Shown piece by piece: positions 1-64,000 of a stretch of DNA of 64,000 bases. A program made the translations under genes and the position numbers. The DNA lies in contig NC_058337.1 in NCBI RefSeq assembly GCF_905475395.1, forward strand, positions 102,976,368 through 103,040,367. The letters run 5' to 3'. The notes beneath the pieces are model-generated. The model was given only the letters and a program-made list of their open reading frames with translations. It made no database searches and had not been told where the DNA came from. Origin of the DNA: Chrysoperla carnea (taxonomy: Eukaryota > Arthropoda > Insecta > Neuroptera > Chrysopidae). Position 1 is the first letter of the stretch; each line of letters starts with the position of its first letter.

Positions 1-925
1 CTGGAAATATCAGTTGTATTAAGTGTCTCTAATATCTACTGAGGACAATGAGTACTGTATTATCATTTATTATCTATCAGATAGAAATATTTTTTAATAA
101 CACTTCTATTGATAACTTACATATTGTACAGGGTATTAATTAAAATATAGTCTTAGGAAATAATGGTGTAAAAATTAGGTTTATTTGACTTTGAAGTGCA
201 TTAAATGTAAAAGAAATACATGAGGTGTTGTAAGCACTCGATAGGAACGAAGTACCTTTCGATGTATATTATGTATTAAATAGCAGGCATGAAGAAATAA
301 ATTAACAATGCTTGAAAGTAATTAAATGAAACATATTCGTTCCAAAATAAACGAAGAAATGGTAATAGAATTATAATTAATGAATTTTATTAAAAAAGTT
401 ATGAAATACATCCTCAATAGTTGAATAAATCTACCGGATTTTGATAAAGAATTTTATAAATTTTTTTAGTAGGTTTTTTTTTATTGTAAGAAATACAGAA
501 AAGGAGTTTTCCGGTTCCGGAACGATCCGCACGAACTTCTGCACGTGGTTTTATCTCAACACTGAGACCTACTTGTCTACTATCGAACCCTGAACATAGT
601 AAAATAACCTCAAAATCTAAAGAAAACGTCATATTTTCAAAAAACGAATTTTTCTGGAAAATTTCAACAACTCGTACAGTTCAAGTAATTCATCGTTAGC
701 CATTTGTAATTCTTTATAAAAATCCGATAGACTGATTCAACTACAATTTTTAATCGCTTTCACAATAATTTGTTAATTTATAATAAAATAAACAGAACGC
801 ATATAATTGGCATATGTACCTACAGGTATATTCAGTAATATACCTGTACCATACAAGGTGTTCTGTAATTAACTCTTCACTTTCTAAATAAGCTCATAAA
901 GACGTACGAAAAAATCCAACGACAG

Positions 926-1143
926 AGTACTTAGAAATAGAAGGATGTCTTTATCGTTGCATTTAACTAACATATTATTTATCTCACATTTTTAAATTTT
1001 TAAATATACCCAACACAATAAGCTGTGTATTATTACATATCATGGCATTTACTGGGCGGAGTTTAATAAAAGTTTATAAAAGTGAGATAGATAATTTATG
1101 AATTAAATGCAACGATAAAGACACTATCTATTTCTAAATGCTC
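926..1143. repeat. foldback (MITE-like) repeat
   Basis: Two arms of about 70 bp, 926-997 and 1,072-1,143, are inverted copies of each other with scattered mismatches. Both contain the stretch TGTCTTTATCGTTGCATTTAA or its complement. A 75-bp AT-rich loop separates them. Weaker complementarity (an AATTA...CTTTCTAA-type block) extends outward to about 870 and 1,165. The size and structure fit a miniature inverted-repeat element; I cannot name the family or define a target-site duplication. Confidence 0.6.
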
Positions 1144-3015
1144 TAAGCTTAATTAGAAAGTGACACCAAATTTGTAACTTGACAATAAGGAACTTCGTTT
1201 CAAAAATGCAAAGCATCAGTCAAATTTAAACTTAAATAATCCAAAACATTTGGCAAAAAAACAAGCATAAAGAAATTAATAAAATTAATATGTTCCCGAA
1301 CATTCTGTATTTACTGAGTGTTTTATAAACACATTTTTATAAAATATGTGTTTGATTATTATCTTGGATGATTTTGCAAAAATTTATTCACGGAATTTGA
1401 TTGACGATCGTTCGACAATCTTTAATTTGAATCCATGAATCAATTTGTTTATTATGTCGAGTTTATATCTAACCTTATTCGATAAAACGCATAGAATTGA
1501 TTGGATCTTAAACGTTTGATTAAAAGATTTAATACGCAGCGTCTAAAACTCGGAAACTCTAAAAGCTCGACTGGGGGGTAGGGACTTTAGCGTCAATGGA
1601 ATAAAATATCTCAATCAATGGTGGATTCTCAATGATAGACTATGTCAAGTATTTATCAAAATATTTTAAAGCGTTTTGCATGCCAATAAAAAATTTTCGT
1701 ATTGGGAAAATCACTTAAAACGTCAAGCAGTCAATATGTCATCAGGCTTAAATCTTAAACAGACAGCATTGGTCTATAGAATGACCAGATCAAATAGTGA
1801 CCTCTAGTTTCTAAATATCCATCTATTTATTCAACACCTGCTGAAAGTTGAGAAAACCTGTTATCTTAGTTCAATTTTAAGAACGTTAATTTTTGAGAAA
1901 TATCGATTTATATTTATTTAGTAACCTTACTTTTGGTAACTTTTTAAACTTAAAATTTAATAAAATTAATTCGATAACAGTATATTTTTTCTTTCTTGAA
2001 TCATTCAAAATCATTTAAACTTTTATATTATCATAATTTTTTTTTATTTGTCTATTAAAAAGTCTCATGAATGAACGTCCTTAAGACAACGGTTGTTGCA
2101 TGGCAAAATATTTTATAAGGAAGTGGCAAAAAAATGTCATGATGAAAAGAATGGAAAGTTTTACATATTTTACGAATTATATATCCACCTTGTTTATAAA
2201 TATTTATCCTTATATTTAATATGTTTATAATATAAATAAAATTATAATTATGAGAATGATTATAGTTCATTATATATAATTATGATGATTAATATGAATG
2301 TACGATATGCCTCAAAAAAGTGAACCATACTAGATAGATGTTTATATTAATAATTATTTAAATTGTTGTACAATTAAGTATTTGTTTTTATATCGTCTTT
2401 AACGGAAATCCAGTTTATTTATCATCTTGGCAAATGAAAATAATTACCATAAGCAACCATTTTATCAAAGATAAAATTTAATTACCATAAGGTTGTTTTG
2501 GTTTGTAAAATAAGTAAGGGCCCTGATCGCTGAGAATCGAAAAAAAAATGATCAAAGTGGAATGAAAATGAAATTACCAAGGCGCCGAATTTTTTAGGGA
2601 AATCAACCCTTATTTTCAAATCCCGATATACTTATAAATCCTGATATATTTTTGAATAATCCTGATTATATTCATAAATCCTTCTTAATTTTTGACACCT
2701 GAAATGTATTGTTTACAAGATATAATAAATGCACTAATAATATCTATTAAATCCCCAATACATATCAGAGTAGGTGTGTGTCGGATTACGAAAATTGTCG
2801 ATAATATAAAAAAAAAAAACTATAATCTCTGCTATCTACGATCAATTGATGATTGTTCATAACACTGGAGATATTCGATTAAAGCACGATCAGATTATTA
2901 TAGACATCTCATCCTGATGGCAACAAATTTTAAGAGAGTTTGCATAAACTATGTATGTCAATTTCAGCCACTAAAAACTACCCCCTCCTCCACGTGGTCG
3001 ACCGCAGCTTTTAGG

Positions 3016-3411
3016 CTAGAACTACCCCTTATATAAGCTCGCTTCGGAGCGTAGAATAGTTCGAACGTGCTAAATCCATAGAAGCCGTTCAATATACGAA
3101 TAGAAGTCACTCAGATTTGAACGTAGAACTGAGAAGGCGCCGAAACAAACAATATTTTTTAAATTGTAAAATAATCATGCGTTTAGTGTATCGGAAAACC
3201 GTGGCTGAACAGATTACCATAAATTGTATTTTGTTCACCACTTTAAAAAAAATAATTTTTTTTTTAAATTATCTGTATAAATTATAGCTTATATGTTATT
3301 CCGATGTATGAGCTATATTATTCTTAAGTTTCATTAAAATTCATTGAGTAGTTTTTACGTGAAAGCGTAACAAATAAACAAACTAATATACACATTTATA
3401 ATATATAGGGA
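3016..3411 (-). mobile_element. Helitron-like non-autonomous element
   Basis: Read on the minus strand, the element starts TCCCTATATATTATAAATGT after an A at 3,412. It continues with the CTTTCACGTAAAAAC and AATGAAACTTA blocks shared with the elements at 41.5 and 48.4 kb. Near the other end is a GCTC..GAGC stem (about 3,038-3,050), and a CTAG lies at 3,016-3,019, as expected near a Helitron 3' terminus. The flanking base at the 3' side does not give a clean A/T insertion site, so that boundary is uncertain. Confidence 0.4.
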
Positions 3412-4890
3412 TTGTGCTTAAATTTCAATCACATTTGGATAATTTTTTTAAATTATAAATAAAATAAAAAGTAAAAACCAAATTTGCCTGCGAATCTAGT
3501 ATGCGGCTAATTTAAATTAACTTTTATGATACTATTCATTTTTTAGGACACGTATTTTTTTAGGACACCCAATATTTTAAAGGTAATAACAATAACAAAG
3601 TTAACTACTTTAGAAGCTAAACAAAGCTATTCACAAGTTAATCATGATCATAGTGTATCAATAGTCGGTCCACTCCAACATACAAAGTTCAATGTTAAAC
3701 ATTATTCTTTTTTTAGTTTTTTTTTTTTAAGTATTTTTTTATTAAATTATCATTTTTATAAAATCTTTTATTAATATTAAATATGTACACAGTATAATAT
3801 TTTTGTTATTATATTTAAATTTAATTAAATGTTTATATTTTAATTTTACAAATTAATTATCATATTTTAATATAATACTAATTAAAATAAATTTATTTAT
3901 ATTTGTTTTTAAGTTTTATAGTTATAAAAATAAGAACACATCACATGATTGATTGTAAAGGTTAATTTTTTTTTTTAGTTCTAAAAAAGATTATTTATAT
4001 ATTACCGAAAAAAAAATTGCTATAAACAATGTTTTATTTATACACTGAGAGTATTATTTTAACATTTGAGTCACGAGGTGATTTTTTATAAATAAAACAA
4101 AAAAATTTCTTTTTAAAATTAAAATGGGTTTTCTCAGGATGGCGATTGAATGATTCTCATTAACTAGCACTATTTTAGATGCGTTTCTAGCTCGAAATAA
4201 GCAAAAAGTTACAGATTTATTTTTCTAAAGTTAGAAATTAATATTGCGAAATCAAGTAGCTGTGATTTAAAAAGCTTTAAAACTAATTGAATAATTTAGC
4301 CGATAATTACTTTAAGTGCTTCGGCTAAGTGTTCTGTATATCACTTGGTGTGTTATATATTTAATATATCATAAAAATGGGAGACACTACAAAATTTTTC
4401 AAAACAAACAGGCATGTTATTTAACCAAAGCATGATCACTTTGGTTATGGTCTCTGGTGTCTATAATAAAGTTGCATGGTATGCTGTCAATACATAGGAT
4501 TTTTTCCATAATTAGATACTAGGTATGAACCTGATCATGATATTATACCTGATACTTTTCATAGTTTCCTCAAATCTGACGACAAGTATTGCAAATTGAA
4601 AATATATTTGGCAATTTTGATGAATTAATTTACAAGCATGGAAACGTGTGACCTCAAAAAAAAAATTGCAACCTCAAGTCGGCCATATTTATTCAGATAT
4701 GCTTCTATGTCAGCTATTAATGCAGGCGTAGCAAAGAAATGGTTCGGCTTTTCGCACCATTTCTTGTACATAATGTGTATAAATCGTCTAAATATTAAAA
4801 GGTCGGATCTTGGAAGCCGCAATAGATATCAATAACCGTCGTGATGTTGTTTTACGTTCCCAAGAAGCATGGATTCGTGCTAAGTTAGAG

Positions 4891-4966
4891 TCGATCAATT
4901 TTGAAACAACTTATATACAGAGTGCTTTTAGTCGAGCAATTTTGAAACAACTTATATACAGAGTGT
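4891..4966 (+). repeat. two-copy 41-bp tandem duplication
   Basis: A 35-bp segment at 4,891-4,925 is repeated at 4,932-4,966 with two or three base differences. Both copies contain CAATTTTGAAACAACTTATA and end in ACAGAGTG. The duplication is simple and recent-looking. No coding potential is seen. Confidence 0.75.
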
Positions 4967-7900
4967 CTTTTTTACCTTGACATTTGAAAAAAATGTATGA
5001 AAGAATTTTGAAAAAATTCTCAATGATTTCATGTTTAAATAAATTAAATACTTCACATTCCAAGAATTTTATTAAAAAACAACAGTTTTCGCATAAGAAA
5101 TCAATGAAAATATCTGTTATTTTTTGCTCAGATCGGAAAAAATATGCATTTTTCTTTTCAGATAAAAGTTACTTTTTTTTCCAATAAAATACGAATCATC
5201 TGACAGCTGGCATACAAAAAATATATTTGGAATTGATCGAGGCTTTCAAATGATCAAACTTTTGGTTGAAACAATTTATTTATTTGCCAATGTTAAATAA
5301 AAAAGGCAGCCTATAAATATATTTCGAAACATCGTTAAACAAGCAGGCCTTTGCGTTTTTCATAGATGAGACTAACTATTCCCGGACATTTTTAATATCT
5401 CCAAATTCCCTGTTAAAGTTCCAGGTAAATCGCCATCTTCTTTTACTCTTATACATTTAGAATTTAAACGGCATAGTCTAAACGAATAACTAAGCCAAGC
5501 TTAAAACTATAATATCGAAAACGATTGAACCAAAGATTCACTGATCCGGATGTGCAATGTTAGTCTCCATTTTTTTCAGGACACAGTAAAGTGAAGTGCC
5601 AAATCAAGTTAGATAAACTGGCAAAAAAATAAATAAGGGCAACGCAGATGCGATAAATTCGCCAGTTCTACGATTGCATAACTGTTCGTTAAAGAAGATT
5701 ACATTACCTCGATGAAACAGGCATTCATGGGAAACTATTCACCGAAAATTGCACAATTGTTGGAAAATTTCAATAAATAGAATAAATGACAGATTGCAGA
5801 CGAAAATTGCCGTAAGCAGTGAGTGCAACTTAGTGGGAAGGAAGAATCGAATATCTGCTATGTCACTGTTGGAAGTTAGACAACAAACCCTAAATGACTC
5901 CGTTACAATAGGATACGATTAGACAAAGCAACAGAGGAGTCAAAAAGGTAATAAACTTTGCCCTAAGATGAAAATGTTTCAAAAACATTGGTGTTACGAC
6001 ACTTGAAATAAAATATTTTAAATTATCTTATTTATTACTTTTTTTTAGAGTTTGATCGCGAAAAGATTAAAACATTTTGTATTTAATGATTTACATATAA
6101 ACAATGTTATCAACATTATTTATAAAATTAATCCTACTAATTTTGCACAATGTCATGTAGCGAAGCATTGCGATAACCAAGACAAATCTTGGCACACAGC
6201 GTTTTATCATAACAGAGAGGATGAATTTTTTGTTTGTTTTTTGCGATAAATACTGTTTTTCTTGCTTGTATTAATAAAAAATGAATATTTTTTGCGATTA
6301 CTTCCTAAGATTACTAATATTTTAAAAATGTATATTTATTTTAATTTTTATAATCTATGGGAATAGATTATTAAATAATGTCATGTGAAACCACTAACTT
6401 CACCGCAACAGTATCACAAAGGTGTGATTTAAATAACTTAAGGACATTCCCAAAAAATATCGTTTTCTTAGAATCATCTTTAAATCGTGTATACGTATTT
6501 TCATTAATGATTTTTGAAAGCAGGTTAATTTTTTAATACTCCGAACGATGTTAAATTGATAGATTTGAGCTATTAAAGTTTGCATTTTAAACATATAAAT
6601 CCTATATTGCAAGTGTTTTTAAAGCTATGCTTTATTAAGTAACAAAGCTCGTGTGGAAAACTAACATTCATTTGTTAAAAGCATGACAAATACTTTCCCA
6701 TAAGGAAAATTATAACAAGCGGCACCCGTTTTTCCATACAATACAATTAAAGTGATAAAATTACATGCAATTTGTGTGTTATTTCTTCTATAAGTGATTT
6801 TCTCTAAATCTTTAGACATCAATATTTCAAAAACTATGATTTATATCGAAAAATTTTACTCTGAATTTTCGTTTTATTTTTACAAGTTCTAACAGAACCC
6901 ACCATCAAAATTTTAAGTCTTAAATATTTTCATATTTTTTTAGGGGTTGCCCTTAAGTTAAACTTTTATAGTCACCAAATATGCATATAATTCTGCGGTT
7001 AAATTTATCCAAGCTGGGCTGAAGTATTGAGGTAGCCCACAAAACCTTGACCCTAAGGAATTTGCAACTGACCTCAAAATAGGTCTCATGAAAATAAACT
7101 TGGTAATTTTTCTTCTCACATGCAACGAATAGTAATAATATGAGCTTTAGTTATCGTACATTTTCAAATTCCCTGAATAACAAAATTTTAAACAGCTTCT
7201 TACACAAATTTTTTTGTACTATTTTTTCCAATTTTGGAAGTATATTTGAGGAGAGGAGGTGAAACGTTCCCTTCGTGGCAGCACGTAAGTTCAAGACAAT
7301 TTGAAGTAAGCTAAAAAGATGTTTTTTTAAACTGATTTTCCGGATAAAATTAAATAATCTCACATTACCTTGACATTATAATGCAGTATGCATGTATATA
7401 TTATACATGTATGTATAACCTACTAAACGTCAGGTGATTGCAGAAAACCTAATAATAAGAATAAAATTGCATATTCTAAACAAGTTAAAATAATAACTAA
7501 CAGAGTTAATTGTTTATATACTCGATTAATAAGTTTGACCTACTTTATACATTATTATATAAATTTATGTTAAGAATTTAAATAAAATTTTGATCCAAAA
7601 TTGATGCAAATATATAAAATTTTTGTTGAGTTTACAAAAAAAAAATTAAATAAAAAGTTGTTAATTTGTTTTTAAACAAGCAAAATTGTGATTTTATGAA
7701 CATCTTTGCCAAAATTTTGTTTTCCCCCCAGGTTTAGTTTTGAATGCCCCCACAGGTTTCAATTTGAAGGATATTACTTTTTTTTATTCAATTAAGGAGA
7801 TGATTAAAAAATTTTGATTTTTCTACAATTTTCAAGTTGTCAAACAACGGACGTCTTATTTTATTGAAAGTCGGATAAAAAGATCTTCTAAAATATATGG

Positions 7901-8271
7901 ATATCAATCAAATTGAAGCCCGGAAAAGTGATCAAAAACTTCCGAAACTGCATGAAAGAGAACGCCATACAAGAATTTTCGTAGAAAAGAAAGTTGCCAA
8001 GCTAAGCATAATTATTACGATACACTATCAATGACAACATATACGTTGTTTGTTTTAACTTGACACATACGTGAAAATCCACAAATTTTTCAAACGAAAA
8101 ATGTTAGTTTCAAAGGCTTATACGGGTATTGAATTCGATCTACGTTTTGAAGTTCGATTAAAACCTCACTCTGAATCATAACTGGCAAATATAAGACGAA
8201 CGCTTTTAATTAGAAAGTTGTTCTTTATAAAAACGCAAAAATTTTTTGTTTGAAACATTTTTTTGTAAATC

Positions 8272-8645
8272 GATTAGTTTAGACAGTAATTGATTGCAAA
8301 AATGTATAATTTTTTATACGTTTCGTTACTTAATTTAAACAAAATGGATTTTATAGAAAACAAACCACTTTTATAGGGCTTTGCATTTACAAAATGATTC
8401 TTTTTTGTTTCGGACTGTTTTCAGTCAAGTAACGACATATCTTATATTTTCTATTATTGTCAAAAAGCGCTGCTTGAAAAAGATAAAATATATTTAACTT
8501 TCTTAGGTTGAATAGTTTTTTGACAACTTTCCGAAACAAAAGCAAATCGATGAAAAAGTCTATTGGAAAATATTTTTGAAGATTGTTTACGAAACTAATT
8601 TTGCCTAAACTATACGATTTGCGGAAAAATGTTTCGTACAAAAAA
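8272..8645. repeat. dispersed repeat, copy 1
   Basis: Segments at 8,272-8,380 and 8,597-8,645 reappear in the same order at 10,806-10,920 and 11,015-11,067. Shared landmarks are AGTTTAGACAGTAATTGAT, ATAGAAAA.CAAAC, and a GGAAAAATGTTTCG.ACAAAAA block. That last block resembles one in the repeats at 22.58 and 45.96 kb. It is probably an old transposon family; no open frame is kept. Confidence 0.5.
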
Positions 8646-10615
8646 GATTAGCTATGGAGTAGAGTCAGCTTTTCATTAAGACTGAAAATTTAGGTCAAGT
8701 TTAATGTCTGCGTAAGATGTGCGCCTATACATCCAATATTTTTTGCTTGAAGCATTTTTATCGATATAAAGTATTTTTCGAGTTTCAAATGAATGCCAAC
8801 TTACAAAAACGTTCGATTATATTAAAAGGTACCTGTACTAAATAAATCCGTCAAACATTAATTCAAAAATTAAAAGTTTAAATTTAAACATAAAAGTGGG
8901 TGTCAAAAATGTCAAAACATCGAGAAAAAAATTTCGCGAGTAAAATGCACTTTTTATTCATGAAAAAAACCGATTTTATGATGATCTCAGACACAAACCA
9001 TTTCTGAAATCATATGTTCAGTCACCTGATGAAAAGCGTACTTAAATTAATTAGTTATCGTGTTTCATAATAAAAATTTTATGACTTTTTTTATTTTAAT
9101 ATTAATTATCAATTAATTTCTAATTAAAATTTTAATAAAAAAAAATTATTTAAAAAATTTTTATTTACCTTGTATTTTGTATAAAAATAAATTTACCTAA
9201 TTTTTAAAAATAAATCAAATATTTGGCTCAAACTATGTCGTGTTATGATACAAAATACTTTTTATAATATAATTATTATATTTACAATGTCACACTAAAA
9301 CTTATTTTGTTTGTTTGTCTGCGATTATTTAATTCAAACAAACAAAATGAAAAAAACTTGATTTTAAAATTTAATAATAATAAAAAAAAACTTGCAAATA
9401 TTATTATGATTGAACTAAGTAAACTATAGTGAACTTAAAAAAAATAAGATCTAACTGCAACAAACTTTAACCGAGTAATAAACAAATAAATTAGTTTGAA
9501 TATAATAAATTAGTTAGCATTTTTAAATATTAAAAAAAAAAACATATTTTAACAGATAACGCTTTATCAATAAATTATTTTGTTCATTTAAAGTCCAAAG
9601 TAAATTAATTATTACTTAAGTTACTTTTTTTAAAGACATTTTACTCTTTTTTTAAAAAAATTCCCGTCCCCTCTCTATATTCGTATCACCCCTCCCCCCA
9701 CTACCACCTACACAATCATATTAATAAATTAAAAAATTTTTAAATTGTTACTCAACATAAAATAAATCATTTTTTTATTCTCACGATAAAATAAATATAT
9801 ATAACTTTTTAATTAATAATGGAATATAAAGTTTAAGAAGATAATAGAACTGATTATGTAAGTTATTATTAAAAGTTAGTGTCAATATACTAATTTAGAT
9901 AATAAATTGAAACAAATGACCACAACTAGGAATGATAAAAGAACATGTACGCCAGTAAAATCTTTGGTATGTTTTTGGACCCGTTAGAAGAGTGTGAAAG
10001 TATGTTTTTCAAGCAAAAGTTGTGCTACCTGCGTAATGCGTAAAAACTGCAAGAATTTCGAACTTTTTTTCGATTTTTGCGGGTCAATTCAAACGCTATC
10101 TTTTATATTTACTAGTACACGTACTAGTCACAAACCTCAATTTTGTCTTGGTACGTATATTAATTATTTAACAAATGAGATTCAAGGACTCTAACTGTGG
10201 CACATATTATGGTCGCGATATATCCTTTTTTATAGATAATAGGCCTAACCTATGTTACCCGGATTGTCCCCACGTTTCTAACGATTTTTGTAATATTTTG
10301 ATTAATATCGTCGATTAATATTATCAACGATATCGAATTCGTAGGAAATAAACAAAAGACTTTGAACCCTTTTTTTTATAGCTCGGTTAAATTATATCAT
10401 GGCTAAATTCCATTGCAACATTTTTTAGTTATCTACAAATTCTATCATTTGATAAATCGTTAAAAATGTTTACTTTCCGCAATATAAAAGAAAAGAAAGA
10501 GTCCATTCTTGATGATAATTATAATTTTTCCATTAATTTGTTTATATTTTTTATTTATTTCAATAATAACTGTGATAAGTTAGATCTATCACATTCGACA
10601 TGTTTTTTGAATGAA

Positions 10616-10736
10616 TACTCTGTGTCACAAAATCTGCACTGGTTTTACCATTCTAAGTGATACAGCTATAACATATCATATAGTAATATCAGTTAGAATG
10701 GTAAAACATGTCCAGATTTTGTGACGGAGAAATACT
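10616..10736. repeat. foldback (MITE-like) repeat
   Basis: Arms of about 45 bp (10,616-10,660 and 10,689-10,736) are inverted copies. Each contains GTCACAAAATCTG.AC and TTTTACCATTCTAA or the complement. The loop is about 28 bp and contains an ATATCATATAGTAATATC-type AT palindrome. A related element lies at 43,628-43,712. Confidence 0.65.
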
Positions 10737-10805
10737 TACATGATGGTAAAACCATAGTGATCCAAGTAACATTTTTCTTCAATTAAATATTTTGGCATGT
10801 AGAGG

Positions 10806-11067
10806 CGAATAGTTTAGACAGTAATTGATAGCAAATATCTAGCTTTTTGTGCGTCTGTTCATTCAATTTGAGCAAAAATGGTATTTATAGAAAAACAAAC
10901 TTTTATTGGATTTATTGGAAATTTTTTTTTTAAAAGTGCCTTGATTTCGTAGAAACAATTATATGATATAACAATTTTGACACAAAAAAAAAAATTTTTT
11001 GGGTAAAACTTATACCGTTTTTTTCCTAAATTTTACGGTTTGTGGAAAAATGTTTCGAACAAAAAGA
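10806..11067. repeat. dispersed repeat, copy 2
   Basis: This is a diverged second copy of the sequence at 8,272-8,645, in the same orientation and with a shorter middle segment. See that entry for the shared landmarks. No open frame of note. Confidence 0.45.
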
Positions 11068-11354
11068 AAACTATAATAAAAATAAGGCGAAGACAATTAG
11101 CATTGTGGAATGACAAAGATTTTCCATATGGCATTTTTCATATCTTATGGTAATTAAAATGAATAAGGGGTGTACAAGGACCTTAATTTATTCAAAGTAA
11201 TTGAAAACATTTAATTTTTCGATTTTATTATAATATTTTTTGACATTTAATTTTTTTAATGGGTACGAGTGTGTGGTAAAGTTGAATGTAGCCCCGCTCC
11301 AGATTTTTTTTGTATCCCAGATTTGCACATTTAATTTATGTTACGCTAACAAGT

Positions 11355-12243
11355 ACACGTTTCGTCGAGGAAATGAGGCATTTGACCAAGGAATCGAGTC
11401 CGCACATGTAGATTTTTATGGTAGCCGGTGGGAAATGTTTGTACGAGTGTACTTAACAAATTCATATTCATGCGAACTTGTGTTTTATCAGTTTTCGCCC
11501 ATAAAGTGAGACAGAAATGCTACACTTCCGGACACAAGATTCTTTTTATTTGATATTTTAATTTTAAAAAAACTGTTGGATTTTAAATTTTGGGCGATTC
11601 CAAGCATTTTTGCATTTTTAGATCCTTGACATATTTGACCTCATCGTTTACGAGGCATAAGCATTTGGAAAAAAAAATGCGGATTTTCACCGAAAACTAG
11701 CTGTTAACGAAAATACAGATTATTTTGTGGTTCCGGTCAAAAATTTAATTTGATAGCTGTTACATATTATATTTTGGACGGTTCTAAGCATTTTTTTGGC
11801 TCTTTGAATATGGATAGCGGTAAGTTTAGGTGAAAACTTTATTTCAATAGTCAAAAAGTGTTCAGAATGGTTTAAAATATAATATCATACGATTTTCAAA
11901 TCAAATTTTTAACCAGAATCACAAAATAATCTTTATTTCCATCACTTACGGATTTTCGACGATTTTTTTTTTTTTTCAAATAAGTTTATCTCAAAAACGG
12001 TGAGGTAAAGTAAAAAATGTTGAGTGTTAAAAACGAATTAAAAGAACATGGCGTCCGGAAGTAGGGTGGTTCTGTACTACTTTGTGGGTGTAAATAGAAG
12101 AAACTAAAGTTCGCCTGAATATGATATTGTTGGGTACACTCAGTCATGCATTTTCCATCGGCTCCTATAGAAATCTAAAAATCTACTGTTGCAGAATCGA
12201 TATGCCTGGGTCAAATTGTTTTTTGGTTTCATTTCCTCGTTTA
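11355..12243. repeat. 890-bp diverged foldback repeat
   Basis: The left part (about 11,355-11,760) and right part (about 11,895-12,243) are inverted copies with roughly a quarter of positions different by eye. Matching landmarks are GTAGATTTTTATGGTAGCCG against the complement of CGGCTCCTATAGAAATCTAA, CACTTCCGGAC against GTCCGGAAGTA, and TTGTGGTTCCGGTCAAAAAT against the complement of TTTTTAACCAGAATCACAA. The apparent 89-codon frame at 11,240-11,509 falls on the left arm and has no family resemblance. The giant element at 12,251 inserted in or next to the right arm. Confidence 0.6.
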
Positions 12244-12250
12244 GTTTAAA
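12187..12250 (+). repeat. left half of the interrupted target repeat unit
   Basis: These 64 bases match, in direct orientation and with about 12 differences, the sequence at 35,609-35,675 (landmarks TTTATTTCCTCGTTTAG, CTGG.TCAAA.TGTTTTTT). The matching unit on the far side of the giant element is uninterrupted. This is therefore the left half of a repeat unit split by the insertion. Confidence 0.75.
12241..12250 (+). repeat. target-site duplication, left copy
   Basis: TTAGTTTAAA abuts the first base of the left terminal inverted repeat (TGAAGCTGAAGTTGG). The same ten bases follow the last base of the right terminal repeat at 35,544-35,553. Because flanking bases are partly symmetric, the duplication can also be read as 8 bp (TAGTTTAA) with one more base in each terminal repeat. 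Confidence 0.8.
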
Positions 12251-12687
12251 TGAAGCTGAAGTTGGCCGCTAAAAAATACCCACCAAAAAAAAATAGTCGA
12301 GAAAATAAAGGATAAAAAAAAAACATTATTTGTGACTTAAAATGGAATAATTTAGAACGCTATATTATAAGATCAACTCCCAGTATCATTAAGCTACCCA
12401 TAAAAAGTGAAATTAATAAGAAAATCTTGGGAAAATCATCCTCTTTGTATTATTATGACCAACAAATTTATTTTGCTTACGCTAGTTTTAAGCAACGTTT
12501 AACAATGAGTAATAAAAATAAGATATTCAACAAAAAAAATATGGAAAATTTCGGAAAATATGTAAGAAAATTTTCTTATGAAAAAAATTTTTTTTTGGAA
12601 AATTTTCTTGAATTTTGAAAGACATGGTAATGTGCGTGAGTACAAATTTTTTGTGTTCGCGAATTTTCTGAGTGTTTTTTTTACGTT
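12251..12687 (+). repeat. outer terminal inverted repeat, left
   Basis: This 437-bp non-satellite end begins TGAAGCTGAAGTTGGCCGCT. It is the exact reverse complement of 35,107-35,543 as far as I can read; both have the same length and translate identically in three shared frames. These frames (up to 98 codons) are by-products of AT-rich DNA with no domain, so I do not call them genes. The region also has A-rich runs and a hairpin-prone TTTTCTT/AAGAAAA segment near 12,565-12,610. Confidence 0.9.
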
Positions 12688-15600
12688 GCGGGTGTTTTTT
12701 GGAAAATTGACAATAACTTTTTTCTGCAAAATAAAATTTTTTTTTAAGGTAATTTTTTGGAATAACGAATGCATTTCGAAACTATCTATCATCATTAGGT
12801 CACTGTTTGAAAACTATATAGTGAATTTTAGTTGAATTTTAAAATGGGTATTTATCTTATAGAATAGTCATGTTTGGAAAACGTCATAATTTTCTTTAGC
12901 AAAATAACTTTTTCTTTTAAGCAAATTTTCTCGATAAATGAAAGGCTATTGAAACATTTAAGCACCATTAGATCAGTGTTTGAAAACTATATAGTGAATT
13001 TTAGTTGAATTTTAAAATGGGTATTTATCTTATAGAATAGTCATGTTTGGAAAACGTCATAATTTTCTTTAGCAAAATAACTTTTTCTTTTAAGCAAATT
13101 TTCTTGATAAATGAAAGGCTATTGAAACAATTTCGGTAGAATTGGTCACCGTTTGGCTACTATTTTCAATGATTACCCTATCTAATATAAGTACATTGTT
13201 AAAAAATTAGCGGGTGTTTTTTGGAAAATTGACAATAATTTTTTTCAGCAAAATAAAATTTTTTTTTAAGGTAATTTTTTGGAATAACGAATGCATTTCG
13301 AAACTATCTATCATCATTAGGTCACTGTTTGAAAACTATATAGTGAATTTTAGTTGAATTTTAAAATGGGTATTTATCTTATAGAATAGTCATGTTTGGA
13401 AAACGTCATAATTTTCTTTAGCAAAATAACTTTTTCTTTTAAGCAAATTTTCTCGATAAATGAAAGGCTATTGAAATATTTAAGCACCATTAGATCAGTG
13501 TTTGAAAACTATATAGTGAATTTTAGTTGAATTTTAAAATGGGTATTTATCTTATAGAATAGTCATGTTTGGAAAACGTCATAATTTTCTTTAGCAAAAT
13601 AACTTTTTCTTTTAAGCAAATTTTCTAGATAAATGAAAGGCTATTGAAACATTTAAGCACCATTATATCACTGTTTGAAAACTATATAGTGAATTTTAGT
13701 TGAATTTTAAAATGGGTATTTATCTTATAGAATAGTCATGTTTGGAAAACGTCATAATTTTCTTTAGCAAAATAACTTTTTCTTTTAAGCAAATTTTCTC
13801 GATAAATGAAAGGCTATTGAAATATTTAAGCACCATTAGATCAGTGTTTGAAAACTATATAGTGAATTTTAGTTGAATTTTAAAATGGGTATTTATCTTA
13901 TAGAATAGTCATGTTTGGAAAACGTCATAATTTTCTTTAGCAAAATAACTTTTTCTTTTAAGCAAATTTTCTAGATAAATGAAAGGCTATTGAAACATTT
14001 AAGCACCATTATATCACTGTTTGAAAACTATATAGTGAATTTTAGTTGAATTTTAAAATGGGTATTTATCTTATAGAATAGTCATGTTTGGAAAACGTCA
14101 TAATTTTCTTTAGCAAAATAACTTTTTCTTTTAAGCAAATTTTCTTGATAAATGAAAGGCTATTGAAACAATTTCGGTAGAATTGGTCACCGTTTGGCTA
14201 CTATTTTCAATGATTACCCTATCTAATATAAATACATTGTTAAAAAATTAGCGGGTGTTTTTTGGAAAATTGACAATAATTTTTTTCAGCAAAATAAAAT
14301 TTTTTTTTAAGGTAATTTTTTGGAATAACGAATGCATTTCGAAACTATCTATCATCATTAGGTCACTGTTTGAAAACTATATAGTGAATTTTAGTTGAAT
14401 TTTAAAATGGGTATTTATCTTATAGAATGGTCATGTTTGGAAAACGTCATAATTTTCTTTAGCAAAATAACTTTTTCTTTTAAGCAAATTTTCTTGATAA
14501 ATGAAAGGCTATTGAAACAATTTCGGTAGAATTGGTCACCGTTTGGCTACTATTTTCAATGATTACCCTATCTAATATAAGTACATTGTTAAAAAATTAG
14601 CGGGTGTTTTTTGGAAAATTGACAATAATTTTTTTCAGCAAAATAAAATTTTTTTTTAAGGTAATTTTTTGGAATAACGAATGCATTTCGAAACTATCTA
14701 TCATCATTAGGTCACTGTTTGAAAACTATATAGTGAATTTTAGTTGAATTTTAAAATGGGTATTTATCTTATAGAATAGTCATGTTTGGAAAACGTCGTA
14801 ATTTTCTTTAGCAAAATAACTTTTTCTTTTAAGCAAATTTTCTCGATAAATGAAAGGCTATTGAAACATTTAAGCACCATTAGATCAGTGTTTGAAAACT
14901 ATATAGTGAATTTTAGTTGAATTTTAAAATGGGTATTTATCTTATAGAATAGTCATGTTTGGAAAACGTCATAATTTTCTTTAGCAAAATAACTTTTTCT
15001 TTTAAGCAAATTTTCTCGATAAATGAAAGGCTATTGAAATATTTAAGCACCATTAGATCAGTGTTTGAAAACTATATAGTGAATTTTAGTTGAATTTTAA
15101 AATGGGTATTTATCTTATAGAATAGTCATGTTTGGAAAACGTCATAATTTTCTTTAGCAAAATAACTTTTTCTTTTAAGCAAATTTTCTAGATAAATGAA
15201 AGGCTATTGAAACATTTAAGCACCATTATATCACTGTTTGAAAACTATATAGTGAATTTTAGTTGAATTTTAAAATGGGTATTTATCTTATAGAATAGTC
15301 ATGTTTGGAAAACGTCATAATTTTCTTTAGCAAAATAACTTTTTCTTTTAAGCAAATTTTCTTGATAAATGAAAGGCTATTGAAACAATTTCGGTAGAAT
15401 TGGTCACCGTTTGGCTACTATTTTCAATGATTACCCTATCTAATATAAATACATTGTTAAAAAATTAGCGGGTGTTTTTTGGAAAATTGACAATAATTTT
15501 TTTCAGCAAAATAAAATTTTTTTTTAAGGTAATTTTTTGGAATAACGAATGCATTTCGAAACTATCTATCATCATTAGGTCACTGTTTGAAAACTATATA

Positions 15601-18600
15601 GTGAATTTTAGTTGAATTTTAAAATGGGTATTTATCTTATAGAATAGTCATGTTTGGAAAACGTCATAATTTTCTTTAGCAAAATAACTTTTTCTTTTAA
15701 GCAAATTTTCTCGATAAATGAAAGGCTATTGAAACATTTAAGCACCATTAGATCAGTGTTTGAAAACTATATAGTGAATTTTAGTTGAATTTTAAAATGG
15801 GTATTTATCTTATAGAATAGTCATGTTTGGAAAACGTCATAATTTTCTTTAGCAAAATAACTTTTTCTTTTAAGCAAATTTTCTTGATAAATGAAAGGCT
15901 ATTGAAACAATTTCGGTAGAATTGGTCACCGTTTGGCTACTATTTTCAATGATTACCCTATCTAATATAAGTACATTGTTAAAAAATTAGCGGGTGTTTT
16001 TTGGAAAATTGACAATAATTTTTTTCAGCAAAATAAAATTTTTTTTTAAGGTAATTTTTTGGAATAACGAATGCATTTCGAAACTATCTATCATCATTAG
16101 GTCACTGTTTGAAAACTATATAGTGAATTTTAGTTGAATTTTAAAATGGGTATTTATCTTATAGAATAGTCATGTTTGGAAAACGTCGTAATTTTCTTTA
16201 GCAAAATAACTTTTTCTTTTAAGCAAATTTTCTCGATAAATGAAAGGCTATTGAAACATTTAAGCACCATTAGATCAGTGTTTGAAAACTATATAGTGAA
16301 TTTTAGTTGAATTTTAAAATGGGTATTTATCTTATAGAATAGTCATGTTTGGAAAACGTCATAATTTTCTTTAGCAAAATAACTTTTTCTTTTAAGCAAA
16401 TTTTCTCGATAAATGAAAGGCTATTGAAATATTTAAGCACCATTAGATCAGTGTTTGAAAACTATATAGTGAATTTTAGTTGAATTTTAAAATGGGTATT
16501 TATCTTATAGAATAGTCATGTTTGGAAAACGTCATAATTTTCTTTAGCAAAATAACTTTTTCTTTTAAGCAAATTTTCTAGATAAATGAAAGGCTATTGA
16601 AACATTTAAGCACCATTATATCACTGTTTGAAAACTATATAGTGAATTTTAGTTGAATTTTAAAATGGGTATTTATCTTATAGAATAGTCATGTTTGGAA
16701 AACGTCATAATTTTCTTTAGCAAAATAACTTTTTCTTTTAAGCAAATTTTCTAGATAAATGAAAGGCTATTGAAACATTTAAGCACCATTATATCACTGT
16801 TTGAAAACTATATAGTGAATTTTAGTTGAATTTTAAAATGGGTATTTATCTTATAGAATAGTCATGTTTGGAAAACGTCATAATTTTCTTTAGCAAAATA
16901 ACTTTTTCTTTTAAGCAAATTTTCTTGATAAATGAAAGGCTATTGAAACAATTTCGGTAGAATTGGTCACCGTTTGGCTACTATTTTCAATGATTACCCT
17001 ATCTAATATAAATACATTGTTAAAAAATTAGCGGGTGTTTTTTGGAAAATTGACAATAATTTTTTTCAGCAAAATAAAATTTTTTTTTAAGGTAATTTTT
17101 TGGAATAACGAATGCATTTCGAAACTATCTATCATCATTAGGTCACTGTTTGAAAACTATATAGTGAATTTTAGTTGAATTTTAAAATGGGTATTTATCT
17201 TATAGAATAGTCATGTTTGGAAAACGTCATAATTTTCTTTAGCAAAATAACTTTTTCTTTTAAGCAAATTTTCTCGATAAATGAAAGGCTATTGAAACAT
17301 TTAAGCACCATTAGATCAGTGTTTGAAAACTATATAGTGAATTTTAGTTGAATTTTAAAATGGGTATTTATCTTATAGAATAGTCATGTTTGGAAAACGT
17401 CGTAATTTTCTTTAGCAAAATAACTTTTTCTTTTAAGCAAATTTTCTCGATAAATGAAAGGCTATTGAAACATTTAAGCACCATTAGATCAGTGTTTGAA
17501 AACTATATAGTGAATTTTAGTTGAATTTTAAAATGGGTATTTATCTTATAGAATAGTCATGTTTGGAAAACGTCATAATTTTCTTTAGCAAAATAACTTT
17601 TTCTTTTAAGCAAATTTTCTCGATAAATGAAAGGCTATTGAAACATTTAAGCACCATTAGATCAGTGTTTGAAAACTATATAGTGAATTTTAGTTGAATT
17701 TTAAAATGGGTATTTATCTTATAGAATAGTCATGTTTGGAAAACGTCATAATTTTCTTTAGCAAAATAACTTTTTCTTTTAAGCAAATTTTCTCGATAAA
17801 TGAAAGGCTATTGAAACATTTAAGCACCATTAGATCAGTGTTTGAAAACTATATAGTGAATTTTAGTTGAATTTTAAAATGGGTATTTATCTTATAGAAT
17901 AGTCATGTTTGGAAAACGTCGTAATTTTCTTTAGCAAAATAACTTTTTCTTTTAAGCAAATTTTCTCGATAAATGAAAGGCTATTGAAACATTTAAGCAC
18001 CATTAGATCAGTGTTTGAAAACTATATAGTGAATTTTAGTTGAATTTTAAAATGGGTATTTATCTTATAGAATAGTCATGTTTGGAAAACGTCATAATTT
18101 TCTTTAGCAAAATAACTTTTTCTTTTAAGCAAATTTTCTCGATAAATGAAAGGCTATTGAAACATTTAAGCACCATTAGATCAGTGTTTGAAAACTATAT
18201 AGTGAATTTTAGTTGAATTTTAAAATGGGTATTTATCTTATAGAATAGTCATGTTTGGAAAACGTCATAATTTTCTTTAGCAAAATAACTTTTTCTTTTA
18301 AGCAAATTTTCTCGATAAATGAAAGGCTATTGAAACATTTAAGCACCATTAGATCAGTGTTTGAAAACTATATAGTGAATTTTAGTTGAATTTTAAAATG
18401 GGTATTTATCTTATAGAATAGTCATGTTTGGAAAACGTCATAATTTTCTTTAGCAAAATAACTTTTTCTTTTAAGCAAATTTTCTTGATAAATGAAAGGC
18501 TATTGAAACAATTTCGGTAGAATTGGTCACCGTTTGGCTACTATTTTCAATGATTACCCTATCTAATATAAGTACATTGTTATAAAATTAGCGGGTGTTT

Positions 18601-21095
18601 TTTGGAAAATTGACAATAATTTTTTTCAGCAAAATAAAATTTTTTTTAAAGGTAATTTTTTGGAATAACGAATGCATTTCGAAACTATCTATCATCATTA
18701 GGTCACTGTTTGAAAACTATATAGTGAATTTTAGTTGAATTTTAAAATGGGTATTTATCTTATAGAATAGTCATGTTTGGAAAACGTCATAATTTTCTTT
18801 AGCAAAATAACTTTTTCTTTTAAGCAAATTTTCTCGATAAATGAAAGGCTATTGAAATATTTACGCAACATTAGATCAGTGTTTGAAAACTATATAGTGA
18901 ATTTTAGTTGAATTTTAAAATGGGTATTTATCTTATAGAATAGTCATGTTTGGAAAACGTCATAATTTTCTTTAGCAAAATAACTTTTTCTTTTAAGCAA
19001 ATTTTCTAGATAAATGAAAGGCTATTGAAACATTTAAGCACCATTAGATCAGTGTTTGAAAACTATATAGTGAATTTTAGTTGAATTTTAAAATGGGTAT
19101 TTATCTTATAGAATAGTCATGTTTGGAAAACGTCATAATTTTCTTTAGCAAAATAACTTTTTCTTTTAAGCAAATTTTCTAGATAAATGAAAGGCTATTG
19201 AAACATTTAAGCACCATTATATCACTGTTTGAAAACTATATAGTGAATTTTAGTTGAATTTTAAAATGGGTATTTATCTTATAGAATAGTCATGTTTGGA
19301 AAACGTCATAATTTTCTTTAGCAAAATAACTTTTTCTTTTAAGCAAATTTTCTTGATAAATGAAAGGCTATTGAAACAATTTCGGTAGAATTGGTCACCG
19401 TTTGGCTACTATTTTCAATGATTACCCTATCTAATATAAATACATTGTTAAAAAATTAGCGGGTGTTTTTTGGAAAATTGACAATAATTTTTTTCAGCAA
19501 AATAAAATTTTTTTTTAAGGTAATTTTTTGGAATAACGAATGCATTTCGAAACTATCTATCATCATTAGGTCACTGTTTGAAAACTATATAGTGAATTTT
19601 AGTTGAATTTTAAAATGGGTATTTATCTTATAGAATAGTCATGTTTGGAAAACGTCATAATTTTCTTTAGCAAAATAACTTTTTCTTTTAAGCAAATTTT
19701 CTCGATAAATGAAAGGCTATTGAAACATTTAAGCACCATTAGATCAGTGTTTGAAAACTATATAGTGAATTTTAGTTGAATTTTAAAATGGGTATTTATC
19801 TTATAGAATAGTCATGTTTGGAAAACGTCATAATTTTCTTTAGCAAAATAACTTTTTCTTTTAAGCAAATTTTCTCGATAAATGAAAGGCTATTGAAACA
19901 TTTAAGCACCATTAGATCAGTGTTTGAAAACTATATAGTGAATTTTAGTTGAATTTTAAAATGGGTATTTATCTTATAGAATAGTCATGTTTGGAAAACG
20001 TCATAATTTTCTTTAGCAAAATAACTTTTTCTTTTAAGCAAATTTTCTTGATAAATGAAAGGCTATTGAAACAATTTCGGTAGACTTGGTCACCGTTTGG
20101 CTACTATTTTCAATGATTACCCTATCTAATATAAGTACATTGTTAAAAAATTAGCGGGTGTTTTTTGGAAAATTGACAATAATTTTTTTCAGCAAAATAA
20201 AAATTTTTTTTAAGGTAATTTTTTGGAATAACGAATGCATTTCGAAACTATCTATCATCATTAGGTCACTGTTTGAAAACTATATAGTGAATTTTAGTTG
20301 AATTTTAAAATGGGTATTTATCTTATAGAATGGTCATGTTTGGAAAGCAACATAATTTTCTTTAGCAAAATAACTTTTTCTTTTAAGCAAATTTTCTCGA
20401 TAAATGAAAGGCTATTGAAACATTTAAGCACCATTAGATCACTGTTTGAAAACTATATAGTGAATTTTAGTTGAATTTTAAAATGGGTATTTATCTTATA
20501 GAATAGTCATGTTTTTTGAAAAACGTCATAATTTTCTTTAGCAAAATAAGTTTTTCGTTTAAGAAAATTTTCTCGATAAATGAAAGGCTATTGAAACATT
20601 TAAGCATTATTAGATGACTGTTTGAAAACCATACCATATCTTAAATGAAAGTATAATATGAACATTGTTAAAAAATTAGCGGGTGTTTTTTGGAAAATTG
20701 ACAATAACTTTTTTCAGCAAAATAAAATTTTTTTTTAAGGTAATTTTTTGGAATAACGAATCTATTTCGAAACTATCCATCATCATTAGATAAATGTTTG
20801 AAAATTATTTAGTGAATTTTAGTTGAATTTTAAAATGGGTATTTATCTTATAGAATGTCATCTTTGGTAAAGCATCATAATTTTCTTCAGCAAATTAACT
20901 TTTTCGTTTAAGAAAATTTTCTCGATAAATGAAAGGCTATTGAAACATTTAAGCAAGAATTGATCACTGTTTGAAAACTATTGAGTCAATTTTAGTTGAA
21001 TTTTAAAAATAAATAAAATTTTTCTTAAAGATAATTTTTTGGAGTTACGAATGCATTTCGAAACAATCTGTCTAGATATAGTCATTGTTTGCGAA
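12688..21095 (+). repeat. satellite array, left arm (about 48 monomers)
   Basis: The array is built of two related monomers in head-to-tail order. Monomer A is 173 bp and starts TGTTTGAAAACTATATAGTG. Monomer B is 176 bp and starts CGTTTGGCTACTATTTTCAA. Their second halves align clearly (GGAAAA, AGCAAAATAA, TTTTTAAG, GATAA or AATAACGAA, TTGAAAC or TTCGAAAC, CATTAG.TCA). A copies just before a B carry CTTGATAAA and end in TTTCGGTAGAATTGGTCAC; others carry CTCGATAAA or CTAGATAAA. Starts of GCGGGTG in B fall at 12,688, 13,210, 14,251, 14,600, 15,468, 15,990, 17,031, 18,591, 19,459, 20,154 and 20,679. Monomers after about 20,300 are increasingly degenerate. Confidence 0.95.
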
Positions 21096-22330
21096 TTTTT
21101 GAGGGGTTTTTAGCAAAGATACCTTTTTATTTTTTAAAATTATCAAACGGAAGACCTCCTCAATCCACTTCGAAAAATAAATAATGTATACTATGTATAA
21201 TTAATTTAAAAAAATTTTTCAATTGTCGCGCTAATTTTGAGCGTTACGATAAAATAAGATATAAAAACAAATATCTTGGAGTAATTCAATGGTCTGGTAC
21301 TGTACTTGGTACCTAACATTTTTTTGTAACGTACTCCTACACACGCACTACATATTTATTTATAAGTTTTGTTTCAATGTTCAATAAAATGAGCCAAGAG
21401 CGTTTTCTTGGTGTGAGAACTTCGCCATAAATTAATCTATCAATAAGTTGTTCTTGAAAAAAATCTACAGCATAGTTTTTTAAGTTATGATGTGTAACAT
21501 GATAACTACACAACTAGATCGTATTTTGTTAATAGAAATTGCATTTATATGTTACCTTTGATTCCATTAATCCTTAATTGCACTAAAAATATCAATTTAA
21601 TCACGATTTCGAAATATTAATGCACTTTTACTTACACATCTTTCACTCTTCAATATTTTTTATCTCACACAAATTGAAATTTCAACACTATAGATATTTA
21701 ATTTCTGCACTTTTAAAACTTAGGTATACAAACACATTAGAACAATTAACAAACTGGTAAATTTAAACAACAATATAAGTCAGAGATTTAAACGATTAAA
21801 TTTTATAATTGTTATTTTCAACAACAAAACTTATGTTAACATTTTTTTACATGTATAATTCACCAACTTAAATTTAACATCATAATTCATAATTGGAAAT
21901 ATATTTTTTTAATAAATACACATCAAATATAATTTTATTTATAAATAGTGTTTTTGAAACTATACCCTTCGATATTTTGTATGTGCGCATGTATATGACT
22001 TGTTTTAACAAAGTACATTTGTTTGGTGTGAAATAGTAATAAATATTTTTTTTTAAATATTCAATACCATAGACATGAAAAAATAATTTTTTTTTCTGGA
22101 TTGGAATGGAAGAATTTTATTAAAATCTTTTAATATAAAAATATAAGTCCAAGAAAATTGTCAAATGTTTGTAGTTTCTTGAAATTACAAGATCAGCCAT
22201 TTATAAACGTACAGTCATGTTTTTCACTGTCAATGAAAATTTTCGGAAATTGTATTATCGCCTAAAAAATTATACATATATTTTTCAATATTTATATGCA
22301 ATACAATCGCACTTATGTGTCACTTTTAAT
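21096..22330 (+). repeat. inner non-satellite arm, left
   Basis: This pairs as an inverted copy with 23,474-24,714. The outer part (for example 21,420-21,950 against 23,850-24,380) is nearly identical. Similarity drops toward the centre, and by 22,240-22,322 the match is recognisable but well diverged, with small indels. I see no coding frame. It contains AT-rich sequence and homopolymers only. Confidence 0.8.
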
Positions 22331-22360
22331 AAAAAAATTTTAACAAAAAAAAATCCGACA

Positions 22361-22390
22361 TCAAAAATTTCAAAACAAATTAATATGCAC
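22361..22390 (+). repeat. innermost paired arm, left
   Basis: TTTCAAAACAAATTAATATG within this segment is exactly complementary to the core of 23,025-23,054. This shows the palindrome once continued almost to its centre of symmetry before other sequences inserted between the two halves. Confidence 0.7.
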
Positions 22391-22400
22391 TCTTAAGTAC

Positions 22401-22856
22401 AACAAGTGAAAACAAACAATTGACTGAGTTAATTGTTGAAATACCATGCATAGTCAGTGTTGATTTCTTTATCACATAACACATACAAACATGTGACAAT
22501 ACATAACTGATAATCAAGTATAGTACATATTATAAAATTTCCGCCTAATTGGCGCCCTCACGGATAAACAGTAATGTTTACGAAAAAATGTTTCAGACAA
22601 AAGTTGTTTTTACTCTTAAACTTTTGTTCTATCTCTAACGGTTTACAAGATGGGTCCTACGGACCCAAGACCCAATTGACCGATCGTGTCCACAGACGGA
22701 CGGACGGACGGACAACCGGAAATGGACTAATTAGGTGGTTTTATGAACACCTATGACCAAATTTTTTTCCTAGCATCATTATTTTTAAGCGTTTCAAACT
22801 TGGGGCTAAACTTAATATACTATGCCTATTTCATATATACATGATATAAAAATAAC
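22401..22856 (+). repeat. dispersed repeat with GACGGACGG tract, copy 1
   Basis: This matches 45,697-46,140 in the same orientation, with an internal length difference. Shared landmarks are GTGAAAACAAACAATTGACT, GAGTTAATTGTTGAAATA, ACATAACTGAT, ATGTTT..GACAAAAGTTG, a (GACG)n-like tract and GGAAATGGACTAATTAG followed by TTTTATGAACACCTA. The 60-codon frame at 22,574-22,756 is part of the repeat and not a gene. It occupies the loop of the giant palindrome and has no counterpart in the opposite arm, so it is probably a later insertion. The class is unknown; it resembles a non-autonomous interspersed repeat. Confidence 0.7.
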
Positions 22857-23019
22857 GATTATGTAATGTAGTTACAATTATTGTTTTTTGAGAGTCGGTG
22901 CATGTCAAGGAAACAACTGTCACAGAACAACAAAATAGTTTGCTACATTAACTTGGCTGACACCGGCTCCAAAAATAACATAATTGTAACTACATTATGT
23001 TACCGTTTTCTATTTTTAG
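22849..23019. mobile_element. MITE-like foldback in the loop of the giant element
   Basis: Arms of about 50 bp (22,849-22,900 and 22,960-23,019) are inverted copies sharing ATGTAGTTACAATTAT and GAG.CGGTG, with a few mismatches and one short indel. They surround a 60-bp loop without coding potential. It abuts the dispersed repeat and lies between the innermost paired arms, so it was nested there after the palindrome formed. Confidence 0.65.
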
Positions 23020-23024
23020 TTTTA

Positions 23025-23054
23025 GTGCATATTAATTTGTTTTGAAATTTTGTG
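23025..23054 (-). repeat. innermost paired arm, right
   Basis: This is the inverted counterpart of 22,361-22,390 (GTGCATATTAATTTGTTTTG). On its outer side the right half carries about 420 bp (23,055-23,473) not found in the left half. Confidence 0.7.
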
Positions 23055-23473
23055 AGTTTTGTTAATCTGAAGTACCACCACGAATTGATTTGTCATTTAC
23101 AAAGAGTCATCGAAATCCGTTGGAGTGACATTGAGTAATTAGTGCATTGATGTCGCACATACTTAATACAAATTTAACACTTCTATGATTTTCTCATGCA
23201 TTCCATTACCGGAATTGGGCCAACTTGAAATGGGAAGAGAAGCACCAGCTTTTAAAAAGAAAAAGTTCAAACATAAAAAAAATAATACAGTCGAATTGAG
23301 CACATCCTCCTTTTTTGTTTGACGTCGGCTAAAAATCAGGGTCTACCGGATTGTTGGAATGTTCGGAGGACAGAATTGTATAGAATTACGCATAATAGTT
23401 ATCGTGAGTGAAACGAAAATAATCTTTTTGGATAAAGAAAATCATCACTGGTCGTTCCTGTGATTTTTAATAG
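23055..23473. other. unpaired segment unique to the right half of the giant element
   Basis: Only about 30 bp lie between the corresponding left-half landmarks, so this is either an insertion in the right half or a deletion from the left half. It is somewhat less AT-rich than its surroundings. A short frame around 23,205-23,320 reads as a lysine-rich peptide and then stops. I do not recognise it. It could be a remnant of the original internal sequence of the element. Confidence 0.45.
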
Positions 23474-24714
23474 TGTCAGATTAGTAATATTGTATTGTAT
23501 AGGAATATTGAAAATATAAGTACCTACAAATTTTCAGGTGTTGTAATAAAACAGATTCCGAAAATTTTTATTGAGAGTGAAAAACATGACTGTACGTTGA
23601 GAAATGGCCGATCTTGTAATTTCAAGAAACTACAAACATTTGATAATTTTCCTGGACTTTATTTTAAAAGATTTTAATAAAATTCTTCTATTACAATCCA
23701 GAAAAAAAAATTATCTTTTCATGTCTATGGTATTGTATATTTAAAAAAAAATATTTATTTCTATTTCACACCAAAAAAGTGTACTTTGGTTAAGAAAGTC
23801 ATATACATGCGCACTTTTATCATACAAAATATCGAAGGGTATATTTTCAAAAACACTATTTATAAATAAAATTATATTTGATGTGTATTTATTAAAAAAA
23901 TATATTTCCAATTATGAATTATGATGTTAAATTTAAGTTGGTGAATTATACATGTAAAAAAATGTTAACATAAGTTTTGTTGTTGAAAATAACAATTATA
24001 AAATTTAATCGTTTAAATCTCTGACTTATATTGTTGTTTAAATTTACCAGTTTGTTAATTGTTCTAATGTGTTTGTATACCTAAGTTTTAAAAGTGCAGA
24101 AATTAAATATCTATAGTGTTGAAATTTCAATTTGTGTGAGATAAAAAATATTGAAGAGTGAAAGATGTGTAAGTAAAAGTGCATTAATATTTCGAAATCG
24201 TGATTAAATTGATATTTTTAGTGCAATTAAGGATTAATGGAATCAAAGGTAACATATAAATGCAATTTCTATTAACAAAACACGATCTAGTTGTGTAGTT
24301 ATCATGTTACACATCATAACTTGAAAAACTATGCTGCAGATTTTTTTTCAAGAACAACTTATTGATAGATTAATTTATGGCGAAGTTTAATCTATACCAA
24401 GAAAAAGCTCTTGGCCCATTTTATTGAACATATTATTAAAACTTATAAATATGTAGTGCGTGTGTATGAGTACATTACAAAAAAAATTTTTTGTACCAAG
24501 TACAGTACGAGACCATTAAATTACTCCAAGCATATTTGTTTTTATTTCTTATTTTATCGTAACGTGCAAAATTAGCGCGACAATTGAACAATTTTTTTAA
24601 ATTAATTATACAAAGTATACATATTTTATTTTTCGAAGTGGCTTGAGGAAGTCTCCGTTTGATAATTTTACAAAATAAAAAGATAACTTTGCTTAAAAAC
24701 CCCTCAAAAGTTAG
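23474..24714 (-). repeat. inner non-satellite arm, right
   Basis: This is the inverted counterpart of 21,096-22,330. The two frames called here (23,495-23,677 and 24,475-24,717) lie in repeat DNA and have no family resemblance. Small differences from the left arm include short insertions near 24,385 and several substitutions. The two inner arms have evidently not been kept as identical as the outer ends. Confidence 0.8.
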
Positions 24715-27700
24715 CAAACAATGACTAATTCTAGACAGATTGTTTCGAAATGCATTTGTTATTCCAAAAAATTACCTTAAAAAAAAATTTTATTTTGCTG
24801 AAAAAAGTTATTGTCAATTTTCCAAAAAACACCCGCTAATTTTTTAACAATGTTCATTCATATTATACTTTCATGTAAGATATTGGAATCATTGAAATGA
24901 ATTTTCAAACACTATTCTAATAATGCTTAAATGTTTCAATAGCCTTTCATTTATCGAGAAAATTTTATTAAACGAAAAACTTATTTTGCTAAAGAAAATT
25001 ATGACGTTTTTCAAAAAACATGACTATTCTATAAGATAAATACCCATTTTAAAATTCAACTAAAATTCACAAAATAATTTTCAAACGCTTATCTAATGAT
25101 GATAGATAGTTTCGAAATAGATTCGTTATTCCAAAAAATTACCTTAAAAAAAAATTTTATTTTGCTAAAGAAAATTATGACGTTTTCCAAACATGACTAT
25201 TCTATAAGATAAATACCCATTTTAAAATTCAACTAAAATTCACTATATAGTTTTCAAACACTGATCTAATGGTGCTTAAATATTTCAATAGCCTTTCATT
25301 TATCGAGAAAATTTGCTTAAAAGAAAAAGTTATTTTGCTAAAGAAAATTATGACGTTTTCCAAACATGACTATTCTATAAGATAAATACCCATTTTAAAA
25401 TTCAACTAAAATTCACTATATAGTTTTCAAACACTGATCTAATGGTGCTTAAATGTTTCAATAGCCTTTCATTTATCGAGAAAATTTGCTTAAAAGAAAA
25501 AGTTATTTTGCTAAAGAAAATTACGACGTTTTCCAAACATGACTATTCTATAAGATAAATACCCATTTTAAAATTCAACTAAAATTCACTATATAGTTTT
25601 CAAACAGTGACCTAATGATGATAGATAGTTTCGAAATGCATTCGTTATTCCAAAAAATTACCTTAAAAAAAAATTTTATTTTGCTGAAAAAAATTATTGT
25701 CAATTTTCCAAAAAACACCCGCTAATTTTTTAACAATGTACTTATATTAGATAGGGTAATCATTGAAAATAGTAGCCAAACGGTGACCAATTCTACCGAA
25801 ATTGTTTCAATAGCCTTTCATTTATCAAGAAAATTTGCTTAAAAGAAAAAGTTATTTTGCTAAAGAAAATTATGACGTTTTCCAAACATGACTATTCTAT
25901 AAGATAAATACCCATTTTAAAATTCAACTAAAATTCACTATATAGTTTTCAAACACTGATCTAATGGTGCTTAAATGTTTCAATAGCCTTTCATTTATCG
26001 AGAAAATTTGCTTAAAAGAAAAAGTTATTTTGCTAAAGAAAATTATGACGTTTTCCAAACATGACTATTCTATAAGATAAATACCCATTTTAAAATTCAA
26101 CTAAAATTCACTATATAGTTTTCAAACAGTGACCTAATGATGATAGATAGTTTCGAAATGCATTCGTTATTCCAAAAAATTACCTTAAAAAAAAATTTTA
26201 TTTTTCTGAAAAAAATTATTGTCAATTTTCCAAAAAACACCCGCTAATTTTTTAACAATGTATTTATATTAGATAGGGTAATCATTGAAAATAGTAGCCA
26301 AACGGTGACCAATTCTACCGAAATTGTTTCAATAGCCTTTCATTTATCAAGAAAATTTGCTTAAAAGAAAAAGTTATTTTGCTAAAGAAAATTATGACGT
26401 TTTCCAAACATGACTATTCTATAAGATAAATACCCATTTTAAAATTCAACTAAAATTCACTATATAGTTTTCAAACAGTGATATAATGGTGCTTAAATGT
26501 TTCAATAGCCTTTCATTTATCTAGAAAATTTGCTTAAAAGAAAAAGTTATTTTGCTAAAGAAAATTATGACGTTTTCCAAACATGACTATTCTATAAGAT
26601 AAATACCCATTTTAAAATTCAACTAAAATTCACTATATAGTTTTCAAACAGTGACCTAATGATGATAGATAGTTTCGAAATGCATTCGTTATTCCAAAAA
26701 ATTACCTTAAAAAAAAATTTTATTTTGCTGAAAAAAATTATTGTCAATTTTCCAAAAAACACCCGCTAATTTTTTAACAATGTATTTATATTAGATAGGG
26801 TAATCATTGAAAATAGTAGCCAAACGGTGGCCAATTCTACCGAAATTGTTTCAATAGCCTTTCATTTATCAAGAAAATTTGCTTAAAAGAAAAAGTTATT
26901 TTGCTAAAGAAAATTATGACGTTTTCCAAACATGACTATTCTATAAGATAAATACCCATTTTAAAATTCAACTAAAATTCACTATATAGTTTTCAAACAG
27001 TGATATAATGGTGCTTAAATGTTTCAATAGCCTTTCATTTATCTAGAAAATTTGCTTAAAAGAAAAAGTTATTTTGCTAAAGAAAATTATGACGTTTTCC
27101 AAACATGACTATTCTATAAGATAAATACCCATTTTAAAATTCAACTAAAATTCACTATATAGTTTTCAAACACTGATCTAATGGTGCTTAAATATTTCAA
27201 TAGCCTTTCATTTATCGAGAAAATTTGCTTAAAAGAAAAAGTTATTTTGCTAAAGAAAATTATGACGTTTTCCAAACATGACTATTCTATAAGATAAATA
27301 CCCATTTTAAAATTCAACTAAAATTCACTATATAGTTTTCAAACACTGATCTAATGGTGCTTAAATGTTTCAATAGCCTTTCATTTATCGAGAAAATTTG
27401 CTTAAAAGAAAAAGTTATTTTGCTAAAGAAAATTACGACGTTTTCCAAACATGACTATTCTATAAGATAAATACCCATTTTAAAATTCAACTAAAATTCA
27501 CTATATAGTTTTCAAACAGTGACCTAATGATGCTAGATAGTTTCGAAATGCATTCGTTATTCCAAAAAATTACCTTAAAAAAAAATTTTATTTTTCTGAA
27601 AAAAATTATTGTCAATTTTCCAAAAAACACCCGCTAATTTTTTAACAATGTACTTATATTAGATAGGGTAATCATTGAAAATAGTAGCCAAACGGTGACC

Positions 27701-30700
27701 AATTCTACCGAAATTGTTTCAATAGCCTTTCATTTATCAAGAAAATTTGCTTAAAAGAAAAAGTTATTTTGCTAAAGAAAATTATGACGTTTTCCAAACA
27801 TGACTATTCTATATGATAAATACCCATTTTAAAATTCAACTAAAATTCACTATATAGTTTTCAAACACTGATCTAATGGTGCTTAAATGTTTCAATAGCC
27901 TTTCATTTATCGAGAAAATTTGCTTAAAAGAAAAAGTTATTTTGCTAAAGAAAATTATGACGTTTTCCAAACATGACTATTCTATAAGATAAATACCCAT
28001 TTTAAAATTCAACTAAAATTCACTATATAGTTTTCAAACAGTGACCTAATGATGATAGATAGTTTCGAAATGCATTCGTTATTCCAAAAAATTACCTTAA
28101 AAAAAAATTTTATTTTGCTGAAAAAAATTATTGTCAATTTTCCAAAAAACACCCGCTAATTTTTTAACAATGTATTTATATTAGATAGGGTAATCATTGA
28201 AAATAGTAGCCAAACGGTGACCAATTCTACCGAAATTGTTTCAATAGCCTTTCATTTATCAAGAAAATTTGCTTAAAAGAAAAAGTTATTTTGCTAAAGA
28301 AAATTATGACGTTTTCCAAACATGACTATTCTATAAGATAAATACCCATTTTAAAATTCAACTAAAATTCACTATATAGTTTTCAAACAGTGATATAATG
28401 GTGCTTAAATGTTTCAATAGCCTTTCATTTATCTAGAAAATTTGCTTAAAAGAAAAAGTTATTTTGCTAAAGAAAATTATGACGTTTTCCAAACATGACT
28501 ATTCTATAAGATAAATACCCATTTTAAAATTCAACTAAAATTCACTATATAGTTTTCAAACAGTGATATAATGGTGCTTAAATGTTTCAATAGCCTTTCA
28601 TTTATCTAGAAAATTTGCTTAAAAGAAAAAGTTATTTTGCTAAAGAAAATTATGACGTTTTCCAAACATGACTATTCTATAAGATAAATACCCATTTTAA
28701 AATTCAACTAAAATTCACTATATAGTTTTCAAACACTGATCTAATGGTGCTTAAATATTTCAATAGCCTTTCATTTATCGAGAAAATTTGCTTAAAAGAA
28801 AAAGTTATTTTGCTAAAGAAAATTATGACGTTTTCCAAACATGACTATTCTATAAGATAAATACCCATTTTAAAATTCAACTAAAATTCACTATATAGTT
28901 TTCAAACACTGATCTAATGGTGCTTAAATGTTTCAATAGCCTTTCATTTATCGAGAAAATTTGCTTAAAAGAAAAAGTTATTTTGCTAAAGAAAATTACG
29001 ACGTTTTCCAAACATGACTATTCTATAAGATAAATACCCATTTTAAAATTCAACTAAAATTCACTATATAGTTTTCAAACAGTGACCTAATGATGATAGA
29101 TAGTTTCGAAATGCATTCGTTATTCCAAAAAATTACCTTAAAAAAAAATTTTATTTTGCTGAAAAAAATTATTGTCAATTTTCCAAAAAACACCCGCTAA
29201 TTTTTTAACAATGTACTTATATTAGATAGGGTAATCATTGAAAATAGTAGCCAAACGGTGACCAATTCTACCGAAATTGTTTCAATAGCCTTTCATTTAT
29301 CAAGAAAATTTGCTTAAAAGAAAAAGTTATTTTGCTAAAGAAAATTATGACGTTTTCCAAACATGACTATTCTATAAGATAAATACCCATTTTAAAATTC
29401 AACTAAAATTCACTATATAGTTTTCAAACACTGATCTAATGGTGCTTAAATGTTTCAATAGCCTTTCATTTATCGAGAAAATTTGCTTAAAAGAAAAAGT
29501 TATTTTGCTAAAGAAAATTATGACGTTTTCCAAACATGACTATTCTATAAGATAAATACCCATTTTAAAATTCAACTAAAATTCACTATATAGTTTTCAA
29601 ACAGTGACCTAATGATGATAGATAGTTTCGAAATGCATTCGTTATTCCAAAAAATTACCTTAAAAAAAAATTTTATTTTGCTGAAAAAAATTATTGTCAA
29701 TTTTCCAAAAAACACCCGCTAATTTTTTAACAATGTATTTATATTAGATAGGGTAATCATTGAAAATAGTAGCCAAACGGTGACCAATTCTACCGAAATT
29801 GTTTCAATAGCCTTTCATTTATCAAGAAAATTTGCTTAAAAGAAAAAGTTATTTTGCTAAAGAAAATTATGACGTTTTCCAAACATGACTATTCTATAAG
29901 ATAAATACCCATTTTAAAATTCAACTAAAATTCACTATATAGTTTTCAAACAGTGATATAATGGTGCTTAAATGTTTCAATAGCCTTTCATTTATCTAGA
30001 AAATTTGCTTAAAAGAAAAAGTTATTTTGCTAAAGAAAATTATGACGTTTTCCAAACATGACTATTCTATAAGATAAATACCCATTTTAAAATTCAACTA
30101 AAATTCACTATATAGTTTTCAAACACTGATCTAATGGTGCTTAAATGTTTCAATAGCCTTTCATTTATCGAGAAAATTTGCTTAAAAGAAAAAGTTATTT
30201 TGCTAAAGAAAATTACGACGTTTTCCAAACATGACTATTCTATAAGATAAATACCCATTTTAAAATTCAACTAAAATTCACTATATAGTTTTCAAACAGT
30301 GACCTTATGATGATAGATAGTTTCGAAATGCATTCGTTATTCCAAAAAATTACCTTAAAAAAAAATTTTATTTTGCTGAAAAAAATTATTGTCAATTTTC
30401 CAAAAAACACCCGCTAATTTTTTAACAATGTACTTATATTAGATAGGGTAATCATTGAAAATAGTAGCCAAACGGTGACCAATTCTACCGAAATTGTTTC
30501 AATAGCCTTTCATTTATCAAGAAAATTTGCTTAAAAGAAAAAGTTATTTTGCTAAAGAAAATTATGACGTTTTCCAAACATGACTATTCTATAAGATAAA
30601 TACCCATTTTAAAATTCAACTAAAATTCACTATATAGTTTTCAAACACTGATCTAATGGTGCTTAAATGTTTCAATAGCCTTTCATTTATCGAGAAAATT

Positions 30701-33700
30701 TGCTTAAAAGAAAAAGTTATTTTGCTAAAGAAAATTATGACGTTTTCCAAACATGACTATTCTATAAGATAAATACCCATTTTAAAATTCAACTAAAATT
30801 CACTATATAGTTTTCAAACAGTGACCTAATGATGATAGATAGTTTCGAAATGCATTCGTTATTCCAAAAAATTACCTTAAAAAAAAATTTTATTTTGCTG
30901 AAAAAAATTATTGTCAATTTTCCAAAAAACACCCGCTAATTTTTTAACAATGTATTTATATTAGATAGGGTAATCATTGAAAATAGTAGCCAAACGGTGG
31001 CCAATTCTACCGAAATTGTTTCAATAGCCTTTCATTTATCAAGAAAATTTGCTTAAAAGAAAAAGTTATTTTGCTAAAGAAAATTATGACGTTTTCCAAA
31101 CATGACTATTCTATAAGATAAATACCCATTTTAAAATTCAACTAAAATTCACTATATAGTTTTCAAACAGTGATATAATGGTGCTTAAATGTTTCAATAG
31201 CCTTTCATTTATCTAGAAAATTTGCTTAAAAGAAAAAGTTATTTTGCTAAAGAAAATTATGACGTTTTCCAAACATGACTATTCTATAAGATAAATACCC
31301 ATTTTAAAATTCAACTAAAATTCACTATATAGTTTTCAAACAGTGATATAATGGTGCTTAAATGTTTCAATAGCCTTTCATTTATCTAGAAAATTTGCTT
31401 AAAAGAAAAAGTTATTTTGCTAAAGAAAATTATGACGTTTTCCAAACATGACTATTCTATAAGATAAATACCCATTTTAAAATTCAACTAAAATTCACTA
31501 TATAGTTTTCAAACACTGATCTAATGGTGCTTAAATGTTTCAATAGCCTTTCATTTATCGAGAAAATTTGCTTAAAAGAAAAAGTTATTTTGCTAAAGAA
31601 AATTACGACGTTTTCCAAACATGACTATTCTATAAGATAAATACCCATTTTAAAATTCAACTAAAATTCACTATATAGTTTTCAAACAGTGACCTAATGA
31701 TGATAGATAGTTTCGAAATGCATTCGTTATTCCAAAAAATTACCTTAAAAAAAAATTTTATTTTGCTGAAAAAAATTATTGTCAATTTTCCAAAAAACAC
31801 CCGCTAATTTTTTAACAATGTACTTATATTAGATAGGGTAATCATTGAAAATAGTAGCCAAACGGTGACCAATTCTACCGAAATTGTTTCAATAGCCTTT
31901 CATTTATCAAGAAAATTTGCTTAAAAGAAAAAGTTATTTTGCTAAAGAAAATTATGACGTTTTCCAAACATGACTATTCTATAAGATAAATACCCATTTT
32001 AAAATTCAACTAAAATTCACTATATAGTTTTCAAACACTGATCTAATGGTGCTTAAATGTTTCAATAGCCTTTCATTTATCGAGAAAATTTGCTTAAAAG
32101 AAAAAGTTATTTTGCTAAAGAAAATTATGACGTTTTCCAAACATGACTATTCTATAAGATAAATACCCATTTTAAAATTCAACTAAAATTCACTATATAG
32201 TTTTCAAACAGTGACCTAATGATGATAGATAGTTTCGAAATGCATTCGTTATTCCAAAAAATTACCTTAAAAAAAAATTTTATTTTGCTGAAAAAAATTA
32301 TTGTCAATTTTCCAAAAAACACCCGCTAATTTTTTAACAATGTATTTATATTAGATAGGGTAATCATTGAAAATAGTAGCCAAACGGTGGCCAATTCTAC
32401 CGAAATTGTTTCAATAGCCTTTCATTTATCAAGAAAATTTGCTTAAAAGAAAAAGTTATTTTGCTAAAGAAAATTATGACGTTTTCCAAACATGACTATT
32501 CTATAAGATAAATACCCATTTTAAAATTCAACTAAAATTCACTATATAGTTTTCAAACAGTGATATAATGGTGCTTAAATGTTTCAATAGCCTTTCATTT
32601 ATCTAGAAAATTTGCTTAAAAGAAAAAGTTATTTTGCTAAAGAAAATTATGACGTTTTCCAAACATGACTATTCTATAAGATAAATACCCATTTTAAAAT
32701 TCAACTAAAATTCACTATATAGTTTTCAAACAGTGATATAATGGTGCTTAAATGTTTCAATAGCCTTTCATTTATCTAGAAAATTTGCTTAAAAGAAAAA
32801 GTTATTTTGCTAAAGAAAATTATGACGTTTTCCAAACATGACTATTCTATAAGATAAATACCCATTTTAAAATTCAACTAAAATTCACTATATAGTTTTC
32901 AAACACTGATCTAATGGTGCTTAAATATTTCAATAGCCTTTCATTTATCGAGAAAATTTGCTTAAAAGAAAAAGTTATTTTGCTAAAGAAAATTATGACG
33001 TTTTCCAAACATGACTATTCTATAAGATAAATACCCATTTTAAAATTCAACTAAAATTCACTATATAGTTTTCAAACACTGATCTAATGGTGCTTAAATG
33101 TTTCAATAGCCTTTCATTTATCGAGAAAATTTGCTTAAAAGAAAAAGTTATTTTGCTAAAGAAAATTACGACGTTTTCCAAACATGACTATTCTATAAGA
33201 TAAATACCCATTTTAAAATTCAACTAAAATTCACTATATAGTTTTCAAACAGTGACCTAATGATGATAGATAGTTTCGAAATGCATTCGTTATTCCAAAA
33301 AATTACCTTAAAAAAAAATTTTATTTTGCTGAAAAAAATTATTGTCAATTTTCCAAAAAACACCCGCTAATTTTTTAACAATGTACTTATATTAGATAGG
33401 GTAATCATTGAAAATAGTAGCCAAACGGTGACCAATTCTACCGAAATTGTTTCAATAGCCTTTCATTTATCAAGAAAATTTGCTTAAAAGAAAAAGTTAT
33501 TTTGCTAAAGAAAATTATGACGTTTTCCAAACATGACTATTCTATATGATAAATACCCATTTTAAAATTCAACTAAAATTCACTATATAGTTTTCAAACA
33601 CTGATCTAATGGTGCTTAAATGTTTCAATAGCCTTTCATTTATCGAGAAAATTTGCTTAAAAGAAAAAGTTATTTTGCTAAAGAAAATTATGACGTTTTC

Positions 33701-35106
33701 CAAACATGACTATTCTATAAGATAAATACCCATTTTAAAATTCAACTAAAATTCACTATATAGTTTTCAAACAGTGACCTAATGATGATAGATAGTTTCG
33801 AAATGCATTCGTTATTCCAAAAAATTACCTTAAAAAAAAATTTTATTTTGCTGAAAAAAATTATTGTCAATTTTCCAAAAAACACCCGCTAATTTTTTAA
33901 CAATGTATTTATATTAGATAGGGTAATCATTGAAAATAGTAGCCAAACGGTGACCAATTCTACCGAAATTGTTTCAATAGCCTTTCATTTATCAAGAAAA
34001 TTTGCTTAAAAGAAAAAGTTATTTTGCTAAAGAAAATTATGACGTTTTCCAAACATGACTATTCTATAAGATAAATACCCATTTTAAAATTCAACTAAAA
34101 TTCACTATATAGTTTTCAAACAGTGATATAATGGTGCTTAAATGTTTCAATAGCCTTTCATTTATCTAGAAAATTTGCTTAAAAGAAAAAGTTATTTTGC
34201 TAAAGAAAATTATGACGTTTTCCAAACATGACTATTCTATAAGATAAATACCCATTTTAAAATTCAACTAAAATTCACTATATAGTTTTCAAACACTGAT
34301 CTAATGGTGCTTAAATGTTTCAATAGCCTTTCATTTATCGAGAAAATTTGCTTAAAAGAAAAAGTTATTTTGCTAAAGAAAATTATGACGTTTTCCAAAC
34401 ATGACTATTCTATAAGATAAATACCCATTTTAAAATTCAACTAAAATTCACTATATAGTTTTCAAACAGTGACCTAATGATGATAGATAGTTTCGAAATG
34501 CATTCGTTATTCCAAAAAATTACCTTAAAAAAAAATTTTATTTTGCTGAAAAAAATTATTGTCAATTTTCCAAAAAACACCCGCTAATTTTTTAACAATG
34601 TACTTATATTAGATAGGGTAATCATTGAAAATAGTAGCCAAACGGTGACCAATTCTACCGAAATTGTTTCAATAGCCTTTCATTTATCAAGAAAATTTGC
34701 TTAAAAGAAAAAGTTATTTTGCTAAAGAAAATTATGACGTTTTCCAAACATGACTATTCTATAAGATAAATACCCATTTTAAAATTCAACTAAAATTCAC
34801 TATATAGTTTTCAAACACTGATCTAATGGTGCTTAAATGTTTCAATAGCCTTTCATTTATCGAGAAAATTTGCTTAAAAGAAAAAGTTATTTTGCTAAAG
34901 AAAATTATGACGTTTTCCAAACATGACTATTCTATAAGATAAATACCCATTTTAAAATTCAACTAAAATTCACTATATAGTTTTCAAACAGTGACCTAAT
35001 GATGATAGATAGTTTCGAAATGCATTCGTTATTCCAAAAAATTACCTTAAAAAAAAATTTTATTTTGCAGAAAAAAGTTATTGTCAATTTTCCAAAAAAC
35101 ACCCGC
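24715..35106 (-). repeat. satellite array, right arm (about 60 monomers, 4,170-bp period)
   Basis: It uses the same A (173 bp) and B (176 bp) monomers as the left array, in the opposite orientation. The B landmark CACCCGC starts at 24,830, 25,716, 26,238, 26,760, 27,628, 28,150, 29,191, 29,713, 30,408, 30,930, 31,798, 32,320, 33,361, 33,883, 34,578 and 35,100. From 26,238 the spacings 522, 868, 522, 1,041, 522, 695 occur twice in the same order, an exact 4,170-bp higher-order unit of 24 monomers, followed by the start of a third (522). Monomers from 24,715 to about 25,150 are degenerate. Confidence 0.95.
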
Positions 35107-35543
35107 AACGTAAAAAAAACACTCAGAAAATTCGCGAACACAAAAAATTTGTACTCACGCACATTACCATGTCTTTCAAAATTCAAGAAAATTTTCCAAA
35201 AAAAAATTTTTTTCATAAGAAAATTTTCTTACATATTTTCCGAAATTTTCCATATTTTTTTTGTTGAATATCTTATTTTTATTACTCATTGTTAAACGTT
35301 GCTTAAAACTAGCGTAAGCAAAATAAATTTGTTGGTCATAATAATACAAAGAGGATGATTTTCCCAAGATTTTCTTATTAATTTCACTTTTTATGGGTAG
35401 CTTAATGATACTGGGAGTTGATCTTATAATATAGCGTTCTAAATTATTCCATTTTAAGTCACAAATAATGTTTTTTTTTTATCCTTTATTTTCTCGACTA
35501 TTTTTTTTTGGTGGGTATTTTTTAGCGGCCAACTTCAGCTTCA
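35107..35543 (-). repeat. outer terminal inverted repeat, right
   Basis: This is the reverse complement of 12,251-12,687, ending CCAACTTCAGCTTCA. Three open frames in this arm mirror those of the left arm residue for residue, showing there is no frame-changing difference across at least 540 bp. The identity points to recent formation or to gene conversion between the ends. Confidence 0.9.
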
Positions 35544-35553
35544 TTAGTTTAAA
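35544..35553 (+). repeat. target-site duplication, right copy
   Basis: TTAGTTTAAA follows directly after the terminal repeat, a direct copy of 12,241-12,250. It continues into ACAATAG.TTGGTACATG, the expected second half of the split target unit. Confidence 0.8.
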
Positions 35554-35726
35554 ACAATAGTTGGTACATGATATTGTATGTAATATGTAAATGATATATG
35601 AGTGAGTTGTTGCGGAGTCAATATTCCTGGATCAAACTGTTTTTTCGGTTTTATTTCCTCGTTTAGATTAAAACAATACTTGGTACATGATATTGTATGT
35701 AATATGTAAATGATGTATGAGTGAGT
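35554..35726 (+). repeat. target tandem repeat: right half unit plus intact unit
   Basis: The segment 35,554-35,606 (GGTACATGATATTGTATGTA, ATATGTAAATGAT.TATGAG) is repeated at 35,676-35,726. The intact unit 35,607-35,726 contains both the segment matching 12,187-12,250 and this one, joined through CCTCGTTTAGATTAAAACAA. The period is about 120 bp. The intact copy serves as an internal empty-site reference for the 23-kb insertion. Confidence 0.8.
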
Positions 35727-36142
35727 ATAGATATGATAAGCATTGCTTTAGCCACAGGACATTGTTAATTATCATTGACAAAATAAAGTATGTACATTAC
35801 AACATATTATACTATTTAATACTACATGTACTTACTTATAGTAATAAGTATATCATATTATAGTAGATACTAATACTAAATACATAATATAGTATTTTAA
35901 ATAGTGACCTTTGTTTCATAATTTTACACTTACATTTATTTAAGTATTTACATTATTACATCCTATGTGTTATGTCCAATACACTAATATAATACGAATT
36001 GAAATATCTGAATATATCCTACAAAAATAGTTTAATTTTAAGACAATTCAAATGAGGGACTAAAAACAAATAAACATATTATGTGTTTTAAATTATGAGA
36101 AAACCTCTTTAAACAAATTAATTACTGTCAACTTCGACGCAC

Positions 36143-36482
36143 GACGGAGTTTACTCCTTAAGTATTGTATAGTGTGCTGTGTCCGTTCAGTTATTGTCAG
36201 TTTCAAACAATAGATGCTTTGTCTGTGATACAACGTGTACTATGTAGTATAATTTATATACGCGAAAAAAACCGAAGACGTACGATTTACATTGGCTGAG
36301 TAGCTATGTAGTTATTTTGTATCGGTGGGTTACAGCTAGACTTTGTGATGGATCTATCAGGTCTTTGTCAGTTTCAAAAAGTTGATGCTTTGTCGACAGC
36401 ACACAAACTATACACATGCATTACTAAAAAGTGAAAGGTGCGTACGATAGATTGCGCACTAAAAACGTAACGAGGTCATTCG
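36143..36482 (+). repeat. 340-bp dispersed direct repeat, copy 1
   Basis: It matches 38,525-38,873 in the same orientation. Shared landmarks are GGAGTTTACTCCTTAAGT, GTATAGTGTGCTGTG, TATCGGTGGGT, GATGCTTTGTCG and GTAACGAGGTCATTCGA. Each copy also contains an internal near-duplication of about 180 bp (two TTGTCAGTTTCAAA..GATGCTTTGTC blocks). No coding potential is seen. GGAGTTTACTCC is itself a short palindrome. Confidence 0.75.
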
Positions 36483-36489
36483 ATCACTA

Positions 36490-36870
36490 GATTTTGGGTC
36501 ATTCTTTCCAGCTTTGATGTCACTTTTTTGCTAGCTATCACTTATGTGCTTAATTCCGGGACCAGGCCTCCTCATTCTTGAAACCTCTTAGAGCTAGATT
36601 AATTTTTATTACAAATTTGAAAAAAGGCCCAAATTTAGTAGGATTACATACTTGGTTTATCAAAATTGGATAAAATTTGGATGTGATAGAGCAAAATTAA
36701 ATTTTTGGGATTCTGATGACGTCATAAAGTTAAAAAATTTCATTTATTGGACACCACAGGCAAATTTGAATCGATCTTATTGGAATTTTTTTTGAACCCC
36801 ACTAATTTTGGGTCATTCTTTCAGCTGTGAAGTCAATTTTTCCCTAAAAACTTGCTACCGGCTATGTACT
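36490..36870 (+). repeat. imperfect tandem repeat
   Basis: A block starting TTTTGGGTCATTCTTTC at about 36,493 recurs at about 36,806, each followed by AGCT.TGA.GTCA.TTTTT and then a GCTA-containing segment. The spacing is about 313 bp. The intervening sequence includes TGATGACGTCATAAAG. This is repeat DNA without an open frame. Confidence 0.45.
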
Positions 36871-38322
36871 CTGGTGACGGCCCTGTCTCAAATTGCGGAC
36901 AGCCTCACTTAGTACCTACAGACTGACTACTAATGTAATCTTCCACCTTCTCAAACTTCCAATATTTGTATAATGTTTACACAAGTTTGAAATAAAAATT
37001 GAATGATCGATGAAACGAAAATCAGGCCTTAACTTTTGAATTGATGATATAAGTTAAACACTCAATATATAATTTTAAATCTATAATTCTATAAGCTATT
37101 ATTTATTTTATTATATACTAATTACGGATCATGCTTAAGAAATAAAAATAAATAAATAAAAAACATCAATTATACTATACAAATAATAATATTAAAAAGT
37201 AAATAATGCATTCAAGCAAATAAAAAATATAGCAATTAATTAAAAAACAATCAAATCAAATAATATAATCTGGGTAAATTTAGCAAAATGGTTGATTTCC
37301 ACTATTTTATGCTTCGATTCACTTTTGATAAAACCTTCAGGATACACATCTTCTGTTTTATATTGTAGAGAGAGGCAATTTTATCGAAAAAAGACATTTA
37401 TAAACATTCATACACGAACATGCAGATAAAAATATCGCCTCGTGTACGATTTTCCGAAAGGTTAATTATCCATTGAATTCAACGTCACATATAAAATTGA
37501 GAATTAGTTTTTTGTCTCACGGAAACAGAAAACAATTAGTTTTTCCACATGAGTGAACTTTTTTTTCAAATACCCCAAAGAGGTTTTCCAGACATTTTTG
37601 TCATGCTAAATCCAGTTGAAAATTTCTTAAACGAAAGGCATTAGACCATAAATTAGACATAGATCATAAATTAGGCATGGACTATAAACTTGAACTTAAC
37701 TTGCAAGGTTTTTTGAAAAACCACTCCGATAAGAGAAAATTATTCTTTATAAAATAATAAACAACTTTGATAGAAGTGCCTTTAGTGTATAACCGGCATA
37801 AGATTAATTTTGCAAAGGTTTACTAAGTAATAAAATCAATGGGCATAGCTCTCTCGACCTGAAACAAAACTAATTTCCATTATCTATGTTTGAATATTAC
37901 TCAGGGGAGTTAAAAAATGATATCAAAAGCTCGTTCGATCTTTATTAGAGCTACATAAAGTCACGTGTTATGGAACACATGTAAATTAAACTATGCTTTC
38001 CACATTAAGAAGAATGAAACAGATTTAATCAAAAAAGAATCAAACAAATAAAATATGGGAAGAAAAATAAAATGTTAAATTTACTCGAGTGATCTTAAAA
38101 AGAACATGCTAAGTGCTAGAGCTATAAGTAAAGTAAATTAGCTAACTATGCTAAGATAGGTACATGCTAATTACTTATATTTGATGGACACTTACGATTT
38201 ATTTTGTTCGTCAAGAAACATTTTGATGTTTTTTTATTATTAATTATTAATTTCTGAAAATAATTTTTAAAATATTATATATCAATATGAAATTATACAA
38301 ATGTAAGTAAATAATATAAATA

Positions 38323-39314
38323 TAGGGTGGTGAAAAATAAACGTTAACCATTTGAATCTTTTGAATTTTATAATTTTTTAATTCAAGCTATACCTAATTA
38401 TAATATTTAAAATAAAGAATGTTAATGATTTGGTTTGGTTAAAAATGATATCTCCATAAGTGAGCACTGTTTGCAAAATATTTGGAAATTTTTTTTTTTT
38501 TTTGTGTATCAGTTCCTATTCACGACTGGAGTTTACTCCTTAAGTGTTGTATAGTGTGCTGTGCCCAACAGATTATTGTCAGTTTTAAACAATAGATGGT
38601 TTGTCTGTTAAATGTATTATATAGTATAATTTATACCTGGTAGCCCGTAAAAACCCGAAGACCTACGATGTACGTTGGCTGAGTAACTATGTAGTCATTC
38701 TGTATCGGTGGGTAACAACTACACTGTGTTTGGTCCGTCAGGTTATTGGCAGTTTCAAACAATAGATGCTTTGTCGGCAACACACAATTATACAAGTTAT
38801 ACACACGCGTTACTTAAAAGTGAAAGGTGTACACGATAGGTTGCATATTAAAGACGTAACGAGGTCATTCGAAGAAATTCGATTCTTAAAGAACTTCAAA
38901 AATTCACTTTTTCCGACGTATTAAGCCTTTTGAAGCCTTACTCCTCTACAATCCCTTCAATCTGATTCAGGGGATTGGAAAAGTTTAGAGGTTTCCTAAG
39001 AATAGCCTACTGGAATTGTCGATTTAACGGCACCTCCATTCTTGTTTATATATTTCAAAGTTTTTTTGGATCGAAGGTTTTCGTAAATTTTATATCATTT
39101 TTAAATATTTATAACGGGACGCATTATTATTGGCTTTGGTAATAAAACCAACACATTAAAATAACGATAATTTGCAAGGTCAAACGAATCAAAACAGTGA
39201 AACATACAAAAATATAGTTCAATTTTGGTTATGCGATTATAGTTTCAAAATATATTTCAATTTTGGTTATGCGATTATATATTGTCATAAGAACGTTTAT
39301 TTTGCACCACCCAG
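38323..39314. mobile_element. TIR element of about 1 kb
   Basis: The ends are inverted copies. GGGTGGTGAAAAATAAACGTT at the left faces AACGTTTATTTTGCACCACCC at the right, with one mismatch plus one compensating difference. The interior carries the second copy of the 340-bp repeat (38,525-38,873), AT-rich sequence and a 30-bp tandem duplication near 39,220-39,280 (CAATTTTGGTTATGCGATTA twice). There is no transposase frame, so it is a non-autonomous, mariner-type or related element. Exact ends and target-site duplication are uncertain. Confidence 0.6.
38525..38873 (+). repeat. 340-bp dispersed direct repeat, copy 2
   Basis: See the copy at 36,143-36,482. This copy lies inside the TIR element at 38,323-39,314 and has the same internal 180-bp near-duplication. 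Copy 1 lacks comparable TIRs at the same distance, so it may be a broken relative. Confidence 0.75.
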
Positions 39315-40499
39315 TAAATAAAATATAATATGAATATATAAAATTCTTCTTTAATTCGTCAATTTTCGAATGAATTAATGTTTTCTTTTAAATTGTACAT
39401 GTTATGCTGGCTGATTTATAAAACACGTGTTTATTTAACTGACTTTTGTGTAATTGAATGTCATTTTAAATCAATCAACGGATATAACAATTTCAGTTAT
39501 TATATTTTCTTTTTTTGTAAAAAAAAATGTATAATAAACTACATTTAAATAATAGTGACAATGTTTTGATTTATTTATATTTAGTTTAACATTTTTTTAG
39601 TTGGCCGTGATTTATTTATGCTTGCCATAAAATAAGAGATAAAAGTTTTATTTATTATTGATTTTTGAATTTTTCTAAACAAAAATTGTTTGTTATGACA
39701 AACAAGACAAATATATAAACATCAGTTTTTCCTAGTGTCTAGAACAAAGTAGCAAATATTTTTGAAATGGCGAATTTGATAATTCAATTTTAAACAAATT
39801 AATTCTAAAACAATCTAATTTATTAATTTGATTGAAATTACTATGAACTACTACTTTAACAAAAGAATGAAATTGTAACAAAATAAAATATTAATTTATT
39901 AAAATTAAACTTTGCGAGCTTGATTAGAAAAAATTCTTTGTCTCGAATGATTAATAGTTAAAAAAATGGTGAAATGACACGTATCATAAAATGTACACAT
40001 ATATTCAGAAATAACCGTTTACTAACGTTCAAAACTTTAATAAATGTAATTTTATCGAAAAATTCTTGATTTTCATTTTTTAACATTCTGAAGTCAAGAA
40101 TTTCGAGATTTTTACGTTGAAAGTTTTTTATTAAAACTAATAACCACAATAAGTGATCACTTATGACATTTGGTGACAAAATAAAACCAATAAAGTATGC
40201 GTGCATTTAGAAAATGTCAGTTTTCAGTAATACAATTTTTATTTATAAAAAGGAAAGCGTTTGCGTTTTAAGCATAAAATGGTGCTTTTTAGTTCAACAA
40301 GCATCAAAGAACTCGTTTTGTGCGTTATTCAGACGGATTTGATAAGTGTTTTGTCATATTTATCTACTAGCATGTTAGGCGAGACGATAGAACATTTGTG
40401 ACTGATGTTTTCTCGGGCAAGACAGATGAGGATGCGGTTTTTTGCATTCGATTCAAGAAGCCAATTATAAAATTTGTGACCTATTTTCGTTCTATAAAA

Positions 40500-40890
40500 T
40501 CCATGAATATTTATTACTTTGTAAATAATTACGAAATGGACCAAACTTTGGTACACGAGGGTCTTTGAGGTCGCTGATCATGAATATAATGTTCAAAAGT
40601 TTCCTCGATGCACCTGATGACCAGGACGACCTGGTTGTACAACTCATCCCTAGAATTATCTCTAAATTGTTGTAAAATGTTACCAAAATAATTACTTGGG
40701 GGATTTTCGAGGTCGCTGATCACAAATATGATGTATAAAATACTCCTCGATGTACCTGGAGATTGGAGACTAGGGTACTCTGGTGATAGTGTTAATCTCC
40801 ATATTTTTCAAAATTTGTCACCAAATGCATCCAAAATTTACCAAGATTCACGAAGAGTTTTCGGGGTCGCTATTCACGAATGAGAATAAA
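40500..40890 (+). repeat. three-copy tandem repeat, 140-160 bp units
   Basis: The block GAGGTCGCTGATCA(T/C).AATAT.ATG occurs near 40,568 and 40,709, and a diverged form, GGGGTCGCTATTCACGAATG, near 40,864. Each is preceded by a G-rich segment and an ACCAAA or CACCAAAT block, and the first two are followed by a CCTCGATG.ACCTG block. Overlapping small frames on the minus strand (40,329-40,723) are products of this repetition. Similar GGGGTCGCTGATCACGAA repeats are common in insect genomes to my knowledge, but I cannot name the family. Confidence 0.65.
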
Positions 40891-41192
40891 AAATCAGCTT
40901 TTGCTCGAAAGAAAAGCAATGTTTTGATCTTTTATATACAACCATGATTTTTTTTCTCCCTGTATTCTTCATAGAGAGAGATAAATGGGTTCGAATCTTC
41001 AAAAATAATACAAATTCGTTGGAAAAGGAGAAAAAAACGCTTAGTAAAATTTAATTTATCGAAGCTTTGCACTAACAATTTTTAGTTTTTATCACTATTA
41101 TTAAAACTTAGCTACCATTAATTAAAAAAGCTAAGGGTTTTTTTAACAAAGAATCTCAAAACTTTAAAAAGATATTTGATGACATAATACTC

Positions 41193-41210
41193 TAACCTAA
41201 CCTAACCTAC
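41193..41210 (-). repeat. interstitial (TTAGG)n telomere-like motif
   Basis: TAACCTAACCTAACCTAC contains three consecutive CCTAA-type units, the complement of TTAGG, the usual arthropod telomere repeat. It is too short to be a telomere. It may mark a repaired break or be chance in AT-rich DNA. Confidence 0.5.
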
Positions 41211-41524
41211 AAAATATATAATTATAACATATAAATATATATTGTGAGATATAATATAAATTGAATTACGTATTATCTAATTCGTATGAATGAAGATGAT
41301 GATGTTTTAAGTTGACCTTTGTACTTGTAACAACCATTCAATATATGTACAGTACATGACATGTATAAAGTATAATATAATTATGATTATTATATTATAT
41401 CAATAAATTTAATAAAATATAATTTATTTACTATTTATAAATAATAAATAAATAATTTTTAAATATATTTACAAAAATTATTAATATAAATAATTTATAC
41501 AGGATGGTGCAAAAGTCATGCACA

Positions 41525-42073
41525 TCCCTATTATATTATAAATGTGGAAAGTAAGGATGTTTGTTTGTTACGCTTTCACACAAAAACTAATATTAAAACT
41601 AATAAGCGAATGATTGATTTTTAATGAAACTGCACAGCAATATCGCTCATGCATCAGAATAACAGATGAGCTATAAATTAAAAAGATATAGATACTAAAA
41701 AAAATTTTTTTTAATAAAAATTTAATCTGACATTTACTATTTTAAATTTTTACAGAAATCTTTAATTTATGGTTCAAAATGATGATCACAGATGAAGCAG
41801 AGGTACGAACATTATTTTAAACCATAAATTAAAGATTTCTGTAAAAATTTAAAATAGTAAATGTCACAATTCATGGCTACCTTTTCTGATATATTCAATG
41901 AATTATGACTACTATACAATTTAAAAAATTGAAAACTGTGCGTATCTTTTAACTTCGTAAAACAATCCTTTCAAGTGTTATGGAATGTTGATAAGTGAGA
42001 TCAAAAGAGGTGGAGGCTATAAAGCGATGGTTTTTACTTTTAAGCTCAGTGAAGCGGGCGGGTATCAAGCTAA
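41525..42073 (+). mobile_element. Helitron-like element, nested
   Basis: It starts TCCCTATTATATTATAAATG after an A and ends GCGGGTATCAAGCTAA before a T, fitting Helitron 5'-TC and CTRR-3' ends with insertion between A and T. The body shares TGTTTGTTTGTTACGCTTTC, TCAGAATAACA, and ATGG.TACCTTTTC.GATATA with the element at 48,433-48,780. It has no helicase frame and is non-autonomous. Confidence 0.6.
41728..41866. mobile_element. MITE with 54-bp arms inside the Helitron-like copy
   Basis: The arms (41,728-41,781 and 41,813-41,866) are inverted copies with about two mismatches, beginning TGACATTTACTATTTTAAAT and separated by some 31 bp. The related Helitron-like copy at 48.4 kb lacks it (its sequence runs AAATAAACAATTTATGG there). 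It is therefore a secondary insertion. Confidence 0.75.
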
Positions 42074-42596
42074 TACATTTATAAATTGGAATAAAAACAA
42101 AATGTTATAATGGTATATGAATTAAAAATATAAAATTCAATAGTTTTTAAATGTAAAATAAAAAGATTGTGATGTCCGGAAATAGAGAAAAATACCGCAT
42201 ACCACTTTGTTTTTATTTCAAACTTGAAACATATAATCCCACTATGATCAGCCTGTATACAATGTGTCACATTTAAGATAAAGACACCCTCACATTGACC
42301 TTATTTATAAGAATATCGATTTTAAATTTTACACAATCATACAGAGTGATTACACAGGTCACATTTTTTTAGATACTTAACCGAACTCAGAGTTTTTAAC
42401 CTCACCTACTACAAATTGTCAAATAGGGCCGATTTTTAATATTTTTGCTTAGCGTCAGAGATGGTTTAAGAGATATCGAAAAAAATTATTCGAAAAAATT
42501 GCTTAGAATATATGTTTTTACACCCATATTATTTTCATAGAAAAAATCGCATTTTTAATTTTTTCATTATTTTGATCTTTACTCAAAGTTTATAAA

Positions 42597-42790
42597 ATTT
42601 ATAAGTTTATTGAAATATTTGAATACATAACACTATTAAATTATCAATTTGTCCAGTTTTTACATTCCATAGCACGCTAGTTATAAAAGTTTATTTTTTA
42701 ATTTTATAATTAATAGTGTGCTATGGAATGTAAAAACTGGACAAATTAATATTGTTATGTATTCAAATATTTCAATAAACTTATATAAGA
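42597..42790. repeat. foldback repeat with 90-bp arms
   Basis: Arms 42,597-42,690 and 42,700-42,790 are inverted copies with small indels. They share TTTATTGAAATATTTGAATA and CAGTTTTTACATTCCATAGC or the complement. Almost no spacer remains, so the transcript or single strand would form a near-perfect hairpin. The 89-codon frame on the minus strand overlaps it and is not a gene. Confidence 0.75.
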
Positions 42791-43627
42791 CGAATATATA
42801 AAAGTTTCTTAATCTTAAATGCGATACACTGTAGAAAGTTATTCCAAATTTAAATATGTGTACGTTACTTTTACACCATCCTGTATAAGTCACATTTGAA
42901 CTTTGTAGTGTAACAACACTATTATAATTTTTATTTTTTGTTAAGTACATATAAATTTCTAATCTCTACTATTTGTACCACTGTACCCTCTTGTATTGTA
43001 CGTGTTCAATAACAAAATAACATTCATCTATCACTAAAGTTTTATCTATCACAAAAAAAATATATATAATAAATTGTTTTTGTTAAAAACGGTTAATTCT
43101 AAACAAAAAAAAAAACATAATCATTCGTCTGATATTTTTAAGTAGTTCATGAGTGTAATGAATGGCCTTTGTTAATTTTTCCGGACAAAAACAGTATATT
43201 ATTATTTAGGGTAGAAGGGTAGTTTTATTGGTACCCGTATTCTGTAACATTTTAACGAGGACTATTGACAGTATTAACATCATCAACAATAAAGACATGG
43301 TTTAGACGATAATAGATATACACGGATGTTGCTATCTGCCGGATAAGCAAAAATGTTGACTACTTACGGATCACATACGAAGTTACATCCCCAAAAAGCA
43401 CTTTCTTAAGAATAAATGTAAGATTAATTAAATTTTATAATAATAGATAAATTTACAGCCTTTAGTGCAATTTGGAGCAGGTTTGGTGATGTTCAGCCTT
43501 AAAAACCGAGAAAATTCATGATTCATCGGCATAAAACTGGCGAGGACATTAGGAAGTTGGTGCTCACCAAATACTTCTTTGCCATTAGCTCAACCTAGAC
43601 TTATGTAAAAATAAACGCAAAAATTGA

Positions 43628-43712
43628 ACCATTCTAAGTGATATTTCTATAACAGTACATGTAATTCACATATAATGTTATAGCTATAACAGTTAGAATC
43701 GTAAAAGACGTG
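43628..43712. repeat. small foldback related to 10,616-10,736
   Basis: ACCATTCTAAGTGATA..TCTATAACA faces the complement of TGTTATAGCTATAACAGTTAGAATCGT. The block order and a trailing TTTTTTGTGACA.A match the foldback at 10.6 kb, so both belong to one MITE family. Confidence 0.55.
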
Positions 43713-43947
43713 TATTTTTTGTGACATAGAATATACATAATGATTTTCATTCCCCTAGCTCAAATTGGAAGGGTTGTAGAAATAAGCAAAGCTATAAAAA
43801 CCATTAATTATCTCTTAAAATCTCTCTTCAATTGCTGCAAACATGTCTCAAAACCCCCGAAATCGCCTTCGAAAGGTTATAACATACATTACACCCATAT
43901 TCCTGCTGCCCGTTTACCCTCGATACATTGCATAAGTAGGGAGAGGT

Positions 43948-44026
43948 GGAGCACAGTGGAGCACGGGCACAATGGAACAACCAAAATTATTGTACTTTAT
44001 TCCATTGTGTTCCGTATTCCACTGTG
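43948..44026. repeat. hairpin, GC-richer arms
   Basis: CACAGTGGAGCACGGGCACA and the following ATGGAACA face the complement of TTCCATTGTGTTCCGTATTC and CACTGTG, with a few mismatches, around a short AT-rich loop. It falls inside a 95-codon frame (43,740-44,027) that I reject as a gene. Confidence 0.5.
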
Positions 44027-44130
44027 ACTCATCTGCCTTTATATATATTTTCATGATTAAACATTAAGAAGGCGCCCACAATATCAATTGATTTGTGCCC
44101 GACTCTACTTTTACTCCAATGCAGCTACGG

Positions 44131-44590
44131 ACTGACCCAAAAGTTTGTGACACTCGATTTTTTTATACATTCATTCAATTAATTTTTTATTCATGCGAAA
44201 TTAACTTTTTTTGCGTTTTAGTTCATATTTTTCGTTCTATTAAGTAAAATTTGATGATTTTAGTGTCGTTGGACTTGCCTGCGTTTTATCTTCAAATCCA
44301 TTTATGTCAAAGTGCACCCTACAATTGACAGGAAAAAAGTTATTTGTATTCCAAGTCAAAAATGTTTTCATGGGTTTCTTTTTGTAACGGTTTGTGTTTC
44401 TAACCTAATTTACGCCCACACGGATAAACAATGATGTTTACCCATTTACCCGATATGGGTTAAAACGCAAAAAAATCATTTTTCAAAATGGCGGCGAAAG
44501 AGTTAGTTTCCCGAATACCCAAAATCAAAAACCTCCTATTAAATGAATAAATAAAAAAAAAACTAGGCCTATAAACTTTTGGGTCACCCC
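44131..44590. mobile_element. short TIR element (MITE)
   Basis: The left end ACTGACCCAAAAGTTTGTGA and the right end (complement GGTGACCCAAAAGTTTATAG) share 14 contiguous bases. The interior contains CACGGATAAACAATGATGTT, related to the CACGGATAAACAGTAATGTT block in the dispersed repeat at 22.56 kb. No open frame. Class is uncertain. Confidence 0.5.
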
Positions 44591-45696
44591 ACTTCGATTT
44601 ACGTAACTGCACTGGACTATTTACTATAAATTAAGAACAAGTTAAATGCTAATGTCTGTCGTGTGTCGTTCTAAAGTCTAAAATAGTTTAAACGTACTAA
44701 TAGAAAAACAGAACGCGAACACCTACTTTAATTTAAAATATAAAATATTTATATATTCATATTTTATAATCATATTTTATCACCAATTACAACAATTATT
44801 ATTATTACTAATCAGTTACAATCAGTATCAACTATCAAAAATGACTTTAAAATAAATATTTGTATCTAGTTCACCTAATACGGTTCTAAGTTCTAATTAC
44901 TGTTTTTTTTTTTTATATTTAGTACCTAATTCAATTATTACTAAAATAAATTAATCAAAATCATTTTATCAATTTGTCCAAATAAATACTTAAGTATTTT
45001 ATTCTGAATATTTTGGTATTAAGTACCTACCAGGTTTTAAAAGATAATCCTCTTTTTAAAAAAACCGTCTTAAGGTAGTACCAGCATGAAATCACTTTTC
45101 GACAGATTTGGCCGAATTTTTTTTCTCGGGTTTATAATAGCTTTATTTATGAATTCCTAAAATTTCATAATTTTTGACCGTTTAGATCGCGAGATATTTA
45201 AAGACAAAGTTCGCGATTTTGAGGGTCATGTCCCATTTAAAGCATGTAAAATGTCCGGTCTCTCCAACTATTTTTTATGATATTATTATATTTTGAAGAA
45301 AAAGTAGAAAAAAATGTTTATACAATACAATTCTAAAAAAAAAATTTAGAAATTAATTTTCACTTTCGAGATATTAATTTTGACGTAAATTGATCGAAAT
45401 TGGGACGTTGGCATAATTATTTCCCATTTTAAACGGTCAAAATTTCTGAAACTTTGGGAATTAATAGTAAGCATTATTAAATTCTTAAATTTAATTTTTC
45501 GTTAAATTCTGTCGAAAAAAAAATTGTACCATTGCTTTAACATAGAAACTGCAAATACCATGCTGGAACATCGTTAAGGACGTTCATGCGCCAACGATAT
45601 TAGTCAAATATGAAACACAAAAGTTTAAGTAAAAGATTTTGAATGATTTAAGGAAAAAAAAAATCTAATATCGAATTAATTTCGTTGAATTCTAAG

Positions 45697-46140
45697 TTTA
45701 ACAAGTGAAAACAAACAATTGACTGAGTTAATTGTTGAAATATCATGTATAGACAGTGTTGGATACGTAATCGTTTGTTTTTTTACGTCATAAGGAAGGA
45801 AGGAAGAAGGATAGCCACTCTTAGGTAGCCACAATCGTGCATATATAACACAACTCTCGAGGTCACACATACATAACTGATATTCCCATATAATACATAC
45901 TAAAATGTTTTAATCTAATTTGCGTCCTCACAGGTAAACAACAGTGATACTTACGAAAAAATGTTTGAAACAAAAGTTGTTTACTTTTTTATAAAGAACA
46001 TCCTGAGCACGGTATAAAAATTTCAGTTTGATATCTTTTATCATTTTTGAGTTATCGTGTTGACAGACAGATGGGCAGGTGAGCAGACGGACAGACAATC
46101 GGAAATGGACTAATTAGCTTATTTTATGAACACCTAAAAC
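45697..46140 (+). repeat. dispersed repeat with GACGGACAGAC tract, copy 2
   Basis: This is a second copy of the repeat in the loop of the giant element (22,401-22,856). It shares the start GTGAAAACAAACAATTGACT and the end GGAAATGGACTAATTAG..TTTTATGAACACCTA. This copy has an extra segment TCAGTTTGATATCTTTTATC..GAGTTATCGTGTTGACAGAC before the tract. The 64-codon frame on the minus strand here is not a gene. Confidence 0.7.
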
Positions 46141-46409
46141 GGACGAAATAAATCGATATTTCTCAATAACTATACTTAAGTTAATAATTGTCTAAATAAC
46201 AATTTCACAAAAATTTTCAAATTTCTAATCAAATTTACATATTTTTCCCTATTAACAAACTCAGCAAAAAACGAGGGCACAAGAATGTCCTTAAGACTAG
46301 TCCTTTTATCTTTGACCGTTCAATTGTTATCAATAAATTAAGAGTTAAAAATTCAATTTCGAACAAGAGGTCGAATTGGCCTTATTACCCATTAAAATTT
46401 AAAACTTAA

Positions 46410-46720
46410 GTTGATACCATGACAAAATTTGAAAGTGAAATTAAAATTGATTAAAAAACGAAGAAGTTATAAGAAATCAAAGATTGCATTCCAAGGTTAC
46501 CCATCTCCTTTTAGCAAAACAAAGTTATATATGTAATCTATATGGCCATACCCACGTATGACGTCACAAGTGGATATCTTCCTCTTTGTTTAATTACGAA
46601 TTTTAAATGTTCATATCTTGTTCATTTGTGAAGTTAAAATTCTTCATCTGAAGTGATAAAAAAATTTAGTCCGATCCCCTATTATTTTGAAAGATTTGTG
46701 ACTTTTCGTAGTATAAACAA
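46410..46720 (+). repeat. dispersed repeat, copy 1 of family shared with 52.1 kb
   Basis: AATTAAAATTGATTAAAA, GAAGAAGTTAT.AGAA.TCAA, ATGACGTCAC and CTGAAGTGATAAAAA occur in the same order at 52,083-52,395. The similarity is moderate and interrupted by indels. There is no open frame. A mariner-type end (CGGAACATCCTGTATA) follows at about 46,814. Confidence 0.6.
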
Positions 46721-48432
46721 ATTTTAATTAAAAAAATTTAAACTACTAGGTATACTAAACAATGTCTTTATTGGTTAAATTTAATATTGCATATAACTGC
46801 ATGGCGTAGTCACGGAACATCCTGTATATAAATGCACTATTATGTTCAACATTTTTTTACATCGTATTTTTTACAATAAATATCCTGGCGTCAATTTTAG
46901 GATCGATATTTTGCTGATAGCTTGGGCCTGAACCCACTGTGCAATCCAGGTTGACGAATTCAATACAAAATCGATTATAAAAATTTAAAGAACGAACGAA
47001 ACAAAAGTACAATGAATTTTTTTAGTTTAAAGTACATATAAACATGTTACATCATCATCTTCATACTAATTAATAGCTTATAACACCTAGCTAGACTTGT
47101 AAAGATACTATAGATTAAAAAAATATTAATAATTTTGTTATTTATCAACTTGACCTACGTAATATAATAATTCAAATCATGTTATCATGTTATTTGTTTA
47201 AATATTAATTATTAATATTATTAAAACACGAGGGTAGTCATGCTAGAAGCTACAATTAAACTGTACACAATTTAGGTTCTACGTAAATTTGGCACTTTTT
47301 TCCCGTGATATGTTATTATCTATCCTTGACACTGTTTTTCTAAAATAAAATTCCTTGTCTTTTCAAGGTTTTCTAGTTGAAGTAGTTTAAGGTACGCGAA
47401 ACTTTGTTTTCATTATAACTTCGTCAATTTTAAACTTTTTTCATTTTCATGGTACTAAAAAGTGTATTATATAATTTCTTCAAAAAACTTCAAATTTTTC
47501 AGTTATTTGACGTTGAATACTCCGAACTGGCAAAGTATTGATTTTGCGAAATATATTTCAATGAGACGTTTTGCTAAGAATTCATCCCTCTATCGATTCC
47601 CGTTGTCATTTTTAAAATAAATTTGTCCACCCCCGAGTAGAAATGGCTCTCACCCCATCGGAAAGAACGCACAAATTTTTTTTTAGCTTCTTTATGTCAG
47701 CTTTAAACAATGCATTTGAGCAATTTTTATAAACATTCATTAACTGACCCTGGATTCCGAAATATTAATTCAAGATATTATAATTACATGCGCCAATTAA
47801 AATAGAAAAAATAATTATAAAAATTCTTTTAGAACTTTACTATGAAAATAATAAAATTTACTAACTTATCTTTTTCACGGAATTCCTTGACTTTTCCATT
47901 AGAATTATACTTCCTGATATTTACACGTTTTCCAGTTATGTGGCCACCATGGTTCGGTTTTTTATTTCTATTAACCACAAGGAGCCTTAAAGGTTCCGCG
48001 ACTCGAGCTTTTAAAATCAAACCAACTATGGATATGCTAGGATCCTAATTAAGTAATAAAGAACTTAGGAGGAAAAATATTTTAGGCTGATTAACACAGC
48101 CGGCTGACTATTTGGTAACCAAGAATAACTCTGAACAAGAAGTGTTCTAACATCTTACGGCTACGCCAATTGGATAGCGAGAAGCTATCCAAAAGTCGAG
48201 CAATCTAAGCAATTGCTGCAACACTTTACAAGTCGAATTAAAACAATTACTACAACGATTTACAAGTGGAAATCGAAAGCGCCAAACTAATTAAAGTATA
48301 AAAGAATAGTTTATTTAAAACTTCTATATCTTTTCATTATATTACTAATTTGAGTTTTCCACACATGGATTTCCCATTTATGGAATTATTTTGCCTAAGC
48401 TTCCAAAAAAATAAGAGAATATCCCATCCCAA

Positions 48433-48780
48433 TCTCAATTTATATTATAAATGTAAAAGTAAGGATGTTTGTTTGTTTGTTTGTGTATTTGTTACACTTT
48501 CACGCAAAAACGAATGAATGGATTTGAATGAAACTTAAATACATCAGAATAACACTTGAGGTATAAATTATAAAAATAAACAATTTATGGCCACCTTTTC
48601 CGATATACTCAATGAATTAGAACTATTTTATTCTTAAAAAAAATTGAAAATTATACATATATTTTACCTATGTAAAACAATCCCTACCATTATTTCAAGT
48701 GTTATGGGAGAGGGATAGGCGAGAGCTAGAGAGGTGAAGGCCTTAAGGAAAGACAGCGAAGAGAGCGGGTATCAAGCTAG
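48433..48780 (+). mobile_element. Helitron-like non-autonomous element
   Basis: It begins TCTCAATTTATATTATAAAT after an A and ends GCGGGTATCAAGCTAG before a T. Its body matches the nested copy at 41,525-42,073 without that copy's MITE. It includes a (TTTG)n stretch at about 48,467-48,483. Rolling-circle elements with such A/T insertion and CTRR ends are non-autonomous Helitrons; it encodes nothing. Confidence 0.6.
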
Positions 48781-51700
48781 TTATTACATAAATGATGAAA
48801 TAATTGTGTGAAAACTCAAATTAACAATGTAATGAGAAAATATAGAAGTTATAAATATTTCCACGTACTGAAATGTCAAATTTTCATAAAAATTCTACCT
48901 GGATAAAAGTGCCAAATTTACTTGCTACCATTTATGTCTGCATTTATTCATTATGTTAGCCCTTAACTAGTATCGTACGGATCTAATTTTTGTTATGATC
49001 AATTATTAACTCTCACGTCTATATATAAAATAAACGAAAAATATAATAAAAAGATAACGGATTATATATGCCAAAAATTTGAGATTATATCCCGTTTAAT
49101 ATTGTTTAATATCGGATCTGCCGTGTATTAACATTATTATTAAAGTACAATGTAAGTTGGTTTAATTTTTCCAAATCTTTTGGATACCGGATGTGAACGA
49201 TACACAATTACCTTTATTCATTCGTATATCTAGAAAAATTCTTTCTTAGACCCTTTTTAAAATAAAATTCTTGCAACTTTATATAAAGCACATCGACAAG
49301 CGTCCCAAACGTTAAAAAATAATTGTAGAGCAAATAGTATTACGATAAAACATTTGTTATTTGCTTATTTGACGAAAGAAATCCTCCGAATCTTAAATTA
49401 AATAAATACCTCAAAAAAATTTGGAATAAAATCTTCTTACAAATTTAAAAATTCTAGTTTTGTCTAGAAAAATTGAAAAAAATTGCGCTTTTTTAACAAA
49501 AACTGTATAACCTTCGAATGGAACAATGGAATATGTATTACGAAATTTTTTTTAACCAAATATTCGAAAACAGGCGACAAACATATTTTTTATAAAAAAA
49601 AAAAAAAAGAAGAAAAATATCTTTTATAAAATGTTGTTTTCTTTTACTTTTTGTTACTTAAGGGTTGGCATCCAGTTCATATTTTGTTTTACAAAACATT
49701 TTAACTATAATTTTCCCATATTGAAATCAGGGTGCCCATCATTCAATATATAGACGTCGTGTGGCGTTAATACTCGATCTTTTTGTTATTGCGGTGCACT
49801 CCAAACGGTCATAGGTCAAAATATTCTCATGTAATTTAAATATATCACGAGTCCCAATGGAGACCGGATGTTAGGATGCTTCAAAGCGACATACTTGAAT
49901 CATATTTAACCAAAAGCTATAAAAACCTGTTTTTTTTTACTGTAGGATTCCACGAGGGAAAGCGATATTTTCCGAGAGTTGAGTCTCTTTTGCAAATTTT
50001 GACATAAAAAAAGATAAACTTACACTAATTAATATGATTTAAATATATTGTGCCTTATCTATCAAAACAGACTTGATTAGACTAAAATTAGACTAATATG
50101 AACATGTAAATAAAATATAGTAAACATGTGTAAACAAGATACGGCATATTTTAATAAAAGTGAATATGTTTTTGGCATAAATTTAAATATTATTGATATT
50201 ATTTAAATTTTATTATGCATAAGTGGTTATGCCGGTTATAATATATGGAACATGCATACTATTAATTGTATGTTAACCTTAACCCTTTTTTTTTTAATGT
50301 TAAGTTATTTAAAAAAATAATGTCAGAAAAAACTCACCTGAATATTGTATTAAAATTTGATAAAAATTAAAATTAAATCATAAATAAATCACAGAACGTA
50401 ATATAATGTAATCGAAATGTAACAAGATAAGAAAAAACGACAAGCAAATACTTAAATGCAACGAACTACGAACGCGCACAACAATATCAAATGTTTATGT
50501 GGAATAAATTTTTAAAATTACAAAAAAAAAAAATTATTATATAAATAAATAAATAAATTCAATACTAGGTACAAATTAAATTGATTGACCTTACAATCAA
50601 ATTGATTTGATTATTGAATTGTATTCACAAATAATATTATGTAAATACAACAGTCAAATCCACACATTTATCTCCTGTAACTTTACTTTGGTTAGAACAC
50701 AGAACTTTTTAACACATAACACCTTCATATGGGTATTACCTCCGTTACAACCAATCATAAATGCAGATGTCTATGTTCAATGTGTGGCGTGATTACTACG
50801 TCATCATTATTGTATCGAATACATACTGCTTTTCATAGATCAATATTGTCGCACAATCCAACTAAAAAATTTTATTTTATTTATTTATTTTTTTTAATAT
50901 TTATTTCTTTATTTAGGATTTTATTAATCATTTATTATTTTTTACTTTAGATATTATATTTTATTTATTTTATCTTTTTTATCATTTAATTTATTTTTAA
51001 TGTTGCAAGTAGTATTTTTTTTAAATTACATCGATCAAACAAACATACGAATGATGGCAGCACATATAATGTATAAATGACGTTTTGTATTACAGAGCTC
51101 TACATGTACCACTTGTTGTGTGTTTATTACAACTAAGGATAAGATTTTTATGATTCCAATAATTCTACATTTTAGCTCATCGAATTACACCAAAGAAATG
51201 TAGCACTAAAGAACAAATAAATTGATCCACGATTACAATCTTTGTTACAAAACACTTAAGCGTGATTATAGAACTGAGAAATGACAAAAATTCAAAATAT
51301 CGCTTAGTTTTCGAGATATTAATGCAAGCTTGAAAATACTCCTGGGAAGAGGGGGGAGAGTACGATAACTGCCACCATTTAATTAACAATTGATTCTTAT
51401 AAATTAAATTAAAATAAAACGAACATAAAGGATACAATAGGGAATATTAATGAAATTTAAATTTGGTTCAAATATTTTTCTTCCGTAACTTTAATGACTG
51501 GACATTTCAACTAAACCATTATTTTAGTAATTAATATCTTTTTAATTATTTGAAATTAATTAATAAAAGTACAAATTCAGTGAGGGCATTTAAAAATTTC
51601 TAAAACGGAAATTCAAATTTTTATACGAACGTGACATCAAAGTACGGGCTTGTCAAATTTGTCGACATACTGTATGATATTAATTACTTACATTTTATAT

Positions 51701-52082
51701 GGTATTTCATTAAATTATACTATTCTACGGCTTTTTATTAAAAAACTTAATAATAACGAGTGTAAATTCTGTGTTGTAAATTCATTTTTTTAAAGTGTAA
51801 ATTATACATTGAACTGTCAAAAATTGACAGATCACGTACTTTACGTCATCAACAGAAAGCGCCAAAAAACTGCGTTTAAATATCTCAAAATTATAATGTA
51901 TTTTAAATATGTTTTTACACTTAAATACAGCATTTTTAAGCAATATTTATATTTTTTACTTTGTTATAACGGTGAAAACAATGAATTAAAAATATAAAAA
52001 AAATACATGAATATTCCCTATTGAGTTGATGACTCATATCGAATTTGCCACATTATCCATAAAAATGTTTTGATTGATTGAT

Positions 52083-52395
52083 AATACCATAAAAAAATTT
52101 AAAAGTTAAATTAAAATTGATTAAAAGATGAAGAAGTTATCAGAATTCAAAGATTGTTGCTCATCTCTTTCTTGCAGAATGTAAACTCTATGGCGATACT
52201 CAACAATGACGTCACTTTTAAAGTAACTTTCTATTGCTTAATAAAGAGTTTCATAAACCAACTTCACTTTCTTATTCGTACATAAAAAATTATTCAACTG
52301 AAGTGATAAAAAGAATTTAATCATCATCAGTTTCCGAGATATTGATTCTTATAAATTTAATTAAAATAAAACGAAAATAAAGGATATAATTTTTT
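52083..52395 (+). repeat. dispersed repeat, copy 2, near Nprl3
   Basis: It shares block order with 46,410-46,720. Its tail (GATTCTTATAAATTTAATTA, AAATAAAACGAA.ATAAAGGATA.AAT) also appears at 51,389-51,440, so the family has at least three fragments here. It lies only 230 bp upstream of the Nprl3 start codon and could overlap the promoter. Confidence 0.6.
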
Positions 52396-52622
52396 GAGTT
52401 TGATTTCCGATTTATTGAAATTTGTATTTTCTTCAATCGTGAAAAAAAAGATTTGGTTTGGAAAATAATAATCGTCTTTTATTAAAGCATAAAAATCTTT
52501 CCCCTATGCGTAACATATGTGTAAATGAAAGGAATGTGCTTCCAGAAAATGCAAATACTAAATAAAAGAAACTAATTTACAAGTAAAATTAGAATGACAG
52601 ATAAATAACAATAGAAAAAAGA

Positions 52623-53702
52623 ATGGAAGTAAATCCATTAAGTATAATATTAGTAAAATCAGATAGTAAAGGTGATCGTTTACTATTTCGTTATCCATAT
52701 CGTACAACAGAAAATACAGAACCATTAGATCGAAAACGTCGAAATCCGTATGCGTTAACAAACACCGAAGATTTACTACAATCTCCACCACCTCCAATCT
52801 CAAACATTTATAAAGGTAATTATTTAACTGGATTCTCTGATGAAGTACTATCAACACTCTTTGCTGTTAAACCAGAATTATGTAATCGAAAATTTGAATT
52901 AAAAGTGAACGATGTACGATTTGTTGGACATCCTACATTATTAACACCATCAAATGATACCGATACTAAACGACAAGATGGTCTTTTAATACATATTGTG
53001 TTTGCACTGCGAGCGTTAGCTAGTCATTCAATTGTAAAATGTTATTATGAGTTAAGTAAATTATTAGGAACAGCGTTAAAACATGAGGAACACCGTTGTG
53101 GATATGTATCTGATCAAAATCGTTTAATGGCTGGAACCCATGATGATGGCACGACCGTTACAAATAGTACACCATTTGATTTAATACTGACAAGATCATC
53201 TTTAGCAGCGAATTTAAAACAAGTATATGAAGATTTATATTCGAATGGACTGATTAAAATTCAGATAAATGGTTGGATACCAATACATTATTGTTTACCA
53301 CAAAAAGTACATAATAAGCTAATCAATAATAAAATATTAATTGAACCATTAAATATTGATAAAGTATTGAATCGATTACGTCCATATCATGGTTTATTGC
53401 TATTAGAATCGCAAACTCAATTGATTGATTTAATATCATTGGATGGATCTCCAACGTTGATGCGTTTGTTAAAAATGTATAGTCCATTGAAGTCTTTACA
53501 AACATTGGCTGCAGATGCTGATTTAACGTTGTCCCATGTCTATGAGCTGACTGGTCATTTGGTTTATTGGGCGAAAGCAACGATTATTTATCCGCTGTGC
53601 GCAACAAATAAATATGTAATTGCACAAAATGCTCCTATACATTTAAATTCACCATTGGTTGATGCATTTTATGATTCTTTTCCGGATAAACATTTATTAG
53701 AA
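52623..53702 (+). CDS. Nprl3: Nprl3 coding exon 1
   Basis: It encodes residues 1-360, the longin-like and following helical part. The donor is GAA|gtaggt. Reading through the donor gives a 24-codon extension ending at 53,774 (GFMDFYFKSVV...), which is not conserved. An intron-retaining mRNA would therefore encode a 383-aa protein lacking the C-terminal domain. Confidence 0.92.
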
Positions 53703-56700
53703 GTAGGTTTTATGGATTTTTATTTTAAATCGGTGGTGGATTTACACCTGGAAAGGATAAATGTAAAAGTATAGTACGAAATGATTTTTATTTAGTGCCT
53801 CTATCGTTTATTTGTTCAAGAATAACCGATCAGAAAGCTACTTTTATTTGAACCAGGCCTGTAGATTAATTTTTTTAGAGTAATTATGGCCTGGCATATG
53901 CAAAATTCGATTAATTATTAAACGTGTAGTTTCTGAGATGTCGCCTAAAATCGTAATCGAATCCGGTCGATATTCGGATGTAATTTTAGTCGATATTTCA
54001 TAAAATTGTCTTTTCACATAGGATTTTAAGCGATATCTCAAAAAATAACCCAATTATTATATAAATCCGATTTATGTATTTTTTGTTCAACATTGCCCTA
54101 TAAACCAAGTTCCACCACAGAATGAATCAGTTGGATCTGAAAAAAATTATTATTTAAACTGTAAAAGATAGAAAAAGAAAATTTTAAGGACAAAAATCTT
54201 GTTTTTTTTTTAAATTAACAACTTTTGTCGGAAACTTATCAAACGAAATCCATAATAGAATCATTAGTCCGCGGGACAGCACCCTTTTTGTTAAATTTGA
54301 AACTTCGTGAATGGCTTCCTTTTGACGAGTCTACCAAACTTTCCACGACTTTTTCAAAAGTACTTGAGTTTACAAATGACCTTGATAAGGTCATATTTAA
54401 GCTATCAGTTTGAAAAAACGCTACAGGGAAAAATTCAGATTCTATGACAACTTGATAACATTAATAATTATTAAACAATAAAATATTTTGTCCGACAAAA
54501 ATACTGCACTGATAAGTTTGTCTACCACCAAGAATATGCCGTACTTTTGTTTTTCAATACATACGTAGTTCACTTTTGCTGAATTTTTTAATAATTATTA
54601 ATGTTATTAAGTGGTCATAGTGTCCGACAAATTCCCTGCTTCGTTTTTTCAGACCGATAGCTTAAATACGACGTTAACATGCAAATTTAAAAACGCAGCA
54701 CTTCGAAATAGTCAAAGAGAAAAAGTTTGAAGACTCGCTAAAAGGAAGTCACTCACGAAGTTTCAAGAATGTATTGATCATTTAACAAAAAGGATGCTGT
54801 CCTGCGGACTCTGTAGGTAAATTGTAATTGTATGAACATTCTTAATAATTAATATTACCAATTCAGCAAGTGCAAGGTATCTAAACAGTTATCTTTGTTA
54901 GCAGTTTCACTTGTTTCTTTTTATTTTGAACAGAATGTATTGAATAAATTAAATTAATATGATAATAATAATTCTTCTCTAAGTTTTTATTATGACTAGA
55001 TATTACATTATGATTTTGCAAAATTACTTTTCGAAAATATTTTTATCCATTACAAACAACTTTAAATTAATAATAATAAAAATGACTCAAGTTTTATAAT
55101 GAAAATTATGATTTAGCAAAAATTAATTTTTTGTAAAAACAAATAATATTATCAGCAAAATACATTTTGTTATTCTAATTCAAATTAAAATAGAAAAACT
55201 TTTATCACGATTTCCTTATGAAAAGCTGTATTCAATAGTGTAAACACACTTCTAAAGTTTGATTTTTTTTTAAATTAAAAATATAATTTTTACAGTAATA
55301 TAATAATGAAAGAAAATTCCATCGTTCGTAAATCCACCATCGATTTATTTAAATTAATATTAAAAATTAAATAATTGATGAATAATTGTAGGTAATAAGC
55401 GAATTTTCTTTACCAACATCATTATCGCATAAAACAAATCCATTCGCTCAACAATCGCAATTGGTCCAGATGATGGTTTGGATGCTACAGCATCATTTAC
55501 TTACACAATTACATACATATATCTTATTTTTACCACCAACGGCCACAACACCAACAATAGAACAACAATTAAGTTATACTGATGATCATAGTTTTAGGTA
55601 AAAAATTCAATTCCTGCCGAAAATGGAACGTATTATTGAGTTCATGTAAAACTGCCCAACAACTAAACGAAGCGAAATAATTTAATTTGCCAAGTCTAGC
55701 ATTATTTTTTCATAAGCATTGCATAGTAAATAAATATAGGCAAAATTCCCAATAAACTCAAGAAAACTGTTCTTGGTATATTTTTTACGAAACTGTAATT
55801 TACAATTTAACAATAATTGTTTATAGATGCAGTTAATCAGGGCTATTAGATAATGAACATTTTTCACCGGATTGTGTCACACAGGATCTTAAAACTTCTG
55901 TTTAGAATTTTATGCTTAATACTATATTGCTCTTCAAAGTCAATTGTTACAGAGCCCCCCCCCCACTCCATATTTAATAATTAATCTCTTGAAATCAGAA
56001 TTAATTGGCAGCTTTCAGAGTACATTGCGCAAGGCTTAGACGTTGCGCAAACTCTATATTTAAAATTTCTGCTTACATTTAATTTTTCAAACTTTGGAGA
56101 CATGTATATGTTAAAATTTGCTAGACTATAAATTGTAATTTCAAAAAAGGGCATTGATCTTTTACAATAACAAAAAAATTTACAATTTTTTTTCTAGCCC
56201 AAAAAAATATGGTAAAAATATCGAATTACAACAACAAATAAGTACTCGATCAACGGTACCATCTAGAACTGAATCAGAATCAGGTACATCAACAATATCC
56301 GATGATTTATTTATTGATTCATCATCAATTCATTTTAATAATAACAATAATGATGATGATTTATCACAACATAATGATAAACATGATAAACATGAACATA
56401 AGCATAAACAACATAATTATCAACAACATAATATCGATGATGATGAACATAATAATTTGATTGATGATTCTACTTCAACATCTTCATCATTCCATGAACA
56501 GTTGTTAGATTTTAAAGAACATGAACGTCATGCTATATTTAAAGTAAGTTTGTGTTTGGTTATATATGATCTGGTTATACGCAATGAGTATAAGGTAAAG
56601 GAGAAGTTCGCGTATACATTCACGAATTCTGTCTGGTATTTGGATCCTGTAAATACTACTGTATTTACAACAGAATCAGTACATGTCTTCACCATATTAT

Positions 56701-57478
56701 TACACAGAGCAGAGTGGTGCAGTGAGAGCTTGGAACAGAAAAAATTATGGGGGTGAAGAACGTTTATGACTGGACACAATAACTAGAGGCGTTGAAACTC
56801 GTATACATACTCTTTTTTAATATTGCCAGTAATGAGAGCCTCTCCTCTATCTTATACTTTTTGGTTATACGCTAATGTTTTTTAAGTATAGTTGTTTTGT
56901 ACTTTTCGCACGGGAGTTCTTAACTTGAAGATAAGAGAAAATTTAGCTACTTTGCAGTGAAGAGCATCATTATGTTGTCCTGTTTAAAAATAAAAACTCT
57001 TTAAAAGTAATTAATCCTTTGCATTAAAACATTTCCAGCGTTTTAAAGCAAAGCTCATTATTTTCCCAATGTTCATTTCCGCCACTTCTTCCAAACCATT
57101 TAAAAATCCTTGACTTAAAGTTTGAGAACGGCGGTTTTCTCGTATCCTTTTCTCAAATGATAACTTCTCCAGGGATTGCGACGAGGCAAATCAATACTAA
57201 GTGAATAAATAAAAACTATACGATGATAGCGTGGTAAAAAAAAGCTAATTTTGATAATTAATTTTTATCTTAAACAGATTCCAGCATCAAATAATAGTGA
57301 AGATTTAGCTTTACTGGCTAAGTTATGCCGTAAAGGTTACTTTCGTGGCGAACATCATTTAGAAGAGATAATGTATTTAGAAAATTTACGTCGTAGTCAA
57401 TTGTTACAATTACTGGATAAATTTCGTGATATATTAATTACGTATGAAACTGAAGATCCAGCTATTTCTATGTACTAA
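52623..57478 (+). CDS. Nprl3: Nprl3, GATOR1 complex subunit (4 coding exons, 610 aa)
   Basis: NPRL3 forms the GATOR1 complex with NPRL2 and DEPDC5. GATOR1 stimulates GTP hydrolysis by RagA/B-type GTPases at the lysosome and so turns TORC1 down when amino acids are low. Coding exons are 52,623-53,702, 55,392-55,597, 56,198-56,543 and 57,278-57,478. All introns are GT-AG; the phases join HLLE to VISEFSLP, SF(S) to PKKYGK, and HAIFK to IPASNN. The N-terminal longin-like region shows GDRLLFRYPYR (17-27), FELKVNDVRFVGHPTLL (91-107) and ALKHEEHRCGY (151-161). RPYHGLLLLES (253-263) and HLVYWAKATIIYPLC (312-326) are family blocks. Exon 2 has the LVQMMVWMLQHHLLTQLHTY-type block, and the end has FRGEHHLEEIM and RRSQLLQLLDKFR. 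Length is close to the human protein (about 570 aa); the excess is a D/H/N/Q-rich linker in exon 3. The start ATG precedes the conserved PLSIILV strand. Confidence 0.93.
54265..54815. mobile_element. 550-bp foldback element in Nprl3 intron 1
   Basis: The two halves are inverted copies. AGTCCGCGGGACAGCA..CTTTTTGTTAAAT at 54,269 faces the complement at about 54,785-54,812. GAAACTTCGTGA.TG.CTTCCTTTT and TATTTAAGCTATC also pair. An inner pair, 54,442-54,476 and 54,587-54,620, is nearly exact (AACATTAATAATTATTAAA). The 62-codon frame at 54,225-54,413 lies on the left arm and is not a gene. It is fully intronic. Confidence 0.7.
55392..55597 (+). CDS. Nprl3: Nprl3 coding exon 2
   Basis: It was too short for an open-frame scan to show. 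It reads VISEFSLPTSLSHKTNPFAQ, then QSQLVQMMVWMLQHHLLTQL and HTYILFLPPT, between acceptor ttgtag and donor AG|gtaaaa. The VWMLQ..LL.QLHTY block is characteristic of NPRL3. Phase 0 in, phase 2 out. Confidence 0.92.
56198..56543 (+). CDS. Nprl3: Nprl3 coding exon 3, low-complexity linker
   Basis: The acceptor is tttctag and the donor AAA|gtaagt. It encodes a serine/threonine-rich stretch, then a D/H/K/N/Q-rich segment (DKHDKHEHKHKQHN and similar), then the conserved start of the C-terminal domain (DFKEHERHAIFK). The linker is poorly conserved in the family; the upstream in-frame ATG at 56,154 is intronic. Confidence 0.88.
57278..57478 (+). CDS. Nprl3: Nprl3 coding exon 4
   Basis: It starts after acceptor taaacag and reads IPASNNSEDLALLAKLCRKG, then YFRGEHHLEEIMYLENLRRS, ending ETEDPAISMY and TAA. 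The C-terminal HLEEIMY and RRSQLL blocks are highly conserved in NPRL3. Confidence 0.93.
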   Translation: MPASNNSEDLALLAKLCRKGYFRGEHHLEEIMYLENLRRSQLLQLLDKFRDILITYETEDPAISMY

Positions 57479-57492
57479 TTACTTTTTAAGTT

Positions 57493-57498
57493 AATAAA
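57493..57498 (+). terminator. poly(A) signal of Nprl3
   Basis: AATAAA lies 14 bases after the stop codon, followed by T-rich sequence. In such AT-rich DNA the hexamer is frequent, but the position fits a very short 3' untranslated region. Confidence 0.5.
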
Positions 57499-59352
57499 AT
57501 TTTTATTTTTATTTTAAAATATATTCGTTTTTCTCTTTATCAAAAAATATTTAACCTTGACCTTTTCGGGAACAAGATTTCCGTAAGAATATCCTTCAAA
57601 CAGAAATAGAAGGGGAAATTGTTTCAGCCAAACGGTTCGATCTTCTATTTAGAATACAACGGCATAAAATTTACATTCTGTATTCTATATCTATTTTCAA
57701 AAAAGCGCAGACTATAATCTCAAAAACGGGAAAGATTAAGGCAGAGGGTACAAATTGTAGCGCAGCTTGATGGGGTAACATATGAAAATAAATTAAGCTT
57801 TAATATATTTAATAACATAAATTGTTATATGTATTTTTTTATTTTAAATAATATAATTACAAGTTTTTTTATTTTCATATATAAATTACTAATAAAATGG
57901 CAAGTATTTGTATTTATTTATTTAATTATTTTATTATTAACATCAAATAGAAATTTTTATTTAACAATTAATTATTTAATTAATTAATTTAATATAAATA
58001 TAAAATAATGTGTGATGTATGTGCGTTTATTTTATATTAATAGTTGAATTTTTTATTGATTGATGGCAAGACAAGAAAATCAATTGAATCAATTTATTAA
58101 TCTATTTTAATATAAAATATAATAAACCTGTTAAAATATAATATATTTATAAATAAATTAATTGATTTAAATCATTTATAAATATATTTGAATTTAAATT
58201 AAACTAAAATATAATAAAATATTATTATGTAATAATTGAATTCACAGCCAACATATAAAATTATTAATTAAATTTATAATCAACACAAACTTTAATAATT
58301 AACACAAACAAAACAAACATTTAATTAATTATATTTAAAAATAAATAACATTTCAATTCAAAGAGAATATACAGATGAAGTTCGTTCAAATTTGTTAGAC
58401 ATGTCGTTTAACCAAATAAGCTATAATCAGACAATCTAATCTGAGTTGCGTCCAAATTTACAGTAAAACTGAACAATTATGTCCGGTACCCATGCGTGCC
58501 AAACGGAATGCCTAGTTTACTAGCCTTTGAGCTCAAAAATTGTGAGAAATTATTTAAAAAAGCAAATTTACTTATTGATATCATTTAAAAAACGACTCTT
58601 TACATCGACCGTTAGCAACACTTTTCTCAATAGAATCAACATGATGAGTTTCTCAATAAAATTTATCAGTCAACCAACTCTAAAGCGGATCTTGAAAGAT
58701 TATAGTTAAAATTATAATTTTGAATGCTACAGAATAAATTGTCAGATAATAGTCTAACAATAATTCTTAAAAACTTTATAAATGGTAATTGATTTTTTAA
58801 ATTCTTTCGAATAAAAGAGCGATATTTAACAAATCTAACTTTGACTGACACTAAAAATGGCGAACTCTGTAATAATAAATTTCCAATACTGTATGTTTTA
58901 GACCGCTGGTACCTTATAAAATAGAAAACATTTCGTTGAATGTAAATCTTTATAAGGAACAACAGGTCTGAAAGATTTAAATGTAATGATGAAGGATTTA
59001 AATGTACAAAGTGTTGACGTCATAGCCTGCGACTGCCAGAGAATACATATCAAAAGTTGTTGCAAGAATAAAATTATTTAAGATGTTTGTCTCCGTACAA
59101 TACTGTAAAAATATTTTGGACTACGTACAATGCAACCATTTCTCATAATAAATATTGTGTACCAAGTGATGTGTTAATATAGATATCTCTCTTCAACCAC
59201 TAATACTCTAACTATCAATAATTTTTTTTTTTTAAACTCAGAACAAATACATCAAAGTTTAGTAAGTTTCTTAAAAATATCATGAAGTTTGGTTTTTTTT
59301 TTAGAATTATCTCGAATCAGAGGGGTCAATCGACTTCAAATTTTTATGGTAA

Positions 59353-59943
59353 TCTATATATATAAAAAGAGAGTGTTTGTTTGTATGTCCCCGATTTTCC
59401 CTAAAACTAACCATTGACCTTCGGTAGGGGATTATGTCATTGGGTAGCCCTTAGGCTCCCATTGTGAATAAGGGAGTTTGGTGGGGGTGGAATTAAAAAT
59501 GATCTAGGAATTGATAGAAAATAGATTAAAAAATAGTTCTAATAGTACAATAGGCCCCACTGTCAATAGTACAATTTTCTAGAATTTTCTCGAACATTCT
59601 GGAATGTTCTATGGATTTCTATCGAATTTTCTAGAACTTTCTCGAATATTCTCGAATGTTGTATGGATTTTTATTGAATTTTATCAAAATTTTTCGAACA
59701 ATCTGGAATGTTCCATGGGTTTCTGTCGAATTTTCTCGAACATTCTGGAATGTTCCATGGGTTTCTATCGATCTTTCCCTTACTTTTCCGTACACACAGA
59801 GAGTGTAGACATAATATTGGGATCGGCCAAAAAAATCTTACTGTTCCGTACACACAGAGAGAATAAAAAAAAAAGTCTTTCATTTAACAATTTTGATATT
59901 TAAATGTGCAAAAACAACCCAGCGAAGCGGGTTTAACAGCTAG
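59353..59943 (+). mobile_element. Helitron carrying heat-shock-element-like arrays
   Basis: The 5' end TCTATATATATAAAAAGAGA follows an A. The 3' end has a short hairpin (AACCCAGCGAAGCGGGTT, 59,916-59,933) followed by AACAGCTAG and then T. These are standard Helitron termini: 5'-TC, 3' hairpin, CTRR and A/T insertion. At 591 bp it has no helicase and is non-autonomous. The interior holds a G-rich segment at 59,410-59,490, the repeated GAA/TTC arrays (59,577-59,755) and a duplicated TTCCGTACACACAGAGAG (about 59,785 and 59,843). Confidence 0.8.
59577..59755. promoter_or_regulatory. four arrays of contiguous GAA/TTC pentamers (heat-shock-element-like)
   Basis: GAA and TTC alternate at exact 5-bp steps. 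Array 1 starts at 59,577 with 7 units in a row to 59,609. Array 2 starts at 59,624 with 7 units to 59,656 and an eighth, TTG. Array 3 starts at 59,696 with 4 units, one imperfect. Array 4 starts at 59,728 with 6 units to 59,755. Three or more such units form the consensus binding site of heat-shock factor trimers. The arrays are embedded in diverged tandem copies of a 42-54-bp unit (GGAATGTTC.ATGG.TTTCT). Activity is not shown by sequence alone. Confidence 0.65.
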
Positions 59944-60730
59944 TTTTATTATAAGTATAAAAAAAATTTAGAATTTTCTGACACTATGCTCACAGCGAGA
60001 CAACAGCCTTAATTGATTATATCTTTCATGTTTATCAATTGATTATAATTTTTATTTCAGATCTTGCCATCTATTCTCGCACATGTGTATTCGATTCGGA
60101 AAAGCGGATTAACTGATATCAGATTTTCAGCTTCACATTCAAAAAATATTTTGGCGTTTAAAGTGGGAAAAATAATCATCGGAAACAGTCAGTATTTGTT
60201 GTGGATATTAACAGCTTTAACTCTATATTCTCTTTGATTAAAAATATATTATTTTATTATTTAATAATAATTATTAATTACATTATATTAAATATTATTA
60301 TTAAATAATAAATAATTTTATAGGATATTTCTACGCAAACAACATAAATAACTATTATATTATTTAACTTGTATAATATAAAATGATAGTTTTATTGTTG
60401 ATGACTGATGAATATTAAAATGATATATTGTATTTTGTGTGATAGGTTTCTTGTTTTTTTGTTTGCAGTCTTTAAACATTTAATTTCATATAAATTTTGT
60501 ATCAAAAACAAACAAAGTTAAAATACTTTATAAAAAATGGTTTTTGTGTATGTAAATCTATCTACTCTCTCATTTTATTTGAGATTCATTAATTTGTTCT
60601 ATGAAATGACTAATTTGGAATTATTTTACTATGAATTCAAAATAAAATTTATAGACCTAGGGCCAAACATAGTATTTGACAATCATTTCAAAATGGCTAA
60701 TTTGAGAGTCAGTTGTCAATGTTGTAACAG

Positions 60731-60907
60731 CTTTTCCTCCACGAAAATCTACATAGCCATGAATATTCTTTGAGGACAATATTCAATTATCTTATTTAAA
60801 ATATCGTCCTCAATGAATCAACTTAAAACTTGTTGTGCAGTAAACAATTTTTCAGGTTTCCTGAAAGAGAAGGCGTTGGCTATACAAATTTTCGTGGAGG
60901 AAAATTT
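60731..60907. repeat. foldback repeat
   Basis: TTTTCCTCCACGAAAATCTA at the left faces the complement of ATTTTCGTGGAGGAAAATTT at the right. Arms of about 38 bp extend through CATAGCC/GGCTATA. They are separated by about 100 bp. Probably a small MITE. Confidence 0.6.
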
Positions 60908-61063
60908 TAGGCGTGAATGACTTCAACAGGTGCCTCTAAAATTTCCAGCCGTTCGAAAATAATTTTCAAATATTACGACTGAGACTAGATCTATTAATAA
61001 TGACTAGTTTTTTTAAAATTTTTAAATAATAAATAAATAATAATTACTAATTGAATAAATTTA

Positions 61064-61298
61064 TTATGCAGTACTTGAATTATATGATGCTCCACTAATT
61101 GCACTAAATAATGCTAAACTATTACGTTTAAAACTACCAGTCTCGTCATGTGGCCATAATGCTTCACCAAATAATGTTGATAATTGTATACATAATTTTT
61201 TATAATTTGCTCGTAGTGCTTCTTGATATTCACATTGGTCGGATGTTATTAATTTACTATTGATTTGTAATGCTGTATAACATATTTTTAAAAAGTCT
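61064..61298 (-). CDS. Ziz: Ziz terminal coding exon
   Basis: After acceptor tttttcag the exon supplies the third base of Arg (IF-R) and reads DFLKICYTALQINSKLITSD, then QCEYQEALRANYKKLCIQLS and TLFGEALWPHDETGSF, ending NSSTA and TAA at 61,064. The DQ.EYQE..R..Y pattern is the expected end of DHR2 in DOCK9-11. It was missed as an open frame because it lacks a Met. Intron 61,299-62,660 is 1,362 bp. Confidence 0.92.
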
Positions 61299-64000
61299 CT
61301 GAAAAAATTAAAATAAAAAGTATTAACATTTGTTTAATTTATGTTTTGTATTCATTGGTTTAATAAAATTTGTATTTTCGCAAGTATTTGAACTGATAAA
61401 GGAATAGAGAATAAAGTTAAAATTAAAACACCCACTTCTCATTTTACTCACATCCCCTCATCAACTTGAAAGGAACTGATGATCTTCTATAACGATTGAA
61501 AAGGGGTACCAAGAATTGTATTATCCAGGGACCCTGACATGGTTAATCCGGCCCTGAGTGGAGTTTACGCGGGGCCATATTATACGATGTGATAATAATT
61601 CCGAAAAAGAATCAACCAAAAAACTGGGATTAGATCCATACGATATCGCATTTCTTATTAATAGATTTTTGGCGCGTATATAAGCATTTCGTGTCTGCTA
61701 GATTACTAGAAGTTCTTCTAGTAGAAGATACAAGTAGATTTTCCAAACTTTATTCAATTGATTCATTTTACTCCATTTGGTTCCCTCAACGACATGTGAA
61801 AATGCTGCTGAAATATTTGAATTAAGGGTGTTGACTATCATCAAATCAGAGTTAAGACAACGCGATAGCTAATTATGCAATTAAAGATTCAAATATTTTT
61901 TTTTCGGTGTTTTCTCTTGAGAAAATCTAAATTCAATTTGAAAAAGTCAATATCATGTTAGGTAATCAATATGTTACCTAAATTTATTTAAAATTTATCA
62001 TATTGATTACAATCGGATGTTGGTTATCATTTATGTACTGATGCAGAGGCGTAGCATGAGATGCCAAAATGAATAGCCTTCAATTTTTTATTATAAAAAT
62101 TTAAGCTTTACAAGAGAATATTGACTTGAATATAATATTATCTATGTTTCTTGAATTTTTCTAAGATTTTCTGATGATCAGTAAATGAACGTAATCATAG
62201 AGTTAAACCAAAAAAACCCTAGATCTGTGCTACCTCAACCCCATTAAAGATATGGCCAACTTGTGGAGAAAGCAATCACAGGGAAAAACTATTAATTTTT
62301 CCTCAAAAAATTTAGATACTGTTCACGCTAATTATCTACTCCAAATTATCTTAACGTGAGACTCAGGCTAAACACACGATAGTGTCCGTATATCCTTACC
62401 GAACAAGTTATTACTTTAAAACTATCTTTTTCAGTTAACTGAATTAAATAGTAACTAGACTTGTGCGTATTTTGTACATTTAGTAAAAAAGTACCCTAAA
62501 CTATGACTGAGAAAATATTAAACCGTCCTGTGAAAGTCTCATAGAATTTTGATTAGCCGTTCAAAATTAGCCTGAACAAACACGCATTTCAATTTTATTA
62601 ATATAGATTTTGATTATAATTTTTAAAAAAAAATTTATAGAGACAAATGATGAAACATACCTGAATATATCTTTTAATTCGTCAACTTTATCATCTGGAT
62701 ATAAATTCGACAATGTTGGATCTAAAAACACAGACGCATAAGCTAATGGACCAGCATTCACTTGTACACAAACACTGCCTTGTAAACGTAATTGTAATTT
62801 TTTGATATCAGTCGGTTCATTAAACACTACATCTTCTAATTCACTAACACGTTGGGTCATCTCATCAATAGCTACTTCTATCGGTGATAACTCTTCGGAA
62901 CGACGCTCACACACACTAATCCGTTTCTTAACATATGGAAATGAATATTGTGTTGTTAATATCGTTCGACGTTTCCATTGTTCTTCGGGTGTACCATGCG
63001 CTCTACTACCATCTCTCGTAAATGGTGTTTCATACATAAAACATGAAATATCATGATTTAATTCGAATTCCGTTTGTCTTTGAGTTTTATTCACGTTATT
63101 AAAATATGGTACAACATGTGTAACTTGAATATATCCATATTGTTTTAAATCTAAATCATTTGCGTTAATCGGTAACGAATTTTGTATGATTTTAATATGA
63201 TTCGAACCATATTTTAAGCTATATTGATTTTGTAAACGTTCTGAGATTTCACTTAAAGTTGTAACTTTTGGTTCTTTATAAATATACTCAATTCCATCCA
63301 TTTCTTCAAAATAATTCTGTGAATAGAATGCAACGCGATAAAATCGTCCTAATAATCGTTTACCAGATTTCATTACATCGATTATTTTATTATAATTCTT
63401 TGCTAAATTTGTGTACGCATGTGCTAATTGATTATAATCATGTTTTCGCTCGTAAATTGGTATAATTAATCGATACAGATCACCTAATAATTCGTATCGT
63501 TCACTTTGTTCGACATAATGCACACACTGTTCGAGTTGTTCGAGTAAAAGATATTCGTTGTATTGGACTGTATCTTGAATTCCATCATCTAATTTTAACG
63601 ATCTTTCATCTTTATCAATATTCGAAGAAATTTTATTAAAATTATCAGCTCCCCATTCATTTAAATTTTTTAATTTTAAATATTCTGCCATTAATGCTGC
63701 AATATGGAGTTGACACATAGCAGCTTCTGAGTAATTTCCATCATGTAAATGATTTTTGGTCATTGTTTCCAACCACGTTCGTCGTAATTCTGGTGTTGAA
63801 GCATAAGAATTTGCTAAACTATGTTGTAAATCCACCAACATTTCTGGATCATAATGATGTTCTCGCATTTGTAACGTCGCCATTAGAACAGTTCGTATAC
63901 GTTTTGTTAAATCTTTAACCTCTAATGGAAAATTTGTACCTTTCATTGCCTTATCACTCAACGCGTAGGAGTTGATTAAACTTAAACTTTCTTGAAAGCG
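61064..64000 (-). CDS. Ziz: Ziz / DOCK9-11-type Rho GEF, C-terminal part (DHR2), partial
   Basis: These are the last two coding exons (64,000-62,661 and 61,298-61,064) of a DOCK-family guanine-nucleotide exchange factor of the zizimin (DOCK-D) group, which activates Cdc42 or Rac-type GTPases through its DHR2 domain. The visible 524 residues open with RFQESLSLINSYALSDKAMK and KDLTKRIRTVLMAT, then MLVDLQHSLANSYASTPELR and SEAAMCQLHIAALMAEYL (lobe A helices). They continue with LGRFYRVAFYS, YIQVTHVVPYF, the CFMYETPFT block (lobe B/C) and RRTILTTQYSFPYVKKRI. SPIEVAIDEM and VQVNAGPLAYA (412-422) follow; the latter is the nucleotide-sensor helix region. The VNAGPLAYA wording and YVKKRI favour DOCK9-11 over DOCK6-8. 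The gene continues beyond the window; upstream parts (PH, DHR1) are not seen. Confidence 0.92.
61299..62660 (-). other. Ziz last intron
   Basis: GT-AG intron on the minus strand, AT-rich, without recognised repeats apart from a small TAGGTAA/TTACCTA hairpin near 61,956-61,981. Nothing coding is seen. Confidence 0.7.
62661..64000 (-). CDS. Ziz: Ziz penultimate coding exon (5' end outside the window)
   Basis: The reading frame is open to the window edge; base 64,000 is the first base of an Arg codon. The frame runs 446 codons to the donor TTCAG|gtatgt at 62,661/62,660 (phase 2). The apparent start at 63,961 is a TTG inside the exon, not a start codon. Translation past the donor (to 62,567) gives a non-conserved tail. 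Confidence 0.93.

Follow-up and report, generated by a model that had tools for sequence, protein, structure and literature searches.

The 64,000-nucleotide stretch of DNA analysed here (the window) contains a 23-kb segment whose two halves mirror each other and are built largely of a tandem repeat, which raises the question of what this segment is and how it came to lie at this locus. The 23-kb stretch is one copy within a family of large, apparently gene-less mobile DNA elements, and a satellite-like repeat of ~175 bases, in ~50–60 tandem copies per arm, travels the genome inside this transposon. The explanation as a whole, to which we assign a probability of about 0.86, combines a Foldback-like, non-autonomous DNA transposon, a probable place in the Mutator (MULE) superfamily, tips that tend to be homogenised and a satellite that probably expanded in the arms.

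Architecture and insertion of the element

An earlier note on this DNA had described an inverted-repeat structure of 23.3 kb with perfect outer ends, which is indeed found at that place; the element occupies window positions 12250-35544 and its size is now 23,295 bp (Table 1). An arm-to-arm comparison showed that the arms are identical over the outermost 1,227 bp, and the inverted repeat extends inwards to the inner arms around the core. The long terminal inverted repeats (TIRs) consist mostly of tandem subrepeats, the number of which is unequal between the arms of one element (satellite of ~8.4 kb on the left vs. ~10.4 kb on the right), both of which are Foldback-like features.

Table 1. Features of the element and its flanks in the window
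Feature	Position	Strand	Remark
Left target-site duplication TAGTTTAA	12242..12249	.	8 bp; limit set by A/T at both ends of E1–E8
Left outer tip, 438 bp, begins ATGAAGCTGAAGTTGGCCGC	12250..12687	+	100% to right tip; recurs genome-wide; apparently non-coding
Left satellite array	12688..21069	+	48 monomer anchors, mostly 173/176 bp
Left array zones	within 12688..21069	+	A and CB units outside; short D/E-type zone innermost
Left inner arm, 1.3 kb	21009..22332	+	starts with ~60 bp of monomer remnant, overlapping the array span
Core, 1.1 kb	22333..23463	.	transposase not found
Piece of dispersed repeat in core, 69 bp	22394-22462		
Right inner arm	23464..24795	-	91.6% to left inner arm
Right satellite array	24734..35106	-	60 monomer anchors
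Tandem duplication inside right array	25799-30936 vs. 29970-35106		shift 4,171 bp; 99.57%
Right outer tip, 438 bp, terminates CTTCAGCTTCAT	35107..35544	-	
Right target-site duplication TAGTTTAA	35545..35552	.	8 bp
Paralogous uninterrupted target site	35608..35726	+	second unit of tandem duplication; single TAGATTAA

The same note had reported a target-site duplication of 10 bp, TTAGTTTAAA, of which the duplication stands and the length does not. An A precedes TGAAG and a T succeeds CTTCA in E1–E8 and in the element nested in E5; the ends are therefore ATGAAGCTGAAG...CTTCAGCTTCAT and the duplication is the 8-bp TAGTTTAA. In addition, the two flanks joined without the element align to an uninterrupted paralogous copy of the target in the right flank, with 108 identities over 118 aligned positions and one gap, so that a paralogous empty site lies in the window itself, in favour of the note's reading. 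The window element was inserted here, as the duplications and the empty paralogue demonstrate.

A family of elements across the genome

A search for the outer end, likewise proposed in the note, was run over the 559-Mb genome to which the window belongs. The outer end of the window element matches at least about 40 genomic places, 13 convergent pairs of ends were found, and the 26-mer at the tip occurs at 35 places with up to three mismatches, 30 of them exact (reversed control, 0). Nine of the 13 pairs are flanked by exact duplications, either of 8 bp (E1, E2, E4, E8 and E12) or of 9 bp (E5, E6, E7 and E10), one pair shows a duplication with a single mismatch, and three pairs have none (E3, E9 and E5i, the element nested within the composite E5). 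Among E1–E8, seven of the eight carry exact 8–9-bp duplications, vs. 0/56 for mismatched flank pairings and 0/3,048 for offset controls. These counts, the 1,227 bp of perfect arm identity and the recurrence of the architecture at other loci show that the structure did not arise by chance. Thus, a short duplication of near-constant length at defined ends recurs at many loci, which, together with arms of tandem monomers, upholds the Foldback-like reading. An inversion between elements was considered for the missing duplications of E3 and E9 and rejected, as no foreign exact matching 8- or 9-mer is present among 30 ends. AT-rich 8-mers with one mismatch pair E3L with E8R, E9R with E4R and E9R with E8R; these were not counted as evidence of inversion.

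One plan, i.e., a 438-bp tip, a satellite array, a 1.3-kb inner arm and a 1.1-kb core followed by the mirror image, is common to seven of the eight main-family elements fetched, with sizes of 15.6–23.3 kb, and perfect identity reaches 110–1,227 bp inwards from the tip across E1–E8. The cores of E1, E2 and E3 are 99.9% identical at different loci, suggesting a recent spread. E12 is a divergent relative of 9.2 kb with few monomers per arm, located between tip and inner arm as in the main family.

Coding capacity and superfamily

No open frame longer than 136 aa is present in E1–E8, as expected for a non-autonomous element; movement must therefore depend on a transposase from elsewhere. A transposase in the core was rejected on the basis of frames that are too short and match no family, and the frames compared from E1 and E12 gave no family match. 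In E12, two frames (198 and 190 aa), which gave no family match above the cut-off, sit between two identical 562-bp direct repeats, i.e., within an inserted LTR-like element. At the single-end copies and the tip at C1:128089217, no frame exceeds 140 aa in the nine listed loci, and three frames tested from these loci match no family. The tip itself was also rejected as coding sequence. One tip copy (L051) holds a 122-aa frame starting at the tip ATG; however, the frame ends after 14–29 codons in 28 of 30 copies, and that of L053, open for 121 codons, matches L051 over 252 bp only. Tip substitutions are not consistently third-position (the diverged L055 and L056 lean so, with 6/12 and 5/8), and the tip frame matches no family or solved structure with a meaningful E-value.

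The note had also called for a full-length relative with a transposase between the same ends, which the search did not find. The genome holds 14 MULE-domain matches (open frames of 71–736 aa), all of them more than 10 Mb away from the ends that were found. The superfamily thus rests on duplication length and architecture, since the elements read contain no transposase and no MULE or IS1595-type domain lies near the found ends. The duplications of 8 or 9 bp fall within the 8–10 bp of MULEs, and the TIRs exceed 100 bp, as MULE termini do; the analysis found no MULE-type transposase inside the elements read, nor an autonomous relative that shares their ends and encodes one, as expected if the elements are non-autonomous. 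Assignment to Mutator is therefore likely rather than proven. The mixture of 8- and 9-bp duplications matches insect MULEs, e.g., Muta1 as described in PMC5225508. A transposase encoded elsewhere in the genome would recognise the 438-bp tips, excise the element and insert it via a staggered cut of 8–9 bp.

Alternative explanations

The same element may instead be moved by a different transposase with 8-bp-type duplications, from the P/Galileo, hAT or Merlin groups, which we consider unlikely but worth keeping in view. The ends (ATGAAG...) are not known as hAT or Merlin termini, and the mix of 8 bp (five) and 9 bp (four) among the nine exact cases fits insect MULEs best, whereas five IS1595-type (Merlin-like) domain matches exist in the genome, the nearest being 1.84 Mb from a found end, and Galileo, a member of the P superfamily, is Foldback-like (PMC3573991). 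Capture of a pre-existing chromosomal satellite by a small foldback element, which then carried it along, is less probable still. The satellite scale of the arrays, with their two distinct zones, would agree with capture, as would E10, in which the right tip adjoins satellite and the left tip has none within the 3.75 kb read. However, the divergent E12 already has its few monomers in the same position, and tip positions 320-364 resemble the monomer at 39/50, above all 200 shuffles, a weak similarity drawn from several comparisons.

Two further readings dispense with transposition. A fold-back chimera of a single satellite arm, produced during assembly, would yield the perfect inverted identity over 1,227 bp. 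However, the arms are unequal, the inner arms have diverged, and independent loci repeat the plan, with exact duplications of their targets; judged from the assembled sequence, an artefact is unlikely, to the point of carrying almost no weight. Segmental inverted duplications of satellite, spread by recombination, would account for the three pairs lacking duplications and for the nested composite E5; this reading is already contradicted for most copies by the exact duplications at precise, identical ends in 9/13 pairs and by the uninterrupted paralogous site, and we regard it as extremely improbable.

Tips, inner arms and satellite arrays

For the transposon reading, the two parts of the arm behave differently: the tips of an element's two arms tend to be homogenised, with exceptions, and the inner arms are not. 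Under a pairing test that assumes independence of the elements, which does not hold, the left–right tip differences summed over nine elements amount to 12 vs. a permutation mean of 60, and 0.04% of 20,000 permutations are as low. E5 dominates this sum; without it, the comparison is 12 vs. 25 (96/40,320 as low). Collapsing near-identical elements gives 4/720, and additionally leaving out E5 gives 4/120. Most tip differences of E5 cluster where the tip meets the array, in the final ~30 of its 438 bp, and tips are unequal between the arms in E6 (four differences) and E7 (eight), showing that homogenisation is not universal. In contrast, left and right inner arms within an element differ at 46–55 of 1,020 columns, vs. 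0–28 for the same side of other elements, and the split by side has a support of 1.000. Gene conversion, or a process with the same effect, may thus copy the outer ends onto one another, and the inner arms would be inherited each on its own side.

A further, tentative proposal is that transposition itself drives the satellite, excision and repair rewriting one arm's outer end from the other and re-measuring the tip-proximal array. If so, new repeat types would arise beside the tips and spread inwards, the inner arms would stay frozen, and the transposon would act as a moving device for growing and homogenising a satellite. We hold this possible but doubtful, a rating lowered because the collapsed test without E5 gives only 4/120. 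The homogenised tips and side-specific inner arms record where arm-to-arm copying acts, and with this contrast it becomes possible to test how transposition is linked to the concerted evolution of the satellite.

Array strings differ between copies whose cores are nearly identical, and the window copy carries a recent 24-monomer duplication; such length changes may proceed through unequal exchange or slippage. The few monomers per arm of E12 suggest that the arrays grew inside the transposon family. A few monomers that were resident in the arms beforehand probably expanded into the satellite, with an E12-like state as the start; the origin in a transposon arm envisaged in the note thereby gains support from E12 and, weakly, from the tip–monomer similarity. 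The short arrays of E12 could also be read as a reduction rather than an ancestral state.

Comparison with known systems

Drosophila Foldback (FB) elements share foldback arms of tandem subrepeats and a short duplication, although their subrepeats are short and the element spans a few kb. By architecture, the nearest known system is Tetris of Drosophila virilis, as described in PMC4079207, which likewise has a flanking tip domain, an outer tandem-repeat domain, an inner domain and a non-coding middle. Its tandem repeats are ~220 bp, its duplications are 8–10 bp and its description reports no transposase. A short stretch is shared by tip and repeat in both systems (37 bp at ~80% in Tetris; the 39/50 given above). 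The Tetris repeats are linked to satellite formation, Foldback transposons having been put forward as satellite seeds. Its contigs include arrays with as many as 66 repeats, and long arrays between two tip signals were seen by fibre-FISH. In the three sequenced copies that are structurally complete, TIRs reach 1,735 bp; according to the authors, transposition may have been disrupted by larger arrays. Unlike these complete copies, the window element has base-resolved arms of ~10–12 kb in a family with exact duplications. What is new is therefore a very large variant of Foldback-like elements, long arrays flanked by tips having already been reported for Tetris (PMC4079207). Up to ~60 monomers per arm next to exact duplications imply that arrays of satellite size either were carried along whole or expanded quickly once inserted, in elements where no coding capacity was found. 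According to a review, DNA transposition loses efficacy once the cargo exceeds 6 kb; on this basis, elements of 15–23 kb are unexpected.

Other systems share parts of this design. Muta1 of Aedes aegypti (a MULE; PMC5225508) has 8- or 9-bp duplications, tandem repeats in its TIRs and many non-autonomous derivatives, but measures 3.2 kb, with 145-bp TIRs, 12-bp repeats and its own transposase. In root-knot nematodes, the Mutator/Foldback element Tm1 (PMC3169594) resembles the present family in its composite TIRs, variable internal repeat number, duplications of 8–10 bp and paralogous empty sites; it differs in its ~14-bp repeats of 1–9 units, its 2.6-kb transposase-bearing element (Phantom-like) and the average identity of 93% between the two TIRs of one element. 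Galileo of Drosophila (PMC3573991), with TIRs of up to ~1.26 kb and a P-type transposase, shares long, internally repetitive TIRs with independent arm dynamics and, in one group, tandem units of ~210 bp.

Insertion and architecture of the element

The element under study, E1, is flanked on either side by TAGTTTAA, in agreement with the target-site duplication described in the earlier note. However, the 10-bp length and the TGAAG ends given there did not hold, since the extra A and T are common to E1–E8 and to an element nested in E5 and therefore belong to the element. E1 inserted within unit one of a small tandemly duplicated sequence, whose second unit (window 35608-35726) keeps the site uninterrupted; the joined flanks of E1 align to it with 108 identities over 118 aligned positions and one gap. 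E1 is thus an insertion, with an empty paralogous target close by.

Each side of E1 consists, from the outside inward, of a 438-bp tip, a satellite array and an inner arm of 1.3 kb, with a 1.1-kb core in the middle. The outermost 1,227 bp of the two arms are identical, and the inner arms are 91.6% identical. The satellite arrays measure about 8.4 kb on the left versus 10.4 kb on the right, where 24 monomers have recently been duplicated in tandem (shift of 4,171 bp, 99.57% identity over 5,138 bp). A 69-bp dispersed repeat piece occurs in the core (window 22394-22462) and again at window 45693-45761, with 92.8% identity.

Positions of the principal annotated features
Feature	Position	Description
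E1	window 12250-35544	23,295 bp; ATGAAGCTGAAG at the start, its reverse complement at the end
NPRL3-type gene exon	window 52605-53774, outside E1	Pfam NPR3, E 3.9e-35; NPR3/NPR2 are the sole matches above cut-off among the nine window frames compared
LTR-like insertion in E12	element positions 3319-3880 and 6395-6956	two direct repeats of 562 bp, identical in sequence and separated by 3.1 kb

A family in the same genome

E1 belongs to a family of elements. A search of the genome (559 Mb, 337 contigs; copy counts are lower bounds) gave at least 41 matches to the 400-bp end (40 of 46 first-look candidates scored) and at least 40 to the 120-bp tip (40 of 41 scored), while the 26-base tip was present at 35 places with three mismatches or fewer, 30 of them exact, and its reversed control at none. 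Thirteen convergent pairs of ends were recognised, namely E1–E12 and the element nested in E5; E1–E8 and E12 were available as whole sequences and E9–E11 from ends or parts. The further copies with target duplications anticipated by the earlier note were indeed found, nine of the 13 pairs having exact duplications, of 8 bp at E1, E2, E4, E8 and E12 and of 9 bp at E5, E6, E7 and E10. At E10 the right tip is eroded and the duplication follows directly after it; E11 has one mismatch in eight, and comparison of the flanks gave no duplication at E3, E9 or the E5-nested element. As a control, none of 56 mismatched left–right pairings of E1–E8 and none of 3,048 shifted positions showed a duplication. 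Several more tips are partnerless and look like truncated copies. Core-like pieces were seen near several single tips.

The order of parts is common to E1–E4 and E6–E8, which range from 15.6 to 23.3 kb. E2 and E3 have cores with 99.9% identity to the E1 core, despite which their right arrays differ, measuring 7.8 kb and 4.7 kb, respectively, versus 10.4 kb in E1. E5 (20.9 kb) is a composite. Its outer tips and arrays, which have a 9-bp duplication, enclose another palindrome that is 10.9 kb long, lacks a core and has no duplication of its own; the two arrays of this inner palindrome come to within 12 bp of each other. By eye, both breakpoints of this nested palindrome are apparently near the same monomer position, in opposite orientation.

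Organisation and origin of the satellite arrays

From 14 arms of seven elements (E5 excluded), 573 monomers were cut, of which the 562 of 160-190 bp were classified and 11 were excluded by length. A small number of sharply defined types, A to E, could be distinguished, with mean identities of 98-100% within types and of 65-93% between type consensuses. Type A is chimeric, being C-like (92%) over the first 75 bp and B-like (98%) over the remainder. In every counted case the monomer after C was B (93 cases) or D (5 cases), and the one after A was A or C in 232 cases out of 239. The outer zone is thus composed of two kinds of unit in series, A (173 bp) and CB (349 bp). This zone spans 12-57 monomers in 13 of the 14 arms, and D- and E-type monomers occupy the inner end of the arrays; in the left arm of E7, which lacks the outer zone, D/E monomers extend right up to the tip.

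E12 is a divergent element of 9,237 bp with an exact 8-bp duplication, CTTTAAAC; its tips are 82-88% and its inner-arm pieces 80-91% like those of E1. Satellite-like sequence in its left arm is confined to about 367-980, and the right arm is similar in length, since left 144-1260 is matched by right 7897-9038 in the self-alignment. Two frames in its LTR-like insertion gave no family match above cut-off. In E10, the right side carries at least 1.2 kb of satellite, and no satellite was found in the 3.75 kb read on the left. The structure of E12 would fit arrays that became longer within the family, although its short arrays may instead reflect loss in that element. Tip bases 320-364 agree with the monomer at 39 of 50 positions, a level that none of 200 shuffles reached; because several comparisons were made, this likeness is only suggestive.

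Probable copying between arms

E4 and E5 each carry their own tip variants on both arms, E8 and E9 have variants common to both elements, and the tips of E1–E3 are all identical; left and right tips differ at four positions in E6 and eight in E7. Summed over nine elements, the left–right differences were 12 versus a permutation mean of 60, a value as low being reached in 0.04% of 20,000 permutations, and in four of 720 pairings when near-identical elements were collapsed. E5 dominates this sum, and most of its differences fall within the final ~30 bp of the 438-bp tip. When E5 was left out, the sum was 12 versus 25 (96 of 40,320 as low; collapsed, 4 of 120), a weaker result, so that the signal at the tips, although present, is of moderate strength.

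The inner arms clearly behave in the opposite way. Left and right inner arms of one element showed 46-55 differences in 1,020 columns, whereas the same side of different elements showed 0-28 (E8, in opposite orientation, excluded), and the left–right split had a support of 1.000. The moderate tip signal and the side-specific inner arms together thus point to homogenisation near the tips and hardly any in the inner arms.

Superfamily and related elements

No transposase was detected in E1, as none of its frames exceeded the Pfam cut-off among nine window frames (six in E1) compared; the longest stop-to-stop frame is 104 aa in E1 and 136 aa among E1–E8 (in E6). A Mutator-type (MULE) transposase between the same ends, envisaged in the earlier note, was not found in the genome either: all 14 MULE-domain matches lie more than 10 Mb from found tips, and 12 cluster in a 1.5-Mb stretch close to the end of one contig (C1:138278958-139763879; open frames of 194-736 aa). 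Five IS1595-type matches were also obtained, of which the closest to a tip lies 1.84 Mb away. Mutator would be the best guess for the superfamily, because insect MULEs such as Muta1 show mixed 8- and 9-bp duplications (PMC5225508) and Tetris was assigned to Mutator on similar grounds (PMC4079207).

Tetris is also the closest work. According to that report, the TIRs of complete copies do not exceed 1,735 bp, arrays in contigs reach 66 repeats, and fibre-FISH revealed long arrays between tip signals, so that large arrays in such an element have precedent; a 37-bp stretch common to its tip and repeat is comparable to the 39 of 50 positions here (PMC4079207). In those parts of the literature that were searched, no foldback elements were found that are resolved at base level, have satellite arms of ~10 kb and carry exact duplications. 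New here are the element size, the two-unit grammar of the arrays and the opposite behaviour of tips and inner arms.

Other features of the window

Tandem repeats of ~42-52 bp at window 59573-59771 contain many TTCnnGAA-like motifs, similar to heat-shock elements. They are followed, at ~59918-59945, by a short hairpin and CTAGT that resemble a Helitron 3' end. A 187-bp inverted repeat (window 54297-54479 and 54583-54766, 77.5% identity) is perhaps an old small DNA transposon.
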